Origin: Mesorhizobium sp.
GTDB taxonomy: Bacteria > Pseudomonadota > Alphaproteobacteria > Rhizobiales > Rhizobiaceae
Direction: 5' to 3'
Assembly: GCF_017306545.1 (NCBI RefSeq)
Contig: NZ_JAFKID010000017.1
Location: 62,001-126,000, forward strand
DNA: 64,000 nt
Part shown: piece by piece, positions 1-64,000 of the stretch
Layout of the letters: each line of letters opens with the position of its first letter
Numbering within the stretch: position 1 is the stretch's first letter
Translations under genes and position numbers: made by a program
Notes under the pieces: model-generated
The model's input: the letters and a program-made list of their open reading frames with translations, nothing else
What the model was told of the DNA's origin: nothing
Database searches by the model: none

Positions 1-16
1 GGGCGAAATCCGGCAT
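1..16 (-). CDS. Probable start of a second polyol ABC permease (edge fragment)
   Basis: Only the first five codons are inside the window: an ATG on the minus strand at 14-16, read leftwards out of the window. A GAGG Shine-Dalgarno sequence sits six bases upstream, in the tail of the preceding permease gene. In sorbitol/mannitol-type importers a SmoG-like permease follows SmoF directly, which is the reason for the call. The protein itself cannot be checked from five codons. Confidence 0.4.
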
Positions 17-23
17 TACACCC

Positions 24-896
24 TCACTTGTCCAGGTTCTTGCCGACGGCGCGCATCAGGAACAGCGCGACGATGTTGGCGAGGATGACGGCGATGATGC
101 CGCCGGCCGAAGCCTGGCCGATTTTGAATTCCAGCAGCGCCTTCTGATAGACGAGGTAGGGCAGGTTGGTGGAGGCGTAGCCGGGGCCGCCATTGGTGGT
201 GACGAGGATCTCGGCATAGACCGACAGAAGGAAGATCGTCTCGATCAGCACCACGACGGTGATCGCTCGCGCCAGATGCGGCAGCGTCAGATACCAGAAG
301 CGGGCGAGGAAGCCGGCGCCGTCCATCTCGGCCGCCTCCTTCTGCTCGCCGTCGAGCGATTGCAGCGAGGTCAGCAGGATCAGCGTGGCGAAGGGCAGCC
401 ACTGCCAGGCGACGATGATGATGATGGAAGTGAGCGGCAGATCGGCGAACCAGTCGACCGGCTGGACGCCGAAGAAGCGGGCGATGTCGGCGAAGACGCC
501 ATAGCCCGGATGCATGATCATGTTCTTCCACACCAGTGCCGCCACCGGCGGCATGACGAAGAAGGGGGAGATGACGAGAATGCGCACCACGCCCTGCCCC
601 CAGAGCGGCTGGTCGAGCAGCAGCGCCAGAAGGATGCCGCCGACGATGGTGATGGCGAGCACCGCCACGACCAGCACCAGCGTGTTGACGATGGACGCGG
701 CGAAGGCCGGGTTCTTGAAGAACAGCGCGTAGTTTGAGAAGCCGATGAAACCGTCGCGGATCGGATTCAGCGGATTGTATTGCAGGAAGGAGAACCACAG
801 CGTCATCGCCAGCGGCACGATCATCCAGATCAGCAAAAGGATGACCGACGGCGCCATCATGAAGCGCGCGAGCGTGCTGGTTTGACGGGTTGCCAT
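24..896 (-). CDS. smoF: SmoF-like sugar-alcohol ABC transporter permease
   Basis: Inner-membrane permease of a carbohydrate ABC importer of the MalF/SmoF class, 290 residues. The first hydrophobic helix is at about residues 15-35 and further segments are spread through the chain. The EAA loop that docks on the ATPase is visible near residues 187-200 (EAAEMDGAGFLARFWYLTLP). It forms an operon with the upstream binding protein at 1182-2495 and a downstream permease that begins seven bases after its stop. SmoE/SmoF-type systems import sorbitol, mannitol or related polyols; the exact substrate here is inferred from similarity and from the neighbouring SorC-family regulator. The ATPase and dehydrogenase genes expected in such an operon would lie outside the window. 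Confidence 0.88.
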   Translation of the reverse strand: MATRQTSTLARFMMAPSVILLLIWMIVPLAMTLWFSFLQYNPLNPIRDGFIGFSNYALFFKNPAFAASIVNTLVLVVAVLAITIVGGILLALLLDQPLWGQGVVRILVISPFFVMPPVAALVWKNMIMHPGYGVFADIARFFGVQPVDWFADLPLTSIIIIVAWQWLPFATLILLTSLQSLDGEQKEAAEMDGAGFLARFWYLTLPHLARAITVVVLIETIFLLSVYAEILVTTNGGPGYASTNLPYLVYQKALLEFKIGQASAGGIIAVILANIVALFLMRAVGKNLDK

Positions 897-1001
897 TGTT
901 CTCTCCCCGAACGCGTGTCTCCAGCGCGCTCCTAGCCAATCATTCCAAAATGCGGATCAAGCCGCATTCCGATGGCAAATCATAGCGTCGGCGTCGACGC
1001 T

Positions 1002-1167
1002 CCCTCTCCCCGTTCACGGGGAGAGGGTAAGGGTGAGGGGCAGCGCATACGTTGCGGAACGAGACGCCTCCCCTCATCTGCCTGCCGGCGTTTGTCGCTC
1101 GAAAAGCCAAGCAATTGGCTTTTCGTCTGCTTCGCAGACCGCTCCTCACCTCCCCGTGAACGGGGAG
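1002..1167. repeat. RIME-like palindromic intergenic repeat, copy 1
   Basis: Mosaic of inverted repeats between smoF and smoE. The left edge is a 26-base palindrome at 1002-1027 (CCCTCTCCCC arms). It is followed by GAAAAGCCAA/TTGGCTTTTC at 1101-1124, a GTCTGC-TTC-GCAGAC hairpin at 1125-1139 and a terminal palindrome CTCCCCGT/ACGGGGAG at 1150-1167. The same module order recurs at 5781-5955, and a shorter relative lies at 26052-26165. This is the organisation described for rhizobial intergenic mosaic elements. It lies inside the smo operon, so it would be transcribed and could fold into stable stems between the binding-protein and permease genes. Confidence 0.8.
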
Positions 1168-1181
1168 AAGAAAGCTCTCCC

Positions 1182-2495
1182 CTACTGGAGATACCCGCCT
1201 TCCTGCATGGAGGCCGTTGCCGCATCCTGCGCCTGCTTCAGCGCATCGTCGACGCTCGACTGGCCGGCAAGGGCGGCCGAGAACAGCTGGCCGACCGTCG
1301 TGCCCAGCCCCTGGAATTCGGGGATGGCGACGAACTGGCCGCCGGTATAGGGCACCGGCTTGACGCTCGGCTTGGTGATGTCGGCAGCGTTCATGGCGGC
1401 AAGCGTCGGTCCGGCGAAGGGCGCGGCCTTCTGATAGTCGGCGTTCTTATAGAGCGAGGTGCGGGTGCCGGGAGGTGCGCTGGCCCAACCTTCCTTGGAG
1501 GCGACGAGGTCGGTGTAGCCCTTGCTGGTCGCCCACGAGACGAACTTCTCCGCCGCCGCCGCCTTCTGCGAGGAGGCCGGGATCGCCAGGTTCCACGACC
1601 ACAACCAGTTGCCGTGGTTGTCGACGCCTTCCTTGTTCGGGAAGATCGCATAGCCGACCTTGCCGGCGACGGTCGAGTTCTTCGGGTCGGAGACGAAGGA
1701 CGCGGCCACGGTGGCGTCGATCCACATGCCGCACTTGCCCTGCTGGAACAGCGTCAGGTTCTCGTTGAAGCCGTTGGAGGAGGCGCCCTCGGGGCCGGCG
1801 TCCTTCATCAGCTTGACGTAGAAATCGAGCGTGTCCTTCCATTCCGGCTGGTCGAACTGCGGCTTCCACTTCTCGTCGAACCAGCGGCCGCCGAACGAAT
1901 TGTCCATGGCGGTCAGGAAGGCCATGTTCTCGCCCCAGCCGGCCTTGCCGCGCAGGCAGATGCCGTTGATGCCGGCGGCGCGATCGGTCATCTTGCGGGC
2001 GGCGTCGCCGATGAACTCCCAGGTCGGCTTGTCGGGCATCTTCAGCCCGGCCTTCTCCATCAGGTCGGTGCGGTACATGATCATGGCGGATTCGCCGTAG
2101 AAGGGCGCCGCATAGAGCTTGCCGTCCACCGTCAGGCCGCCGCGGATGGCCGGCAGGAGATCGTCGACGTCGTAGTCGGCGCCCAGGTTGTCGAGCGCGA
2201 GCAGCCAGTTCTGCTTGGCCCAGATCGGCACTTCGTAGTTGCCGATGGTGATGACGTCGTACTGGCCGCCCTTGGTGGCGATGTCGGTGGTGACGCGTTC
2301 GCGCAGCACGTTCTCCTCCAGCGTCACCCAGTTCAGCTGGATGTCGGGATTCTTCTTGGTGAAGTCGTCCGTCAGCTTCTGCATGCGGATCATGTCGCCG
2401 TTGTTGACGGTGGCGATGGTGATGGATTCGGCCTGCGCGGCGAACGCGAAGGCGCTTGCCGAGCACAGGCCGAGAACGAGCGTGCGCAATTTCAT
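1182..2495 (-). CDS. smoE: SmoE-like polyol ABC transporter periplasmic binding protein
   Basis: Family 1 extracellular solute-binding protein, 437 residues from the chosen ATG. That start is preceded by a clear GGGAGGAA ribosome site six bases upstream; an ATG ten codons further upstream lacks one. A typical Sec signal peptide (basic MKLR start, hydrophobic core, AQA cleavage at about residue 22) exports it to the periplasm. The mature start ESITIATVNNGDMIRMQKL resembles sorbitol/mannitol-binding proteins. It is first gene of the smo transport operon, 42 bases downstream of a strong dyad (2537-2552) that may be its operator. The substrate is inferred; another polyol is possible. Confidence 0.88.
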   Translation of the reverse strand: MKLRTLVLGLCSASAFAFAAQAESITIATVNNGDMIRMQKLTDDFTKKNPDIQLNWVTLEENVLRERVTTDIATKGGQYDVITIGNYEVPIWAKQNWLLALDNLGADYDVDDLLPAIRGGLTVDGKLYAAPFYGESAMIMYRTDLMEKAGLKMPDKPTWEFIGDAARKMTDRAAGINGICLRGKAGWGENMAFLTAMDNSFGGRWFDEKWKPQFDQPEWKDTLDFYVKLMKDAGPEGASSNGFNENLTLFQQGKCGMWIDATVAASFVSDPKNSTVAGKVGYAIFPNKEGVDNHGNWLWSWNLAIPASSQKAAAAEKFVSWATSKGYTDLVASKEGWASAPPGTRTSLYKNADYQKAAPFAGPTLAAMNAADITKPSVKPVPYTGGQFVAIPEFQGLGTTVGQLFSAALAGQSSVDDALKQAQDAATASMQEGGYLQ

Positions 2496-2536
2496 CGAGT
2501 TCCTCCCAGAAACGGAAATGAGCATTTGCCTTTGTC

Positions 2537-2552
2537 ATGAGCAATTACTCAT
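2537..2552. promoter_or_regulatory. Dyad upstream of smoE, candidate SorC-type operator
   Basis: ATGAGCAATTACTCAT is an inverted repeat with seven of eight positions paired, 42 bases upstream of the smoE start in the only promoter-like stretch before the operon. A second small palindrome, TTCATGAA, follows at about 2555-2562. The SorC-family regulator encoded nearby (3874-4830) is the obvious candidate to bind here. This assignment is inference from position. Confidence 0.45.
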
Positions 2553-2661
2553 TCTTCATGAATTATGTCAAGCGGGATTCGTTGCTGCGGCGCAGCAGCG
2601 TGCGCGGCCGGTCAGGACCATGCCGCAGGCAGGGAGATTTCATGAATCGGGAAGAAGGCCG

Positions 2662-3570
2662 CTACACAGGGCGCGGCTCACCGAGCGAAGCCTTCACTTC
2701 GGCCAGCAGCCAGTCGCGGAAGATGCGGACCTTCGGCACGTTGCGGCTGGCCTCGGGATAAGCGAGCCAATAGCCGCGCCCGTCGTTGCAGAGGAGGTCG
2801 AAAGGCTGGATCAGCCGGCCCTCAGCGAGTTCCGCCAGGAAGAACGGCCGCGTCAGGATGGCGACGCCTTGCCCGGCCATCGCCGCATTGGCCTCATAGG
2901 TCTGCGCGCCCATGCGGCTGTCGGGCCGCGTCGCCAGATCCGTGACGGGCAGGCCCGCCTCGGTAAACCATTGCAGCCACCAGGGATCGCCGGGGTCGAG
3001 GATCGGCAGCTTCAGCAGATCCGCCGGCTCTTTCACGCCGCCGATCTTCGCCGCAAGGCCGGGACTCAGCATCGGCGTGAAATCGGCCCAGACCAGCGGG
3101 TGCGCCACCATCCCCGGCCATTTTCCCTCGCCCGAGCGGATGGCGATGTCGAAACTCTCGCGCGACAGGTCCAGCAAGGTACTCGACGTATCGAGTCGCA
3201 CCGCCAGCGAGGGATGCGCCATCTGGAACGAACCGAGATGAGGCGCCAGCCAGTTCGAGGCGAAGGTCAGCACCGTCGTGATGGACAACACGCCTTCGGC
3301 GTTGCCGCGTGCCTCGGCGTAAGCCTGCGCCAGCAGCGCCAGCGCATCGGTGGCGGCAGCGGCCAGCCGGTAGCCAGGTTCTGTCAGCGCCACCTGCCGC
3401 GGCTTGCGCAGGAACAGCGGCACGCCGACCCGTTCCTCCAGCACCTTGATCTGGTAGCTCACCGCCGCCTGCGTCATGCCGAGTTCGTCGGCGGCGCGGG
3501 TGAAGGAGAGGTGGCGGGCAGCAGCCTCGAACACCCGGACGGCGGCGAGCGGCGGGAGCTGGAACGCCAT
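2662..3570 (-). CDS. LysR-family transcriptional regulator, GcvA-like
   Basis: Typical LysR regulator of 302 residues. An N-terminal winged helix-turn-helix lies at about residues 6-65 (FTRAADELGMTQAAVSYQIK) and a periplasmic-binding-like effector domain at about 92-295. The start MAFQLPPLAAVRVFEAAARH is characteristic of the GcvA/AmpR-like branch. It lies between the polyol binding-protein gene and the SorC regulator gene, and is divergent from the small DUF1127 gene at 3687, so it may act on that promoter and its own. No effector can be deduced. The C terminus (EPRPV) and overall length are normal for the family. Confidence 0.88.
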   Translation of the reverse strand: MAFQLPPLAAVRVFEAAARHLSFTRAADELGMTQAAVSYQIKVLEERVGVPLFLRKPRQVALTEPGYRLAAAATDALALLAQAYAEARGNAEGVLSITTVLTFASNWLAPHLGSFQMAHPSLAVRLDTSSTLLDLSRESFDIAIRSGEGKWPGMVAHPLVWADFTPMLSPGLAAKIGGVKEPADLLKLPILDPGDPWWLQWFTEAGLPVTDLATRPDSRMGAQTYEANAAMAGQGVAILTRPFFLAELAEGRLIQPFDLLCNDGRGYWLAYPEASRNVPKVRIFRDWLLAEVKASLGEPRPV

Positions 3571-3686
3571 GACGGATAAATCCTGCTTATGCGTGGTAAT
3601 CGAGGTTCAATTGGAAAATAGGCACGGATTGGCCGAAATACCATCCAGCCCATAAGCCAATTCAAGCACAGCGAAGGATAAGAACC

Positions 3687-3914
3687 ATGACCTCGCTCCT
3701 CGACAGGCTGTTTTCCGCACCGTCCCCGCTTTCCTGGCTTTCAGCCGCAAACCGCCGCCGTGCCCGTATCGACCTGCGCGACCTGTCGCCCTACGTCCAG
3801 CGCGACATCGGCCTGCTCGACGGCGACGAGGCGCTGGCAAACCGCATCGTGCCGCCATGCAGGCAGCCGCGCATCATGCCATCAGCAGCGCCGATGCCGT
3901 GCGTTCGTCGGTGA
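3687..3914 (+). CDS. Small DUF1127-family protein
   Basis: A 75-residue protein with the DUF1127 core (RRRARIDLRDLSPYVQRDIG at about residues 24-43, followed by LLDGDEA), a small arginine-rich domain common in alphaproteobacteria. An AAGGATAAG ribosome site precedes the ATG. The family is often a short stress or regulatory protein and in some bacteria binds RNA or fine-tunes phosphate and nitrogen responses; none of that is shown here. The tail after residue 55 is cysteine/proline-rich and overlaps by about 40 bases the end of the convergent SorC regulator gene. The native stop may therefore have been lost and the frame extended. Confidence 0.62.
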   Translation: MTSLLDRLFSAPSPLSWLSAANRRRARIDLRDLSPYVQRDIGLLDGDEALANRIVPPCRQPRIMPSAAPMPCVRR

Positions 3915-4830
3915 TGAGGCCGTTGACGAGCCGCCGGTTGACGGCGGCGAGGATGCCGGGCAGCTTCTTCTCGCCCATGGCCAGCGCCACCACCAGCGAC
4001 TTTTCGCGCGACGGCAGCGGCGCGGACGAAACACGATCGTTGGTGATGCCTTCGATCAGCCGGCCTTCGCGGTCGAACACCCAGCCGACGATCTCGGCGA
4101 TGCCGCCGGCCTTTTGCAGCGCCTTCAACTCGTTTTCGGAGACGAAGCCGTCCTCGTAAAGCGGCGCGCCGGGCCCGAGATCGCCGATGCCGATGAAGGT
4201 GACGTCGGCGCGGGCGGCCAGGTCCAGCGTCGGCTGGATCATCGGCTGGCTGAGCAGCGCCTCGCGTTCTTCCGGCGACGAGGCGATGACCGGCAGCGGC
4301 ATGGGGAAGGAACGCGCCTTGATACGGTCGGCCATGGTGAAGATGACGTTGTAGAAAGCGGCCGAACCGTCGGGCGCGATATTGCCGGTCAGCGACACCA
4401 CCTTGTGCTGCGGGCATTCCATCGGCGGCAGTTGCTCGATGGCCGCCTTCAGCGTGCGCCCGGTGCCGATCGCCAGCACGATCGGCTCGGGCTTGCGCAG
4501 CCAGCGCTCGATCTCTGCCGCCGCCGCCTCGGCGACGCCGATGGTGGTGGACGACGAGGCGGGGTCGCTCGGCACGACCTCGACGAGATCGAGGGCGAAG
4601 CGGCTGCGCAGTTGCGCGGCAAGGTCGAGACAGGCGGCGATCGGATGGTCGAGCCGGACCTTGACCAGCCCTTCCGAAACCGCCAGCGACACCAGCCGTT
4701 GCGCCGTCTGGCGCGAGATGCCGAGCTTGGCGGCGATCTGGTCCTGCGTGTTGCCGGCGACATAATAGAGCCAGCCGGCGCGGGCCGCGTCGTCGAGCCG
4801 GCTATGGCCGCTTTCCTGTCGCACGCTCAT
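3874..4830 (-). CDS. SorC/DeoR-type sugar-binding transcriptional regulator
   Basis: 318 residues from the ATG preceded by GGGAGGAAGAGG; a TTG codon 17 codons further upstream is in frame but lacks such a site. The N-terminal helix-turn-helix (NTQDQIAAKLGISRQTAQRL, about residues 27-46) is followed by a SorC sugar-phosphate-binding domain with the family signature GTGRTLKAAIEQLP at about 122-135. SorC proteins act as tetrameric repressors or activators of sugar and polyol operons, with a phosphosugar as inducer. It is transcribed towards the smo operon and probably controls it. An ATTGC-N8-GCAAT repeat at 4865-4882, just upstream of its start, could be an autoregulatory site. Confidence 0.87.
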   Translation of the reverse strand: MSVRQESGHSRLDDAARAGWLYYVAGNTQDQIAAKLGISRQTAQRLVSLAVSEGLVKVRLDHPIAACLDLAAQLRSRFALDLVEVVPSDPASSSTTIGVAEAAAAEIERWLRKPEPIVLAIGTGRTLKAAIEQLPPMECPQHKVVSLTGNIAPDGSAAFYNVIFTMADRIKARSFPMPLPVIASSPEEREALLSQPMIQPTLDLAARADVTFIGIGDLGPGAPLYEDGFVSENELKALQKAGGIAEIVGWVFDREGRLIEGITNDRVSSAPLPSREKSLVVALAMGEKKLPGILAAVNRRLVNGLITDERTASALLMA

Positions 4831-4960
4831 GGTCGCCTCTTCCTCCCGCTTCAGTTTTACCGGGATTGCTGCATTGTGCAATTGTCGGGCCGTTACATCA
4901 ATTGCCCTGTCACCTGAGGACGGGCTCCTCCCGTTTCCGCCACGCCAAATCGTGTCGCGA

Positions 4961-5040
4961 TCTTTCAGATTCGCTCCGTACGCCTTAGCTTCCTGATTTT
5001 ACGCATGTCCCTGTCCCGAAACCGGAACCACTTTCGGGAG
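4961..5040. repeat. Dispersed intergenic repeat, second family, copy A
   Basis: Between the SorC regulator and the HAD phosphatase gene. It shares the blocks TTTCAGATTCGCTCC, TGATTTTACGCA and CCCGAAA..GGAACC.CTTTCGG, in the same order and spacing, with 42266-42350. A CCGAAA-CCGGAACC-ACTTTCGG-like core of this kind is a common rhizobial intergenic repeat. No gene is visible in the rest of 4831-5129. Confidence 0.65.
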
Positions 5041-5129
5041 GCCTGCTCTGGCAGGAAAGGGCCACACCGGCAGGAGGGGGTTGGTGCGGCGCGCCAAACA
5101 CTTTATGACAGGATACAAGGGAAAAGCGC

Positions 5130-5768
5130 ATGATGCCGAAAGCGGTGTTCTGGGACATGGACGGCACGCTGGTCGACAGCGAGCCGCTGCACGCGGCGGC
5201 CCTGGCCGCCGCCATGCGCAGCGAGGGGCTGGTGCCGCCGGCCGACCTGCACGAACGGGCGCTCGGCCAGACGGCGGCGCATATCTACGCGATGATGCGC
5301 GAGGAATTCGGCCTCGACCTGCCCTTTCCCGACTGGATAGAACGCAAATACAGCCACTATCTCGCCGATCTTTCGGGGCTGAGGCCGCGGCCCGGCGCCA
5401 TCGAGATTTTTCGCGAATTGAAGGAGAGGGGCGTCGCGCAGGCGGTGGTGTCGAATTCCGACCGCATGGTGGTGGACGCCAACCTCGCCGCCGTCGGCCT
5501 CGTCTATCCCGGCATGAGGACGGTGAGCCGCAACGACGTGCGCGAGGGAAAGCCGCATGCCGAGCCCTTCCTGCGCGCCGCATGGCTCGTCGGGGTCGAG
5601 CCGACCGAGGCCGCGGTGGTGGAAGACAGCTTCATCGGCGCGACGGCCGGCCTTCGCGCCGGCATGACAGCGATCTTCTGGCCGGAACGGCCGGGCATGG
5701 TCGGACCAGACGGGGCGGTGACGGTGAATTCGGCGGACGCGCTACGGAGAGAACTGGGGTTGGGGTAG
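5130..5768 (+). CDS. HAD superfamily phosphatase, beta-phosphoglucomutase/phosphoglycolate phosphatase-like
   Basis: 212-residue HAD subfamily IA enzyme. Motif I is VFWDMDGTLVDSE with nucleophile Asp9 and acid/base Asp11. Motif II is VVSNSDR near residue 107, the lysine motif is EGKPHAEPF near 139 and motif III is VVEDSFIGATAGLRAGM near 162. An alpha-helical cap follows motif I. Cytosolic phosphatases or phosphomutases of this type act on small sugar phosphates, and linkage to the smo genes suggests a polyol or hexose phosphate. It is transcribed away from the SorC regulator. The specific substrate is not visible. Confidence 0.85.
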   Translation: MMPKAVFWDMDGTLVDSEPLHAAALAAAMRSEGLVPPADLHERALGQTAAHIYAMMREEFGLDLPFPDWIERKYSHYLADLSGLRPRPGAIEIFRELKERGVAQAVVSNSDRMVVDANLAAVGLVYPGMRTVSRNDVREGKPHAEPFLRAAWLVGVEPTEAAVVEDSFIGATAGLRAGMTAIFWPERPGMVGPDGAVTVNSADALRRELGLG

Positions 5769-5780
5769 GCGGACTATTTT

Positions 5781-5955
5781 CCTTCGCCCCGTTTACGGGG
5801 AGAAGGTGCCCGAAGGGCGGATGAGGGGCAGCGCGAATTTCTATAGGATGGGCGCCGCCCCTCACCTGGCTGCCGGCGTTCGTCGCTCGAAAAGCCAAGC
5901 AGTTGGCTTTTCGTCTGCTTCGCAGACCGCTTCTCACCTCCCCGTGAGCGGGGAG
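5781..5955. repeat. RIME-like palindromic intergenic repeat, copy 2
   Basis: Starts with CCTTCGCCCCGTTTACGGGG and closes with CTCCCCGTGAGCGGGGAG. In between are the same GAAAAGCCAA/TTGGCTTTTC stem and GTCTGCTTCGCAGAC hairpin as copy 1 at 1002-1167. It sits between the 3' ends of the convergent HAD phosphatase and class II aldolase genes, where its stems could also act as a bidirectional terminator or mRNA stabiliser. Confidence 0.8.
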
Positions 5956-5969
5956 AGGAAACATCCACC

Positions 5970-6737
5970 TCAATGCCGGTAATTCGAGCCTTCCTCGTCA
6001 AAAATCGCCTTCAGTTCGGCAAGGTGCCGGTCGGCCTGGCCGGGATAGGCGTCGAGTTCGGCGGCCGTCTTCTCGGCAATCTCGTCTGACAGCACCCGCA
6101 ACGGCCGACCCGTCCACAGCGCCTTGATATAAGTCTCGGCGGCGCGCTCGAAATAGAACATGCGGTTGAAGGCGTCGGCCACGGTGTCGCCGATGACCAG
6201 CACGCCGTGATTGCCCATGACCATGACCTTGTTCTTCGGGTCGGCCAGCAGCGCCGAGCAGCGCTCGCCCTCTTCCTCGAAGGCCAGCCCGCCATAGTGC
6301 GCGTCGACGACATGGCGGTTGAAGAAGGTGGCGCAGTTCTGGTCGATCGGCGGCAGCCGCGAATCCGCCAGCGAGGCGAGCACCGTGGCGTGGATGGAGT
6401 GGACGTGCATGACGCAGCGCGCATGCGCCACGTTGCGGTGGATGGCGCCGTGCAGGCCCCAGGCGGTCGGGTCCGGCGCGTTCGGGCCCGACAGCGTCTC
6501 GGGATCGTTGGCGTCGATCAGGAGAAGGTCGCTCGCCTTGACGCGCGAGAAATGCACCTGGTTCGGGTTCATCAGGAACTGCGTGCCGTCGTCGTTGACG
6601 GCCAGCGAAAAGTGGTTGGCGACGGCCTCGTGCATGTTGAGCCGCGCCGTCCAGCGGAAGGCGGCGGCCATGTCGGCGCGCTCCTCGGCGAAGGGCAGGT
6701 TGGTGAGATTTTCCTTGCGCAAGCTGGCGACGGCCAT
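5970..6737 (-). CDS. Class II aldolase/adducin-family protein
   Basis: 255 residues with the class II aldolase fold. The zinc-binding pair is at His111 and His113 (CVMHVHSIHATV), and the conserved GNHG near residue 177 (VMVMGNHGVLVIGDT) closes the active site. Family members are fuculose-phosphate-type aldolases, ribulose-5-phosphate 4-epimerases or uncharacterised short-chain-associated enzymes. At 255 residues, with an N-terminal extension, this one is closer to the adducin-like group and its reaction is unknown. It lies between the polyol and urease blocks with no clear partner and is probably monocistronic. Confidence 0.8.
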   Translation of the reverse strand: MAVASLRKENLTNLPFAEERADMAAAFRWTARLNMHEAVANHFSLAVNDDGTQFLMNPNQVHFSRVKASDLLLIDANDPETLSGPNAPDPTAWGLHGAIHRNVAHARCVMHVHSIHATVLASLADSRLPPIDQNCATFFNRHVVDAHYGGLAFEEEGERCSALLADPKNKVMVMGNHGVLVIGDTVADAFNRMFYFERAAETYIKALWTGRPLRVLSDEIAEKTAAELDAYPGQADRHLAELKAIFDEEGSNYRH

Positions 6738-6809
6738 CGGCGTTCTCCCTTTTCGACAAGAATGCCCGTCCGGCGTCGCGCCGGCAACGGTTAGGTGCTG
6801 GTCCAGTCC

Positions 6810-7441
<632 letters not shown>

Positions 7442-7445
<4 letters not shown>

Positions 7446-7882
7446 GGATAAAACTCCGAAAGCGCAAGCACGATGAAGCCGATGCCGACCAGCAGGCAGA
7501 GCGGGGAATAATAGCGCTTGTCCAGCCGCGCGAAAGGCTGTTCGGGCGCCAGCCTGCGCCACCACGGCGTGAAGCCGAGGGTGCCACGACCGAGGAAGAC
7601 CAGGCCGATCAGGACGGCGGTCGCGGCCAACCCTGTTTTGTCGAAGGGCGTGGCGAAGACGTCTCGCAGCGCCAGCGGCCACAGCGTCGCCAGCGCGAGG
7701 CAGGCAGAGACGGAGAAGCAGGCGGACGCGGACGGCATGGCACGGACGCCGCGGAACCCGACGACGGCGCGGGCGCACGAGGCGCCATCGATACCCGGCC
7801 AGATGCCGCCGATGCCCCAATAGACATGCGCGGCGGTGATCAGCAGCAGGACGGCGGAAAGGGCGAAGGCCGGCACGGTCAT
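7442..7882 (-). CDS. DUF3995 small integral membrane protein within the urease operon
   Basis: 146 residues with about four hydrophobic segments. The DUF3995 signature [12 protein letters not shown] is near residue 18, followed by [10 protein letters not shown]. Both ends overlap the flanking genes by four bases (ATGA with ureF upstream and with ureG downstream), so it is translated as part of the accessory-gene run. No function is established for the family. Its position suggests a membrane role linked to urease maturation, nickel handling or urea/ammonia movement, but it could equally be a passenger. Confidence 0.75.
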
Positions 7883-8547
7883 GAGCGGAACAACCGCGTT
7901 TCCTGCACCTCGTGCCGCATCGCCATGACGTCGGAGAGCACGGCGCAGCCGCCGAGGTCGTCGAGCGTCGAGTGGGCCGCCCGCGTGGCCAGCGAAAGCA
8001 GGTGCGGCTCCAGCGCGGCGAGCAGCGCGATGGCGCCGGTCTGGCCGGTGACGCCGAGCCGGATCGCCGCCTGGATCAGATTGGCGGCGAAAGCCTGGAG
8101 GAAGGCGGCAAGCGCATCGGTCAGCGCCACCCCGCCGCCGGCTGCCGCAACGCCGACAGCGACACAGTAAGAGCAATCGGCGGGCAGGCGCGCCAGCGCC
8201 GGATTCGGCCAGGCAGCAGCGGCTTCAAGAAAGGCCGCGCCTTGCAGCACCGTCTCGCGGTGGCGTTCGGCGGAGCCGGCAAGGGCGGCCGCCAATTCGG
8301 CGAGTTCGCCAAGGTCGGCGCCGGAATGCGTGCGGCGCCAGCTCTCGGCCAAAAGCACCGCGTCGTTCCAGCCGGACCCCATCTCCAGCAGCGTCTCCAG
8401 CCAGGCGGCAAGGTCGTCGCGGGAGGCGATGAGCCCGTCATGGACGGCGCGCTCCAGCCCATGGCTGTAGGAGAAGGAACCGACCGGAAAGGCCGGCGAC
8501 AGCCATGCCATCAGCCTCAGCAGCGCCGGCCCGGCGGCGTCAGCCAT
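7879..8547 (-). CDS. ureF: Urease accessory protein UreF
   Basis: 222 residues from the chosen ATG; all-helical scaffold that bridges UreD and UreG in the urease activation complex. The family signature [20 protein letters not shown] is near the N terminus, followed by [17 protein letters not shown]. The start lies eight bases inside the end of ureE and the stop overlaps the DUF3995 start by four bases, indicating coupled translation. Upstream in-frame codons belong to the His-rich 3' end of ureE read in another frame and were not used. Confidence 0.95.
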
Positions 8548-9151
8548 GGTTGTGGCCGTAATGCGGATCGCCGGGCAGACGGCCGTGGGCGTCGCGCTCG
8601 CCATGCCCATGGTCGTCGTGCCCATGGCCGTCATGATCGTGATGGTGGTGATCGTGGCCGTGATGATGGTCATGATCGTGGCCATGACCGGAATAGGCGC
8701 CGCGCACCGGCACGAAGGCCGCGGTCACATCCGTCACCGTCGCGCCGAGGCCTTCCAGCATGTCCTTGATGACGTGATCGCGCAGGATGAGGACACGGTC
8801 GGCGGCGATCGCGGCCGCGAGATGGCGGTTGCCGATGTGCCAAGCGAGTTCAGCCAGATGCACGGCGTCGCGACCGCGCACGTCGTAGACCTCTTCGGCG
8901 GCGGCGGCGACGGCGACCTGCCGGCCGTCCTCCAGCACCAGGCGGTCGCCGTCCTCCAGCGCGACAGGCTGCGGCAGGTCGACCAGCACCTTCTCGCCGC
9001 CGGCAAGCTCGACCACGCGCCGGCGCAGGTGGCGCTCGTCATGGGCGAGCGTGGCCGTGCCGGCAGGCTGCGTCGCACCTGCCTCGGCGGCGTGCAACAC
9101 CGAAACGGCGCGCGGGAATTTTGTGAAATCGGTCTGGATGTTGAGCTTCAT
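8540..9151 (-). CDS. ureE: Urease nickel metallochaperone UreE with His-rich tail
   Basis: 203 residues: N-terminal peptide-binding domain, central metallochaperone domain with the conserved metal-site motif WHIGNRH at about residues 104-110, and a C-terminal tail from about 155 onwards dominated by His and Asp ([17 protein letters not shown] and similar). The tail should bind several Ni2+ ions and act as a store; UreE proteins of this type purify on nickel resin. It follows the hypothetical membrane gene by 27 bases and overlaps ureF by eight. Confidence 0.96.
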
Positions 9152-9178
9152 GGGGCCGCTCCTTTGCTGCCTGCGCCG

Positions 9179-9775
9179 CTACTGGATGGTATCGAACAGC
9201 CGCAGAATCCACGATATCTGATAGACCAGTGCCGCCGCGACGAACAGGGCGTGGAAGCGCCGGTTCGACGTCCATATCGCCGCAAGGCAAAGGGCGACGA
9301 AGACCGGCGTACGGACAAGATATTCGTTGCCGAAGCGGGCGAAATGCGCCTCGCCCTTCAGGAGCGTGTCTGCGATGTCGAGCAGGTAGGTGAGCGCGAG
9401 CAGGCCGAAGAACCAGCCGCGCCGCGAGTAGAAAAAGTCCTCGTAGCCGCGATAATCCTGCATGGAATCGGGAAACAGCAGCGCGCATATCAAAAACAGC
9501 ACCACCGCATAGAAGATCAGGAACAGGTATTTGCCGAAGGTCCAGTCGGCGATGGCAAACAGGCCGAACTCCCACCACCAGAAATGCACCAGCATCAAAA
9601 GCAGCGAGGCGACCCAGGCGATGTGCACGGGATAGAGCCGAACCTGCTTCGGATGCTGGATGATGCGCGCCACGCCCGACAGGAGCCGGGTCACGCCCAG
9701 GCCGACGACCATGCCCATGACGATGCGGACATGCGGGAAGATGTCGTGGGCGGAGGGAAGGGTTTCGGTGGGCAT
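9179..9775 (-). CDS. Uncharacterised integral membrane protein
   Basis: 198 residues with about five or six hydrophobic segments (around residues 18-37, 48-66, 83-104, 122-137, 154-166 and 170-186), short loops and no recognisable motif beyond an aromatic-rich HFWWWEFG stretch in the second helix. No signal peptide is needed. It lies in the same orientation as the urease genes, between a DUF29 gene and ureE, 27 bases before ureE, so co-transcription is likely. I do not recognise a family with known function. Confidence 0.7.
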   Translation of the reverse strand: MPTETLPSAHDIFPHVRIVMGMVVGLGVTRLLSGVARIIQHPKQVRLYPVHIAWVASLLLMLVHFWWWEFGLFAIADWTFGKYLFLIFYAVVLFLICALLFPDSMQDYRGYEDFFYSRRGWFFGLLALTYLLDIADTLLKGEAHFARFGNEYLVRTPVFVALCLAAIWTSNRRFHALFVAAALVYQISWILRLFDTIQ

Positions 9776-9801
9776 GAAAATGTCCGACCAGTTGCCTAGA
9801 T

Positions 9802-10257
9802 TCAGTCTGGTAAGAAGGTCTGGTCGAGAACCTGTTCCGCCGTAAAGGGAGGATCCTCAGGAATCAGGGCCTCATCAAGATTGGCTTCCATCGCTGCCTC
9901 CGGTCTGGCGAAAGAATATTCCTCTGCAAGCACCTCGGCAGGATAGTCCCGCAGGCTCGGGCTTTCACGCAACACCTTTGCTATGCGGAATCTCTGTTCC
10001 TTGACCGTAGCGCGCCAGCTCCCGGAACGACCTTTTGGTTGAAGCTTGTATTTGATGAGGTGCACCAGAAGCACTTTCAGCCGATGCTCGATCTCCCTCT
10101 TGTCGCTCCGCCCCAAGCTCTCGATCTCCTCGGCAAGATTCTTGCGGTCGAGGTCGGCAAGGCGACCTTCCCGCAGCAATGCGCCCTGTTCGGCGCACCA
10201 TTGAGCATAATCAGCCTCATAAGGCGTCAATTGCGACAGTCGAAAAATCTTGTTCAT
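9802..10257 (-). CDS. DUF29-family protein
   Basis: 151 residues with the DUF29 pattern: YEADYAQWCAEQGALLREGR near the start, LDRKNLAEEIESLGRSDKRE, then the helix LLVHLIKYKLQP. DUF29 proteins are small, mostly helical and frequent in cyanobacteria and alphaproteobacteria, sometimes near toxin-antitoxin or mobile genes; no activity is established. Codon use looks less GC-biased than in the neighbouring urease genes, with several AT-rich codons, which may indicate later acquisition. It separates ureC from ureE. Confidence 0.8.
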   Translation of the reverse strand: MNKIFRLSQLTPYEADYAQWCAEQGALLREGRLADLDRKNLAEEIESLGRSDKREIEHRLKVLLVHLIKYKLQPKGRSGSWRATVKEQRFRIAKVLRESPSLRDYPAEVLAEEYSFARPEAAMEANLDEALIPEDPPFTAEQVLDQTFLPD

Positions 10258-10439
10258 GATCTCATTATCGGATCACTTGGCGCAGAATCCAAGCACTTCA
10301 CGAGAGAATGTCTCTCCCTTTGATAGTTTTCGGCCATGATACGTTGAATGCGCACCTGGCGAAGCGTGTACGGCGCAAAGGATATTTTTCATGAACCGCA
10401 AATCGGCAATCGACTTAGGCGGTGGTCTGATTGTCACTC

Positions 10440-12152
<1,713 letters not shown>

Positions 12153-12169
12153 GGGAACTCCTCGGACGG

Positions 12170-12526
12170 TCAGAAGCTGCGGCCGTCGACCTTCTTGGGC
12201 GTCAGTCGGTCGGGCTCGACGTCCTCCAGGCAGCGGGCGTTGACGGCGATCACCGCCTTGCCGTCGGGCGTCGAGCCGCGCGCGAAGGACTGAATGCCGC
12301 ACACCTTGCAGAACAGGTGATGGATGGCATGGCGGTTGAAGAGATATTCGCTCAGGCTGTCCTCGCCCGACAGCAGCGTGAAATTATCTTCAGGCGTGAA
12401 GGTCAGGATCGAGCCCAGCCGGCCGCAGCGCGAGCAGTTGCAGCTTATCGTGTTGTCGAGATCGGCCGTCGCCTCGTAGCGCACGGCACCGCATTGGCAG
12501 CTACCCTTGTAGCGTTGAGCACCCAT
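12170..12526 (-). CDS. GFA-family zinc protein
   Basis: 118 residues with the Mss4-like fold of the GFA (glutathione-dependent formaldehyde-activating) family. Zinc-binding cysteines are seen in [23 protein letters not shown] and [12 protein letters not shown]. Few members have a proven activity; some bind glutathione adducts. It begins immediately downstream of an opposite-strand gene and ends 17 bases before ureC, so it probably opens the second urease transcript. Functional connection with urease is not evident. Confidence 0.85.
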
Positions 12527-12630
12527 CGTCCTCTCCTATCGGTTCATTGCCGTGAAATTGCCGGAACCATGCCGCAGCTTTGCCGTTTCGCCCAGGCACC
12601 ACCGGCGGGCGTATTCGAGGGAGAACAGAC

Positions 12631-13098
12631 TTGCATCGGACTGCAAGACATCGGGTCACGATCTTCGCCCTGCTCGCGGCGATGGCGGGGCCTGCTGCGG
12701 CGCAGAGCCTCGACGACACGACCGTCAAGAGCATCGTCGGCTCCAGCGTCCAGGAGGAAAAGGCAACCGCGGCGGCCGAGGAAGGCAAGGTGGTGGCAGC
12801 CATCGACAAGACCACGGAAGCGACCAGCCAGGTGCGCAAGACCTCCAGCGTCGACAAGGTCGATATCGTCCTCCTCGCCGATTCGGCCCGCACCGAAGGC
12901 GGGCCGCCGCCGGCGATCGCCGGCAAGATTGAACAGCACCGGGCTGAGATCGCCCTTCTGCGGCAGGAAGTCGAAGCCAACGCGCTGCTGTTCCATGCTC
13001 TGGATTCCCGCCGTGTGCTGATCGGCGACGTGCTCGCGGTCGCCTTCGACGGACCGAAAAAGGTGACGGTCTACGCGGCCGCCAAGCCGAACGGCTGA
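12631..13098 (+). CDS. Uncharacterised secreted protein on the opposite strand within the urease cluster
   Basis: About 155 residues from a TTG codon preceded by GAGGGAGAA; an in-frame ATG at 12580 lacks a good ribosome site. The N terminus is a Sec signal peptide (HRTARHRVTIFALLAAMAG, cleavage after PAAAQ). The mature part is a charged, probably helical region (KATAAAEEGKVVAAIDKTTE), then a segment with QHRAEIALLRQEVEANALLF and a small C-terminal part ending VTVYAAAKPNG. I recognise no family. Its orientation interrupts the urease operon between ureB and the GFA-ureC unit. Confidence 0.65.
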   Translation: MHRTARHRVTIFALLAAMAGPAAAQSLDDTTVKSIVGSSVQEEKATAAAEEGKVVAAIDKTTEATSQVRKTSSVDKVDIVLLADSARTEGGPPPAIAGKIEQHRAEIALLRQEVEANALLFHALDSRRVLIGDVLAVAFDGPKKVTVYAAAKPNG

Positions 13099-13124
13099 AC
13101 GCAGGCCAGGCGCCGCCTCCCGTC

Positions 13125-13430
13125 TCACAGCGCGCCCATCACTTTCTTCTGGAAGCCGTAGACGGTGCGCGTGCCGCCGAGCGGCACCAGCGTCACGTCC
13201 CGCTCCTGCCCCGGCTCGAAACGCACCGCCGTGCCGGCGGCAATATCGAGGCGCATGCCGCGCGCGCTGTCGCGGTCGAAACGCAGGCCGTTGTTGACCT
13301 CGAAGAAGTGGTAGTGGCTGCCGACCTGGATCGGCCGGTCGCCGGTGTTGGCGACCTTCAGCGTGAGGGTAGGCCGGCCGGCGTTCAGTTCGATGTCGCC
13401 GGCGGCTGGAACGATTTCTCCCGGAACCAT
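13125..13430 (-). CDS. ureB: Urease beta subunit UreB
   Basis: 101 residues, full length for a separate beta subunit. It shows the family start [19 protein letters not shown], the segment [18 protein letters not shown] and the C-terminal [10 protein letters not shown]. Together with UreA and UreC it forms the (alpha-beta-gamma)3 enzyme typical of bacteria. It follows the UreJ/HupE gene by nine bases. Downstream, the next gene is on the opposite strand, so this is probably the last cistron of the ureDA-DUF1272-ureJ-ureB transcript. Confidence 0.97.
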
Positions 13431-13439
13431 GGCGCCGCC

Positions 13440-14030
13440 TCAGATCATGCCGAAAGCGAGGCCGACGCCGAGCGCTGCACAAGCGGCACCGGCCGCGCGC
13501 GCAAGGCCGCGGAAGCGCTGGCCGAAGCCCAGCCCGGCAGCGATGCCGACACCGTGCAGCAGCGCGGTCGCCAGTGCGAATCCGGCCATATATTCCAGTC
13601 CCGCCGCCGTCTCGGGCACTTCGGTGCCGTGCGCATGGCCGTGCAGCAGGGCGAACAGACCGATGACCAGCGCACCGGCCCAGACCGGCACATCGACGGC
13701 CAGCGCCACCAGCAGGCCGAGCGCCACCACCGAAGCCAGGATGCCCGGTTCGACGAACGGCACCGGAACGCCGAGCAGGCCGAGCCCGCCGCCGGCCAGC
13801 ATGACGCCGACGAAGGCGGCCGGCCATGCCCACAATGCCCTGCCGCCTTTCAGCGCCGCCCACAGGCCGACCGCCACCATGACCGCCATATGGTCGAGGC
13901 CGGACAGCGGATGCGCGAAGCCGGCGGCGAACGAGGACGTGGCGCCGGCGCCGACATGCGCTTGCGCCGGCAACGCGACGAGCAGCAGCAATGCCGACAG
14001 GGCGGCTGTTTTCAGGGGAACCTTGGCCAT
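13440..14030 (-). CDS. ureJ: HupE/UreJ-family nickel permease
   Basis: 196 residues from the ATG following AAAGGA; an upstream in-frame ATG adds ten codons without support. A cleavable N-terminal signal (LLLLVALPAQA) is followed by the family metal motif FAAGFAHPLSGLDHMAVM near residue 37 and five or six membrane helices, with a second His motif (ALLHGHAHGTE) in the middle. HupE/UreJ proteins bring Ni2+ to urease or hydrogenase. Position between ureA and ureB supports the urease role. Confidence 0.9.
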   Translation of the reverse strand: MAKVPLKTAALSALLLLVALPAQAHVGAGATSSFAAGFAHPLSGLDHMAVMVAVGLWAALKGGRALWAWPAAFVGVMLAGGGLGLLGVPVPFVEPGILASVVALGLLVALAVDVPVWAGALVIGLFALLHGHAHGTEVPETAAGLEYMAGFALATALLHGVGIAAGLGFGQRFRGLARAAGAACAALGVGLAFGMI

Positions 14031-14063
14031 GATGGAACGGTCCTTTCGTTGTGTGAGCACGAT

Positions 14064-14318
14064 CTAAGCGGCCTCGGCCCGGCCGCAGCCTTCGGCCTTG
14101 AACACGCGCTTGGTCGAGGCGGGATATCTAGCCAGCATCGCCGCAGGGCGGATCGGCCGCGGCGAGAAATCGCCGCCGCAATTGGGGCAGACGCCGCCGA
14201 GAACCCTATCGGCGCAACCGGCGCAGAAGGTGCACTCGAAGGTGCAGATCATGGCGTCCGCCGCGTCCGGCGGCAGATCCTTGTCGCAGCATTCGCAATT
14301 GGGCCGCAGGTCAAGCAT
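14064..14318 (-). CDS. DUF1272 small zinc-ribbon-like protein
   Basis: 84 residues beginning MLDLRPNCECCDKDLPPD, with cysteine clusters CECC, CTFECTFCAGC and CPNCGG that should bind one or two zinc ions, then a basic tail. This is the DUF1272 family, often found next to rhizobial ureA. The function is unknown; a metal-binding accessory role is plausible because of the cysteines and the urease context. It starts 11 bases after ureA and precedes ureJ, clearly in the same transcript. Confidence 0.82.
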   Translation of the reverse strand: MLDLRPNCECCDKDLPPDAADAMICTFECTFCAGCADRVLGGVCPNCGGDFSPRPIRPAAMLARYPASTKRVFKAEGCGRAEAA

Positions 14319-14329
14319 GATCGTCCCCC

Positions 14330-14632
14330 TCAGCGGATCGGTTCGTGCACGGTGACGAGCTTGGTGCCGTCGGGAAAGGTCGCCTCGACCTGCACGTCGT
14401 GGATCATTTCGGCGACGCCGTCCATCACCTGCGCGCGGCTCAGCACATGCGCGCCCGCTTCCATCAGTTCGGCCACCGGGCGGCCGTCGCGGGCGCCCTC
14501 GACGACGAAATCGGCGATCAGGGCTATGGCCTCGGGATGATTGAGCTTCACGCCACGCTCGAGGCGCCGGCGCGCGACCATCGCCGCCATGGAAATCAGC
14601 AGCTTGTCCTTTTCGCGTGGCGTCAGATTCAT
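14330..14632 (-). CDS. ureA: Urease gamma subunit UreA
   Basis: 100 residues, the standard length of a separate gamma subunit. It starts [20 protein letters not shown], contains [19 protein letters not shown] and ends [12 protein letters not shown]. It is the structural partner of UreB and UreC and lies 15 bases downstream of ureD, in the usual ureDA order. Confidence 0.97.
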
Positions 14633-14647
14633 GCGCGCGGCGTCCCC

Positions 14648-15490
14648 TCAAAGCGACCATAGTTTCGGCAGGCCCGCAGCCCCGTTGAGCAGTCGGACGA
14701 GCGGAACGAGCCGTTGGCGCAAGCGGTAGCCGTCCGCCGCGTAAAGCCTCGCAAGAAGCTTGCCGGATCGACCGACCGTCCAGAAGCTCGCTCCCCCTTC
14801 CTCGCCGATGGCGGCGCGGACCGGCTCCACCATAGACTCGGCTTGAGCGGACACCAAGAGGACCGTGGCGACGGCGATCGCGCCGCCGGCGGCCGCCGGC
14901 CGCGCCAGCGAGGCCGCGATGGCCGGACCGACACGGAAGGCTTCGGCATGGACGAGGACACCCTCCCGCCGGACCCGCCAGCGGTCGCAAAACGTTCCCT
15001 GTTCGACCCGCTCGCCCATGGCCAGCCGGCCGAAAACGGTCGCTTCCAGAAGCAGCGCCTCGGCGCCCTCGGCGAGGTCGACCTCCAGCGTCCGCGAAAA
15101 GGCGGCACGGTCGAAGACGATCGTTTCCTGCGGCAGCCAGGCGACGCGGCCGCCGGCGCCGACGTCAAGGCGCACGGCGACTTCCGCCCGGCCGGCCGCC
15201 GAACGGTAGACCTTCTCGCAGGCCTGGGTGGTGAGGCTGGCGTCGGCGCCGGCCTCGACCTCGACCGACCAGCCGAGCCGGTCGCCGCCGGTCAGGCCAC
15301 CGGCTGTGTTGATGAGGACGGCTTCCAGCGGCCCATTGTCCGCGGCAGGCATGCGAATTCTGGCGGCGCCGTCCTGATGCAAGGTCCTGAGCCGGGTGCG
15401 GCCGTCGCGCAGGAAGCAGCCCAGCCGCGCGCTGCCGGCAACGCGCTGCGACGCCAGGGCCTCTCCCGCCGATTGCCGTGCCATGTCCAT
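14648..15490 (-). CDS. ureD: Urease accessory protein UreD
   Basis: 280-residue chaperone that docks on apo-urease and, with UreF and UreG, guides nickel to the active site. Recognisable by LINTAGGLTGGDRL near residue 60, TTQACEKVYRS near 87, and VAWLPQETIVFDRAAFSR near 116. It is the promoter-proximal gene of the urease cluster; the 117-base gap to the divergent acyl carrier protein gene must contain its promoter. No NtrC or nickel-responsive site is obvious by eye. Confidence 0.95.
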   Translation of the reverse strand: MDMARQSAGEALASQRVAGSARLGCFLRDGRTRLRTLHQDGAARIRMPAADNGPLEAVLINTAGGLTGGDRLGWSVEVEAGADASLTTQACEKVYRSAAGRAEVAVRLDVGAGGRVAWLPQETIVFDRAAFSRTLEVDLAEGAEALLLEATVFGRLAMGERVEQGTFCDRWRVRREGVLVHAEAFRVGPAIAASLARPAAAGGAIAVATVLLVSAQAESMVEPVRAAIGEEGGASFWTVGRSGKLLARLYAADGYRLRQRLVPLVRLLNGAAGLPKLWSL

Positions 15491-15607
15491 GCGCCAAGGT
15501 TAAGCATGGCGCAGACTTTGTCGATATCGCTTGTTGCCCCGCCGGCTTTGGGTTTCTATACAGAAAGCGGCCCTCGGGCCATCGCACGGTATTGAGGAAA
15601 GAACCGG

Positions 15608-15865
15608 ATGGCTGACGAGCTGGCACAAGACATCATCGCGAAAATCAAGGCCCATGCCGACACCGGCGGCGAGGACATCACGCTGAACACCGAGCTGACC
15701 GCGCTCGGCATCCATTCCCTCGAGCTGACGGAAATCATCTTCGATCTCGAGGAGGCTTACGGCATCGAGATCGAGATGAACACCGCCGATGCCTGGAGCA
15801 ATCTCAAGAATGTCGGCGACATGGTCGAAGCGGTGCGGGCGCTGATCGCCAAGAAGAAAGCCTGA
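15608..15865 (+). CDS. NodF-like acyl carrier protein
   Basis: 85-residue acidic ACP. Ser37 in LGIHSLELTEI is the 4'-phosphopantetheine attachment site (variant of the usual DSLE). The C-terminal half (IEIEMNTADAWSNLKNVGDM, then VEAVRALI) resembles NodF, the specialised ACP of lipochito-oligosaccharide synthesis, more than housekeeping AcpP. The ketosynthase gene follows nine bases later, the same pairing as nodFE. No nod box or other nod gene is present, so a role outside nodulation, such as making an unusual fatty acyl chain, is more likely. Confidence 0.85.
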   Translation: MADELAQDIIAKIKAHADTGGEDITLNTELTALGIHSLELTEIIFDLEEAYGIEIEMNTADAWSNLKNVGDMVEAVRALIAKKKA

Positions 15866-15874
15866 CCCCACTCC

Positions 15875-17083
15875 ATGAGCAGACGTGTCGTCATCACCGG
15901 GCTGGGCGGCATCTGTGCCATGGGCACCAGCGCCGGAGCGATCTGGCAGGGCATGCGCGCGGGGCGCTCGGGCATCGGGCCGATCGAGAACCAGCACCTG
16001 CACGACATCAAGGTGCGTACCGGCGCGGAAATCAAAACCTTGCCGGAGCATGGCATCGACCGCAAGCAGACGGTTTCGATGGACCGCTTCAGCCTGCTTG
16101 CGGTCATCGCCGCGCGCGAGGCATTCGCCCAGTCCGGCCTTGCGGCGGGTGAGGATGCCGGCCGGCGCATGGGCGCCACGGTCGGCGTCGGCGTGTGTGG
16201 CTGGGAGACGATCGAGGAAAACTACCGGGCAATCCTGCTGGAAGGGAAGAACCGCGCCGGCATCTTCTCCGTGCCGAAGGTGATGCCCGGAGCCGCCGCC
16301 GGCCAGGTTTCCATGGCGCTCGGCCTGCGCGGCCCGGTGTTCGGCGTCACTTCGGCCTGCTCGTCGGCCAACCATGCCATCGCATCGGCGGTGGACCAGA
16401 TCCGCCTCGGCCGCGCCGACGTCATGCTGGCCGGCGGCAGCGACGCGCCGCTGGTGTGGGGCGTCATGAAGGCCTGGGAGGCGCTCAGGGTGCTTTCGCC
16501 CGACACCTGCCGGCCGTTTTCCGCCGACCGCCAGGGCCTGTCGCTGGGCGAAGGCGCCGGCATGGCTGTGCTGGAGAGCTACGAGCACGCCTCGGCGCGC
16601 GGCGCGGCCATCCTGGCTGAAATCGCCGGCGTCGGGCTTTCCGCCGACGCTTCCGACATCGTCGCGCCGACCGTCGACGGACCGGAACAGGCCATGCGCG
16701 CCTGCATGGCCGACGCCGGCCTCAATCCCGAAGACGTCCACTATCTCAACGCTCACGGCACCGGCACCAAGGCCAACGACCAGATCGAGACGGCGGCGAT
16801 CAAGCGCGCCTTCGGCGCTCATGCGGGCAAGCTGTCGATCTCCTCGACAAAATCGATGCACGCTCATTGCCTCGGCGCCTCCGGCGCCATCGAGATGATC
16901 GCCTGCGTCATGGCAATCCGCGAGGGACTTGTGCCGCCGACGGCGAATTATCGCGAGCCGGACCCGGATTGCGACCTCGACGTGACGCCCAACGTGGCGC
17001 GCGAGCGCGCCGTGCGCGCCGCGCTCTCCAACGCCTTCGCCTTCGGCGGCACCAACGCGGTGCTGGCCTTCAAGGCCGTCTGA
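15875..17083 (+). CDS. NodE-like beta-ketoacyl-ACP synthase
   Basis: 402-residue condensing enzyme of the FabF/NodE type. The catalytic triad is visible: Cys162 in [11 protein letters not shown], His294 in [12 protein letters not shown] and His331 in [10 protein letters not shown], with Lys326 just before it. Long stretches ([40 protein letters not shown]) follow NodE. NodE extends ACP-bound chains to give polyunsaturated or long acyl groups. With the adjoining ACP it forms a two-gene operon divergent from urease. The acyl product cannot be inferred. Confidence 0.88.
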
Positions 17084-17173
17084 GATCCCACGCCGATTGC
17101 AACGCGCGACGCGCGCCTATTTGACGAACGTCCTCCCCCCGCAGCCCCCCGGCACCCGCTTCAGGAGTTCCCC

Positions 17174-17878
17174 ATGGCCGACCTTTCCGCCTTTCCGATC
17201 GCCTCGCGCTGGCCGGCCAGGCAACCCGAGCGCCTGCAACTCTACTCCGCGCCGACGCCGAACGGCGTGAAGGTATCGATCATGCTGGAGGAGATCGGCC
17301 TGCCCTACGAGGCGCACTATATCGACATCGGCAAGGACGAATCGTGGACGCCGGAATATCTGGCGCTTAACCCGAACGGCAAGATTCCGGCCATCATCGA
17401 TCCTGACGGACCGGACGGAAAGCCGCTCGCCCTGTTCGAATCCGGCGCCATCCTGCTCTATCTCGCCGAGAAGACCGGCAAGCTCCTGCCGGCCGACGCG
17501 GCGGCGCGCTACGAGACGATCCAGTGGGTTTTCTTCCAGATGGCGGCGATCGGGCCGATCTTCGGCCAGGTCGGCTTCTTCCACAAATTCGCCGGCCGCG
17601 CGATCGAGGACAAGCGGCCGCTGGAACGCTATGCGACCGAATCGCGCCGGCTGATCGGCGTGCTGGAGACGCGGCTTGCCGGCCGAAGCTGGATCATGGG
17701 CGACGCCTACACCATTGCCGACGTGGCGACGCTCGGCTGGGTACGCAACCTGGTCGGCTTCTACGGAGCGCGCGACCTCGTCGGCTTCGACGATTTCCCG
17801 ACCGTCGCGAAATGGCTGGAGCGCGGCCTGGCCCGCCCGGCGGTGCAGCGCGGGCTGACGATTCCGGCGAAAGGCTGA
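17174..17878 (+). CDS. Glutathione S-transferase, YfcG/YghU-like (Nu class)
   Basis: 234 residues: thioredoxin-like N-terminal domain (LYSAPTPNGVKVSIMLEE, with the Thr/Asn of Nu-class enzymes replacing the usual catalytic Tyr or Ser; NPNGKIPAI and FESGAILLYLAEK for glutathione binding), then an alpha-helical C-terminal domain with GDAYTIADVATLGW. Enzymes of this class reduce organic disulfides or bind two glutathiones. It is 90 bases downstream of the ketosynthase and probably a separate unit. Confidence 0.88.
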   Translation: MADLSAFPIASRWPARQPERLQLYSAPTPNGVKVSIMLEEIGLPYEAHYIDIGKDESWTPEYLALNPNGKIPAIIDPDGPDGKPLALFESGAILLYLAEKTGKLLPADAAARYETIQWVFFQMAAIGPIFGQVGFFHKFAGRAIEDKRPLERYATESRRLIGVLETRLAGRSWIMGDAYTIADVATLGWVRNLVGFYGARDLVGFDDFPTVAKWLERGLARPAVQRGLTIPAKG

Positions 17879-17923
17879 CTTCACCTGCCGCTTGCGGCAT
17901 CGAAACCACCTGCCTGAACCGCC

Positions 17924-18286
17924 TTATCCGGCCGACCCGCCGTCCTTGCGCTTGCGCGAAGGCTTCGCCAGCTTGGCCGTGGCCACCACGGCGCCGACCG
18001 CGACGGCAGCCGTCGTCCTTGCGGCGCGGGCCACCTTGGCGACGACGGAGCCGCCGCCGTCCTTCGCCTGAGCGTCCGCCTTGCGGGGCGCATTCTTCGA
18101 TGCTGGCGGCTTCGATCCCTTGTTCGCGGTTATCGGCACGACCTTTTTCGGCGCCGCCTTGCCGAAGACGGGCTTGGCCTCCTTCGGGTGCGCGGCAACC
18201 GCTTCCGTCCGGGTGGCTTTCCCGGTCGCCTTGCCGGCCCCACTCCCGGCAGCGCGGGCCGCGGTCTTCTTCACATGCGCAGCCAT
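17924..18286 (-). CDS. Basic Lys/Ala-rich protein, histone H1-like composition
   Basis: 120 residues, very rich in Lys, Ala, Arg, Gly and Pro, with (K/P)-K-A-type repeats (AAHVKKTAARAAG, GKATGKATRTEA, KPPASKNAPRKAD). An Ala/Val-rich stretch at about residues 80-106 (KVARAARTTAAVAVGAVVAT) could be a weak hydrophobic helix, and the end is basic (KPSRKRKDGG). An AGGAC site precedes the ATG. Low-complexity basic proteins like this often bind DNA or acidic polymers, but no domain is recognised. It could also be a non-functional frame in GC-rich DNA. Confidence 0.55.
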   Translation of the reverse strand: MAAHVKKTAARAAGSGAGKATGKATRTEAVAAHPKEAKPVFGKAAPKKVVPITANKGSKPPASKNAPRKADAQAKDGGGSVVAKVARAARTTAAVAVGAVVATAKLAKPSRKRKDGGSAG

Positions 18287-18357
18287 GGAACGTCCTCACA
18301 CTTCGGCAGGAGCGCCGTTGGGCCATAACGGGCGAGCCGGGCCAAGGTTCCTGCCGC

Positions 18358-18978
18358 TCAGTCCCAGGCTCCGACGACGAGGTCGGCAGGGCGACGGCGC
18401 GCGAGCACGCGCTCGATGTTGGGCATGTCGTTGGACGCGATCCAGGCGATGGCGTCCGCGTCGCTCTTGCCATGCTCGTGCCAGCGCTGGCGCAGCCGCC
18501 GCTCCAATTCGTTGCGCGGCACCTCGACGAAAAGCGAGAAATCGAACAGCGGCGCCAGCCGCGACCACGGCTCCTCGTCGAGCAGGAGGTAATTGCCCTC
18601 GACCAGAACGAAGCGCGTGTCGGCCGCGACGATCGCCGCGGCGGCGCGGGACAGCTCGATGCTGCGGTCGAACACCGGGATGGCGATTTCCGGCTCGCGC
18701 GCGCGGATGCGCTTCAGAAGCGTCTCGAAGCCGCCGAAGTCGAACGTCTCGGGGGCGCCCTTGCGAGCACGCAGGCCGCGCCTGTCGAGCACGATGTCGT
18801 CATAGTGAAAGCCGTCCATCGGAACGACGACGGCGCTGCCCTCGGGCAGCACGTCGTGCAGCGCCGCCGACAAGGTCGATTTGCCCGACCCCGGCGGGCC
18901 GGCGATGGCAACGACGACGCGGGCCGCCTTGCCCGCATGCTTGAACAGGGTGGCAGCGATGTGGGCGATCTCGGACAT
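18358..18978 (-). CDS. P-loop nucleoside/pantothenate kinase-like protein (FrcK-like)
   Basis: 206 residues from the ATG of MSEIAHIAATLFKH. A Walker A motif, AGPPGSGKST, lies near residue 26; a substrate loop VVPMDGFHYDDIVLDRRG near 53 and a VLVEGNYLLLDE segment near 124 are typical of the uridine kinase/pantothenate kinase superfamily. Proteins like this accompany rhizobial sugar transport genes (FrcK). It lies downstream of the DUF4432 gene in the same orientation with a 90-base gap, so a sugar-linked role is possible but unproven. An ATG 21 codons upstream is in frame but is not needed for the fold. Confidence 0.8.
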   Translation of the reverse strand: MSEIAHIAATLFKHAGKAARVVVAIAGPPGSGKSTLSAALHDVLPEGSAVVVPMDGFHYDDIVLDRRGLRARKGAPETFDFGGFETLLKRIRAREPEIAIPVFDRSIELSRAAAAIVAADTRFVLVEGNYLLLDEEPWSRLAPLFDFSLFVEVPRNELERRLRQRWHEHGKSDADAIAWIASNDMPNIERVLARRRPADLVVGAWD

Positions 18979-19068
18979 GGCGATTTCGAACCTGCACTCG
19001 TTTCTCCGCAGCCATTGTGCGGCAGATCGTGGCAATTTCAAAACGCCGGGGCGTCCGGTCCGTTCCGC

Positions 19069-20169
19069 TCAGCCGGGCTGGCCGGCGCGCAGGAAGCCGT
19101 CGTCGAAGGGCAAGTCCCGCCGCTCCCCGCCGGCCAGGTCCAGCCGCAGGCGCCCGTGGCTCGCCGTCACCGAGCGCGGCGGCTCATCGCTCTCGAGCGG
19201 AACCGCGCCGATGACCTGCCGGAAGGCGACGCGCCGGCCTTCGGCCAATTCAAAAGCGGTCGGCACACCTTCGCGCTTCAGCCAGTTGTCGCCGAGCGAG
19301 GCGGCATGGCCGACCGCCGTACGGCCGTCCTCGATGCCGAGGACGCCGCGATGGCGGCCGTTCCACGGCGCATAGTCGCGGCCGCCGTTGGACAGCCACA
19401 GCATCGTCACCGGCAGTTCGGCCGGGTTCTTCAACACCAGGACAAGGTCCTTTTCCGCCCGGCGCGCCACCGCCGTCCAGGCGGGACCGTCGTGGTCAGC
19501 CTCGACCAGCGTGACGAAGTCCTCGTGGCGGCGATCCATGCTGTAATCCGCCAGATCGACGGTTCCGCCGGCAGCCGCAGGAAAAGCGCCGAGATCGTGC
19601 GTGCGCGCCGGATAGGCGAGCAGGAAACGGCCGCGCGCCGGGTCCGGCTCCAGCGGATCGGGGCCGGTCGCCGCCACGCGCTTGGGCGAAAAGGCGAGCC
19701 GACCGCCGTCGCGCATGACCGTCATGGCATGGTGGGCGACGGAGATGGCGCCATGGCCGCCGACAAAGGCGTGCTCCTGGTACAGAAAGGGATGGCCGTC
19801 GCGCAGGGTCAGGATTTTCTCCACAAGGGCGCCCATGACGGGACGGCGCAGCCGGAAGCGAGCCTGCCGGCCACCTTCGATCGCCGCGCTTTCCATCAGG
19901 TCCCACGGGCTGTTGGCCGGCCAGCCATGCAGCGGTGCTGCCTCGACGTCCGCAACCGAAAACGGCGCGCAGAGGAAATCGCCGGACAGGCGCAACACCC
20001 CGTCGGGCAGGTCCACCGGCAACGTCTCGCGCGGCTCGTCGATCCATGGCGCACGATGCAGCGGGTGCAGGTTTCGCCCACCCGCTTTCACGGCCATGGC
20101 GGCGATATGGCCGACGGCAAGGTCGAGCGAAACCGAAATGCCTTTCGCTTCAATGGTGACGGTTTTCAT
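19069..20169 (-). CDS. DUF4432 / aldose-1-epimerase-like protein
   Basis: 366 residues with the galactose-mutarotase-like beta-sandwich pattern. Motifs include LHPLHRAPWIDEP near residue 34, FLYQEHAFVGGHGAISVAHH near 127 and ALVEKILTLRDG near 113, and aromatic and His residues suit sugar binding. DUF4432 proteins are found with sugar catabolic genes and are presumed mutarotases or sugar epimerases. Here it forms a probable two-gene unit with the kinase-like gene downstream. The substrate is unknown. Confidence 0.78.
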   Translation of the reverse strand: MKTVTIEAKGISVSLDLAVGHIAAMAVKAGGRNLHPLHRAPWIDEPRETLPVDLPDGVLRLSGDFLCAPFSVADVEAAPLHGWPANSPWDLMESAAIEGGRQARFRLRRPVMGALVEKILTLRDGHPFLYQEHAFVGGHGAISVAHHAMTVMRDGGRLAFSPKRVAATGPDPLEPDPARGRFLLAYPARTHDLGAFPAAAGGTVDLADYSMDRRHEDFVTLVEADHDGPAWTAVARRAEKDLVLVLKNPAELPVTMLWLSNGGRDYAPWNGRHRGVLGIEDGRTAVGHAASLGDNWLKREGVPTAFELAEGRRVAFRQVIGAVPLESDEPPRSVTASHGRLRLDLAGGERRDLPFDDGFLRAGQPG

Positions 20170-20331
20170 TTCCCCTCCTGAATCGCTGTTCGGCCAGCAG
20201 ACGCTTTCCGTTGCCGTCGCGCAAGCCGGTCATGCACGGTGGACATCGCCGGGCGCTGCGTTAACCAAATGGACGCAAGCGCCGGCTTAAGCTAGAGGAA
20301 CGTCATCCGCGTCCCGTCAGAAAAGCCCGCC

Positions 20332-21237
20332 TTGTCGATCCAGAGCCTGCCCCCGCTCGCCCTCCGCAGCCTTGCTGCCCTTTTCATCCTGCTGTTCGTT
20401 GCCGGCTGCACGACGGCGACGCCGCCCGAGCAGGTGCTGACCGTGCCGGCGCCGCAGCAGAAATACGCGGCCATCGTGGTCGACGCGAAAACCGGCAAGA
20501 CGCTGTTCGAGATGAACTCGACGCAGCCGCGCTATCCGGCCTCGCTGACCAAGATGATGACGCTCTATCTTTTGTTCGAGGCGCTGGACAGCGGCCGGGT
20601 GACGAAGGAAACGCAAATTCCCGTTTCGGCGCATGCCGCCTCGCAACCGCCGACCAAGCTGCGCTTCAAGCCTGGCGAGACGATCGACGTCGATTCAGCC
20701 ATCCGCGCGCTGGTGGTGAAGTCGGCCAACGACGTGGCGGTGGCGGTGGGTGAATATCTCGGCGGCAGCGAGGACGCGTTCGCCGCCCAGATGACCGCCA
20801 AGGCGCGGCAGATCGGCATGCGCGCCACCGTCTTCCGCAACGCGTCCGGCCTGCCGGACGACGACCAGCACACGACGGCGCGCGACATGGCGGTGCTGGG
20901 CATGTCGCTCAGGGCCCGCTTCCCGCAATACTATCACTATTTCTCGGCGACGGACTTCATGTTTCGCGGCCGGCTGGTGCGCGGCCACAACGACATGCTC
21001 GGCCGGGTGCGCGGCGTGGACGGCATCAAGACCGGCTATATCCGCGCCTCCGGCTTCAACATCGTCACCTCCTACAGCGCCGACGGCCGGCAGATCGTCG
21101 TGGTGGTGATGGGCGCCGACAGCGCTCGCCAGCGCAACGACCACGCCGAGGCGCTGCTCGACCGTGCGCTGTCGCCAGGCGGCGGCAAGACGGAACTGGT
21201 GTTTTCAGACAACGCGGCGGGTGCGCCGGCTTACTGA
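20332..21237 (+). CDS. D-alanyl-D-alanine carboxypeptidase (S11 family) lipoprotein
   Basis: 301 residues from a TTG codon. The N-terminal signal ends in a lipobox, LFVAGC, so Cys26 should be lipidated and the protein anchored in the periplasm. All three penicillin-binding motifs are present: Ser71-x-x-Lys74 (ASLTKMMT), Ser131-Ala-Asn (VKSANDV) and Lys233-Thr-Gly (GIKTGYI). It is the DacF/PBP5-like class that trims the terminal D-Ala of peptidoglycan stem peptides, but it lacks the C-terminal PBP5_C extension and amphipathic anchor, consistent with lipid anchoring instead. Confidence 0.9.
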   Translation: MSIQSLPPLALRSLAALFILLFVAGCTTATPPEQVLTVPAPQQKYAAIVVDAKTGKTLFEMNSTQPRYPASLTKMMTLYLLFEALDSGRVTKETQIPVSAHAASQPPTKLRFKPGETIDVDSAIRALVVKSANDVAVAVGEYLGGSEDAFAAQMTAKARQIGMRATVFRNASGLPDDDQHTTARDMAVLGMSLRARFPQYYHYFSATDFMFRGRLVRGHNDMLGRVRGVDGIKTGYIRASGFNIVTSYSADGRQIVVVVMGADSARQRNDHAEALLDRALSPGGGKTELVFSDNAAGAPAY

Positions 21238-21252
21238 CGGGACACGCCCTGC

Positions 21253-22086
21253 TCAGCCAAGCAGCGTACGCGTCAGCGCGTGACCGGGCTCGCACAGGCC
21301 TTCGATGACGCTGAAATGATGGCGATCCGGTTCGACCACGGCAGCGGTGGCGGCGCCCAATCCTGTCCAGACGTTTGCCAGCAGGGCGTTCTGGCGCAAA
21401 AACTCGCCGCGCTCGCCGCCACCGGCCCAGCAGGTGATGCGCGCGCCGGCCATCGGCCTCAGTAGCGCCGAGCTTTCGGCCAGCGCCTCGGCCTCGTCCA
21501 GATGAAGCGTGTCGTTCATGCCCGTCGCCATCAGCGGGCGCAGATCATGCAAGCCGGAAATCGAGACAACGTTGCGGATGCGCTTCTGCACCGACGGCGG
21601 CAACGGCGTGGTGGCCGACACCATGCGGCTCGCCAGATGGCCGCCGGCGGAATGGCCGGTCAGCATGACCGGGCCGGCAACGAGGTCGGCCGCCTTTGCA
21701 ATCGCCGCGCCGACCTCGCGCGAAATATCGGCGATCCGCACCTCGGGGCAGAGCGTGTAGGACGGCATGGCAACCGCATAGCCGCTTTCCACGACACCGC
21801 GCGCCAGATGCGACCACGACCCCTTGTCGAACGCCATCCAGTAGCCGCCATGGATGAAAACGACGAGGCCGGCCGACTCGCCGCGCGGCAAAAACAGGTC
21901 CAGCCGGTTGCGCGGCCGCTCGCCATAAGCGATGTCCAGCCTGGCGCGGCCTTCCGCCGAGCACTCGTCGCGAAAGGTCTTCGCCCGCGTCGCCCAAAGA
22001 TCTGGCAGATCGTCGCTGCCGACGATGTGTGGACTGTTGGCGTAGGCGTCGTCCCAATCGCTGATCCGTCGTTCGAGCACCGGCAT
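21253..22086 (-). CDS. Alpha/beta hydrolase, probable kynurenine formamidase
   Basis: 277 residues. The oxyanion motif HGGYW (79-83) and nucleophile elbow GHSAGGH (Ser146) are those of the eukaryotic/BNA7-type arylformamidases; a C-terminal His is in [11 protein letters not shown]. The reaction would be N-formylkynurenine to kynurenine plus formate. The family assignment alone is loose, but the gene is divergent from the aminobenzoate-CoA ligase/tryptophan dioxygenase operon, and kynureninase is 7 kb away with no KynB-type formamidase in sight. It shares the promoter region carrying the TTTATGCTTGAA box (22160-22171), 73 bases upstream of its start. Confidence 0.78.
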
Positions 22087-22406
22087 CCTCCCTCAGCATC
22101 GCTGGCCGGACAGCAATGGCGAGCGCAACGGGTGCCGTCAATGCGCGGCCGTCAAAAACTTTATGCTTGAAATAAAAACAGGCCGGTGCGATGGTCCTCG
22201 CATCAGTCGAGCATGGGAGGTCTCGCTGTGCCACCCGCGAGCGATGCAGCCGGCGCCTGAAGGCGCCCTTCATCGCAGTCGAACGCGGGCAGACCTGCGC
22301 ACATCCGCCCCACCCGACGCTTCACGACCGGCCGGCCCTGCCGATGCGCCCTTCGCCTCACCGGCGGAACCGCCGCAGGAAACCGGAACAGGGGGACCGA
22401 TTGAGA
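22087..22406. other. Divergent promoter region and long leader before the ligase operon
   Basis: 320 bases without a supported gene. The left part is AT-rich around 22152-22180 and carries the TTTATGCTTGAA box. The remaining 230 bases before the ligase start are GC-rich and contain an open frame without recognisable protein character. I see no convincing riboswitch, terminator or leader peptide. Confidence 0.5.
22160..22171. promoter_or_regulatory. TTTANGYTTGAA box 1 (formamidase / ligase promoter)
   Basis: TTTATGCTTGAA, an imperfect dyad of TTYAAG/CTTGAA halves in an otherwise GC-rich region. Near-identical boxes occur at 51514-51525, 54214-54225 and 62862-62873, each upstream of a gene in the anthranilate or associated pathway. 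It is probably an operator; the MarR regulator at 51670 is the suggested ligand by inference. Confidence 0.6.
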
Positions 22407-24032
22407 ATGCTTGGACCGTCAGCGCATACCGACACCTTCACGCGCGACAACCTGCCGCCGCAGGCCGAATGGCCGGACTTCCTGCTCGACGGTTTCCAGT
22501 ATCCCGATTTCATCAACGCCGGCGTCGAACTCACCGACCGCATGGTCGAGAAGGGCTTCGGCGACCATACCGCGCTGATCGGCAACGGGCGGCGGCGCAC
22601 CTACAAGGAGTTGTCGGACTGGACCAACCGGCTGGCGCACGCGCTGGTCGAGAGCTATGGCGTCAAGCCCGGCAACCGCGTGCTCATCCGCTCGGCCAAC
22701 AATCCGGCCATGGTGGCCTGCTGGCTGGCCGCCACCAAGGCCGGCGCCGTCGTGGTCAACACCATGCCGATGCTGCGTGCCGGCGAACTGGCCAAGATCG
22801 TCGACAAGGCGGAAATCTCGCTGGCGCTGTGCGACACGCGGCTGATGGACGAGATGGTCGCCTGCGCCAAGGACAGCCGCTTCCTCAAAAAAGTCATCGG
22901 CTTCGACGGCACCGCCAACCACGACGCCGAACTCGACCGCGTCGCGCTCGACAAGCCGGTGCTGTTCGAAGCGGTGAAGACCGGCCGCGACGACGTCGCC
23001 CTGCTCGGCTTCACCTCCGGCACCACCGGCGTGCCGAAGGCGACGATGCACTTCCACCGCGACCTGCTCATCATCGCCGACGGCTATGCGAAGGAAGTGC
23101 TCGGCGTGACGCCCGACGACGTGTTCGTCGGTTCGCCGCCGCTCGCCTTCACTTTCGGCCTCGGCGGGCTGGCGATCTTCCCCCTGCGCTTCGGCGCGGC
23201 CGCGACGCTGCTCGAAAGCGCCACGCCGCCCAACATGATCGCCATCATCGAAAAATACCGGGCGACGATTTCCTTCACCGCCCCCACCGCCTACCGGGCG
23301 ATGATGAAGGCGATGGACGAGGGCGCCGACCTGTCGTCGCTGCGCGTCGCCGTCTCGGCCGGCGAGACGCTGCCCGGCCCGGTCTTCGAGGAATGGGTGA
23401 AGAAGACCGGCAAGCCGATCCTCGACGGCATCGGCGCCACCGAAATGCTGCATATCTTCGTCACCAACCGCTTCGCCGACATGAAGCCGGCCTCCACCGG
23501 CAGGCCGGTCGGCGGCTACGAGGCGCGCATCGTCGACGACGAAATGAAGGACATGCCGCGCGGCACGGTCGGCAGGCTGGCGGTGCGCGGCCCGACCGGT
23601 TGCCGCTACATGGCCGACGACCGCCAGCGCGTCTATGTCCGCGACGGCTGGAACCTGACCGGCGATTCCTTCTACCAGGACGAGGACGGCTTCTTCCACT
23701 TCGCCGCCCGCTCCGACGACATGATCGTCTCGGCCGGCTACAACATCGCCGGCCCGGAAGTGGAAGCAGCGCTTCTCGCCCATGCCGACGTCGCCGAATG
23801 CGCCGTCATCGGCGCGCCGGACACCGACCGTGGCCAGATCGTCGAGGCGCATGTCGTGCTGGTCAAGGGCGCCGTCGGCGACGCGCTGATGGTCAAGCGG
23901 CTGCAAGACCACGTCAAGGCGACGATCGCGCCTTACAAATATCCGCGCTCGGTCAAGTTCGTCGAGGCGTTGCCGAAGACGCAAACCGGCAAGATCCAGC
24001 GTTTCCGCCTGCGCACGGAGGCTACAAAGTGA
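22407..24032 (+). CDS. 2-aminobenzoate-CoA ligase (benzoate-CoA ligase family)
   Basis: 541-residue AMP-forming acyl-CoA synthetase from the ATG of [18 protein letters not shown]; a TTG two codons earlier, closer to a GGGGGA site, is an alternative start. The P-loop-like motif [18 protein letters not shown] starts near residue 202; the hinge and C-terminal region carry [20 protein letters not shown], and the catalytic Lys is in [12 protein letters not shown]. It activates an aromatic acid to its CoA thioester in the cytosol. Anthranilate is inferred because tryptophan 2,3-dioxygenase overlaps its end (GTGA) and because kynureninase and aminobenzoyl-CoA monooxygenase/reductase are in the window. 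Benzoate or salicylate remain possible. Confidence 0.85.
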
Positions 24033-24865
24033 GCAAGCCCTACGATCCTTCCACGGAAGGGGCGCAGATGTCGTTCAGGGACCGCATGTCCTACAGCGAC
24101 TACCTGCATCTGGAAAAAGTGCTCGACGCGCAGGCGCCGCTGTCGACGGCGCATGACGAGATGCTGTTCATCATCCAGCACCAGACGTCGGAGCTGTGGA
24201 TGAAGCTGGCGCTGCACGAACTTGCCGCCGCCGTGCGCGAAATCCGCGCCGACCGGCTTGAGCCGACCTTCAAGATGCTGGCGCGCGTGGCACGCATCTT
24301 CGAACAGCTCAACAACGCCTGGGACGTGCTGCGCACCATGACGCCCAGCGAATACACCGAGTTCCGCGGCGCGCTCGGCCAGTCCTCCGGCTTCCAGTCC
24401 TGGCAATACCGCGCCATCGAATACATGGCCGGCAACCGCAACCTCGCCATGCTGCGGCCGCACGCCCACCGCCCCGACCTGACGGCAAAGCTGGAGGCGA
24501 TCCTTTCACAGCCGTCGCTCTACGACGAGGCGATCCTCCTGCTCGGACGCAACGGCTTCGACATCGGCGCCGAGGCGACGCGCAGCGACTGGCGCGACAC
24601 GCGCACCGAGAGCGAGGCGGTGCTCGACGCCTGGCAGGCCGTCTACCGCGAGCCGCAGCGCCACTGGATGCTCTACGAACTGGCCGAGAAACTGGTCGAC
24701 TTCGAAGACTACTTCCGCCGCTGGCGCTTCAACCACGTCACCACGGTGGAACGCATCATCGGCCTGAAGCGCGGAACGGGCGGAACCGGCGGCGTCTCCT
24801 ATCTTCGCAAGATGCTCGAGGTTGAACTGTTCCCCGAACTCTGGAAAGTTCGGACCCGGCTGTAG
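24029..24865 (+). CDS. kynA: Tryptophan 2,3-dioxygenase
   Basis: 278 residues from a GTG codon that overlaps the ligase stop by four bases and is preceded by GGAGG. It is a heme enzyme converting L-tryptophan and O2 to N-formylkynurenine. Family hallmarks are the distal-side [14 protein letters not shown] near residue 48, the proximal heme ligand His236 in [12 protein letters not shown], and the [15 protein letters not shown] loop. The C terminus [13 protein letters not shown] is complete. Its operon partner, an aromatic CoA ligase, means the products of tryptophan breakdown are meant for CoA-dependent catabolism. Confidence 0.96.
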
Positions 24866-24906
24866 ATTTCAGCAAAAACAAAAGGGAGCTCTTGGAGGAG
24901 ATCGAT

Positions 24907-26043
24907 ATGAAGAAAATTTTGACGGCAAGCATTGTCGGCCTGTCGATGACGGTGGCGGGGCTGGCCTTCGCCGAACCGGTAAAAATCGGCGTCATCACCA
25001 CGCTTTCGGGCGGCGGCGCGGGCCTTGGTGTCGACATGCGCGACGCCTTCCAGCTCGCCATCAAGCAGTCCGGCAACAAGGACATCGAGCTGGTCGTCGA
25101 GGACGACGCGCAGAAGCCCGAGCTTGCCGTACAGATCGCCGACAAGATGATCCAGAGCGACAAGGTGGACCTGATGACCGGCATCATCTGGTCGAACCTC
25201 GCCATGGCGGTGGTGCCCAGCGTGGTGGCGCAGGATATCGTCTACCTGTCGCCCAATGCCGGGCCTTCGGCGCTGGCCGGCGCCAAGTGCAACAAGAACT
25301 ATTTCAACGTTGCCTACCAGAACGACAATTTCCACGAGGCTATGGGGCAATACGCCAACAAGGACTACAAGAAGACCTTCATCCTCGCGCCCAACTATCC
25401 GGCCGGCAAGGATTCGCTGACCGGCTTCAAGCGCTACTACAAGGGCGAACTGGCGGGCGAGATCTACACCCAGGTCGGCCAGACCGACTATGCCGCCGAA
25501 ATCGCCCAGATTCGCGATTCGGGCGCCGATTCGGTGTTCTTCTTCCTGCCCGGCGGCATGGGCATCGCCTTCATGAAGCAATACGCCCAGTCGGGCGTGA
25601 ACATCCCGGTGCTCGGCCCCAGCTTCTCCTTCAGCCAGGACGTGTTGCCGGCCGTCGGCGACGCCGCGCTCGGCGTCAAGAACTCGGCCAGCTGGTCGCA
25701 CGACCTCGACAACGAGGCAAACAAGAACTTCGTCGAGGCCTTCAAGGCCGAATACAAGCGCCTGCCCTCGATCTACGCGGCGCAGAGCTGGGATACGGCG
25801 AACCTGATCGTCTCGGCGCTCGCCAAGGCCAGCGTCAAGGACAAGGACGCCTTCCGCGCCGCCCTCAAGGCGGCCGACTTCAAGTCGGTGCGCGGCGAGT
25901 TCACCTTCAACACAAACCAGCACCCGATCCAGAACATCTATGTGCGCGAGGTGGTGAAGGAAGACGGCGTGCTGACCAACAAGATCATCGCCACCGCCTT
26001 CGAGAAGCACGGCGACGCCTACGCCGATCAGTGCAAGATGTGA
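24907..26043 (+). CDS. LivJ-type ABC transporter periplasmic binding protein (aromatic acid/amino acid)
   Basis: 378 residues. A signal peptide MKKILTASIVGLSMTVAGLA is cleaved after FAEP; the mature part starts VKIGVITTLSGGGAGLGVDM, the type I fold of branched-chain amino acid receptors. A GGAGGAG site precedes the ATG. It is third gene of the ligase-tryptophan dioxygenase operon and followed by LivH, M, G and F homologues. Receptors of this family linked to aromatic CoA ligases usually bind aromatic acids, so tryptophan, kynurenine or anthranilate are the likely ligands by inference. Confidence 0.87.
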   Translation: MKKILTASIVGLSMTVAGLAFAEPVKIGVITTLSGGGAGLGVDMRDAFQLAIKQSGNKDIELVVEDDAQKPELAVQIADKMIQSDKVDLMTGIIWSNLAMAVVPSVVAQDIVYLSPNAGPSALAGAKCNKNYFNVAYQNDNFHEAMGQYANKDYKKTFILAPNYPAGKDSLTGFKRYYKGELAGEIYTQVGQTDYAAEIAQIRDSGADSVFFFLPGGMGIAFMKQYAQSGVNIPVLGPSFSFSQDVLPAVGDAALGVKNSASWSHDLDNEANKNFVEAFKAEYKRLPSIYAAQSWDTANLIVSALAKASVKDKDAFRAALKAADFKSVRGEFTFNTNQHPIQNIYVREVVKEDGVLTNKIIATAFEKHGDAYADQCKM

Positions 26044-26051
26044 GGCAGCTT

Positions 26052-26165
26052 CCTTCTCCCCTTTGCGGGAGAAGGTGCAGGTGTTCGGATGAGGGTGGCG
26101 CCAGGTCCTGCGACGTCGGCACTGCCCCTCACCCTTACCCCCTCCCCGCAAACGGGAAGAGGGAG
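26052..26165. repeat. Short RIME-like intergenic repeat, copy 3
   Basis: Lies between the binding-protein and LivH genes of one operon. The left stem is CCTTCTCCC/GGGAGAAGG (26052-26075). The right edge is an imperfect CCTCCCCGCAAACGGGAAGA palindrome preceded by CCCCTCACCC, as in copies 1 and 2. The central hairpins of the longer copies are missing. Within the transcript the stems could separate the stoichiometry of the receptor from that of the membrane components. Confidence 0.65.
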
Positions 26166-26213
26166 ACGGTCGCCGTCGCACTTATCCCCTGAACCAGCCA
26201 GCGAAAGCGTGCC

Positions 26214-27134
26214 TTGTCCGTCGAACTCCTCATCGAGCAACTGCTGAACGGCCTGCAACTCGGCATGATGCTGTTTTTGATGGCGGCCGGACTGACGCTG
26301 ATCTTCGGCGTCATGGGCCTGATCAACCTCGCCCACGGCTCGCTCTACATGGTCGGCGCCTTCGCCTGCGCGGCGGTGGCGACTGCCACCGGCTCGTTCT
26401 GGATCGGGCTCGTCGCCAGCATCGCCGCCGCGGCCGCCGCGGGCGCGCTGATGGAAGTCGTGGTGATCCGCCGGCTCTACGAGCGCGACCATCTCGACCA
26501 GGTGCTCGCCACCTTCGCGCTGATCCTGATCTTCTCGGAAGGGACGCGCTGGCTGTTCGGCTCCTTCCCGCTCTACCTCAACATCCCGCCGCTCTTACAA
26601 GGCGCGGTGCCGCTGCCCGGTGGCGGCCGGTACCAGCTCTACCGCCTGGCGCTGATCGGCGTCGGCGGCGGCGTCGCTCTCGGTCTTTACCTGCTGATTT
26701 CCCGGACGCGGCTCGGCATGCGCATCCGCGCAGGCGAGTCCGACCGCGAGATGATCGCGGCGCTCGGCGTCGATATCCGCACGCTCTACACCGTCGTCTT
26801 CGCGCTCGGCGCGGCACTCGCCGGCCTCGCCGGCGCGATGGTCGGCGCGCTGCAATCGGTGCAGGTCGGCATGGGCGAGCCGGCGCTGATCCTCGCCTTC
26901 GTCGTCATCGTCATCGGCGGCATCGGCTCGATCAAGGGCGCGTTGTTCGGCGCGATCCTGGTCGGCGTCGTCGACACGATGGGGCGCTTCCTGTTGCCCA
27001 AGGTGCTGGCGCTCGCATTGCCGCCGGCGCAGGCCGGCGCCATCGGGGCGGCCATCGCCTCGATGCTGATCTACATCGTCATGGCGCTGATCCTGGCGTT
27101 GCGGCCGCGCGGCCTGTTCTCGGCGCAGGCGTGA
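26214..27134 (+). CDS. LivH-type ABC transporter permease
   Basis: 306-residue integral membrane protein from a TTG start. It shows the family features MLFLMAAGLTLIFGVMGLIN, NLAHGSLYMVGAFA near residue 38 and the C-terminal region VVIVIGGIGSIKGALFGAIL. Together with the next gene it forms the channel of the LivJHMGF importer. Separated from the receptor gene by the repeat at 26052-26165 and overlapping the LivM gene by four bases (GTGA). Confidence 0.9.
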   Translation: MSVELLIEQLLNGLQLGMMLFLMAAGLTLIFGVMGLINLAHGSLYMVGAFACAAVATATGSFWIGLVASIAAAAAAGALMEVVVIRRLYERDHLDQVLATFALILIFSEGTRWLFGSFPLYLNIPPLLQGAVPLPGGGRYQLYRLALIGVGGGVALGLYLLISRTRLGMRIRAGESDREMIAALGVDIRTLYTVVFALGAALAGLAGAMVGALQSVQVGMGEPALILAFVVIVIGGIGSIKGALFGAILVGVVDTMGRFLLPKVLALALPPAQAGAIGAAIASMLIYIVMALILALRPRGLFSAQA

Positions 27135-28106
27135 GGATGGCCATGACCCGCGAAACCGCCGTCAACACCGGCCTGGCGCTGCTGCTCGTCGCCTTCCCGC
27201 TTGCCGCGCAGGCGATGGGCGAACCGTTCTACATCACGCTCGCCACCCGCGCCGCCATCCTGGCGCTGGCCGCAGTCGGCCTCAACGTCGCGCTCGGCCT
27301 CGGCGGGCTCGTCTCATTCGGTCACGCCGCCTTCTTCGGCCTCGGCGGCTACGCGGCCGGCATCCTGTCCACCCACGCCTTCAACGCAGAGCCGCTTTTT
27401 CTCGGGTTTGAAGGCACCGCATCGATGCCGTGGATCTGGCTCGTCGCGGCGGTCCTGTGCGGCCTCGTGGCGCTGCCCATCGGCGCCATAAGCCTGCGCA
27501 CCGCCGGCGTCTACTTCATCATGATCACGCTCGCCTTCGCGCAGATGATCTACTACTTCGCCGTCTCCTGGCCGGCCTATGGCGGCGAGGACGGGCTGTC
27601 GATCTTCGTGCGCGACACCTTTCCGGGCGTCAACACGGCGCTGCCGCTGCCCTTCTTCCTGATCTGCTACGCGCTGCTGCTTGGCGGCCTGGCGCTGTTC
27701 TGGCTGCTGCGCGGCTCGCGCTTCGGCGCGGCGCTCGAAGGCGCCCGGCAGAATCCGGTGCGGCTCGCCGCCGTCGGCATCGCGCCCTTCGGCATCAGGC
27801 TCACCGCCTTCGTCGTCTCGGCCATGGTGACGGGCGTGGCCGGCGCGCTGTTCGCCGACCTCAACAAGTTCGTCAGCCCGTCCATGCTGTCGTGGCAGAT
27901 GTCGGGCGAACTGATCGTGCTGATCATCCTCGGCGGCAAGGGGCGGCTGTTCGGCCCGGTCGCCGGCGCCATGCTCTATGTGCTGATCGAATACGTTCTC
28001 GGCGGCATCACCGAGCGCTGGCAGTTCTTCCTCGGCCTCGTCCTGCTCATGGTCGTGCTGTTCGCGCGCGGCGGGCTGCTCGGCCTGCTGGCCGGAAAGG
28101 CGCGCC

Positions 28107-28114
<8 letters not shown>
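27131..28114 (+). CDS. LivM-type ABC transporter permease
   Basis: 327 residues, about ten hydrophobic segments. Signatures are LNVALGLGGLVSFGHAAFFG near residue 53, FADLNKFVSPSMLSWQMSGE near 240 and ILGGKGRLFGPVAGA. The GTG start overlaps the LivH stop; a downstream ATG at 27143, six bases after GAGG, is an alternative start. Pairs with LivH. It overlaps the ATPase gene by eight bases. Confidence 0.9.
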
Positions 28115-29539
<1,425 letters not shown>

Positions 29540-29597
29540 GGGAGCGTTTCCGCCGCAAAGACGGCTCTTCAGCCGCGACTATCGACTGAAGCAAGGA

Positions 29598-30845
29598 TCA
29601 CGTCACCGCCGCCCTGACCGCGAAGCGCGGGTCTTTCCAAGCGCCTGTGTTCAGGACGTCCGCCAGCGCGTCGACCGCCTTCCACACGTCGGCATAGCCG
29701 ACATAGAGCGGCGTGAAGCCGAAGCGCAGGGTGGACGGAGCGCGGAAGTCGCCGATGACGCCGCGCGCTATCAACGCCTGCATAACGGCATAGGCGTTTT
29801 CCTGCGCGAACGACACCTGGCTGCCGCGCTTCGACCCGTCGCGCGGACTTTCCAGTTCGAGCCCGTGGCCGGCGCAACGCATCTCCACCAGTTCGATGAA
29901 CAGGTCGGCCAGCGCGATGCTTTTCTTGCGCAGCGCCTGCATGTCGACCTCGTCCCAGACGTCGAGCGCGCCTTTCAGCGCGCGTAGCGACAGGATGCCC
30001 TGCGTGCCGCACTGGAAGCGGCGGATGCCGGCATCGGCATCGTAGCCCTGCTCGAAGGCAAACGGCCGCGCATGGCCCCACCAGCCGGAAAGCGGCTGGC
30101 GCGCCTCGGCCTGATGGCGCTTCGCGACATAGATGAAGGCCGGCGCTCCCGGCCCGCCGTTGAGATATTTGTAGGTGCAGCCGACGGCGAAATCGGCACC
30201 GCAGGCATCGAGCTCCACCGGCAGGGCGCCGGCGGAATGGCACAGGTCCCACACGACCAGCGCGCCGGCGTCGTGCGCGCGCTTCGTCAACGCCGCCATG
30301 TCGCGCAGCTCGCCCGACTTGTAGTTGACGTGGTTGATCAGCACCACTGCGGCCGTGTCGTCGATCAGGTCCTCGATGGCCGGCGCGTCGACACCTTCCA
30401 ATTTAAGCTGAGCGCCCGGCCGCGTCGCCGCGACCCCCTCGGCCATGTAGAGGTCGGTCGGGAAGGAGCCGCCCTCGGCGACGATGACGTGGCGGCCGGG
30501 GCGCAGGCCCATCGCCGCATGCAGCGCCTTGTAGATGTTGATCGAGGTGGTGTCGGTGACAACGGTCTGGCCGGCGGCGGCGCCGATCAGGCGACCGATG
30601 CGGTGGCCGAGTTCCAGCGGCATGTCGAACCAACCGGCGGTGTTCCAGCTGCGGATCAGGCCCTCGCCCCATTCCTGCCGCGCCGCCGTCTCGACTTCGG
30701 CGAAGACGGCGGGCGAGGCCGCGCCCAGCGAATTGCCGTCGAGATAGATGACGCCCCGCGGCAGCACGAAACGGTCGCGCATGGGACGCAGCGGGTCGGC
30801 GGCGTCCATCGCCTCGGCGGCGGCGAGATCGATCGATCGGGTCAT
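29598..30845 (-). CDS. kynU: Kynureninase
   Basis: 415-residue PLP enzyme cleaving kynurenine to anthranilate and alanine (or 3-hydroxykynurenine to 3-hydroxyanthranilate). PLP Lys226 is in VGCTYKYLNGGPGAP, the cofactor-binding Asp200 in VVWDLCHSAGALP, and IYLDGNSLGAASPA near residue 33 is the family start. The ATG lies 11 bases after the permease stop. It is last gene of an operon with a TrpXYZ-like importer. Anthranilate is the expected product here because no 3-hydroxykynurenine or 3-hydroxyanthranilate enzymes are seen, whereas anthranilate-CoA genes are. Confidence 0.96.
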   Translation of the reverse strand: MTRSIDLAAAEAMDAADPLRPMRDRFVLPRGVIYLDGNSLGAASPAVFAEVETAARQEWGEGLIRSWNTAGWFDMPLELGHRIGRLIGAAAGQTVVTDTTSINIYKALHAAMGLRPGRHVIVAEGGSFPTDLYMAEGVAATRPGAQLKLEGVDAPAIEDLIDDTAAVVLINHVNYKSGELRDMAALTKRAHDAGALVVWDLCHSAGALPVELDACGADFAVGCTYKYLNGGPGAPAFIYVAKRHQAEARQPLSGWWGHARPFAFEQGYDADAGIRRFQCGTQGILSLRALKGALDVWDEVDMQALRKKSIALADLFIELVEMRCAGHGLELESPRDGSKRGSQVSFAQENAYAVMQALIARGVIGDFRAPSTLRFGFTPLYVGYADVWKAVDALADVLNTGAWKDPRFAVRAAVT

Positions 30846-30856
30846 GGCTGTCTCTT

Positions 30857-31780
30857 CTATTCGCGGATGGTTTCGCGTTCCGGCAGCGGGCCGCGGCTGC
30901 GGCCAAGGGTGGGAGCCGCCAGCATGATGAGCACGAACAGGCCGGTGGCGAGCTTGAGGTCGGGCGGCGGCATGCCGGCGGCAAGGCAGACCGACACGAG
31001 CTGGTAATAGACCACCGCGCCGACGAAGGGGGCGGCGAGCTGGCGCAGCACCGTCTGCTTGCCGACGATGGCCTCGCCGATCATCAGCGCGGCAAGGCCG
31101 TTGATGAGGATGCCGAGACCCATGTTGACGTCGGCGAAGCCCTGGCTCTGCACCATCAGCGCGCCGCTGGTGGCGGAAAAGGCGCTGGCGAGGCCGATGC
31201 CGCCGATGGTGGCGGCCCAGACGTTGATGCCTTGCGCCTCGGCCATGTCGGGATTGGCGCCAACGGCGCGGATGGCCGTGCCCTTCTCCGTCTTGAAATA
31301 GAAATTGAGGACGAGGAAGACAACCAGCGCGATCAGCCCGGCGATGACGATTTTCGACGCCGGGAAGCCCGGCCGCATGAACGGCGCCCAGTCGAACACG
31401 GTCGGCTGGCCGAACACCGACAGGTTCGACTTGCCCATGATCCTCAGGTTGACCGAATAGAGCATGGTCAGCATCAGGATGCCGGCGAGCAGCGTGTGGA
31501 TGCGGAAGCGCAGATGGATGATGGCCGTGCAGCAGCCGGCGGCGAAACCGGCGACGAGCGCGGCCGCGATCGCCGTCAGCGGGCCGGCGCCGGCGGCCAG
31601 CATCACGCCGCAGACGCAACCGCCGAGCGGAAAGGCGCCCTCGCTGGTCAGGTCCGGGAAGTTCAGTGTCCTGAACGGGATCATGATGCCCAGCACCACG
31701 AAGGACAGGATCAGGCTCTGCGCCAGCGTGACGGGAATGAGCGAGATGAAACTCTCGACGGTCGTCTGGATGAAATCCAT
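30857..31780 (-). CDS. ABC transporter permease, TrpY-like (tryptophan/tyrosine-type system)
   Basis: 307 residues, about eight hydrophobic segments. FRTLNFPDLTSEGAFPLGG near residue 36 and GANPDMAEAQGINVWAATIG near 173 are typical of the single-permease importers that pair with PF04392-type receptors. These are annotated as putative tryptophan/tyrosine transporters in other bacteria. Position immediately before kynureninase supports uptake of tryptophan or kynurenine; the ligand is inferred. Confidence 0.86.
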   Translation of the reverse strand: MDFIQTTVESFISLIPVTLAQSLILSFVVLGIMIPFRTLNFPDLTSEGAFPLGGCVCGVMLAAGAGPLTAIAAALVAGFAAGCCTAIIHLRFRIHTLLAGILMLTMLYSVNLRIMGKSNLSVFGQPTVFDWAPFMRPGFPASKIVIAGLIALVVFLVLNFYFKTEKGTAIRAVGANPDMAEAQGINVWAATIGGIGLASAFSATSGALMVQSQGFADVNMGLGILINGLAALMIGEAIVGKQTVLRQLAAPFVGAVVYYQLVSVCLAAGMPPPDLKLATGLFVLIMLAAPTLGRSRGPLPERETIRE

Positions 31781-31786
31781 GGGTCT

Positions 31787-32566
31787 CTAGCTCGCAAGCA
31801 GCATGCGGTCGGTCTTGACGGCGAAATGACCGATGAGGTCGGCGACGGTGACGTCGGCCTTCTCCTGCCCGGAGATTTCGAGGCGCACCTTGCCGGCGTC
31901 GAGCATGACGACGCTGTGGCCGAAATCGACGGCGTGCTGCATGTTGTGGGTCACCATCAGCGTGGTCAGCTTCAGCGCGTCCACCGCGCGCACCGTCGCC
32001 TGCATGACGATGTCGGCGGTGCGCGGATCGAGCGCCGCCGTATGCTCGTCGAGCAGCAGGAGGTCCGGCTTGCCACCGACGGCCATGATCAGCGACAGCG
32101 ACTGGCGCTGGCCGCCCGAAAGCAGGTCGACGCGGGTGTTGAGGCGGTTCTCCAACCCCAGCCCGAGCAGCGCCAGCCGTTCCTTGTAATCGGCCAGACG
32201 CTTGACGTTGAGGCCCTGGCGAAGGGTTCGCTTCGTCGCCCTGAGTTCCGCCAGAAGCATGTTCTCGGCCACCGTCATGGAGGCGGCGGTACCCTTCATC
32301 GGGTCCTGGAAGACGCGCGCCAGCCTGACCGCGCGCTTGTGCACGGGCAGGGCGGTGACGTCGTCGCCGTTGATGACGATGCCGCCGGAATCCAGCACCA
32401 GCGCGCCGGAAATGGCGTTGAGCATGCTCGACTTGCCGGCGCCGTTTGAGCCGATGACGACGGCGAACTCGCCGGTGGCGAGCTTCAGGTCGAGCCCGTC
32501 GAGCGCAACCTTCTCGTCCGGCTGGCCGCGATGGAAGACCTTGCGCGCCGATCTGATCTCAAGCAT
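31787..32566 (-). CDS. ABC transporter ATPase, TrpZ-like
   Basis: 259 residues. Walker A IGSNGAGKSS near residue 38, signature LLSGGQRQSLSLIMAV near 144 and Walker B LLLLDEHTAALDP near 165, then the switch His in VTHNM. It starts 64 bases after the receptor gene and precedes the permease by six bases. The order receptor-ATPase-permease-kynU is a four-gene operon. Confidence 0.9.
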   Translation of the reverse strand: MLEIRSARKVFHRGQPDEKVALDGLDLKLATGEFAVVIGSNGAGKSSMLNAISGALVLDSGGIVINGDDVTALPVHKRAVRLARVFQDPMKGTAASMTVAENMLLAELRATKRTLRQGLNVKRLADYKERLALLGLGLENRLNTRVDLLSGGQRQSLSLIMAVGGKPDLLLLDEHTAALDPRTADIVMQATVRAVDALKLTTLMVTHNMQHAVDFGHSVVMLDAGKVRLEISGQEKADVTVADLIGHFAVKTDRMLLAS

Positions 32567-32630
32567 CCGCCCCTCCCGAACGGTGGCGGCGGCGCCGGAG
32601 CGCCGCCGCGATTGGCGTAAAGGACCGAAA

Positions 32631-33617
32631 TCAGTCGACGATGCAGCCGCAATCGGCCAGCGAAGCCGGGATCTCGATGCCGAACTCGGCCATAGCCTTC
32701 TTCGAGATGGTCGGCGCGTGGTCCTCGTAGGCGGGACGCGACGGCGGAATGTCCTTGGGGTTCTTGCCCTTGAGGATCTCGACGGCGATCTTACCGGCGT
32801 TGATGCCGACCTGCGTGTAGTTGACCGCGAAGGAGGCCGGCACGATGTCCTTGCGCACGGCGCCGTCGTCGGAATTGACGATCGGGATGCCGGCCTGGCG
32901 GGCGGCGGCCGAGACGGCGGCGATGGCCGGCTGCAACAGGTTCGAGGCAGGCGTGTAGATGACGTCCACCTTGCCGGCCAGCGAGGCGATCCGCTGCTGG
33001 ATATCGTTGACGTTGTCGACGCCGACCTCGACCACCTCGAAGCCCGCCGCGGGCGCCACTTCCTTGATCTTGGCGAGCAGCGCCACGTCGTTGGCCTCGC
33101 CCGGATTGTAGGGCACGCCGAACCGCTTGGCGTTGGGCAAAAGCTTCTTGGTGAAGGCCATGACGGCAGCCATATCCTGCAAGTCGGTGGCGCCGGTCAT
33201 GCCTTCGTCACCGGCATCCCAGGAGGGCACCAGCTTGGCCGCGACCGGATCGGTCACCGCCGCGAAGACGATCGGGATGCCCGAGCCGGCGAGCGCCTTC
33301 TTGGCGATCTGCGAGACCGGGGTGGTGATGGTATACATCAGCTTCGGGTTTTCGGCCTGAAGCTTGGCGATCATCTGCGGCACCAGCGAAGCGTCGAAAT
33401 TGGTGTGGCTCTCGCTGTAGACGACGTCCTTGCCCTCGGCATAGCCGCCATCGGTCAGCGCCTTCTTGAAGCCGGCGATGGCGGCGTTGAGCTGCGGGTG
33501 CTCGCCGAAATTGGCAATGCCGATCTTGATCGGATCTGCGGCGGCAACAGCGAGGCTAGCAGCGAACGTGCCAGCCACGATCAGGCCCGACAACAGGCCC
33601 GCCTTGAACTTCTTCAT
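32631..33617 (-). CDS. ABC transporter substrate-binding protein, TrpX-like (ABC_sub_bind family)
   Basis: 328 residues. The signal peptide MKKFKAGLLSGLIVAGTFAA is followed by a periplasmic domain with DPIKIGIANFGEHPQLNAAI, VFAAVTDPVAAKLVPSWDAG and the motif YTPASNLLQPAI typical of PF04392 receptors. The reported or predicted ligands for this family are tryptophan and tyrosine. As the first gene of the operon ending in kynureninase, its ligand is most simply tryptophan or kynurenine. The promoter lies in the AT-rich gap before the divergent GntR gene. Confidence 0.88.
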   Translation of the reverse strand: MKKFKAGLLSGLIVAGTFAASLAVAAADPIKIGIANFGEHPQLNAAIAGFKKALTDGGYAEGKDVVYSESHTNFDASLVPQMIAKLQAENPKLMYTITTPVSQIAKKALAGSGIPIVFAAVTDPVAAKLVPSWDAGDEGMTGATDLQDMAAVMAFTKKLLPNAKRFGVPYNPGEANDVALLAKIKEVAPAAGFEVVEVGVDNVNDIQQRIASLAGKVDVIYTPASNLLQPAIAAVSAAARQAGIPIVNSDDGAVRKDIVPASFAVNYTQVGINAGKIAVEILKGKNPKDIPPSRPAYEDHAPTISKKAMAEFGIEIPASLADCGCIVD

Positions 33618-33695
33618 GAACTCCTCCCATGGTCCACGCCGCCATTGCCATGGCAGCTTGGCACAAGATGAGCAGGTTCCTAGGGCTGCGTCAAC

Positions 33696-33736
33696 ATTAT
33701 ATATATTTCTTGCCGATGGGTCTCATGATATATAAT
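33696..33736. promoter_or_regulatory. AT-rich inverted repeat between the kynU transport operon and its divergent GntR gene
   Basis: ATTATATAT (33696-33704) and its exact complement ATATATAAT (33728-33736) are separated by 23 bases, in a region far more AT-rich than its surroundings, between the starts of the receptor gene (33617, minus) and the FCD-GntR gene (33769, plus). The arrangement suits an operator for the GntR protein acting on both promoters. The spacing could instead mean two separate -10-like elements. Confidence 0.5.
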
Positions 33737-33768
33737 CCTTCGTCGGTCTGGGGGCAGCGGAGACTGCG

Positions 33769-34533
33769 ATGGACGACCGCAAGGAACGCGCGACGAAGAC
33801 GGAGACGGCCTACCGGCTGCTGCGCCGCGATATCCTCACCGCGCGCCTGATGCCGGGCGCCGCGCTCAAGCTCGCCATGCTGGGAGAAGCCTACGGCGTC
33901 GGCTGGACGCCGCTGCGCGAGGCGCTGTCCAGGCTGGAGGCCGAGCGCCTCGTCACCGCCGTTTCCAATCGCGGCTTCGCCGTCGCCCCCGTCTCGCGTC
34001 GCGAACTGGAAGACCTGTCGCGGGCACGGCTGGTGGTCGAGGTACCGCTGCTGCTGGAATCGGTCGAAAAGGGCGGCAGCGGCTGGGAAGAGGCGGTGGT
34101 GACGACGCACTACCGGCTGTCGCGCTGCAAGACGGCGCTGGAGGACCCGTCCGACGCGGCGATCGACGCCTGGGACGAGTGCCACGAAGCCTTCCATGCC
34201 GCACTTTTGAGTGCCGCCGAGCCCGGCTGGCTGATGCGTTTTCGCGCCACCGTCTCCGACCAGCTGCGCCGCCACCACCGCGCGCTCAGCCTGACGCCGG
34301 CGGTGCGCGCCGCCGCTGCCGGACACAGGGGCGCGTCCGACGACGCCATGGCAGCGCTCAGGGAGGCGCAGTCCATCGGTGCGCACACGGCGCTGATGGA
34401 GGCGGCCCTCGACCGCAACCTGGACCGAACCCGCGCGCTGATGCAGGACCATATCGGCTTCACGCTCAACGTCTACTCCCGTACGGAGGAAAGGGCGTTG
34501 GGCGATCTGGCCGCGAGGCCGGCGACCGAATGA
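33769..34533 (+). CDS. GntR-family regulator, FCD (FadR) subgroup
   Basis: 254 residues: N-terminal winged helix (LGEAYGVGWTPLREALSRLE near residue 43) and an all-helical FCD effector domain from about 95 on, where metal or ligand His residues are seen (ECHEAFHAALL and SDQLRRHHRAL). Such proteins bind small organic acids or amino acids. It is divergent from the TrpXYZ-like/kynU operon and overlaps the downstream dehydratase gene by four bases (ATGA). It is therefore a good candidate regulator of both units. Confidence 0.88.
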   Translation: MDDRKERATKTETAYRLLRRDILTARLMPGAALKLAMLGEAYGVGWTPLREALSRLEAERLVTAVSNRGFAVAPVSRRELEDLSRARLVVEVPLLLESVEKGGSGWEEAVVTTHYRLSRCKTALEDPSDAAIDAWDECHEAFHAALLSAAEPGWLMRFRATVSDQLRRHHRALSLTPAVRAAAAGHRGASDDAMAALREAQSIGAHTALMEAALDRNLDRTRALMQDHIGFTLNVYSRTEERALGDLAARPATE

Positions 34534-35501
34534 CCGGGCCGCACCGTCCGACGCTCGCAGAGATCGGGGCCGCGCGCGAGCGGCTGGCGCCGCACGTCGT
34601 GCGCACGCCGCTCGTACCTCTCGACGTTGGCCTGCCGGACCGGAAAATCTTCCTCAAGCTGGAGACGTTGCAGCCGATCGGCGCCTTTAAGCTTCGGCCG
34701 GCGCTGAACGCACTGCTGTCGCGCGACCGTGCGGCACTCGCCGCCGGTGTCGCGGTGGCAAGCTCCGGCAACATGGCCTACGGCATGGCCGCGGCGGCGC
34801 GAATGCTCGGCGTGCCGATGGCGGCCTACATGGTTTCCGGCGCGCCGAAGACGAAGATCGAGGGCGTGCAGCGGCTGGGCGGCGCGGTGCGCTTCATTTC
34901 GATGGAGACGTGGTGGCGCACCATCGTCGAGGCCGAACGTCCGGATGCGCCCGAACTTCTGATCAATCCCGTCACCGACCAGGCGGTGCTCGCCGGCAAC
35001 GGCACGATCGGGCTGGAGATCGTCGAGGACCTGCCGGACGTCGACGTCGTCGTGACGCCCTACGGCGACGGCTCGCTGACCACCGGCGTCGCCAGCGCCG
35101 TCAAGGCGCTTCGGCCGCAGGCGACGGTGCTGGCGGCGGAGGACGAGAACGCCGCGCCGGTGACGGCGGCGTTGGCCGCCGGCGGGGACATCGTCGAAAT
35201 CGCGACACGGCCGTCCTTCGTCAAGAGCATCGGCGGGCCGTCGCTGGTGCCGCAACTCTGGCCGGTGGCGCGCGACCTGATCGACGGCGCGACGGCCGTC
35301 AGCCTCGGGCAGATCACCGAGGCGATGCGGCTGCTGTTTTCCAAGGCGAAAGTGGTGGCCGAAGGCGCAGGTGCGGCCTCGCTGGCGGCGGCGCTCACCG
35401 ACGAACGCGCCAAGGGCAACGTCGTGTGCGTGATTTCCGGCGGCAATATCGACGCCGACGCCTTTGCCACGGTGCTGGCTGGCGGTATTCCGAACCCCTG
35501 A
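34530..35501 (+). CDS. Threonine/serine dehydratase-like PLP enzyme
   Basis: 323-residue fold-type II PLP protein. The Schiff-base Lys is in LQPIGAFKLRPALNAL near residue 50, the phosphate-binding/Asn loop is ASSGNMAYGMAAAA near 75, and the C-terminal VISGGNIDAD is intact. Family members deaminate threonine, serine or hydroxyamino acids, or racemise them. Residues after the Lys read LRPAL rather than the common IRGA, so specificity may differ. It is translationally coupled to the GntR gene. A role in amino-acid degradation linked with kynurenine metabolism (alanine or serine side) is only inference. Confidence 0.82.
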   Translation: MTGPHRPTLAEIGAARERLAPHVVRTPLVPLDVGLPDRKIFLKLETLQPIGAFKLRPALNALLSRDRAALAAGVAVASSGNMAYGMAAAARMLGVPMAAYMVSGAPKTKIEGVQRLGGAVRFISMETWWRTIVEAERPDAPELLINPVTDQAVLAGNGTIGLEIVEDLPDVDVVVTPYGDGSLTTGVASAVKALRPQATVLAAEDENAAPVTAALAAGGDIVEIATRPSFVKSIGGPSLVPQLWPVARDLIDGATAVSLGQITEAMRLLFSKAKVVAEGAGAASLAAALTDERAKGNVVCVISGGNIDADAFATVLAGGIPNP

Positions 35502-35511
35502 GACGGCAGGC

Positions 35512-36645
35512 TCAGACGGTGGCGGCGCCGCCTTCGCTGATCTTGCGCGGGCTGTTGTCGCGCAACGGCGCCAACGTCGCGTGATGCGCGAACGTCTCTT
35601 CGGGCAGGCTGCGCACGGCATGCTGCGGCGCGTCTTTCAGCAACGCGGCGATGCGCCGGTGCGAGGCGGCCAGCGTCTTCTCCATCACCTTGCCCTCGCG
35701 CACGCCGTCGACGATCTGCTCGACGATGCGCAGGATCAGCGCGGTGTCGGCCCAATAGGCGCACATGCACAGCAGGTCGCAGCCGGCATTGGCGAGCCGG
35801 ATCGACGTCTCCGGCCGGTCGAGCATGGACGAAATCGCCTTCATGCCGAGATCGTCGGAGACGACGACGCCCTCGAAACCCAGTTCGCCGCGCAGGATGT
35901 CTTGCAGGATGGTCTTCGACATGGTGGCCGGCGTGCCGGGATCGATCTGCGGGAAAACGATGTGGGCGGTCATGACCATGCGCGCCTCGCCGCGGGCGAG
36001 GTCGCGGAACGGCGCCAGTTCGCGCGTGCGGAACGTTTCGGCATCGACGTCCACCGCCGGCAGCCCGTAGTGGGAATCGACGCTGGTATCGCCGTGGCCG
36101 GGAAAATGCTTCAGGCAGCCCAGCACGCCCTCGGCCTGCATGGCCGACAGGAACGGCCGCGCCGCCGCCGTCACCTCGGACGGCGTCGCGCCGAAGGCAC
36201 GCTGGCCGATGACGGGATTGTCCGGGTTCGAGTTGACGTCCAGCACCGGGGCGAAGTTGACGTTGAAGCCGAGCGAGGCCAGTTCCCGCCCCATGGCACC
36301 GCCGACGGCGGCGGCCTGTTCTTTCCAACGGCGGGCATAGGCATAGGCGGTGATGGGCGCCGGCGGCCGCAGCACGCCGCCGCCCTCATGGTCGATGCCG
36401 AACAGGACTTCGTCGCGGCCGATATACTCGCGAATGCCGGCCATGAGTTCGCGGTGGGCGCCGAGCCATTCGTCGTAGGGCGCATCAGCCATGAAATTGG
36501 CGCGGAAAAAGACGACCCCGGCCGGCCGCAGCAGCGACAGGAGCCGCTTGTCGTGATCGCCCAGGACATGGCCCGGTTGCAGGCCGATCAGGAAGCGGTG
36601 TCCGAGCGAAGCGGTGCCGCCGCCGAGATCAAAAGGCAAGTCCAT
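35512..36645 (-). CDS. nagZ: Glycoside hydrolase family 3 beta-N-acetylhexosaminidase, NagZ-like
   Basis: 377 residues from the ATG after GAGG; an ATG nine codons upstream is less well placed. The GH3 signature KHFPGHGDTSVDSHYGLP is at 179-196 and provides the Asp-His acid/base pair; the nucleophile Asp is in VVVSDDLGMKAI. No signal peptide is seen, so the protein is cytosolic as expected for NagZ, which removes GlcNAc from anhydromuropeptides in cell-wall recycling. The length is slightly above the common 340. The usual DxEGGRV reads DHEGGGV. Confidence 0.85.
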   Translation of the reverse strand: MDLPFDLGGGTASLGHRFLIGLQPGHVLGDHDKRLLSLLRPAGVVFFRANFMADAPYDEWLGAHRELMAGIREYIGRDEVLFGIDHEGGGVLRPPAPITAYAYARRWKEQAAAVGGAMGRELASLGFNVNFAPVLDVNSNPDNPVIGQRAFGATPSEVTAAARPFLSAMQAEGVLGCLKHFPGHGDTSVDSHYGLPAVDVDAETFRTRELAPFRDLARGEARMVMTAHIVFPQIDPGTPATMSKTILQDILRGELGFEGVVVSDDLGMKAISSMLDRPETSIRLANAGCDLLCMCAYWADTALILRIVEQIVDGVREGKVMEKTLAASHRRIAALLKDAPQHAVRSLPEETFAHHATLAPLRDNSPRKISEGGAATV

Positions 36646-36739
36646 GGGAGCCTCATGCTGCGGCGGCGCCATGCTCGCGCCGCCCGTCGTGGCCTTGTGA
36701 CAGATTCGGCCATCGTTTGCATGAGACGAATTGCGGCGG

Positions 36740-37438
36740 TCAGACGCCGAGATAACGCTGGAGCAGTTCCGGCTGCTTCTTCAAGTCGGCCGCCGGGCCT
36801 TCATGCGCTATATGACCGTTGTTGATGATGTAGACGCGGCTGGCGAGCGTCAGCGTCGCCGCCAGGTTCTGCTCCACCAGAACGATCGTCTGGCCGGCTT
36901 CGGCCAGTTCGCGGCAGGCGCGCACCAGATCGTGCACGATAACCGGCGCAAGGCCCTCGAACGGCTCGTCCAGCAGCACGATCTTGGGATCGCGGACCAG
37001 CGCGCGCGCAATCGCCAGCATCTGCTGCTCGCCGCCGGACAGGTCGGTGCCGCGACTGGTGCGCCGCTCCTTCAGCCGCGGGAACATCGCGTAGATGCGC
37101 TCCAGCGGCCATTTGTTCTGCGCCGTCAGGCCGGCGATGATGATGTTTTCCTCGACGTTCAGGCTGCCGAAGATGCGCCGGTTCTCGTGCACCAGCTGCA
37201 TGCCGCGCCGGGCGATCGAGTGCGCCTTCTTGCCAGCGAGTTCCTCGCCGTCGAGCTTGACGGAGCCTGTCTTCGGCGTGACGACGCCCATCAGGCTCTT
37301 CAGCGTCGTGCTCTTGCCGGCGCCGTTGCGGCCGAGCAGCGCCACGACCTCGTTCTTCTCGACCCTCAGGCCGACGTCGAACAGGATGTGGCTGTCGCCG
37401 TAGTAGCTGTTCAGGCCGCTGACTTCGAGCAGGCTCAT
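36740..37438 (-). CDS. LivF-type ABC transporter ATPase (second Liv system)
   Basis: 232 residues. Walker A GRNGAGKST near residue 36, signature DLSGGEQQMLAIARALV near 136, Walker B IVLLDEPFEGLAP near 158, and the LivF-type switch VLVEQNL. Its start overlaps the stop of the fused LivM-LivG gene by four bases. Last gene of the second Liv-type importer operon. Confidence 0.92.
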   Translation of the reverse strand: MSLLEVSGLNSYYGDSHILFDVGLRVEKNEVVALLGRNGAGKSTTLKSLMGVVTPKTGSVKLDGEELAGKKAHSIARRGMQLVHENRRIFGSLNVEENIIIAGLTAQNKWPLERIYAMFPRLKERRTSRGTDLSGGEQQMLAIARALVRDPKIVLLDEPFEGLAPVIVHDLVRACRELAEAGQTIVLVEQNLAATLTLASRVYIINNGHIAHEGPAADLKKQPELLQRYLGV

Positions 37439-39273
37439 GCCACTTCTCCATGCACGCCGCCGAGATAGGCTTCCTGAACCTTGGCGTCGGCCTTGATCTC
37501 GGCCGGCGTACCCTCGACCAGCACCCTGCCCTCTTGCAGCACAGTGACCTTGCCGACCAGTTCGAACAGCGCGTCCATGTCGTGATCGATGATGATCAGG
37601 GTACGGCCGCGCGCGATGGATTTCAGCAGCGCCACCGTCTCGACGCGCTCGCGCGGGCTCATGCCGGCGAGCGGCTCGTCAAGCAGCAGCAGGCTGGGCG
37701 ACGTGGCGAGCGCCAGCCCGATTTCCAGCCGCCGCTTCTCGCCATAGGCGAGTTCGGAAACCGCCGTGTCGAGCCGCGCCGTCAGGTTGACGAGCGCCGC
37801 GGTGCGCTCGACCTGCTCGCCGAGGCCGGGAACGCTGTGGATGCTGCGCAGCAGATCCAGCTTGAACCTGCCGCGAGTCTCGCCGAGGGCCGCGATCGTC
37901 AGGTTCTGCCGGACCGTCAGGCGGTCGAAGAGCTGGTTGATCTGGTAGCTCTTGGTCAGGCCGAGCTGGCACACGTCGGTGACGCTCATGCCGGTGATGT
38001 CGCGGCCTTCGAACATGATGGTGCCGGACGTCGGCGCGACCTCGCAGGTCAGCATCTTGAAGAAGGTGCTCTTGCCGGCGCCGTTCGGCCCGATGATGCC
38101 GCGCATCTCGCCGTGATCGACGGAAAAGTCGATGTCGCTGTTGGCGGCGAGGCCGCCATAGCGCTTGGTGAGGCCGGTCGCCCGCAGGATCGGCCCCGAC
38201 GCCGGAGCCTCGCCGCCGCGCCTGCGCGCCGGCATCGCCTCGACGGCGGCCGGATCGAAGGCCGTGGCCGCGGCCGCCGTGGCCGGCTCCGTTCCCTGCT
38301 TGTCGCCCTTGGTCATACGATAAAGATCGATGATGGCGCCGACGATGCCGCGCCGCAGGAAGACGACCAGCAGCACGAAGACGATGCCGAGAACCAGCTT
38401 CCAGGTCGGACCGAGATGCAGCACGTTCTGGAAGAAGTCGCTGAGATAGAGCCATACGGCCGCGCCGATCAGCGGCCCGAACAACGTGCCGGCACCGCCG
38501 ATGGCCGTCTGCATGACGACCTGGCCGGAGGTGTCGAACATGAAGGCGTCCGGCGGCATGAAGCCTTGCATGGTGGCGAGCAGGCCGCCGGCGAAACCGG
38601 CATAGATCGCCGCCACGACGAAGGCCGTCAGCTTATAGCCGTGGATGTTGTGGCCGAGCGCGGTGGCGCGCAGCGGATTGTCGCGGATCGCCGACAGGAT
38701 CGCGCCGACCGGCGAGCGCACGATGCGCAGGGCAATGACGATGCCGACGAAGTACCAGAAGGCGAGGAACGTATACATCGTCCAGTCGGTGTCGAATTTC
38801 AGCACCGTGAAACCGAGATTGATGACCGGCGTCGGCACGCCGGGCAGGCCGTTCTCGCCGCCGGTGAAGGCCGACAGCGGATTGAACTCGACGAAGAAGA
38901 AGACTTCGGCGATGGCGACCGTGATCATGGCGAAATAGATGCCGGTGCGCCTCAGCGCAATCAGGCCGATGAAATAGCCGACGACGCCGGCCACCACCGC
39001 CCCGAGCACGATGGCCAGCAGGACATAGGGGAAGCCGGCCTCGGTCAGCAGATAGGCGGCGAACATGCCGCCCGTGCCGTAGAAGGCGGACTGGCCGAAG
39101 GAGAGCAGCCCGGTGTAGCCGAACAGGATATCGAAGCCGAGGCCGAACAGGCCCCAGATCAGGATGCGGTTGATGGTCGAGGGCGAGAAGCCGAGATAAG
39201 GCAGCACGAAGGGCGCCAGGACCAGCGCCAGCGCGGTGAGGATCTCGACAAGGTAGGGGCGCTTGATCGGCAT
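37435..39273 (-). CDS. Fused LivM permease-LivG ATPase
   Basis: 612 residues in one frame. Residues 1-330 are a LivM permease with many membrane helices (LFGYTGLLSFGQSAFYGTGG near 50; AIGGAGTLFGPLIGAAVW near 266). A linker rich in Ala, Pro and Glu (about 334-365) follows, and residues 366-612 are a LivG ATPase with Walker A GPNGAGKST, signature ELAYGEKRRLEIGLAL and Walker B LLLLDEPLAGMSP. The reading frame is uninterrupted with a long low-complexity linker, so this is a real fusion rather than a missed stop. It fixes permease and ATPase in one chain. Confidence 0.92.
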   Translation of the reverse strand: MPIKRPYLVEILTALALVLAPFVLPYLGFSPSTINRILIWGLFGLGFDILFGYTGLLSFGQSAFYGTGGMFAAYLLTEAGFPYVLLAIVLGAVVAGVVGYFIGLIALRRTGIYFAMITVAIAEVFFFVEFNPLSAFTGGENGLPGVPTPVINLGFTVLKFDTDWTMYTFLAFWYFVGIVIALRIVRSPVGAILSAIRDNPLRATALGHNIHGYKLTAFVVAAIYAGFAGGLLATMQGFMPPDAFMFDTSGQVVMQTAIGGAGTLFGPLIGAAVWLYLSDFFQNVLHLGPTWKLVLGIVFVLLVVFLRRGIVGAIIDLYRMTKGDKQGTEPATAAAATAFDPAAVEAMPARRRGGEAPASGPILRATGLTKRYGGLAANSDIDFSVDHGEMRGIIGPNGAGKSTFFKMLTCEVAPTSGTIMFEGRDITGMSVTDVCQLGLTKSYQINQLFDRLTVRQNLTIAALGETRGRFKLDLLRSIHSVPGLGEQVERTAALVNLTARLDTAVSELAYGEKRRLEIGLALATSPSLLLLDEPLAGMSPRERVETVALLKSIARGRTLIIIDHDMDALFELVGKVTVLQEGRVLVEGTPAEIKADAKVQEAYLGGVHGEVA

Positions 39274-39284
39274 GGGTGACGCCC

Positions 39285-40160
39285 TTACTCGCGGCCGGCC
39301 TGGCCGAGCAGCCCGTGCGGGCGAAGCACCAGCACCAGCGTCATGGCCACGAACAGCATGATTTGGGAATAGGCTGGATTGAACATCGTGGTGATGGAGA
39401 TGATCTCGCCGGCGATGAGGCCGCCGATGACGGCGCCGGGGAAAGAGCCGACGCCGCCGATGACGACGACGACGAAGGTCTGCACCAGGATCGCCTCGCC
39501 GACATCTGGCGCGATCGATACCACGGGCGCGTTGACGATGCCGGCGAAGCCGGCGGCCATGGCGCCGATGCCGAACACCAGCATGAACACCTTGTAGACG
39601 TCGATGCCGAGCGAATCGACCATCACCGAATCCTCAATGCCGGCGCGCACGATCATGCCGATGCGGGTTCGGTACAGCACGAAGTAAAGCACCAGCAGCG
39701 CCACCGCGATGATGCCGAGCAAGGCCAGGCGGTAGGTCGGGTAGATCATGAAGCCGAGATTGGTGATGCCGAGCAGCGGGCCGGGCGGCGGCACGGTCTG
39801 CGACAGGCTGCCGAAGTAATAGCGCACCACCTCGACGAAGACGATGCCGAGGCCGAAGGTGACGAGAAGCTGGTCTTCATGCGGGCGCGTGTAGAAATGG
39901 CGGATGACGAGCCGCTCCATCAGCACGCCCACCACCATGACGAACAGCGAGCCGGCGACGACGGCGGCGAGGAAAGAGCCGGTATAGGTGTACGTCACCC
40001 AGCCGGCATAGCCGCCCAGCATGAACATCGCGCCATGCGCGAGGTTCAGCACGCCGAGCGTGCCGTAGATGATCGTCAGGCCCGACGAGATCAGCGCCAG
40101 AAGCGCGCCCGTCACCAGCCCGTTGAAACACTGCGATATGAAGTTGGCCCAGTTGATCAC
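39285..40160 (-). CDS. LivH-type ABC transporter permease (second Liv system)
   Basis: 291 residues with about eight hydrophobic segments. ALISSGLTIIYGTLGVLNLA near residue 22, AHGAMFMLGGYAGWVTY and VVVVIGGVGSFPGAVIGGLI near 233 identify the family. It follows the receptor gene by 151 bases and precedes the fused LivMG gene by 11. Confidence 0.92.
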   Translation of the reverse strand: MINWANFISQCFNGLVTGALLALISSGLTIIYGTLGVLNLAHGAMFMLGGYAGWVTYTYTGSFLAAVVAGSLFVMVVGVLMERLVIRHFYTRPHEDQLLVTFGLGIVFVEVVRYYFGSLSQTVPPPGPLLGITNLGFMIYPTYRLALLGIIAVALLVLYFVLYRTRIGMIVRAGIEDSVMVDSLGIDVYKVFMLVFGIGAMAAGFAGIVNAPVVSIAPDVGEAILVQTFVVVVIGGVGSFPGAVIGGLIAGEIISITTMFNPAYSQIMLFVAMTLVLVLRPHGLLGQAGRE

Positions 40161-40311
40161 GCCGTTCCCGCCTGCTCGTGGGTGGATTGGTCGTTCGATG
40201 CCTTGCCGCCGCCCGCCGCCTCGCCCCGGAATTACCAGGGCATCGACGGGCGCCGGCGACAGGCAAACGAGTCCTCCGGCCCGATGCGGGCCGGAGGGAA
40301 TGGTCTACCGG

Positions 40312-41655
40312 TCAGGTATAGTCGCCGAGCTGACAGCCGAATGCGTCGGGCTTCTGCATCAGGCCTTCGCCGGGAACCACCTCGAGGACTTCCCAGAAAT
40401 CCTCGTCGTTCTTCATGTCCTTCTTGGCCTTGCCGCGGACGATGACGACCGGACGGATGCACTGGTGGTCTTCCGGCCGATAGTGGACGTCGCCGAGGAG
40501 GGACGGAATCGTCTCGCCCTTCTCGAACTGCTTGATGACATCCGGCGGATAGAAGCTGCCGGCTTCCGAAACCATGCGCGCCCAGTGGGCGAAGCTGACA
40601 TAGCTGTTCTCGGCGCCCCATTCCGGCCGGTAGCCGTATTTGGCCTGGAAGGCCTCGACGAACTGCTTGGCCAGCGGATACTGGTCTTCCTGGGTCCACC
40701 AGAAATCGGTCGCCGCGAAGACGCCCTCGGTGATCTCCGGCCCGACTTCCTTGGCGAGGAACGGAATCTGGTAGGGAATGACGAGCGTCATCTTCGGAAG
40801 CAGGCCGAACTGCTTGGCCTGCTGCGTCGACAGCACCGCGTCGCGGCCCCAGTTGACGTTGATGAGGAACTCGGCGCCGGAATTGGCGATGTTGGTGAGA
40901 TACTGGCTGTAGTCCTGAGTGCCGAGCGGCGACACCTGGTTCGTCACCATCTCCCAGCCGCCATTGGCGGTCAGGTAGTCGTTGACCGACTTCGTCACCG
41001 TGTGGCCGTAGGTGTAATCCGGCGTCATGAACGCCGCCTTCTTGCCCTTGCCGAACTGCTTCAGGAGAACCGGGCCGATCGCGGCCGCTGCGGTCTGGCC
41101 GAAGAAGTTCTGGCGGAAGCCGTAGCGCACGCAGTCCTTGCCGGTGGTGTCGTTGGAGCCGGAAATGCCGGCCATGTACAGGATCTTCTCGCGCTGGGCG
41201 AATTTGTTCAGCGCAACCGCCACGGCCGAGGAGGTCGAGCCGGTCATCAGGATGATCTTGTTGTCGTTGATGAAGGTCTGCTCGGCCTGCACCGCGTTGT
41301 TCGGCTTGGCGGCCGAGTCGGCCGAGAGCAGCTTGACCTGCTTGCCGAGCAGGCCCTTGTCGACCTTCGGCGCGATCGCCTTCATCAGCTCGTGGCCGGT
41401 GTTGATATGCTCGACGGCAAGTTCCCAGCCCTTGAGCTCGTCGGCGCCCTGCACGGCATAGCTTCCCGTCAGCGGCACCGCGGCGCCGATATAGACGGTG
41501 TCGCCCTCGCTGCCGGCCGGCCAGGTGCCGATCGGCGCCTTGTCGTCGGCCCACGCCAATGTGGGCATGGCGGGCATCATGGCGGCACCGGCGAAGCCGG
41601 CGCCCGCGAGCAGCGTTTCACGGCGGGTCAAACCGCCTTTCAAAATCCGAGACAT
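40312..41655 (-). CDS. Branched-chain-type ABC receptor with twin-arginine signal
   Basis: 447 residues from the ATG after GGGAGGAA; a longer frame upstream lacks a ribosome site. The N terminus reads MSRILKGGLTRRETLLAGAG, with a twin-Arg (TRRETLL), a hydrophobic stretch and an AWA cleavage site, so export is probably by Tat. The mature part, DTVYIGAAVPLTGSYAVQGA, is a type I Liv/amide receptor. First gene of the second Liv operon. Ligand unknown; the sequence does not look like the urea receptor UrtA despite the urease cluster in the window. Confidence 0.88.
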   Translation of the reverse strand: MSRILKGGLTRRETLLAGAGFAGAAMMPAMPTLAWADDKAPIGTWPAGSEGDTVYIGAAVPLTGSYAVQGADELKGWELAVEHINTGHELMKAIAPKVDKGLLGKQVKLLSADSAAKPNNAVQAEQTFINDNKIILMTGSTSSAVAVALNKFAQREKILYMAGISGSNDTTGKDCVRYGFRQNFFGQTAAAAIGPVLLKQFGKGKKAAFMTPDYTYGHTVTKSVNDYLTANGGWEMVTNQVSPLGTQDYSQYLTNIANSGAEFLINVNWGRDAVLSTQQAKQFGLLPKMTLVIPYQIPFLAKEVGPEITEGVFAATDFWWTQEDQYPLAKQFVEAFQAKYGYRPEWGAENSYVSFAHWARMVSEAGSFYPPDVIKQFEKGETIPSLLGDVHYRPEDHQCIRPVVIVRGKAKKDMKNDEDFWEVLEVVPGEGLMQKPDAFGCQLGDYT

Positions 41656-41876
41656 CGATTTCCTCCCTTGTCCGACGCCGGCGGTCTGCCGGCAACCTTG
41701 GGATTTGCAGGGAAGGCATTCGCCCGGCACCGCGCGCGCCGGGCGCCTGTATGCGTCCAACGCCGAAATCTGCCGGATCAGCTCCTCCACCGAATCCGGT
41801 TTGCAGTAAACGGCAGCAAGCTGAGCAATACCTGACGCCAAGCTGACCGGAAACTGAATTTCTGGTCAGCGAGCCC

Positions 41877-42224
41877 TTACTTTAGACGTAGGGCGGCATC
41901 GAGAGAGGCAAGCAGCGCACCGAGACGACCGGCGACCAAGACAGTGTCAGCCCCGCCTTGGCGCAGGCCGATGACGCTGTCTTCCAGCGCGAGCGCCGCC
42001 TCGCTGACGGCGCCGTGGCCGAACGTGCCGGCCGCGCCGGCAAGCCGGTGCGCAAGAATCTGGATCGCAGCGAGCGTGGCATCGCCGGGCGGGACGGGCG
42101 CAGGTTCAAGGACGGGCGCCAGGGCCGCCAGGGCGGCGCGGTCTTCGGCCAGCCGCTGGGTGAACGATCCGTCCGGATCGAGCAGCGCGAGTTCGGCCGC
42201 CGTCGGTGTCCGTTGTCCGGTCAT
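41877..42224 (-). CDS. Histidine phosphotransfer (Hpt) domain protein
   Basis: 115 residues, all helical. The segment AHRLAGAAGTFGHGAVSEAA near residue 58 matches the Hpt consensus (AHxLKGxxxxxG), with His59 as the phosphorylated residue. Stand-alone Hpt proteins relay phosphate between a hybrid histidine kinase and a response regulator. A PhoB-type regulator, a single-domain receiver and a histidine kinase are encoded in the next 4.5 kb, so it may belong to that circuit, though it ends up separated from them by a repeat element. Confidence 0.75.
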   Translation of the reverse strand: MTGQRTPTAAELALLDPDGSFTQRLAEDRAALAALAPVLEPAPVPPGDATLAAIQILAHRLAGAAGTFGHGAVSEAALALEDSVIGLRQGGADTVLVAGRLGALLASLDAALRLK

Positions 42225-42265
42225 GGCCGCATCACGGCCGACGGACAGCCTGAAGCGCGTCGCGC

Positions 42266-42350
42266 TCTTTCAGATTCGCTCCTGTGCTTCCGGTTTTTGA
42301 TTTTACGCACGACTTTGACCCGAAATTGGAACCGCTTTCGGCAGACATGC
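42266..42350. repeat. Dispersed intergenic repeat, second family, copy B
   Basis: Shares TTTCAGATTCGCTCC, TGATTTTACGCA and a CCCGAAA..GGAACC.CTTTCGG core with 4961-5040. It fills most of the space between the Hpt gene and the PhoB-type regulator gene, immediately after the regulator's stop. Confidence 0.65.
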
Positions 42351-42351
42351 G

Positions 42352-43122
42352 TCAGGCGTCGACGCCGGCCGGCCGCCGCTGCTCGACCAGGCGGTAGCCG
42401 ATGCCTCGGCGCGTCTCGACCTCGGCCTCGGCACCGGCGGCGCGCAGGATCTGACGCAGCTTGTAGACATGCGCCTCGATGGCGTTGCCGGACACCTCGT
42501 CGCTAAAGGAATAGAGGGCCTCCTCGATCATCCGCTTCGGCGTCATGTGGTTCTTGCGGCGGGCGAGCAGTTCGAGCAGTTGGAACTGCTTGCGCGTCAG
42601 CGGCAGGCTCATCCCGTCGACCATGGCTTCCAGCGCATCGCGATCGACGACGAGGTTGGCGACCGCCAGCCGGCTTTCCTTCATGAGCGAAGGCCGCCGC
42701 AGCAGCGCGGTGACGCGCGCCCTGAGTTCGGGCACGGCGAAGGGCTTGACCAGATAGTCGTCGGCGCCGCTGGCAAGACCGCTGACCTTGTCCTCCACCT
42801 TGCCGCGCGCCGTCATCATCAGGATCGGCGTGGCGATGGCGCGCTTGCGCATCTCGCGCACCAGTTCCAGGCCGTCGCGGTCGGGCAGGCCGAGGTCGAT
42901 CACCATCAGCGCATAGTCGGTGGCGCGCGCCGCCAGCAGCGCCTCCTCGGCGAAACCGATCACGTCGACGGTCAGGCCGAGCGCCCTGAGTTCGCGGCCG
43001 ACGAGGCCGGCGACGTCGCGGTCATCCTCGACGACGAGAATGCGCGCCTGCGCGGCGGCGGGCAGCGCCTCACCCAGCGCGGCGCCTTCCGCCGGATCCG
43101 CGGCCGCTCCGCCATGTGTCAT
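42352..43122 (-). CDS. OmpR/PhoB-type response regulator
   Basis: 256 residues. The receiver domain (about 27-140) has the acidic pocket VVEDDRD, phosphoacceptor Asp76 in LMVIDLGLPDRDG, the Thr in MMTARG and Lys in YLVKPF. A winged-helix DNA-binding domain (about 155-245) carries LTRKQFQLLELLARRKNHMT and RRGIGYRLV. The first 26 residues are Ala/Gly-rich and may be a poorly supported extension. It is divergent from the receiver/kinase genes to its right and probably shares their regulation. Confidence 0.9.
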   Translation of the reverse strand: MTHGGAAADPAEGAALGEALPAAAQARILVVEDDRDVAGLVGRELRALGLTVDVIGFAEEALLAARATDYALMVIDLGLPDRDGLELVREMRKRAIATPILMMTARGKVEDKVSGLASGADDYLVKPFAVPELRARVTALLRRPSLMKESRLAVANLVVDRDALEAMVDGMSLPLTRKQFQLLELLARRKNHMTPKRMIEEALYSFSDEVSGNAIEAHVYKLRQILRAAGAEAEVETRRGIGYRLVEQRRPAGVDA

Positions 43123-43251
43123 GCCGTCAGCCCCTTTGCTGCGGCGATTGTGTTAGGCTTGTGACGCAAAAACAAGAGGTTTACAAAATCAGTCCAGCCG
43201 CCCGGACGGTTCAAGGAGGAGACGATCACGACTGAGAAGGGAGGGGCGGGC

Positions 43252-43659
43252 ATGGCGGCTTCGGTGCTGATCGCCGACGACGATCCGAGCATATCGCGGG
43301 CGCTGAGCTTCCTCATGCAGCGCGAAGGCCATGACGTGCGCACCGTCGCGGACGGGCAGCAGGCGCTGGCGGCGATCGAAAGCCGGCCGCCCGATATCGT
43401 CCTGCTCGACCTGATGATGCCGAAGAGCAACGGCTACGAAGTCTGCCGGACGCTGCGCGCCAACCGCTCCTATGACGGCATCCGCATCGTCATGCTGACC
43501 GCCAGGGGCGGCGAGGCCGACCAGCGCGTCGGCATGGATCTCGGCGCCGACGCCTACATCGCCAAGCCCTTCGCCATCGCCGACGTCGTCTCCTGCGTGA
43601 AATCGGTGCTGGCGCGGCGGCGTGAGGCGATGCCGGGCGCCGGCGCGGCCGGTTCGTAG
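43252..43659 (+). CDS. Single-domain response regulator receiver
   Basis: 135 residues with only a CheY-like receiver: ADDDPS near residue 8, phosphoacceptor Asp53 in VLLDLMMPKSNG, Thr in MLTARGGEAD and Lys in YIAKPF. There is no output domain, so it acts by protein contact or as a phosphate sink. A GGGAGGGG site precedes the ATG. It opens an operon with a small membrane protein and a symporter-histidine kinase, its probable partner. Confidence 0.9.
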   Translation: MAASVLIADDDPSISRALSFLMQREGHDVRTVADGQQALAAIESRPPDIVLLDLMMPKSNGYEVCRTLRANRSYDGIRIVMLTARGGEADQRVGMDLGADAYIAKPFAIADVVSCVKSVLARRREAMPGAGAAGS

Positions 43660-43672
43660 CGGCGAGACGGGA

Positions 43673-43906
43673 ATGATGCTGCGCCGCACGGCCAGACGCG
43701 ACCGCATGGTGGGCCTGTTCGCCGCCGGCGCGGTGCTGCTCAACCCGCCGATCCTCAATCTCGTCGGCGGCTGGCTGTTCGGCTGGCCGGCGCTCTACCT
43801 CTATTTCTTCGTCGTATGGGGCGCGCTCATCGCCGCCGCCGCACTGGTGGCGGAGGGCCGCGGCGGCCAGGTGGACGAGCGCGACAGGGACGGCCCGCGC
43901 CCATGA
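43673..43906 (+). CDS. Small membrane protein paired with the symporter-kinase
   Basis: 77 residues. Two hydrophobic helices (about 14-33 and 37-60) are separated by a short turn with Pro and Gly (LNPPILNLVGGWLFGWPALY), then a charged tail. This layout resembles the small DUF4212-like subunits that accompany sodium:solute symporters. Its stop overlaps the start of the next gene (ATGA), showing tight coupling with the symporter-kinase. The family assignment is tentative. Confidence 0.72.
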   Translation: MMLRRTARRDRMVGLFAAGAVLLNPPILNLVGGWLFGWPALYLYFFVVWGALIAAAALVAEGRGGQVDERDRDGPRP

Positions 43907-46656
43907 GCCAGCCGGGTCTTGTCGCCGTCGCCGTCGCCTATCTGCTGCTTCTGTTCGCCATCGCCTGGGTGGTCGAACACAGTTCGGGCCGCGTTTCCCG
44001 ACTGACCGGGTCGAGCTTCGTCTATACGCTGTCGCTCGCCGTCTATTGCAGCTCGTGGACGTTCAACGGCGGCGTCGGCAAGGCCTCGCAGACGGGGCTC
44101 GATTTCCTGCCGATCTATCTCGGGCCGACGCTCGCCTTCTGCCTGGGGCCGGTGCTGATCCGCAGAATCCTGCGCATCAGCCACGCCAACCGCATCACCT
44201 CCATCGCCGACCTGATCGGCGCCCGGTTCGGCAAGCGGGCCAGCCTTTCGGCGCTTGTCACCGTCATCGCGGTGATCGGGCTCGTGCCCTATATCGCGCT
44301 GCAACTCAAATCCATTTCGAGCGGGCTGGTGGCGTTGAGCGCCGATCCCGAAACCGGCGCCACCACGGGCCCGGTGCTGGCCGACGGGGCGCTGTGGGCG
44401 GCAATCGTGCTCACCGTCTTCGCCATGCTGTTCGGCAGCCGCAGCATCCGGCCGGGCGAACATCATCCCGGCATGGTCGTGGCGGTGGCCGCCGAATCGA
44501 TCCTCAAGCTCCTCAGCCTCACCGCCATCGGCCTGTTCGTGGTCTACGGGCTGTTCGACGGCTTCGGCGACCTGTTCGGCAAGGCGGCGAAGATTCCCGA
44601 GATCAATTCCGTGTTCGACACCTCCTCGCCCCGCTACGGCTACAGCTGGATCAGCATGACGCTGCTGGCGGGGCTCGCGGTGTTCTGCCTGCCACGCCAG
44701 TTCCAGGTGATGGTGGTGGAGAACGTCGACGAACGGCATCTCAACCGGGCGCTGTGGCTGTTCCCGCTCTATCTGCTGGCCATCAACCTGTTCGTCCTGC
44801 CGATCGCCATCGCCGGGCGCATGATGCTGCCGGCAGACACCGACCCCGACAATCTGGTGCTGGCGCTTCCCTTTGCGACAGGCCATCCGTGGCTGGCGCT
44901 GGTCGCCTTTCTCGGCGGGCTATCGGCGGCGGCGAGCATGGTGGTGGTCGAGACGACCGCGCTCAGTCTGATGATCTGCAACGACGTGGTGATGCCGGCG
45001 CTGCTCAGGGTCAAGCGGCTGGGGCTGGCCGAAAAGTCGGACCTCACCCGGCTGCTCCTGTGGATTCGCCGCGCCGCTATGGTCGCCATCATGGTGCTCG
45101 GCTATCTCTACATGCGCCACGACAGCGCCCAGTTCGCGCTCGTCTCGATCGGCCTGATGTCCTTCGTGGCGGTGGCGCAGTTCGCGCCGGCCATCGTCGG
45201 CGGCATCTATTGGCGCGGCGCCACCTGGGCGGGCGCCTTCGCCGGCATTTCGTGCGGCTTCGCCATCTGGTGCTACACGATGCTTTTGCCGTCCTTCGCG
45301 CGCTCGGGCACGTTCGGCATGAGCTTCATCGCGGACGGGCCCTTCGGCATCGCGCTGTTGAAGCCCTATGCGCTGCTCGGCCTGGGCGGGCTCGACCCGG
45401 TGACGCACGGCACCTTCTGGTCGCTCCTGGTCAACACCGGCGCCTTCGTGACCGTTTCGCTCGTCGGCCGGCAGCGGCCGATGGAGCGGGCGCGCGCGGC
45501 GCTGTTCGTCGGCGCCGTGGATTCGGGCGAGGCGGCCCAGATCTGGCGCCGCACCGCGCTGGTTCCCGACCTGATGTCGCTGACGGCGCGTTTTATCGGC
45601 CGCGAGAAGGCGGCCGCCGCCTACGCCAGTTTCGCCCGCACCCGCGGCGTCGACCCGGCCACAGCCGTGCAGGCCGACGCCGAGACGGTGCTGTTCTACG
45701 AGCGGCTGCTGGCCGGCGTGATCGGCGCTGCCTCGGCACGCGTGCTGGTCGGCTCGATCGTCGAGGAGGAGCCGCTCGGCGTCGACGAGATGATGCGCAT
45801 TCTCGACGAGACGTCGCGGCTGATCGAGGCGAACCGCCAGCTCGAGGAGAAGTCGCAGGCGCTGGAGGCGGCGACGGCCGAGTTGAAGGCCGCCAACGCC
45901 AGCCTACAGGTGCTCGACCGGCTGAAGGACGACTTCGTCGTCACCGTCAACCATGAGTTGAGGACGCCGCTCGCCTCGATCCGCGCTTTTTCCGAGATCC
46001 TGCGCGACCATCCCGACCTGCCCGACCGGGAGCGGCTCGATTTCCTGCGCATCGTCGTCACCGAATCGGAGCGCCTGACCCGGCTCATCAACCAGCTTCT
46101 CGACCTTTCGAAGATCGAGGCGACCGGCTCGATACCGGCGGAGCGCGCGCGGGTGGACCTTGCCGCCGTGGCGCGCGATTCCGCCGACGCGATGCGGCAG
46201 GTGTTCGCCCGGAGCGGCATGACCCTGGCCATCGAGATCGCGACCGGTCCGGCCTTCGTGCTCGGCGACCATGACCGGCTGGTGCAAGTGGTCATCAACC
46301 TTTTGGGCAACGCCGCGAAATTCTCCCCGCCCGGCCGCGGCCGGGCGCTGCTGACGCTTGCCCGGACCGGTGACTATCTGGAGCTTTCGGTCGCCGACAA
46401 CGGCCCCGGCATCCGCGCCGAAGACCGCGAAGTGGTGTTCGAGCGTTTCCGCCAACTCGGCGACACGATGAACGACAAGCCGCAAGGGGCGGGGCTCGGC
46501 CTCGCCATCTCGCAACGCATCGTGGCGCAGCATGGCGGGCTGATCTGGGTCGAAAGCGGGCCGGAGGGCGGTGCCGCCTTCAAGGTCCGGCTGAAAGCCG
46601 CGCCGCGCTCGAAGGGCAAGGCCGCCGGCCGTCATCAGCCGGCTTCCGCCGATTGA
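43903..46656 (+). CDS. Sodium:solute symporter-histidine kinase hybrid (CbrA-like)
   Basis: 917 residues. The first ~570 form a sodium:solute symporter-type domain with about 13 membrane helices (SLAVYCSSWTFNGGVGKASQ near residue 40; ETTALSLMICNDVVMPAL near 350). A cytosolic linker includes a coiled coil (ANRQLEEKSQALEAATAELK near 645). The HisKA domain has His684 in VNHELRTPLASIRAFSEILR, and the ATPase domain has NLLGNAAKFSPPG, DNGPGIRAED and GAGLGLAIS. No PAS domain is obvious. CbrA-like proteins couple transport or sensing of a nutrient to phosphorylation of a response regulator; the solute is unknown. Likely partners are the receiver at 43252 and the PhoB-type regulator at 42352. Confidence 0.92.
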   Translation: MSQPGLVAVAVAYLLLLFAIAWVVEHSSGRVSRLTGSSFVYTLSLAVYCSSWTFNGGVGKASQTGLDFLPIYLGPTLAFCLGPVLIRRILRISHANRITSIADLIGARFGKRASLSALVTVIAVIGLVPYIALQLKSISSGLVALSADPETGATTGPVLADGALWAAIVLTVFAMLFGSRSIRPGEHHPGMVVAVAAESILKLLSLTAIGLFVVYGLFDGFGDLFGKAAKIPEINSVFDTSSPRYGYSWISMTLLAGLAVFCLPRQFQVMVVENVDERHLNRALWLFPLYLLAINLFVLPIAIAGRMMLPADTDPDNLVLALPFATGHPWLALVAFLGGLSAAASMVVVETTALSLMICNDVVMPALLRVKRLGLAEKSDLTRLLLWIRRAAMVAIMVLGYLYMRHDSAQFALVSIGLMSFVAVAQFAPAIVGGIYWRGATWAGAFAGISCGFAIWCYTMLLPSFARSGTFGMSFIADGPFGIALLKPYALLGLGGLDPVTHGTFWSLLVNTGAFVTVSLVGRQRPMERARAALFVGAVDSGEAAQIWRRTALVPDLMSLTARFIGREKAAAAYASFARTRGVDPATAVQADAETVLFYERLLAGVIGAASARVLVGSIVEEEPLGVDEMMRILDETSRLIEANRQLEEKSQALEAATAELKAANASLQVLDRLKDDFVVTVNHELRTPLASIRAFSEILRDHPDLPDRERLDFLRIVVTESERLTRLINQLLDLSKIEATGSIPAERARVDLAAVARDSADAMRQVFARSGMTLAIEIATGPAFVLGDHDRLVQVVINLLGNAAKFSPPGRGRALLTLARTGDYLELSVADNGPGIRAEDREVVFERFRQLGDTMNDKPQGAGLGLAISQRIVAQHGGLIWVESGPEGGAAFKVRLKAAPRSKGKAAGRHQPASAD

Positions 46657-46893
46657 AGCGGGTCGGGTTTCGGTCCTGCGAAAAAGGGAGGACGGAGCGC
46701 GAAAAGATCGGCTCCGCCGACCATGAAATACGCCTGAGCATTTTCCGTCCCTGTGGAAACAGCCCTTTATCCGGTGAAGGTGGAGCGAAGGGATTGCCGG
46801 TGTCGGCGTTGCGCGCTTGTCCGGTTTTCGGGCCACGAAAGCCGGCAGGCGGGCGAGGGGCGATTCCGGCTGGACTTGAATCGCGCCACACGT

Positions 46894-47649
46894 TCACTTT
46901 CGGAATTCGGCCAGCGCGGCGGTGACGCCGGCGGCGAGGACCCCGATGTCGTTGGCGGCGACGGTCAGCACATAGCCCTGCGCCGCGCGCCGCGCCGCCT
47001 CGGTCGCGTTGGGCGTGAAAATGGCGCAAGGCAAGGCCGCCGCGCGGCAGGCGTCGAAAACGGCGCGGCAGGCTTCCTCATGGCGCGGATCGGACGGGCC
47101 GGCGATGCCGAGCGACAGGGCCAGATCGCCGGTGCCGATCAGGACGAAGTCGAGGCCCGGCGTGGCGGCGATCTCGGCCGCGTTTTCCACGCCGCGGACC
47201 GTCTCGATCATCACGCCGACGACGGTGTGCCGCGCCGCGCGACTGCAATAGGCGGCGAAGTCGCCCTTCAATGGCCGCACGCCGCCGCCCGAACGCCGGC
47301 CTTCGGGCGGGAAGCGGCCCGCAGCGACGGCCTCGGTCGCCTGCGCGCCGGTTTCGACCAGCGGCACGATGACGCCCTCGGCGCCGGCATCGAGCGCCGT
47401 GCCGATCGCCGGCGCCGTGCCGTCCGCGGTGCGCACCAGAACCGGCGTGCCGGTGCCGACGGCGCCCAGCACCTCCTCGAGCGTGCGCCGGTCCCACAAC
47501 CCGTGCTGGGCGTCCAGCACGACAGCGTCGGGACGGGCTTCGGTGGCGATCTCGACCAGCGCCGGCGAGCCGAGAACCGACCAGAAGACGCCAAGCTTTT
47601 CGCCGCCGTGCAGGCGCTGGCGCAGGGAAAGCCCATCCCGTTCGTTCAT
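46894..47649 (-). CDS. HpcH/HpaI-type aldolase
   Basis: 251-residue TIM-barrel aldolase of the 2-keto-3-deoxy acid class: VVLDAQHGLWDRRTLEEVLG near residue 43, VPLVETGAQATEAV near 95, VGVMIETVRGVENAAEI near 143 (metal-binding Glu) and LIGTGDLALSLG near 169 (metal-binding Asp). It splits a 4-hydroxy-2-oxo acid to pyruvate and an aldehyde. It is translationally coupled to the upstream GntR gene (ATGA). The substrate depends on the pathway controlled by that regulator and is unknown. Confidence 0.85.
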   Translation of the reverse strand: MNERDGLSLRQRLHGGEKLGVFWSVLGSPALVEIATEARPDAVVLDAQHGLWDRRTLEEVLGAVGTGTPVLVRTADGTAPAIGTALDAGAEGVIVPLVETGAQATEAVAAGRFPPEGRRSGGGVRPLKGDFAAYCSRAARHTVVGVMIETVRGVENAAEIAATPGLDFVLIGTGDLALSLGIAGPSDPRHEEACRAVFDACRAAALPCAIFTPNATEAARRAAQGYVLTVAANDIGVLAAGVTAALAEFRK

Positions 47650-48362
47650 CGGCCGCTTCCTTCCTGATGCGTCTGCGGATCGGCCGCGGCATTGTCGATG
47701 CCGCGGAAATAACTCTTCTCGGCCTCGCCGATGAAGGCGGCCATGCGGTCCTGCGCGGCGAGCCCGTCGCGGCGGCTGAAGGCGTCGTGCAGGCCGACGA
47801 GGCCGTCGCGGACGATGACCTGGGTGTGCGGTTCCATCAGCGTCTGCTGGCGCACGATATGCGCCTGGTCGGCGAAGCGGGCGATCGTCTCGGCCAGCCG
47901 CCGGTTGCGGTTGGCGTCGAGCCAGGTGCGGCGAAAGACGATATTGGCCGCCACCAGCTCCTCGCCGTCGCCGGCCTCCACCGCCGCGACGGCGCGCTCG
48001 AGCGCCTGGCCGAGCATGGCGATACCTGCCGCGTCAAGGTCGCGCGCGGCGCTGGCGGCGGCGCGCGGTTCGAGCAGCTTGCGCACCTCGAAGATGTCGC
48101 GGATGTCCTGCGGCGTCAGTTGCGGAACGGCGAAGCCGCGCGTCGTGCCGACGAGATGCCCTTCGCTGATGAGTTGCAGCAGCGCCTCGCGCACCGGCAT
48201 GCGCGAGATACCCAGCGACTTGGCGATCTTGACGTCGATCAGCCTGTCGTCCGGGCCGATGCGGCCATGCCTGAGCTTGTCGCGCAGGTCGTTGTAGATC
48301 TGGTGCCGCAGGCTTTCGGAGCGGTCCACGGTAGAGGAAAGAGGCGAATCGGTCGTCATCAT
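47646..48362 (-). CDS. GntR-family regulator, FCD (FadR) subgroup
   Basis: 238 residues: winged helix with IAKSLGISRMPVREALLQLI near residue 46 and an FCD helical domain from about 85, with VRKLLEPRAAASAA and LVGLHDAFSRRDGLAAQDRM. FCD regulators often bind TNGTNNNACNA- or GTATAC-centred operators. A CAGTATACAA site is 22 bases upstream of its start, and four more copies of that motif occur at 48512, 51504, 62778 and 62874. It is therefore proposed to repress itself, the aldolase and these outlying promoters. The inducing molecule is unknown. Confidence 0.88.
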   Translation of the reverse strand: MMTTDSPLSSTVDRSESLRHQIYNDLRDKLRHGRIGPDDRLIDVKIAKSLGISRMPVREALLQLISEGHLVGTTRGFAVPQLTPQDIRDIFEVRKLLEPRAAASAARDLDAAGIAMLGQALERAVAAVEAGDGEELVAANIVFRRTWLDANRNRRLAETIARFADQAHIVRQQTLMEPHTQVIVRDGLVGLHDAFSRRDGLAAQDRMAAFIGEAEKSYFRGIDNAAADPQTHQEGSGR

Positions 48363-48383
48363 CCCGTCCAGACAATCTGCCTT

Positions 48384-48393
48384 CAGTATACAA
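48384..48393. promoter_or_regulatory. CAGTATACAR box 1 (gntR promoter)
   Basis: CAGTATACAA, centred on the palindrome GTATAC, 22 bases before the gntR start. It is probably the autoregulatory operator of the FCD-GntR protein. Sister sites are at 48512, 51504, 62778 (reverse) and 62874. Confidence 0.6.
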
Positions 48394-48511
48394 AAAATGG
48401 TAACTTGGCCAAGGATCTACCCTCTCCTATCGCTAAAATCCGCCTGAAGCGAGCTTTCCCTGCGGCCGACGGACAAGGAAGGCGGAGCGCCAGCCATACA
48501 GCCCGTCAATT

Positions 48512-48521
48512 CAGTATACAG
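48512..48521. promoter_or_regulatory. CAGTATACAR box 2 (EthD-like gene promoter)
   Basis: CAGTATACAG in the same divergent gap as box 1, 87 bases before the EthD-like gene on the plus strand. Two boxes 128 bases apart flank the gap, one per promoter. Confidence 0.6.
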
Positions 48522-48607
48522 ATTTCGCCTTTTGTCCTTGACTTCCCGGCCGCTCGGCCGCTGATCTGTCGGCCGAAGCTCCCGCAAAGCATCCTGGAGG
48601 AACGGCG

Positions 48608-49297
48608 GTGTCATGGACCTGTGAGATCGCGCTGACCGGCGACGCCGCGCGACGTTCCCCGGTTGCGGCATGGCTTTCCCAAGCCGGACCGGGGCTGGCG
48701 GCGCTTGACGGCCTTTGCACGCTCGACGCCTATACGGCCACCGAACAGGCTGCGCGGGACCCATACAACGGCGGCGAAATCCCGCCGCTGCTCCTCCTGC
48801 TCGCCGCCTTCGCGGACGAGGCCGGGCTGCGGCGGGCGATGGCCGATCCGGTGCTGGACGACTGGCTTTCGCGGCGGCCGGACGGGACCGCCGTGACCGT
48901 GAGCGCGCTGCGACGCAGCTTCCACGCGCCGGACGCGGCGGGGACGATGCCGGCGCCGGTTTCCTACGTCGTGCGCTATCTTTTGCCGGCTGACGACGCG
49001 GCCGCTTTCCGGCGCGCTTACCTGGCCGGGCTCGTGCCCATCCAGGCACGGCTGCCGGGCATCCGTTCCATCCTTTGCTATGTCCTGCTGGCCGATGCGG
49101 CCGGACGCTGGCCGGCGATGGACTATCTCATCGGCAACGAAGTCGCCTTCGACAGCGTCGATGCCTTCAACGCGGCCATGCGATCCCCGGCGCGCGACGA
49201 GTTGCGGACGCAGTCCGGCACCTTGCCGGCCTATAGCGGCAACGGCTCGCATGTGCTGATGCGGCGCGAGCGCCTGTTCACTGCGGGTCGCGACTGA
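48608..49297 (+). CDS. Tandem EthD-like dimeric alpha/beta-barrel protein
   Basis: 229 residues from a GTG codon after GGAGGAAC. The C-terminal half (about 118-205) has the EthD/ferredoxin-like pattern (VRYLLPADDAAAFRRAYLAG; RLPGIRSILCYVLL; NEVAFDSVDAFNAAMRSPAR). The N-terminal half (1-110) shows a weaker copy, so the protein probably folds as an internal dimer. EthD-like proteins act in ether or aromatic degradation as small lyases, isomerases or monooxygenase helpers. With box 2 upstream and the flavin enzymes convergent to it, it is probably part of the GntR-controlled pathway. Exact role unknown. Confidence 0.72.
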   Translation: MSWTCEIALTGDAARRSPVAAWLSQAGPGLAALDGLCTLDAYTATEQAARDPYNGGEIPPLLLLLAAFADEAGLRRAMADPVLDDWLSRRPDGTAVTVSALRRSFHAPDAAGTMPAPVSYVVRYLLPADDAAAFRRAYLAGLVPIQARLPGIRSILCYVLLADAAGRWPAMDYLIGNEVAFDSVDAFNAAMRSPARDELRTQSGTLPAYSGNGSHVLMRRERLFTAGRD

Positions 49298-49305
49298 GGC
49301 TTGCG

Positions 49306-50259
49306 TCAGGCACCGCCGCGCGCGGCGAGCGCCTTCAGCACCCGGCGGGTCGCCGCCACGTCCGCTGGCGGCAGGTCCGCCAGCTTTTCGGCCTCGAAGG
49401 CGTGCGCGCGGGCGACGATGCGCCCGAGCAAGGCAAGGCCGCTTTCGGTGATGGCCAGCGCGCCGGGCGGGCGCGGCGCGACATAGTTTCCGGCGACGAG
49501 TTTGGCGAGCGCGTCCTGCACGGCGTTCTCGCCGAGAAAGGTGCGCGCGGCGATCGCCTGCGCCGACGCGCAGGAGCCGGTCGCCAGGAAGGCCAGCACG
49601 CGCGACTGCGCGGTATCGACGCCCTCGGCGCGATGGTGCTCGGAAAAGGCGTCGGAAAGATAGGCGTAGGCCCGCGCCAGCAGCGGCAGGAAGAAATCGT
49701 CGCGCGGGTGGCCCGCGAACTGGAGATCGGCCTGCCGGCCCGGATGGCTGATGGCGAGCGCATAGCGCCCCTGCGCAAAGACCAGCCCGCTGCGGTCGAA
49801 GCAGGCGTAGCGCTCGACCTTACCGATGAAGACGACATGGTCGCCGCCGTCGTGTTCGCTGATCTTGCCGCATTCGAAATACGCGGCGACGCCGGCCAGC
49901 AGCGGCGCGCCGCCGAGCCCCGGCGCCCAATCGCAACCGCCGAATTTATCGGTGCCTGAGCGGGCGAAATGGCTGGCCATCTCGGTCTGCCCGGCGGCGA
50001 GAACGTTGACGGCGAAATGCGGCGCCTGCCGGAAGGCGGCCAGGCTAGTGGATTGACGCCGAAGCGACCACAGCACCAGCGGCGGCTCCAGCGATACGGA
50101 CTGGAACGAATTGGCGGTGACGGCGAAGGGGCCGCCCTCGCCGGCGCCGGAAACCACCGTCACCCCGGTGGCGAACTGGCCGAGCGCCTGGCGGAAGTTC
50201 CTGAGATCGGCGGCTGGATCGCCGCCGTGCAGCAGCAACGGGTCGGCGGCCGTCGCCAT
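49306..50259 (-). CDS. Flavin reductase fused to a MarR-like domain (C1-HPAH type)
   Basis: 317 residues. Residues ~18-170 are a flavin reductase of the HpaC/RutF fold (FATGVTVVSG, AVTANSFQSVSLEPPLVLWS, HFAVNVLAAGQ, DHVVFIGKVERY). Residues ~190-317 resemble a MarR winged-helix domain (AQSRVLAFLATGSCASAQAI, then LAKLVAGNYVAPRP and LAITESGLALLGRI). The reductase component C1 of p-hydroxyphenylacetate hydroxylase from Acinetobacter has this layout, and there the MarR-like part is an autoinhibitory effector domain. It starts one base after the luciferase-like gene and should supply its reduced flavin. Confidence 0.85.
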   Translation of the reverse strand: MATAADPLLLHGGDPAADLRNFRQALGQFATGVTVVSGAGEGGPFAVTANSFQSVSLEPPLVLWSLRRQSTSLAAFRQAPHFAVNVLAAGQTEMASHFARSGTDKFGGCDWAPGLGGAPLLAGVAAYFECGKISEHDGGDHVVFIGKVERYACFDRSGLVFAQGRYALAISHPGRQADLQFAGHPRDDFFLPLLARAYAYLSDAFSEHHRAEGVDTAQSRVLAFLATGSCASAQAIAARTFLGENAVQDALAKLVAGNYVAPRPPGALAITESGLALLGRIVARAHAFEAEKLADLPPADVAATRRVLKALAARGGA

Positions 50260-50260
50260 G

Positions 50261-51361
50261 TCAGGCGACCCTGAGGCCGGCGTCCCGCAGCAGCGGCAGC
50301 ACGGTCTCGATGAAATAGGGAAGCTCGTTCCTGAAATTGACGAAGGAGACGGTGGTGCCGGCGAAGCCCACCTCGCTCATGCGGATCATCTCGTCGGCGA
50401 TGCGGCGCGGCGTGCCGATCAGCGGATAGGTGCCGCCGCCGCCGGCGAAGCGCTTGCGATGCAGGCGGTAGGCGTCGGCTTCGTGCGAGGACGAGAATTT
50501 TTCCTTCGCGCCCATGTAGCGGTCGACGCTTTCATGGTCGGCCATCGTCTCGGCATAGTGCTGGTAATAGTCCTCGGCCTCGGCCTGGCTCGGCCGGCAT
50601 ACGACATGGCAGGTGGTGTAGACGCCGACGTCGCGCCCCTGTGCCGCCGCACGGTTTTTCATGTCCTCGATCGGCTCGCGGCCGCCCTCGATCTCGACGA
50701 AGGTGGTGAACAGGTAGTCGGCGGCCCTGGCGGCGAAGTCGCGGCCGGGCGGCGAGAAGGCGGCGTTGAGGATGACGGGGCGCGGCTGCTGTATGGGCCG
50801 CGGCAGGCCGGACACGCCCTTCAGCTTATAGAAGCGGCCGTCGAAATCGAACGGTTTGCCGGCGGTGTAGATCTTGTCGATGACCTCGAACCATTCGAGC
50901 CCCTGCTCGTAGCGGTCCTTGATGAGTTCCAGCCCGAACATGGCGAACTCGTCCGGGTTCCAGCCGCAGACGACGTTGAGGCCGGCGCGGCCGTTCGAGG
51001 CGTGGTCGATGGTGGCCAGAGCCTTGGCGACGAAGATCGGGCTCACCATCGGCACATGCACGGTGGAAAACAGCGCGATGCGCCTGGTGAGGCCGGCAAG
51101 GGCGGCGGCGAAGGTCAGCGTCTCGTAGGACCATTCGCGGCTGTTCATCTCGCCGCCGAAGCCTTTCCAGCGGGCGATCGGCAGGATAAATTCCAACCCC
51201 GCCTCGTCGGCCATGCGCGCGACATCGACGATCTCGTTCCACAATGCCGGCCAGCGCTCCGGCACTCGGGTCAGCGTCAGGCCGCCGTCGGCATTGAGGG
51301 AGAAGACGCCGAGCTTGAATCTGTTCGGACCATGCATCGGATGGACGTCGGCGGAACCCAT
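50261..51361 (-). CDS. Luciferase-like (LLM) flavin-dependent monooxygenase, RutA-like
   Basis: 366-residue TIM-barrel monooxygenase using reduced flavin from the adjacent reductase. RFKLGVFSLNADGG at the start, EFILPIARWKGFGGE near residue 57, IALFSTVHVPMVSPIFVAKA near 94 and RAGLNVVCGWNPDEFAMFG near 125 place it near RutA (pyrimidine ring-opening) and sulfone monooxygenases. Its own ATG follows GGGAGG. The promoter region carries a CAGTATACAG box joined to a TTTATGTTTGAA box (51504-51525). The substrate is not known; oxidative opening of an amide or ring in an aromatic or N-heterocyclic compound would fit. Confidence 0.85.
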   Translation of the reverse strand: MGSADVHPMHGPNRFKLGVFSLNADGGLTLTRVPERWPALWNEIVDVARMADEAGLEFILPIARWKGFGGEMNSREWSYETLTFAAALAGLTRRIALFSTVHVPMVSPIFVAKALATIDHASNGRAGLNVVCGWNPDEFAMFGLELIKDRYEQGLEWFEVIDKIYTAGKPFDFDGRFYKLKGVSGLPRPIQQPRPVILNAAFSPPGRDFAARAADYLFTTFVEIEGGREPIEDMKNRAAAQGRDVGVYTTCHVVCRPSQAEAEDYYQHYAETMADHESVDRYMGAKEKFSSSHEADAYRLHRKRFAGGGGTYPLIGTPRRIADEMIRMSEVGFAGTTVSFVNFRNELPYFIETVLPLLRDAGLRVA

Positions 51362-51503
51362 TTCGAACCTCCCGTGGCCGCAAGCCCGGCCGTGCTTATG
51401 CTGCGGCGAAAGCGGCGCTGCCGCCAGCCCCGGATCAACCGCAAAGACGACAGGCGCGGATTCCCCTCCCGCCGCCAGTCGGCCCAGTCACCAATACTGA
51501 CTA

Positions 51504-51513
51504 CAGTATACAG
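51504..51513. promoter_or_regulatory. CAGTATACAR box 3 (monooxygenase / marR intergenic region)
   Basis: CAGTATACAG in the 308-base divergent gap between the luciferase-like gene (minus) and the marR gene (plus). It directly abuts the TTTATGTTTGAA box that begins at the next base. The rest of the gap shows no supported gene. Confidence 0.6.
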
Positions 51514-51525
51514 TTTATGTTTGAA
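51514..51525. promoter_or_regulatory. TTTANGYTTGAA box 2 (marR / monooxygenase promoter)
   Basis: TTTATGTTTGAA, one base different from the three other copies (T for C in the right half). It is 144 bases upstream of marR, consistent with autoregulation, and touches the GntR-type box on its left. Confidence 0.58.
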
Positions 51526-51669
51526 CGGTTATACCGTCAAGCGACCGTTCGCGGCAGGGCGGGAGCGGGCCGAGGGTGACGAAGACTTGCAGGTCCCAGC
51601 ACCCGGCGCCGACTCCGCGATCTTGCCCCGTCCGGCGAAACGGCACTACAAGGGCGGGTCGAATCGACC

Positions 51670-52233
51670 TTGACGGACGAGGACAAGACTTTGAGCGGAG
51701 CGAAGACGGGCGAGCGCGGCGAAGCCGAAGGCGTCGCCGCGACCTGGCTGGACAGCGAGACCAAGGTGCTGGAAGCGCCGCACGACCACGGCACGGAACT
51801 GAGGCTGTGGCTGCGCATGCTGACCTGCGCCACGCTGGTGGAAGCCGAGATCCGGCGGCGGCTGCGCGAGGAGTTCGATTCCACCCTGCCGCGCTTCGAC
51901 CTGATGGCACAGCTCGAACGCGCCCGCGACGGCATGGTGTTGGGCGAGCTTTCCAAGCGCATGATGGTGTCGCCCGGCAACATCACGGCGCTGGTGGAAC
52001 GGCTGGTGGAGAGCGGCCACATCAGCCGCACGACCTCGCCGACCGACCGGCGCGTGCAGATCATCGCCCTCACCCCCTTCGGCCGCACCGCGTTCAAGAC
52101 GATGGCCGACGCCCATGCCGAATGGATATCGGGGCTGTTCGCCGGCATTTCGGCCAAGGACGAGCAGGCCCTGCTCGACCAGCTCGGCGGACTGAAACAC
52201 TCCATCGTCGCCGCGCTCGGCAAGAGCGGCTGA
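51670..52233 (+). CDS. MarR-family transcriptional regulator
   Basis: 187 residues from TTG 51670; an in-frame TTG at 51691 is preceded by a better GAGGA site and may be the real start. The MarR core is clear: STLPRFDLMAQLERARDGMV, recognition helix LSKRMMVSPGNITALVERLV, and wing HISRTTSPTDRRVQIIALTP. Similar MarR proteins in aromatic acid clusters (BadR, HcaR/CouR types) respond to aromatic CoA thioesters. An upstream TTTATGTTTGAA box suggests autoregulation, and matching boxes occur before the aminobenzoate genes. 2-Aminobenzoyl-CoA is a plausible inducer by inference. Confidence 0.88.
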   Translation: MTDEDKTLSGAKTGERGEAEGVAATWLDSETKVLEAPHDHGTELRLWLRMLTCATLVEAEIRRRLREEFDSTLPRFDLMAQLERARDGMVLGELSKRMMVSPGNITALVERLVESGHISRTTSPTDRRVQIIALTPFGRTAFKTMADAHAEWISGLFAGISAKDEQALLDQLGGLKHSIVAALGKSG

Positions 52234-52252
52234 CAGCCGGCGGCCGTGCCGG

Positions 52253-53134
52253 TCAGGACGCGACGGCGTCCAGTTCGGCGACCGCGTCCGGCGGCAAGGC
52301 CAGGGTCGCGACGGCGAGGTTTTCGCCCAGATGCGCCACCGAGGCGGTGCCGGGGATCAGCAGCATATTCGGCGACCGTTGCAAGAGCCAGGCCAGCGCC
52401 GCCTGCATCGGCGTCACGCCGAGCCGTCCGGCCACCGCCGACAGCACCGACGACTGCAACGGCGAAAAGCCGCCCAGCGGGAAAAACGGCACGTAGGCGA
52501 TGCCGTCGCGGGCAAGCGCGTCGACAAGCCGGTCGTCGCCGCGATGGGCGAGATTGTAGTGGTTCTGCACGCACACGATCCTGGCGGTGCCGCGGCCTTC
52601 GGCCACCTGCGCCGGCGTCACGTTGCTCAGGCCTATGTGCCGTATCAGGCCCTGGCGCTGCAGGTCGGCCAGGACCGAAAGCGGCTCGGCGATCGAGCCT
52701 TCGGCCGGGCCGTGTGCGTCGAACATGATGCGCAGGTTCACCACCTCCAGCCTGTCGAGGCCGAGATTTTCGAGGTTGTCGTACACCGCGCGCGTCAACT
52801 CCCCGGCCGAAAAGGCCGGCAGCCAGGCGCCGTCGGCGCCGCGCCGCGCGCCGATCTTGGTGACGATGACGAGATCCTGCGGATACGGCGCCAGCGCCTC
52901 GCGAATCAGCCGGTTGGTGACGTGCGGGCCGTAGAAGTCGCTGGTGTCGATGTGGTTCACCCCCGCCTCGACCGCCGCGCGAAGGACGGCGAGCGCCGCG
53001 TCGCAGTCCCGCGGCGGGCCGAACACGCCGGGGCCGGCAAGCTGCATGGCGCCGTAGCCGAGCCGCTTCACCAGGCGGTCGCCAAGGATGAACGTGCCGG
53101 ACCGGTCGAGCGGTGATGGGGTGGTGCCTGTCAT
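52253..53134 (-). CDS. Aldo/keto reductase
   Basis: 293 residues from the ATG after ACGGAG. The AKR fold is shown by LGYGAMQLAGPG near the start, the catalytic Asp/Tyr segment HIDTSDFYGPHVTNRLIREA near residue 62, Lys in VIVTKIGARRG, and a NADPH-binding C-terminal stretch AALAWLLQRSPNMLLIPGTA. It is NADPH-dependent and cytosolic, reducing aldehydes or ketones. It is divergent from a LysR gene and separated from it by a perfect dyad, so probably controlled by that regulator. A longer open frame upstream covers the LysR gene antisense and was rejected. Confidence 0.88.
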   Translation of the reverse strand: MTGTTPSPLDRSGTFILGDRLVKRLGYGAMQLAGPGVFGPPRDCDAALAVLRAAVEAGVNHIDTSDFYGPHVTNRLIREALAPYPQDLVIVTKIGARRGADGAWLPAFSAGELTRAVYDNLENLGLDRLEVVNLRIMFDAHGPAEGSIAEPLSVLADLQRQGLIRHIGLSNVTPAQVAEGRGTARIVCVQNHYNLAHRGDDRLVDALARDGIAYVPFFPLGGFSPLQSSVLSAVAGRLGVTPMQAALAWLLQRSPNMLLIPGTASVAHLGENLAVATLALPPDAVAELDAVAS

Positions 53135-53248
53135 GGAGCGTCTCCGTTGGAAATGCGAAACCGGAAGGCTGCGGATGTCGGCGGCACCGGCATTCGCGCC
53201 TTCGGCCAAGATAGGGTCTGACTGGCCTCGCGATAACGGAGGACAATC

Positions 53249-53263
53249 CGCACAAGTTGTGCG
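53249..53263. promoter_or_regulatory. Perfect dyad in the AKR-LysR divergent promoter
   Basis: CGCACAAGTTGTGCG: seven-base arms around a single central base, 13 bases before the LysR start and about 115 bases upstream of the divergent aldo/keto reductase. The T-N11-A type symmetry and position are those of a LysR recognition site, with autoregulation of the LysR gene. Confidence 0.55.
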
Positions 53264-53275
53264 AAAAACCGAACA

Positions 53276-54184
53276 ATGAAACCCGACCTCAACGACCTGA
53301 ACGCCTTCGTCGCGGTGGCGCGGGCCGGCGGCTTCCGCGACGCCGCGCGGGCGAGCGGCGCCAGCGCCTCCGGCCTCAGCGAAGCGGTGCGGCGACTGGA
53401 AGCCCAACTCGGCCTGCGGCTTCTCAACCGCACCACCCGCAGCGTCGTGCCAACCGAAGCAGGCCGCGGCCTCTTGCAGCGGCTGGCGCCGGCGCTCGGC
53501 GAAGTGGACGCCGCCCTCGACGCGGTCAACGGCTTCCGCGACCGGCCGGCCGGCACGCTGAAGCTCAACGTGCCGGTCAGCGTCGCGCGGCTGGTCCTGC
53601 CCGCCGTCGTGCCGCCTTTCCTCGCCGCCTATCCCGAGATCCGGCTGGAGGTGGTGGTGGAGGAAAGCTTCGTCGACCTGGTGGCGTCGGGCTGCGATGC
53701 CGGTATCCGCTACGACGAGCGGCTCGAACAGGACATGATCGCGATCCCGATCGGGCCGCGCACGCAGCGCTTCGCCACCGCGGCGGCCCCGGCCTATCTC
53801 GACCGCCGCGGCCGGCCGCTGCATCCGCGCGACCTGCTCGGCCACGCCTGCCTGCAAGGCCGCTTCCCCAGCGGCGCGATGCCGCCGTGGGAATACGAGC
53901 GCGACGGCGAGGTGGTGCGCATCGATCCAGCCGGGCCGCTTGTCGTCGGACTCGGCGGCGGCGCCGACCTTGCCGTCGATGCGGCGGTCGCCGGCGTCGG
54001 CGTCGTGTGCCTGTTCGAAGGCTGGCTGCGCCCCTATTTCGACAGCGGCGCGCTGGAGCCGGTGCTCGAGCCATGGTGGCAGCGCTTCTCCGGGCCCTTT
54101 CTCTACTATGCCGGCCGGCGCCTGGTGCCGGCTCCGCTGAAGGCCTTTGTCGATTTCATCAGGCGCAACCAGAACGAAGAATAA
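53276..54184 (+). CDS. LysR-family transcriptional regulator
   Basis: 302 residues. Helix-turn-helix at about 5-63 (GFRDAARASGASASGLSEAV), effector domain from about 92 (GTLKLNVPVSVARLVLPAVV). This DsdC/PecT-like branch with FVDLVASGCDAGIRYDERLE commonly controls a divergent oxidoreductase. Here that is the aldo/keto reductase. It ends 117 bases before the aminobenzoyl-CoA monooxygenase/reductase gene, in the same direction, but that gene has its own upstream box and is probably under separate MarR control. Confidence 0.88.
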   Translation: MKPDLNDLNAFVAVARAGGFRDAARASGASASGLSEAVRRLEAQLGLRLLNRTTRSVVPTEAGRGLLQRLAPALGEVDAALDAVNGFRDRPAGTLKLNVPVSVARLVLPAVVPPFLAAYPEIRLEVVVEESFVDLVASGCDAGIRYDERLEQDMIAIPIGPRTQRFATAAAPAYLDRRGRPLHPRDLLGHACLQGRFPSGAMPPWEYERDGEVVRIDPAGPLVVGLGGGADLAVDAAVAGVGVVCLFEGWLRPYFDSGALEPVLEPWWQRFSGPFLYYAGRRLVPAPLKAFVDFIRRNQNEE

Positions 54185-54213
54185 AGCGGAGTCATCCAGT
54201 CACACCAAACAAT

Positions 54214-54225
54214 TTTAAGCTTGAA
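54214..54225. promoter_or_regulatory. TTTANGYTTGAA box 3 (aminobenzoyl-CoA operon promoter)
   Basis: TTTAAGCTTGAA, the most symmetrical copy (TTTAAG/CTTGAA), 77 bases before the start of the monooxygenase/reductase gene in an AT-rich gap that otherwise shows no gene. Candidate MarR operator controlling the nine-gene operon. Confidence 0.62.
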
Positions 54226-54301
54226 GTTTTTTTCGGATAAGCCCATGGTTGCCATCGTCGGGCTTGCGCCTTGACCCGGCAAAGCGGCAGGAGGAAGAAG
54301 T

Positions 54302-56635
54302 ATGCGCATTGTCTGCATCGGCGGCGGGCCGGCCGGCCTCTACTTCGCCCTCCTGATGAAGAAGCAGAATCCGGCTCACCATGTCACCGTGGTCGAACGC
54401 AACCGCCCCTTCGACACCTTCGGCTGGGGCGTGGTGTTCTCCGACGCCACCATGCAGTCGATGCGCCAGTGGGACCCGGCGACGGCAGCCACCATCGAGG
54501 ACGCCTTCAACCACTGGGACGACATCGAACTGGTGTTCAAGGGCCGCAAGATCCGCACCACCGGCCACGGCTTCGTCGGCATCGGCCGCAAGAAGATGCT
54601 GAACATCTTGCAGGAGCGCTGCCTCGAACTCGGCGTGGAACTGGTGTTCGAGCGCGAGGTGCAGGACGACGGCGAATTCCCCGAGGCCGACCTCATCATC
54701 TCCTCCGACGGCGTCAATTCCCGCATCCGGGCGAAATACGCGGAAATCTTCAAGCCCGACATGCTGATGCGGCCGAACCGTTTCATCTGGCTCGGCACCG
54801 AGAAGCGCTTCGACGCCTTCACCTTCGACTTCCAGCGGACCGAGCACGGCTGGTTCCAGGCGCACATCTACCGCTTCGACGACAAGACCTCGACCTTCAT
54901 CGTCGAGACGACCGACGAAGTGTTCAAGGCGCACGGCATCGACAAGATGGACCAGGACCAGTCCATCGCGTTCTGCGAAAAGCTGTTCGCCGACACCCTC
55001 GGCGGCCATTCGCTGATGAGCAATGCGCGCCATCTGCGCGGCTCGGCCTGGCTGAATTTCGGCCGGCTGATCTGCGAGAAATGGAGCCATTTCAACGGCA
55101 ACAGCCATGTCGTTTTGATGGGCGACAGCGCCCATACCGCGCATTTCGCCATCGGCTCGGGCACCAAACTCGCCATCGACGACGCGATCGAGCTGACCAA
55201 CCAGTTCAATCGTATCGGCCACGGGCGCGAAAACATCCCGGCCGTGCTGGAAGCCTATGAGGAGGTGCGGCGCGTCGACGTCGCCCGCATCCAGAACGCG
55301 GCGCGCAACGCCATGGAATGGTTCGAGGTGGTCGGCCACCGCTATGCCGACACGCTGGAACCGGAACAGTTCATGTATTCCATGCTGACGCGCTCGCAGC
55401 GCATCAGCCACGAGAATCTGCGCCTGCGCGACCCGGTCTGGCTCGAAGGTTACGAGCGCTGGTTCGCCGAGCGCGCCGGCGCGCCCGCCTCGCCGAACGG
55501 CCATCCGGTGCCGCCGATGTTCACGCCCTATTCGGTCCGCGGCCTGAAGCTCGCCAACCGCATCGTCATGTCGCCGATGGCGATGTATTCGGCAACCGAC
55601 GGCGTGCCGGACGACTTCCACCTCGTCCATATCGGCGCCCGCGCCATGGGCGGCGCCGCACTGGTCTTCCCGGAGATGACCTGCGTGTCGCCCGACGCGC
55701 GCATCACCCCTGGTTGCCTCGGCCTGTGGAACGAGGAGCAGAAGGAAGCCTTCCGGCGCATGGTTGCCTTCGTGCACGAGAAGACGCCGGCGAAGATCGG
55801 CATGCAGCTCGGCCATGCCGGCCGCAAGGGCGCCACCAAGGTGGCCTGGGAAGGCACCGACCAGCCGGTCGAGCACGGCGGTTGGCCGCTCGTCTCGGCC
55901 TCGGCCATCCCCTATCTGCCGCATTCGGTCGTGCCGCGCGCGGCGACACGCGAGGACATGGACCGCATCACCGCGGATTTCGTGCGCGCTGCCAAGTGGT
56001 CCGACGAGGTCGGCTTCGACATACTCGAGCTGCATTGCGCGCACGGCTACCTTCTGTCCACCTTCCTGTCGCCGCTGACCAACACGCGCGACGACGAATA
56101 TGGCGGCAGCCACGAGAACCGCGCCCGCTATCCGCTGGAAGTGTTCCGCGCCATCCGCGCCGTGTGGCCGGCCGACAAGCCGATCTCGGTGCGCCTGTCC
56201 ACCAACGACTGGCACGAGGGCGGCAACACGCCGGAGGACGCCGCGATCTTCGCACAGATGTTCAAGGACGCCGGCGCCGACCTGATCGACTGCTCGGCCG
56301 GGCAAGTGGTGAAGGACGAGCATCCGGTCTACGGCCGCATGTGGCAGACGCCGTTCTCGGACAAGATCCGCAACGAGATTCAAGTGCCGACCATCGCCGT
56401 CGGCGCGATCTCCGAGGCCGACCACGCCAATTCGGTCATCGCCGCCGGCCGCGCCGATCTCTGCGCCATCGCCCGCCCGCATCTGGCCGATCCGGCTTTC
56501 GTGCTGCATGAGGCAGCGAAGGTCGGCTACACCGGGCAAGTCTGGCCGAGGCAATATTACGCCGGCCGCGTGCAGTACGAGACGGGGCTGGCCCGCGCCG
56601 CGGCGATGGCCGCTCCACCGGCGGGCAAGGCATGA
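54302..56635 (+). CDS. 2-aminobenzoyl-CoA monooxygenase/reductase (bifunctional flavoprotein)
   Basis: 777 residues in two parts. Residues 1-~395: class A FAD monooxygenase (GGGPAG at 7-12; [20 protein letters not shown] from 274). Residues ~400-770: Old Yellow Enzyme-like FMN reductase ([20 protein letters not shown]; active-site His578 and His581 in [29 protein letters not shown]). This fused layout is that of the Azoarcus evansii enzyme which hydroxylates 2-aminobenzoyl-CoA at C5 and reduces the ring without ring cleavage by a dioxygenase. Such proteins are often labelled salicylyl-CoA 5-hydroxylase; that is the main alternative. It opens the operon and overlaps the SDR gene (ATGA). Confidence 0.92.
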
Positions 56636-57414
56636 GCGGGAAAGCGCGCCACGCGCTGGTCAGCGGCGCCGGCAGCGGCATCGGTCGGGCGATCGCCCTG
56701 GCACTGGCGGCGCGCGGCCACGCCGTCAGCCTCGCCGGCCGCCGCGCCGAGCCGCTGGAAGTCGTGCGCAAGGAGATCGAGGCCGCGGGCGGCAAGGCGA
56801 TCGTTCTCGCCGGCTTCGACGTGACCGACGCCGCTTCGGTCGAAACCGGCATCGCCGGCGCCATCGGCCGCTTCGGCGACATCGCCGTGCTGGTGAACTC
56901 GGCCGGCGAAGCGCCGTCCGCACCGTTCGAGAAAACCGATCCGACGTTCTGGAACCGGGTCATCGGCATCAACCTCACCGGCACCTATCTGGTCACGCAG
57001 GCGGCGCTCGCCTCGGTGCGGCGCGCCGGCAGGGGCCGCATCGTCAACGTCGCCAGCACCGCCGGCCTGACCGGCTACGCCTACGTTTCCGCCTATTGCG
57101 CTTCCAAGCACGGCGTCATCGGGCTGACCAGGGCGCTGGCGCTGGAACTGGCACGCACCGACGTCACCGTCAATGCCGTCTGCCCCGGCTTCACCGACAC
57201 GCCGCTGCTCGACGGCGCGGTTGAAACCATTACGGCCAAGACCAGCCGTAGCCCCGACGAGGCGCGCGCGACGCTCGCCAGGGCCAACCCCCAGGGCCGT
57301 CTCGTCAGCCCGCAGGAAGTGGCCGACACCGTGCTCTGGCTCGCCTCGGAAGGGGCAAGTGCGATAACCGGCCAGGCGATCGCGGTCGCCGGCGGCGAAG
57401 TGATGGCAGGCTGA
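56632..57414 (+). CDS. Short-chain dehydrogenase/reductase
   Basis: 260 residues, classical SDR: cofactor loop [16 protein letters not shown] at 9-24, NSAG near 90, catalytic Ser and YCASK near 153, and a C-terminal VAGGEVMAG. Most likely it oxidises or reduces a hydroxy/oxo group on the alicyclic CoA intermediate made by the upstream enzyme; the monooxygenase/reductase product carries a 5-oxo group. Coupled to the upstream gene by ATGA and 14 bases before the cupin gene. Confidence 0.9.
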
Positions 57415-57428
57415 AACGGGAGGACGGC

Positions 57429-57890
57429 ATGGCTGGACAAAAAGGCGAACTGGAAAAGGGCATCACGCAGAACGGTGCCGGCTTCGAAGACACGGAATGG
57501 AACATTCTCGGGCAGCGCTATTTCCCCAAGGCGGTTTCGGACTCCGCCTTTGCCTTTGAAACCAACAGCGAACCCGGCCAGTTCGTGCCCGTCCACATTC
57601 ACCCGACGCAGGACGAGTTCATTCTCGTGCAGGAAGGACAGTTGGAGCTGAAGCTCGACGGCCAATGGTTCACCGCCAGGGCCGGCGACCTGGTGCGCAT
57701 GCCGCGCGGTATTCCACACGGCTATTTCAACAAGTCCGACAAGCCGGTGAAGGCGCTGTTCTGGGTTGCGCCGGCCGGCAAGCTCAAGGCCCTCTTCGAA
57801 GGGCTGCACAACCTGACCGACGTCGAGGAAGTGGTACGTCTCTCGGCCGCTCACGACGTCGACTTCCTGCCGCCTTCGGCAAACGACTGA
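57429..57890 (+). CDS. Cupin-domain protein
   Basis: 153 residues. The cupin motif 1 VPVHIHPTQDEFILVQEGQL near residue 56 supplies two His and a Glu for metal binding; motif 2 is near 97 (PRGIPHGYFNKSDKP). Small single-domain cupins can be dioxygenases, isomerases or storage proteins. In this operon it may act on a ring-derived intermediate, for example as isomerase or hydrolase. I have no direct evidence for the reaction. Confidence 0.82.
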   Translation: MAGQKGELEKGITQNGAGFEDTEWNILGQRYFPKAVSDSAFAFETNSEPGQFVPVHIHPTQDEFILVQEGQLELKLDGQWFTARAGDLVRMPRGIPHGYFNKSDKPVKALFWVAPAGKLKALFEGLHNLTDVEEVVRLSAAHDVDFLPPSAND

Positions 57891-57944
57891 AACAGGCGCG
57901 GCCGGCGACCGCCGGCTGCCGCCACGACAAGGGATTCCGCGCGA

Positions 57945-58787
57945 ATGACCAATCCGATTGAGGCCAAGCGTCATCCGTTCAAAGACTTTTCGCCGAAGCA
58001 TTTTCGCTTCGAGACGGATGCGGACGGGCGGGTAGCGACGATCACGCTCAACCGGCCGGAGAAGAAGAACCCGCTCACCTTCGAGAGCTATCAGGAACTC
58101 ACCGACCTGTTCCGCGCGCTGGCGCATGCCAGCGACGTGCGCGCCATCGTGATAACCGGCGCCGGCGGCAATTTCTGCTCGGGCGGCGACGTCTTCGAGA
58201 TCATCGAGCCGCTGACCAAGATGGCGATGCCCGAACTGATGGCCTTCACCCGCATGACCGGCGACCTGGTGCGGCAGATGCGCGCCTGCCCGCAGCCGAT
58301 CATTGCTGCCATCGACGGCATCTGCGCCGGCGCCGGCGCCATCATCGCCATGGCTTCCGATCATCGGCTGGCCACGCCCGAAGCGAAAACCGCCTTCCTG
58401 TTCACCCGCGTCGGGCTCGCGGGCGCCGACATGGGCGCTTGCGGCATCCTTCCGCGCATCATCGGCCAGGGCCGCGCGGCCGAGCTTCTGTTCACCGGAC
58501 GCGTGATGAGCGCGCAAGAGGGCCTTGCCTGGGGCTTCCACAACGCCCTGCACGAGCGCGACGCGCTGCTGCCCGCCGCGCAGAAATTCGCCCGCATGCT
58601 CGCAGACGGCCCATGGTTCGCGCACACGATGACGAAGAAGATGCTCGACCAGGAATGGGCGATGGGCATCGACCAGCTCATCGAATCGGAAGCGCAGGCG
58701 CAGGCCATCTGCATGGCGACCGGCGACTTCCGCCGCGCCTTCGAAGCTTTCGCGGCCAAGGCCAAGCCGGTCTTCGAGGGGAACTGA
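57945..58787 (+). CDS. Enoyl-CoA hydratase/isomerase family protein
   Basis: 280-residue crotonase-fold enzyme with an N-terminal extension of about 20 residues. Oxyanion-hole segments [13 protein letters not shown] near residue 70 and [20 protein letters not shown] near 125 are intact. The usual catalytic Glu pair is partly changed ([12 protein letters not shown] near 163), so the activity may be hydratase, isomerase or ring hydrolase. Ring-opening hydrolases of alicyclic CoA esters belong to the same family. Fourth gene of the operon, three bases before the acyl-CoA dehydrogenase gene. Confidence 0.85.
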
Positions 58788-58790
58788 ACA

Positions 58791-59984
58791 ATGTCCGACC
58801 ACGCCGCAACAGCCAGACCGCCGAGCCGCGACCATCTCGACTGGCCGTTCTTCGAGGACAGGCACCGCACGCTCACGGCCGACCTGGACGCCTTCATCGC
58901 CAGGGGCGGGTTGGGCAGCATCGACCATGCCGACGCCGACAGCGCCTGCAAGAAGCTGGTCAAGGCGCTGGGCGCCGGCGGCTTTCTGAAAGCCTGCGTA
59001 CCGGCGGCCTACGGCGGCGCGTCGGAGATAATCGACAGCCGCGCGCTCTGCCTGATGCGCGAGACGCTGGCCTATGCCGACGGGCTGGCCGACTTCGCCT
59101 TCGCCATGCAGGGTCTCGGCACCGGCGCCATCAGCCTGTCCGGCTCGGAGGAGCTGAAGCAGCGCATCCTGCCGAAGATCGCCGCCGGCGAGCTGATCTC
59201 GGCCTTCGCGCTGACCGAGCCGGAAGCCGGCTCGGACGTGGCCGCCATGGCGACCACCGCACGCCGCGACGGCGACGCCTATGTGCTCGACGGCGAAAAA
59301 ATCTTCATCTCCAACGGCGGCATCGCCGACGTCTACACCGTCTTCGCCCGCACCGGCGAAGCGCCGGGCACGCGCGGCATTTCCGCTTTCGTCGTCTTCG
59401 CCGACACGCCGGGTTTTTCCATTGCCGAGCGCATCGAGACGATCGCGCCGCATCCGCTGGCGCGCATCCGCTTCGACAATTGCCGCATTCCGGCCTCACA
59501 GCTTCTGGGCGCTCCCGGCGAGGGCTTCAAGATCGCCATGCGCACGCTGGACATCTTCCGCCCGTCGGTTGCTGCGGCGGCGCTCGGCTTCGCGCGGCGC
59601 GCGCTGGACGAAGCGGTCGCCCACGCCAAGGCGCGAAACATGTTCGGCGCCACGCTGGCAGACCTGCCGACGGCGCAGAGCACGCTGGGCGACATGGCGA
59701 CGGCCATCGACGCCGCCGCCCTGCTCGTCGCCCGCGTCGCCTGGCGGCGCGACGTGCAGAAATTGCCGATCACACGCGAGGCGGCCATGGCCAAGCTGAC
59801 GGCGACCGAGAACGCGCAATGGGTCATCGACCAGGCGGTGCAGATGTTCGGCGGGCGCGGCGTGCGCGTCGGCGAGATCACCGAAAAGCTCTACCGCGAG
59901 ATCCGCGCCTTGCGCATCTACGAGGGCGCCACCGAGGTGCAGAAACTCATCATCGGCCGCGAGCTGATGAAGACTGCAAGATAG
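58791..59984 (+). CDS. Acyl-CoA dehydrogenase
   Basis: 397 residues, FAD-dependent. Middle-domain motifs [20 protein letters not shown] near 138 and [20 protein letters not shown] near 168; C-terminal [20 protein letters not shown] and the [19 protein letters not shown] motif, where the Glu of YEG is in the position of the catalytic base. It should introduce a double bond into the ring- or chain-derived CoA ester. Electron acceptor (ETF) genes are not in the window. Confidence 0.92.
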
Positions 59985-59993
59985 GAGCCGGCG

Positions 59994-60410
59994 ATGGCGT
60001 TCCGCACCAGCCGGCCATTGCGCTTCGGGGACTGCGACCCGTCCGGCATCGCCTATTTCCCCTCCTACCTGCACCATCTGGTCGGGGTCATGGAGGAGTT
60101 CTTCGGCTCGCTCGGCTTTCCGTGGGACGCCATGATCGCCAAAGACCGTATCGGCCTGCCGACGGTGCGGCTCGACCTCACCTTCGCGTATCCCGGCTTC
60201 CACGGCGACCGGCTCGACTTCGAGCTTGCCGTGCGCAGGGTCGGCCGTTCCTCGCTGGACATGCAGCACCGCATCTCGGCCGCCGGCACGCTTTTGTGGA
60301 GCGCCGACCACCGGATCGTGGCGACGTCCACCGATACGCACAAATCCATCCCCTGGCCGGACGCGCTGCGTGCGGCGCTTGAACGGCATGTGGAGGCGAC
60401 CGATGCTTGA
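59994..60410 (+). CDS. 4-hydroxybenzoyl-CoA-type thioesterase
   Basis: 138-residue hotdog-fold protein with the 4HBT signature RFGDCDPSGIAYFPSYLHHL near residue 10, where Asp16 matches the catalytic Asp of Pseudomonas 4-hydroxybenzoyl-CoA thioesterase. It could release stalled CoA thioesters (for example 2-aminobenzoyl-CoA or a dead-end product) and so protect the CoA pool. Overlaps the Rid-family gene by eight bases. Confidence 0.88.
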   Translation: MAFRTSRPLRFGDCDPSGIAYFPSYLHHLVGVMEEFFGSLGFPWDAMIAKDRIGLPTVRLDLTFAYPGFHGDRLDFELAVRRVGRSSLDMQHRISAAGTLLWSADHRIVATSTDTHKSIPWPDALRAALERHVEATDA

Positions 60411-60798
60411 GTTCCTGCAACCGGAAGGCTGGGCCAAGCCCATCGGCTACGCCAACGGCGTCGCCGCAACCGGGCGCACCATCTTCGTCGGCGGCCAGAT
60501 CGGCTGGAACGGCCAATGCCAGTTCGAGACGGACGATTTCGTCGGCCAGGTGCGGCAGACGTTGGAAAACATCGTCGCCGTGCTCAAGGCCGGCGGCGCC
60601 GAGCCGCAGCACATCACCTCGATGACCTGGTATTTTGTCGACAAGCAGGAATATACGCAAAACCTGCGCGGCATCGGCCAGGCCTATCGCGACACCATCG
60701 GCCGGCACTTCCCGGCCATGGCCGCCGTGCAGGTGGTGGCGCTGATCGAAGACCGCGCCAAGATCGAGATACAGGCCACCGCCGTCGTGCCGGAGTAA
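60403..60798 (+). CDS. Rid-family protein (probable enamine/imine deaminase)
   Basis: 131 residues of the RidA/YjgF fold: GVAATGRTIFVGGQIGWNGQ near residue 20, QVRQTLENIVAVLKAGG near 47, VVALIEDRAKIEIQATAVVP at the end with the Glu seen in several Rid subfamilies. The Arg that binds the substrate carboxylate in RidA is not obvious (residues before the last strand read DRAKIEI), so it may belong to a Rid subgroup with different specificity. In this operon it is well placed to hydrolyse the ring enamine/imine of the 2-amino-cyclohexene-carboxyl-CoA intermediate, releasing ammonia. Confidence 0.85.
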   Translation: MLEFLQPEGWAKPIGYANGVAATGRTIFVGGQIGWNGQCQFETDDFVGQVRQTLENIVAVLKAGGAEPQHITSMTWYFVDKQEYTQNLRGIGQAYRDTIGRHFPAMAAVQVVALIEDRAKIEIQATAVVPE

Positions 60799-60802
60799 GC
60801 CC

Positions 60803-62761
60803 ATGGCGCGCTTCTCGCAGCCCGTGGCGGGCGAAATCCGAAACGGCATGCTCGTCGTGACGATCGACAATCCGCCCGTCAACGCGCTGTCGGCCGAGGT
60901 ACGCGCCGGACTGATGGCCGCGCTCGATCATGCCGAAAGGCACGGCGACATTGCCGGCCTCGCCGTCACCGGCGCCGGCCGCATCTTCATCGGCGGCGCC
61001 GACATCCGCGAATTCGGCAAGCCGCCGGTCGAGCCGCACCTGCCCGATGTGCTCGACCGTATCGAGACTTTCGCCAAGCCGGTGGTCGCCGCCGTCAACG
61101 GCGCCGCGCTCGGCGGCGGCTCGGAGGTCGCGCTCGCCTGCCACGGCCGGATCGCCGGAGAAAAAGCCAGCTTCGGCCTGCCGGAAGTGAAGCTCGGCCT
61201 GATTCCCGGTGCCGGCGGCACGCAGCGCCTGCCGCGCCTCGTCGGCAGAGCCGCCGCCATCGACATGATCGGCTCGGGCCGCAGCGTGAAGCCGGAGGAA
61301 GCCGTGCGTCTCGGCCTCGCCGACAAGATTGCCGCCGATCCCGTCGCGGCGGCGATCGAGCTTGCGCGCGGCATGGCCGGTGCGCCGCTCAGGCGTACCG
61401 GCGCGCTCGCCGTGCCGGCGACAGATACGGCCGCCGTCGAGGCGGCGGCGAAAAAGGTTCTGTCCAAGGCGCGCGGCCAGACGGCACCCGCCGAAGCGGT
61501 GCGTCTGGTCAAGGCCGCGGGCGACTTGAGCCTGAAGGCCGGACTTGCCGAGGAACGCGCGACGTTCCTGCGCCTGCGCGATTCCCGCGAGGCGGCGGCG
61601 TTGCGCCATGTCTTCTTCGCCGAGCGCGCCGCCGGCAAGGTGGAGAAACTCGACGGCGTCGCCCCGCGCGAGGTCAAGACCGTCGGCATCGTCGGCACCG
61701 GCCTGATGGGTGCCGGCATCGCCGTCGCCACGCTGACGGCCGGCTACCGCGTCATCGGCGTCGAGCAAACGGCGGAGGCGGCAGCGGCGGGTGCAAAGCG
61801 CATCGCCGACATGCTCGACAAGACGGTGCAGTCCGGCCGGCTGGCCGCCGCTTCCCGCGACGAGTGCCTCGCCCGGCTCACGGTCGCCGCCGACGCCGGC
61901 GAACTGGCGCCGGCCGACCTCGTCATCGAGGCGGTGTTCGACGACCTCGCCGTCAAGACGGGTCTGTTCCAAAAACTCGACGGCATCGTGCGGCAGGACG
62001 CCATCCTCGCCACCAACACCAGCTACCTGAACCCGGACGAGATCGCGGCGACCACCGCGCATCCCAAGCGCGTCGTCGGCCTGCATTTCTTCTCGCCGGC
62101 CAACATCATGCGGCTGACCGAAGTGGTGGATTGCAAGGCGACCGCGCCGGACGTGCTCGCCACCGCGCTCGCCTTCGCCAAAAAACTCGGCAAGCTGCCG
62201 GTCGTCGCCGGCGTCACCGAAGGCTTCATCGGCAACCGCATCTATTCGGCCTACCGCCGCGAGGCGGAGTTCATGGTCGAGGACGGGGCGGAGCCCGAGG
62301 TCGTCGACGCTGCGCTGGAAGGATACGGCTTCCCGATGGGCATCTTCGCCGTCAACGACATGGCCGGCCTGGAAATCGCCTGGGCGCGGCGCAAGCGGCA
62401 GGCGGCGACGCGCGATCCGAAGGAGCGCTATGTCGAGATCGCCGACCGGCTGTGCGAAGCCGGCCGCTTCGGCCGCAAGAGCGGGCGTGGCTGGTACGAT
62501 TATTCATCCGGCGGCCGCGCCGTCGATCCGGCAGTGACGGCGCTGATCGAGGCGGCGCGCGCCGCCAAGGGGATCGCGCCGCGTAGCTTTTCGGCCGACG
62601 AGATCGTCACGCGACTTCTGAAAGCCATGGCCGACGAAGGCAGGGCGCTGCTTGCCGAGGGCGTCGCCGCGCGCGCTTCCGACATCGACCTTGTGATGAT
62701 CAACGGCTACGGTTTTCCGGCCCACAAGGGCGGGCCGATGTTCGCCGCCGGAATAGTCTGA
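60803..62761 (+). CDS. Bifunctional enoyl-CoA hydratase/3-hydroxyacyl-CoA dehydrogenase, C-terminally short
   Basis: 652 residues. An N-terminal hydratase domain (IFIGGADIREFGKP near 70; LPEVKLGLIPGAGGTQRLPR near 130) is followed by an NAD-binding dehydrogenase domain (VGIVGTGLMGAGIAVATLTA near 295; GLHFFSPANIMRLTEVV near 427) and a C-terminal helical domain (MINGYGFPAHKGGPMFAAGI). FadB/J-like proteins normally continue for roughly 40-50 residues after GGPMF; here a stop comes at once (AAGIV), so the last helices are missing. It may still be active because catalytic residues lie earlier. It catalyses two successive beta-oxidation steps. Last gene of the operon. Confidence 0.9.
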   Translation: MARFSQPVAGEIRNGMLVVTIDNPPVNALSAEVRAGLMAALDHAERHGDIAGLAVTGAGRIFIGGADIREFGKPPVEPHLPDVLDRIETFAKPVVAAVNGAALGGGSEVALACHGRIAGEKASFGLPEVKLGLIPGAGGTQRLPRLVGRAAAIDMIGSGRSVKPEEAVRLGLADKIAADPVAAAIELARGMAGAPLRRTGALAVPATDTAAVEAAAKKVLSKARGQTAPAEAVRLVKAAGDLSLKAGLAEERATFLRLRDSREAAALRHVFFAERAAGKVEKLDGVAPREVKTVGIVGTGLMGAGIAVATLTAGYRVIGVEQTAEAAAAGAKRIADMLDKTVQSGRLAAASRDECLARLTVAADAGELAPADLVIEAVFDDLAVKTGLFQKLDGIVRQDAILATNTSYLNPDEIAATTAHPKRVVGLHFFSPANIMRLTEVVDCKATAPDVLATALAFAKKLGKLPVVAGVTEGFIGNRIYSAYRREAEFMVEDGAEPEVVDAALEGYGFPMGIFAVNDMAGLEIAWARRKRQAATRDPKERYVEIADRLCEAGRFGRKSGRGWYDYSSGGRAVDPAVTALIEAARAAKGIAPRSFSADEIVTRLLKAMADEGRALLAEGVAARASDIDLVMINGYGFPAHKGGPMFAAGIV

Positions 62762-62777
62762 AAGCCAACCTTGAAAA

Positions 62778-62787
62778 CTGTATACTG
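62778..62787. promoter_or_regulatory. CAGTATACAR box 4 (reverse orientation)
   Basis: CTGTATACTG, the reverse complement of CAGTATACAG, 16 bases after the stop of the dehydrogenase gene and 166 bases before the aminotransferase gene. With box 5 it brackets the aminotransferase promoter. Confidence 0.55.
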
Positions 62788-62861
62788 ATTTTTCCGAACT
62801 GCTCCCGGCTTGCCACGTTTCTTCGGGAAATTACGCTGATCGGACACTGTTTCGGCAGAGC

Positions 62862-62873
62862 TTTAGGCTTGAA
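62862..62873. promoter_or_regulatory. TTTANGYTTGAA box 4 (aminotransferase promoter)
   Basis: TTTAGGCTTGAA, immediately followed by a CAGTATACAG box. The order is reversed compared with 51504-51525, where the GntR-type box comes first. Candidate MarR operator. Confidence 0.6.
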
Positions 62874-62883
62874 CAGTATACAG
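62874..62883. promoter_or_regulatory. CAGTATACAR box 5 (aminotransferase promoter)
   Basis: CAGTATACAG abutting the TTTAGGCTTGAA box, 70 bases upstream of the aminotransferase start; box 4 lies 87 bases further upstream in reverse orientation. The pair could support loop formation or dual repression. Confidence 0.6.
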
Positions 62884-62953
62884 TTCTGTGCTTGTCTCGC
62901 TTTGATCACATGCTCAAGGGCGGCCGCCTGTCGCGCCGCAGGCAGGGACAGGA

Positions 62954-64000
62954 ATGAACGGCTTTCCGGCACATCGCGAAACCAGGTCGGCGCTCAGTGG
63001 CATCCGCGCGCAGATCCAGGACCTGAGGACGGAGAACATCGCCAAGCTGGCGGTGCGTGCCAGGGCTTTGGGCGGCGTCATCCCGCTCTGGTACGGCGAG
63101 GGCGACATGGTCACGCCCGCCTTCATCCGCGACGCGGCCAAGGCAGCGCTCGACGCCGGCCAGACCTTCTACGTCCCGAACATGCACGGCACCGAAGGGC
63201 TGAACGCGGCGCTGTCGGACTATCAGACGCGGCTGCACGGCCGGCCTATCACCGTCGACCGCACCACGGTGACACCGAGCGGCATGCAGGCGCTGTTCCT
63301 GGCGCTGGAAATGCTGGTCGATGTCGGCACCAACGTCGTCTATGTCGAGCCGCAATGGCCCAACATCCATAACGCCATCCACCTGGTCGGCGGCGAGCCG
63401 CGGCCGGTGTCGCTGACATTCGACGGCGACTGGAAGCTCGACCTCGACGCGCTGTTTGCCCGCTGCGACGCGCGCACGCGGGCGATCTTCCTGTCCACCC
63501 CCTGCAACCCGACCGGCTGGACAGCCAGCGCCGAAGAGATGCGCGCGCTGCTGGAGTTCAGCCGCGAACGCGGCATCTGGATCATTTCCGACGAGGTCTA
63601 CGGGCGGCTCTATTTCGAGGGCGAGGTTGCGCCGTCGATGTTGCAGATCGCCGACGACGAGGACCGGGTGCTGTCCGTGAACAGCTTCTCCAAGGCATGG
63701 GCGATGACCGGCTGGCGCATCGGATGGCTCACCCATCCCGCCGGACTGGCGGACCACATCGGCGCGATGACGCAATACATCAACAGCGGCACCGCCGCCT
63801 TCGTGCAGGCCGGCGCCGAAGCGGCGCTGCGCCATGGCGAGGGGCTGGTGGCCGAAATCCGCGGACGCAGCAAGCGGGGGCTCGACCTTACCTACGAAGC
63901 GCTGGGCTCGCTCAACCGCGTCGTGCTGCCGCCCAAGCCGAAGGGCGGCATGTACGCCTTCTTCAGCCTGGAGGGCGAGCCGGATTCGAACGCCGCCTGC
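62954..64000 (+). CDS. Class I/II aminotransferase (partial, runs off the window)
   Basis: 349 residues are visible from an ATG preceded by GGGACAGGA; the C terminus is outside. Fold-type I PLP enzyme: IPLWYGEGD near 43, CNPTG at 184-188, SDEVY at 212-216, PLP Lys247 in VNSFSKAWAMTGWRIGW. The closest kind is aspartate/aromatic aminotransferase-like. The promoter carries both motif types shared with the monooxygenase/MarR gap, so it probably belongs to the same metabolic unit and could remove or recycle amino groups from the pathway. Substrate not determined. Confidence 0.88.
   Translation, partial: MNGFPAHRETRSALSGIRAQIQDLRTENIAKLAVRARALGGVIPLWYGEGDMVTPAFIRDAAKAALDAGQTFYVPNMHGTEGLNAALSDYQTRLHGRPITVDRTTVTPSGMQALFLALEMLVDVGTNVVYVEPQWPNIHNAIHLVGGEPRPVSLTFDGDWKLDLDALFARCDARTRAIFLSTPCNPTGWTASAEEMRALLEFSRERGIWIISDEVYGRLYFEGEVAPSMLQIADDEDRVLSVNSFSKAWAMTGWRIGWLTHPAGLADHIGAMTQYINSGTAAFVQAGAEAALRHGEGLVAEIRGRSKRGLDLTYEALGSLNRVVLPPKPKGGMYAFFSLEGEPDSNAAC

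Follow-up and report, generated by a model that had tools for sequence, protein, structure and literature searches.

The sequence TTTANGYTTRAA is very probably the core of an operator for the MarR-family regulator encoded at 51670-52233, which is predicted to bind it and to repress a tryptophan-kynurenine-anthranilate-CoA regulon until an inducer releases it. The regulon lies in the window, by which we mean the whole 64,000-nucleotide stretch of Mesorhizobium sp. DNA that was analyzed. The aerobic 2-aminobenzoyl-CoA pathway is marked by a fusion of a flavin monooxygenase with an Old-Yellow-Enzyme reductase and by a CoA ligase nearby. Judged by profile matches, these hallmark genes are present in the window, with the substrate of the fusion protein (ABM) being predicted. 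The genes concerned are the following.

21253-22086, minus strand: alpha/beta-hydrolase, putative kynurenine formamidase, a role suggested by its position
22407-24032, plus strand: putative 2-aminobenzoate-CoA ligase of the benzoate-CoA-ligase family, from a profile match
24063-24865, plus strand: tryptophan 2,3-dioxygenase (PF03301, 2e-66); start approximate
29652-30818, minus strand: kynureninase (TIGR01814, 350 bits, cut-off 246); coordinates give the span of the profile match, with approximate ends
51670-52233, plus strand: MarR-family regulator, suggested to bind the TTTANGYTTRAA box, with an uncertain start codon
54302-56635, plus strand: ABM, 2-aminobenzoyl-CoA monooxygenase/reductase (NCBIfam PRK08255)
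56632-62761, plus strand: genes after ABM, for an SDR, a cupin, an enoyl-CoA hydratase, an acyl-CoA dehydrogenase, a thioesterase, RidA and a hydratase/3-hydroxyacyl-CoA dehydrogenase fusion
62954-64000, plus strand: aminotransferase, downstream of composite box 4; runs past the window to about 64147

ABM contains FAD_binding_3 and Oxidored_FMN within one protein (Pfam) and matches NF006101 at 1346 bits (cut-off 1078); PRK08255 itself is named bifunctional salicylyl-CoA 5-hydroxylase/oxidoreductase. The ligase, whose start at 22407 was taken from the M. composti protein, scores 360 bits against the benzoate-CoA-ligase family profile, just below the cut-off of 375. Of the enzymes that lead from tryptophan via kynurenine to anthranilate, the dioxygenase and kynureninase are both present and the formamidase is a candidate; the NCBIfam label of the alpha/beta-hydrolase (NF058665) is hormone-sensitive lipase.

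The four boxes are real, and the observation is stronger than first stated. A pattern scan of the window with TTTANGYTTGAA returns four exact copies, all on the plus strand, and no fifth, against a mean of 0.00 across 100 dinucleotide shuffles. Their positions agree with the initial annotation, and three copies do agree at 11 of the 12 positions, as it stated. By our own gene calls all four are intergenic, each in a gap before a start as had been claimed.

22160-22171, plus strand: MarR box 1 (TTTATGCTTGAA), in the divergent gap between the alpha/beta-hydrolase (formamidase) gene (minus strand, starts 22086) and the CoA ligase gene (start 22407); place conserved in relatives
22167-22172 and 22190-22195: -35-like TTGAAA and -10-like GATGGT at box 1, 17-nt spacer; the right half of the box overlaps the -35-like hexamer
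51514-51525, plus strand: MarR box 2 (TTTATGTTTGAA), between a luciferase-type monooxygenase gene (minus strand, starts 51361) and marR; M. composti L141 has the same sequence
54214-54225, plus strand: MarR box 3 (TTTAAGCTTGAA), in the putative ABM promoter, between lysR (ends 54184) and ABM (starts 54302); kept 5' of ABM in relatives
54221-54226 and 54244-54249: -35-like TTGAAG and -10-like CATGGT at box 3, 17-nt spacer
62862-62873, plus strand: MarR box 4 (TTTAGGCTTGAA), in the gap between the hydratase/3-hydroxyacyl-CoA dehydrogenase fusion gene (ends 62761) and the aminotransferase gene (starts 62954); M. composti L141 has TTCAGGCTTGAA

The initial annotation had proposed a genome-wide scan and held that many intragenic copies would speak against the motif. 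Over 4,818,058 bases (4.82 Mb, 99.99% complete), TTTANGYTTGAA gives four forward and no reverse matches, which are the same four sites; the own genome has no exact copy within a gene or outside the pathway, and the pattern read backwards, used as a control, matches once. Some boxes lie at other places: L138 in M. composti, L143 in M. loti and L147 (TTTAAGTTTAAA) in the own genome. By eye, their neighboring genes have no evident link to the pathway and they are probably chance matches. The letters TTTAAGCTTGAA occur literally in seven papers, in at least two of them inside primers. AAGCTT is the HindIII site.

Since the pattern derives from the four sites themselves, the fair tests are those in relatives. 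This origin also leaves room for the view that four AT-rich words are alike by chance, as does a scan with two mismatches, which yields 11 matches in the window against 4.9 expected and indicates that the signal resides in the exact form. This view is almost certainly wrong, as it is already contradicted by conservation of the box in relatives not used to define it. With up to one mismatch allowed, 73 of 80 named loci have TTTANGYTTRAA in the 200 bp preceding ABM (60 of them exactly), compared with 1.55 and 0.05 in dinucleotide shuffles, as do 20 of 28 loci from other alphaproteobacterial families (12 exactly), compared with 0.80 and 0.05. Sixty column-permuted patterns gave means of 1.78 and 0.73 on these named and class-wide loci, the largest counts being 17 and 9. 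Among Rhizobiaceae loci, a sample that partly overlaps the named one, 80 of 91 carry the box at this tolerance and 51 exactly, whereas single-base shuffles give 0.66 and 0.05 and the reversed pattern 4 and 1. No box at up to one mismatch was found at 11 of the 91 family, 7 of the 80 named and 8 of the 28 class-wide ABM loci. The divergent formamidase/ligase gap behaves similarly: in seven such gaps, from loci not chosen for having the box, it is exact in four and within one mismatch in six.

De novo EM upstream of ABM, run at widths of 12, 16 and 20, recovers a palindrome around TTTANGYTTRAA, giving ATTTTAAGcTTAAAaTATnT and AATATTTTAaGCTTgAAATA at width 20 and extending symmetrically to about 20 bp. 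The boxes are of two types, the G-type ending in TTGAA and the fully symmetric A-type with TTAAA, and the two differ in their surroundings, where promoter elements are sequence matches rather than mapped starts. Of 32 G-type boxes, 24 of which belong to a single group of related loci, 29 show TTGAAN-N17-NANNNT; with any other spacer between 12 and 23 the count is 0-3 of 32, and none of 48 A-type boxes has the 17-nt arrangement. Conversely, 39 of 47 A-type boxes and none of 32 G-type boxes are preceded, at 25-27 bp, by a TTGACA-like hexamer. The family sample repeats this division, with the 17-nt geometry in 39 of 50 G-type and 0 of 18 A-type boxes, and the upstream hexamer in 12 of 18 A-type and 0 of 50 G-type boxes; a further 8 of the 50 G-type boxes have NANNNT at 16 nt. 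The -10 of the A-type is ambiguous, because the box itself contains TANNNT hexamers: candidates lie at 16 nt in 32 of 39 and also at 18 (19), 21 (14) and 23 nt (19). In G-type boxes, then, the right half apparently is at the same time the promoter -35, which would account for the G that breaks the symmetry of the box, and the candidate operator overlaps the core promoter at its -35 or -10, as in CouR-type repressors. This second role of the right half had gone unrecorded in the initial annotation.

Because TTGAA stands exactly 17 nt from a -10-like hexamer, the box might be read as a promoter element only, namely a -35 extended upstream by AT-rich sequence and maintained for sigma-factor binding without any repressor. 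We regard this as highly improbable, since the dyad is retained in full in A-type boxes, whose -35-like hexamer is 25-27 bp further upstream, the palindrome is symmetric over about 20 bp, and the own genome lacks exact copies outside the pathway. A different objection grants the same protein and site but makes MarR an activator or dual-acting. Some MarR proteins do activate (PMC9613470) and the box occupies fixed places relative to the promoter, but these are repressor positions, the G-type covering a -35-like hexamer and the A-type lying over the -10 region, and activation seems quite unlikely.

Two of the sites depart from the 17-nt geometry: the hexamers at that distance are ACCGTT at site 2 and TTGTCT at site 4, with no -10 there. 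The initial annotation had placed one copy at the marR gene itself. The location between the monooxygenase and marR holds, but a clean plus-strand promoter for marR is not supported, as the better pair is on the minus strand (TTGACG 51540-51535, N17, TAAACT 51517-51512) and faces the luciferase-type monooxygenase gene. Box 2 overlaps the spacer and -10 of this pair, so that site 2 may serve the monooxygenase at least as much as marR.

The proposed binder matches Pfam PF01047 at 41.4 bits (cut-off 24.6; E 1.4e-10). Its AlphaFold2 model has a pLDDT of 81 and a pTM of 0.72, with residues 1-25 below 50, and its best Foldseek matches are MftR-DNA, PecS-DNA and 3boq; the modeled fold thus matches that of MarR-DNA complexes. 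Residues of the recognition helix (G103, N104) and wing (D126, R127, R128) are invariant across 22 aligned orthologues. Across 151 family genomes, MarR (88 genomes) and ABM (89) occur together in 87, with ABM only in 2, MarR only in 1 and neither in 61 (Fisher 1e-38, a test that ignores shared ancestry), and MarR lies within 5 kb of ABM in 63 of the 87. In M. composti the three elements marR, box and ABM stand side by side. G073, which is listed under the same genus as the window, carries both ABM and the box; it has no MarR match at 1e-20, and its contig stops just past ABM. Taken with the conserved box, the de novo palindrome and the lack of intragenic exact copies, this co-occurrence supports the original reading of the dyad as the operator of a MarR dimer, with binding predicted from sequence.

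The box could instead be the operator of the LysR protein (53276-54184), of the GntR protein (47646-48362) or of an unlinked factor, which we consider unlikely. lysR adjoins box 3. At 20 Rhizobium-type loci, whose MarR homologues are 47-50% identical, the 1.5 kb retrieved on either side contains no ABM and the promoter of the MarR gene itself has no box, so the binder could differ there. However, MarR tracks ABM. LysR was rejected on the M. composti arrangement, where marR, box and ABM have no lysR match of at least 45% identity. GntR was rejected as binder of TTTANGYTTGAA since a different motif flanks gntR, and the gene is found (E <= 1e-40) in only 9 of the 151 family genomes, against 88 for MarR and 89 for ABM. 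The flavin reductase (49306-50259) has a MarR-like C-terminal domain (Pfam MarR_2, 23 bits, cut-off 27); of 80 named loci, 3 have a match to the reductase, two at 36%.

The motif beside gntR also occurs next to two of the MarR boxes, sharing a base with each, an overlap absent from the initial annotation.

47646-48362, minus strand: GntR/FCD regulator, proposed binder of ACTGTATACTGW
About 48383-48394: weaker GntR-type box with two mismatches, between gntR and an EthD-like gene
48511-48522, minus strand: GntR-type box (TCTGTATACTGA, one mismatch), between gntR and the EthD-like gene
51503-51514, minus strand: GntR-type box ACTGTATACTGT, base 51514 common with MarR box 2
62777-62788, plus strand: second GntR-type box (ACTGTATACTGA), upstream of the aminotransferase gene
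62873-62884, minus strand: GntR-type box ACTGTATACTGT, base 62873 common with MarR box 4

Given this fusion, a second signal probably acts on the promoters of sites 2 and 4. The composite recurs upstream of the aminotransferase gene in five Rhizobiaceae genera, exactly in two, which suggests selection rather than accident. In the reverse order it was found at six places; beyond the own site, two of these are the forward composites of G474 and G604 seen from the opposite strand. The remaining three are two-mismatch matches without the module, compared with three matches of the reversed control. The side module comprises the aminotransferase, the luciferase-type monooxygenase, the flavin reductase and an HpaI-type aldolase. 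Chances are even that the fusion forms a two-input operator, at which the module would be derepressed only if both inputs are satisfied, its own inducer acting via GntR and the anthranilate-CoA node via MarR.

In the mechanism that we propose, the full operator would be about 20 bp, with ATATTTTAAGCTTRAAATAT as the composite form. A MarR dimer would repress the formamidase, CoA ligase, tryptophan dioxygenase and transporter genes from site 1, the ABM operon via site 3 and the side genes via sites 2 and 4. The right half CTTGAA would be the -35 element of the ABM and ligase promoters, so that bound repressor would shut out RNA polymerase; a symmetric TTAAA box, lying just downstream of a separate TTGAC-type -35 and over the -10 region, would have the same outcome. 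A pathway intermediate would free the repressor and the regulon genes would then come on together. By analogy with CouR and FerC, this intermediate is most probably 2-aminobenzoyl-CoA.

No report of this regulon, or of any regulator for the pathway, was found in the literature searched. The analysis gives the pathway a candidate regulator, operator and promoter mechanism, and offers an explanation of the imperfect dyad from sequence alone, one half having a second job as -35. One repressor would act on two natural promoter architectures. How plant-associated bacteria control their use of tryptophan and anthranilate can now be put to direct test, and the MarR protein could be a candidate for sensing an anthranilate-derived compound as a biosensor.

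The closest solved sequence is that of Silicibacter pomeroyi MarR (PDB 3boq; E 1.1e-20, or 2.3e-32 with the family profile), which is named only as a MarR-family regulator. Fold matches include Variovorax and P. putida MarR structures at 17-21% identity. IacR and Variovorax MarR regulators govern auxin catabolism (PMC9613470); they resemble the present case as MarR control of indole-compound degradation in plant-associated bacteria, but at other catabolic loci. FerC of Sphingobium and R. palustris CouR are MarR regulators of aromatic catabolism whose DNA binding is inhibited by a pathway aryl-CoA (review, PMC5487221); theirs are hydroxycinnamate pathways, and the comparison is by description. 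The match to 5cyv, which is CouR with coumaroyl-CoA according to the same text, is weak in sequence (E 5.6e-5). In Rhodococcus jostii RHA1, CouR controls p-hydroxycinnamate catabolism with p-coumaroyl-CoA as ligand, and its box (cATTGA, 5-bp spacer, TCAATg) overlaps a predicted -35 (TTGAcA), a single box serving two divergent promoters (PMC4737184). CouR shares with our proposal a MarR repressor, an aryl-CoA catabolic regulon and an inverted-repeat box over the -35, whereas the pathway and box are different and the ligand, known for CouR, is here predicted. The kind of system is already known from CouR.

Four copies of TTTANGYTTGAA, each lying in a gap before an anthranilate-linked gene and with no other copy seen, had been proposed in the initial annotation as operators of a MarR protein. 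All four are found, at 22160, 51514, 54214 and 62862 on the forward strand (sites 1 to 4), all are intergenic in our gene calls, and the window holds no fifth exact copy (mean 0.00 in 100 dinucleotide shuffles). A scan of the 4,818,058-base genome returned the identical four sites, with four forward matches and none in reverse, and the reversed pattern, used as a control, matched once genome-wide. The broader pattern TTTANGYTTRAA added one genome site (G000:C51), with no pathway link evident by eye. The signal resides in the exact form of the box, since permitting two mismatches yielded only 11 matches in the window versus 4.9 expected.

The pathway genes around the boxes, and the regulators considered below, are as follows.

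21253-22086: putative formamidase, an alpha/beta-hydrolase (NCBIfam name: hormone-sensitive lipase)
about 29652-30818, - strand: kynureninase
in the window: tryptophan 2,3-dioxygenase
in the window: putative 2-aminobenzoate-CoA ligase, a benzoate-CoA-ligase-family protein
51670-52233, + strand: MarR regulator
54302-56635, + strand: 2-aminobenzoyl-CoA monooxygenase/reductase (ABM), a fused protein, followed by a beta-oxidation-like gene series
47646-51361 and 62777-64000: GntR-linked motif ACTGTATACTGW with a module of luciferase-type monooxygenase, flavin reductase, EthD-like protein, HpaI-type aldolase and aminotransferase

NCBIfam calls ABM a 'bifunctional salicylyl-CoA 5-hydroxylase/oxidoreductase', but the 2-aminobenzoyl-CoA name, which we take to come from work on Azoarcus evansii, is preferred in view of its fused reductase domain and of the kynurenine genes. 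The hormone-sensitive-lipase equivalog NF058665 matches the putative formamidase above cut-off, although in several relatives the formamidase and ligase genes are divergent; the database name may be misleading.

Conservation was scored as TTTANGYTTRAA within 200 bp upstream of ABM in three samples: a named sample (the best 80 of 589 loci from an ABM search of genome contigs), a class sample (28 of 30 loci from other alphaproteobacterial families) and a family sample of 91 Rhizobiaceae regions, evenly drawn, none picked for box presence and some shared with the named sample. The box is exact in 60/80 named loci and present with at most one mismatch in 73/80 (dinucleotide shuffles, 0.05 and 1.55); the class values are 12/28 and 20/28 (0.05 and 0.80). 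Sixty column-permuted patterns run on the real sequence at one mismatch gave means of 1.78 (maximum 17) and 0.73 (maximum 9) for the named and class samples, respectively. Among the family regions, 51/91 carry an exact box and 80/91 one with at most one mismatch, compared with 0.05 and 0.66 after single-base shuffling and with 1 and 4 when the pattern was reversed; the other 11/91 have no box at this threshold and distance. Each of the 24 related loci L037-L060 has exact TTTANGYTTGAA at 78-114 bp upstream of ABM, and symmetric variants, TTTAAGTTTAAA or TTTAAGCTTAAA, occur upstream in 34 of the remaining 56 named loci, mostly nearer the gene. The divergent formamidase/ligase gap, in loci fetched for reasons other than the box, has it exactly in 4/7 and with at most one mismatch in 6/7.

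The organism falls within the Rhizobiaceae. The nearest named ABM protein among the best 80 of 589 matches, 98% identical, is that of Mesorhizobium composti, where sites 1, 2 and 3 are identical to those of the window and site 4 reads TTCAGGCTTGAA. There marR, box and ABM are adjacent; the LysR gene that separates marR from ABM in the window (53276-54184) is possibly a recent insertion. One record titled Bacillus subtilis strain SK6B4 (L095) contains an ABM locus of alphaproteobacterial type, arranged as in Pseudochrobactrum kiredjianiae (L096), and is probably mislabelled or contaminated.

A consensus-free EM motif search at width 20 recovered palindromes, ATTTTAAGcTTAAAaTATnT from 60 less-redundant named regions and AATATTTTAaGCTTgAAATA from the 28 class regions, and therefore the putative operator spans about 20 bp, with the initially described 12-mer as its core. 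The search at width 12 scored 466 and 146, compared with 42 and 32 when its input was shuffled. Two boxes at whatever spacing occur in 25/91 family ABM loci; in 21/91 they are 14-15 bp apart (for example L247, L248, L251, L258, L261 and L270), which suggests pairs of neighbouring MarR dimers.

A single position breaks the dyad: the half nearer the gene has TTGAA there (G-type) rather than the fully symmetric TTAAA (A-type). Of 32 G-type boxes (24 from the related loci L037-L060, eight from class loci), 29 have NANNNT at exactly 17 nt after TTGAAN, versus 0-3/32 at other spacers of 12-23, and no A-type box has it at 17 nt (0/48). Of 47 A-type boxes, 39 are preceded by a TTGACA-like hexamer whose start is 25-27 bp from the box, compared with 0/32 G-type boxes. 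The family sample behaves alike: NANNNT at 17 nt in 39/50 G-type boxes (8 more at 16 nt) and 0/18 A-type, and the upstream hexamer in 12/18 A-type and 0/50 G-type. Symmetric and asymmetric boxes therefore pair with two promoter layouts, their elements being predicted from sequence matches. The A-type -10 is less clear, as TANNNT-like hexamers occur inside the box itself: TANNNT lies 16 nt past the TTGACA-like hexamer in 32/39, and also at 18 (19), 21 (14) and 23 (19). At the ligase promoter NANNNT lies at 17 nt in 10/12 sites, which were picked for the box rather than the -10. Sites 1 (TTGAAA-N17-GATGGT) and 3 (TTGAAG-N17-CATGGT) of the window have the 17-nt layout; sites 2 and 4 do not match it. 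A repressor bound on either layout would cover the core promoter region.

Sequence profile and fold both assign the protein at 51670-52233 to the MarR family; its structure model (pLDDT 81) matches MarR-DNA complexes, and 3boq is the nearest solved sequence. All 22 aligned orthologues share G103 and N104 in the recognition helix and D126, R127 and R128 in the wing, and a few of 118 readings in a broader set deviate at recognition-helix or wing residues (for example L085 and L157). Orthologues adjoin box and ABM in many genomes; a distant cluster type places them after ABM and SDR. Of a common set of 151 family genomes, 88 have MarR (E <= 1e-20) and 89 have ABM (E <= 1e-150), with 87 having both, 2 ABM only, 1 MarR only and 61 neither (Fisher 1e-38, shared ancestry uncorrected); the two lie within 5 kb in 63 of the 87. 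Counting against this assignment, twenty Rhizobium-type MarR homologues have neither ABM within 1.5 kb nor a box of their own, and the 11/91 family ABM loci lacking a box weigh the same way.

Boxes 2 and 4 overlap ACTGTATACTGW, the proposed site of a GntR/FCD regulator, by exactly one base, in opposite order at the two sites. ACTGTATACTGW has three exact genome copies, none of them outside the window; a fourth copy, with one mismatch, is beside the GntR/FCD gene (47646-48362). This count alone weighs little because the reversed pattern gives three genome matches at the one-mismatch threshold; the argument for the motif is that all four copies lie within 14.4 kb. The MarR box-GntR box order recurs at nine places in 8/394 family genomes (five exact, one with one mismatch, three with two; reversed control, five matches). 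Seven are beside the aminotransferase gene, across five genera, one is beside a gene that by eye resembles a component of a peptide ABC transporter, and the last, with two mismatches, is by neither. Near eight other family GntR loci (39-53% identical), TTTANGYTTRAA lies within 1.5 kb either side exactly in 5/8 and with at most one mismatch in 6/8. We read the aminotransferase/monooxygenase module as a side route into the anthranilate node. In M. loti LU (L142, 4677-4838), a composite MarR/GntR box and a second GntR box precede a gene whose product, judged by eye, resembles the binding protein of a peptide-type ABC transporter and is a candidate for taking up the module substrate.

The initial observation is confirmed and extended: the boxes probably mark a conserved MarR regulon that serves the breakdown of tryptophan and anthranilate via 2-aminobenzoyl-CoA. 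Our confidence is slightly reduced by the ambiguous A-type -10 and by the 20 MarR loci unlinked to ABM. The literature searched, with most subscription papers outside its scope, yielded no regulator of the 2-aminobenzoyl-CoA pathway. A review describes further MarR proteins that respond to CoA-thioesters (PMC5487221), and auxin catabolism is also placed under MarR regulators (PMC9613470). The boxes of CouR overlap the -35, and p-coumaroyl-CoA brings about their release (PMC4737184); the proposed MarR control of the anthranilate genes would work like CouR.
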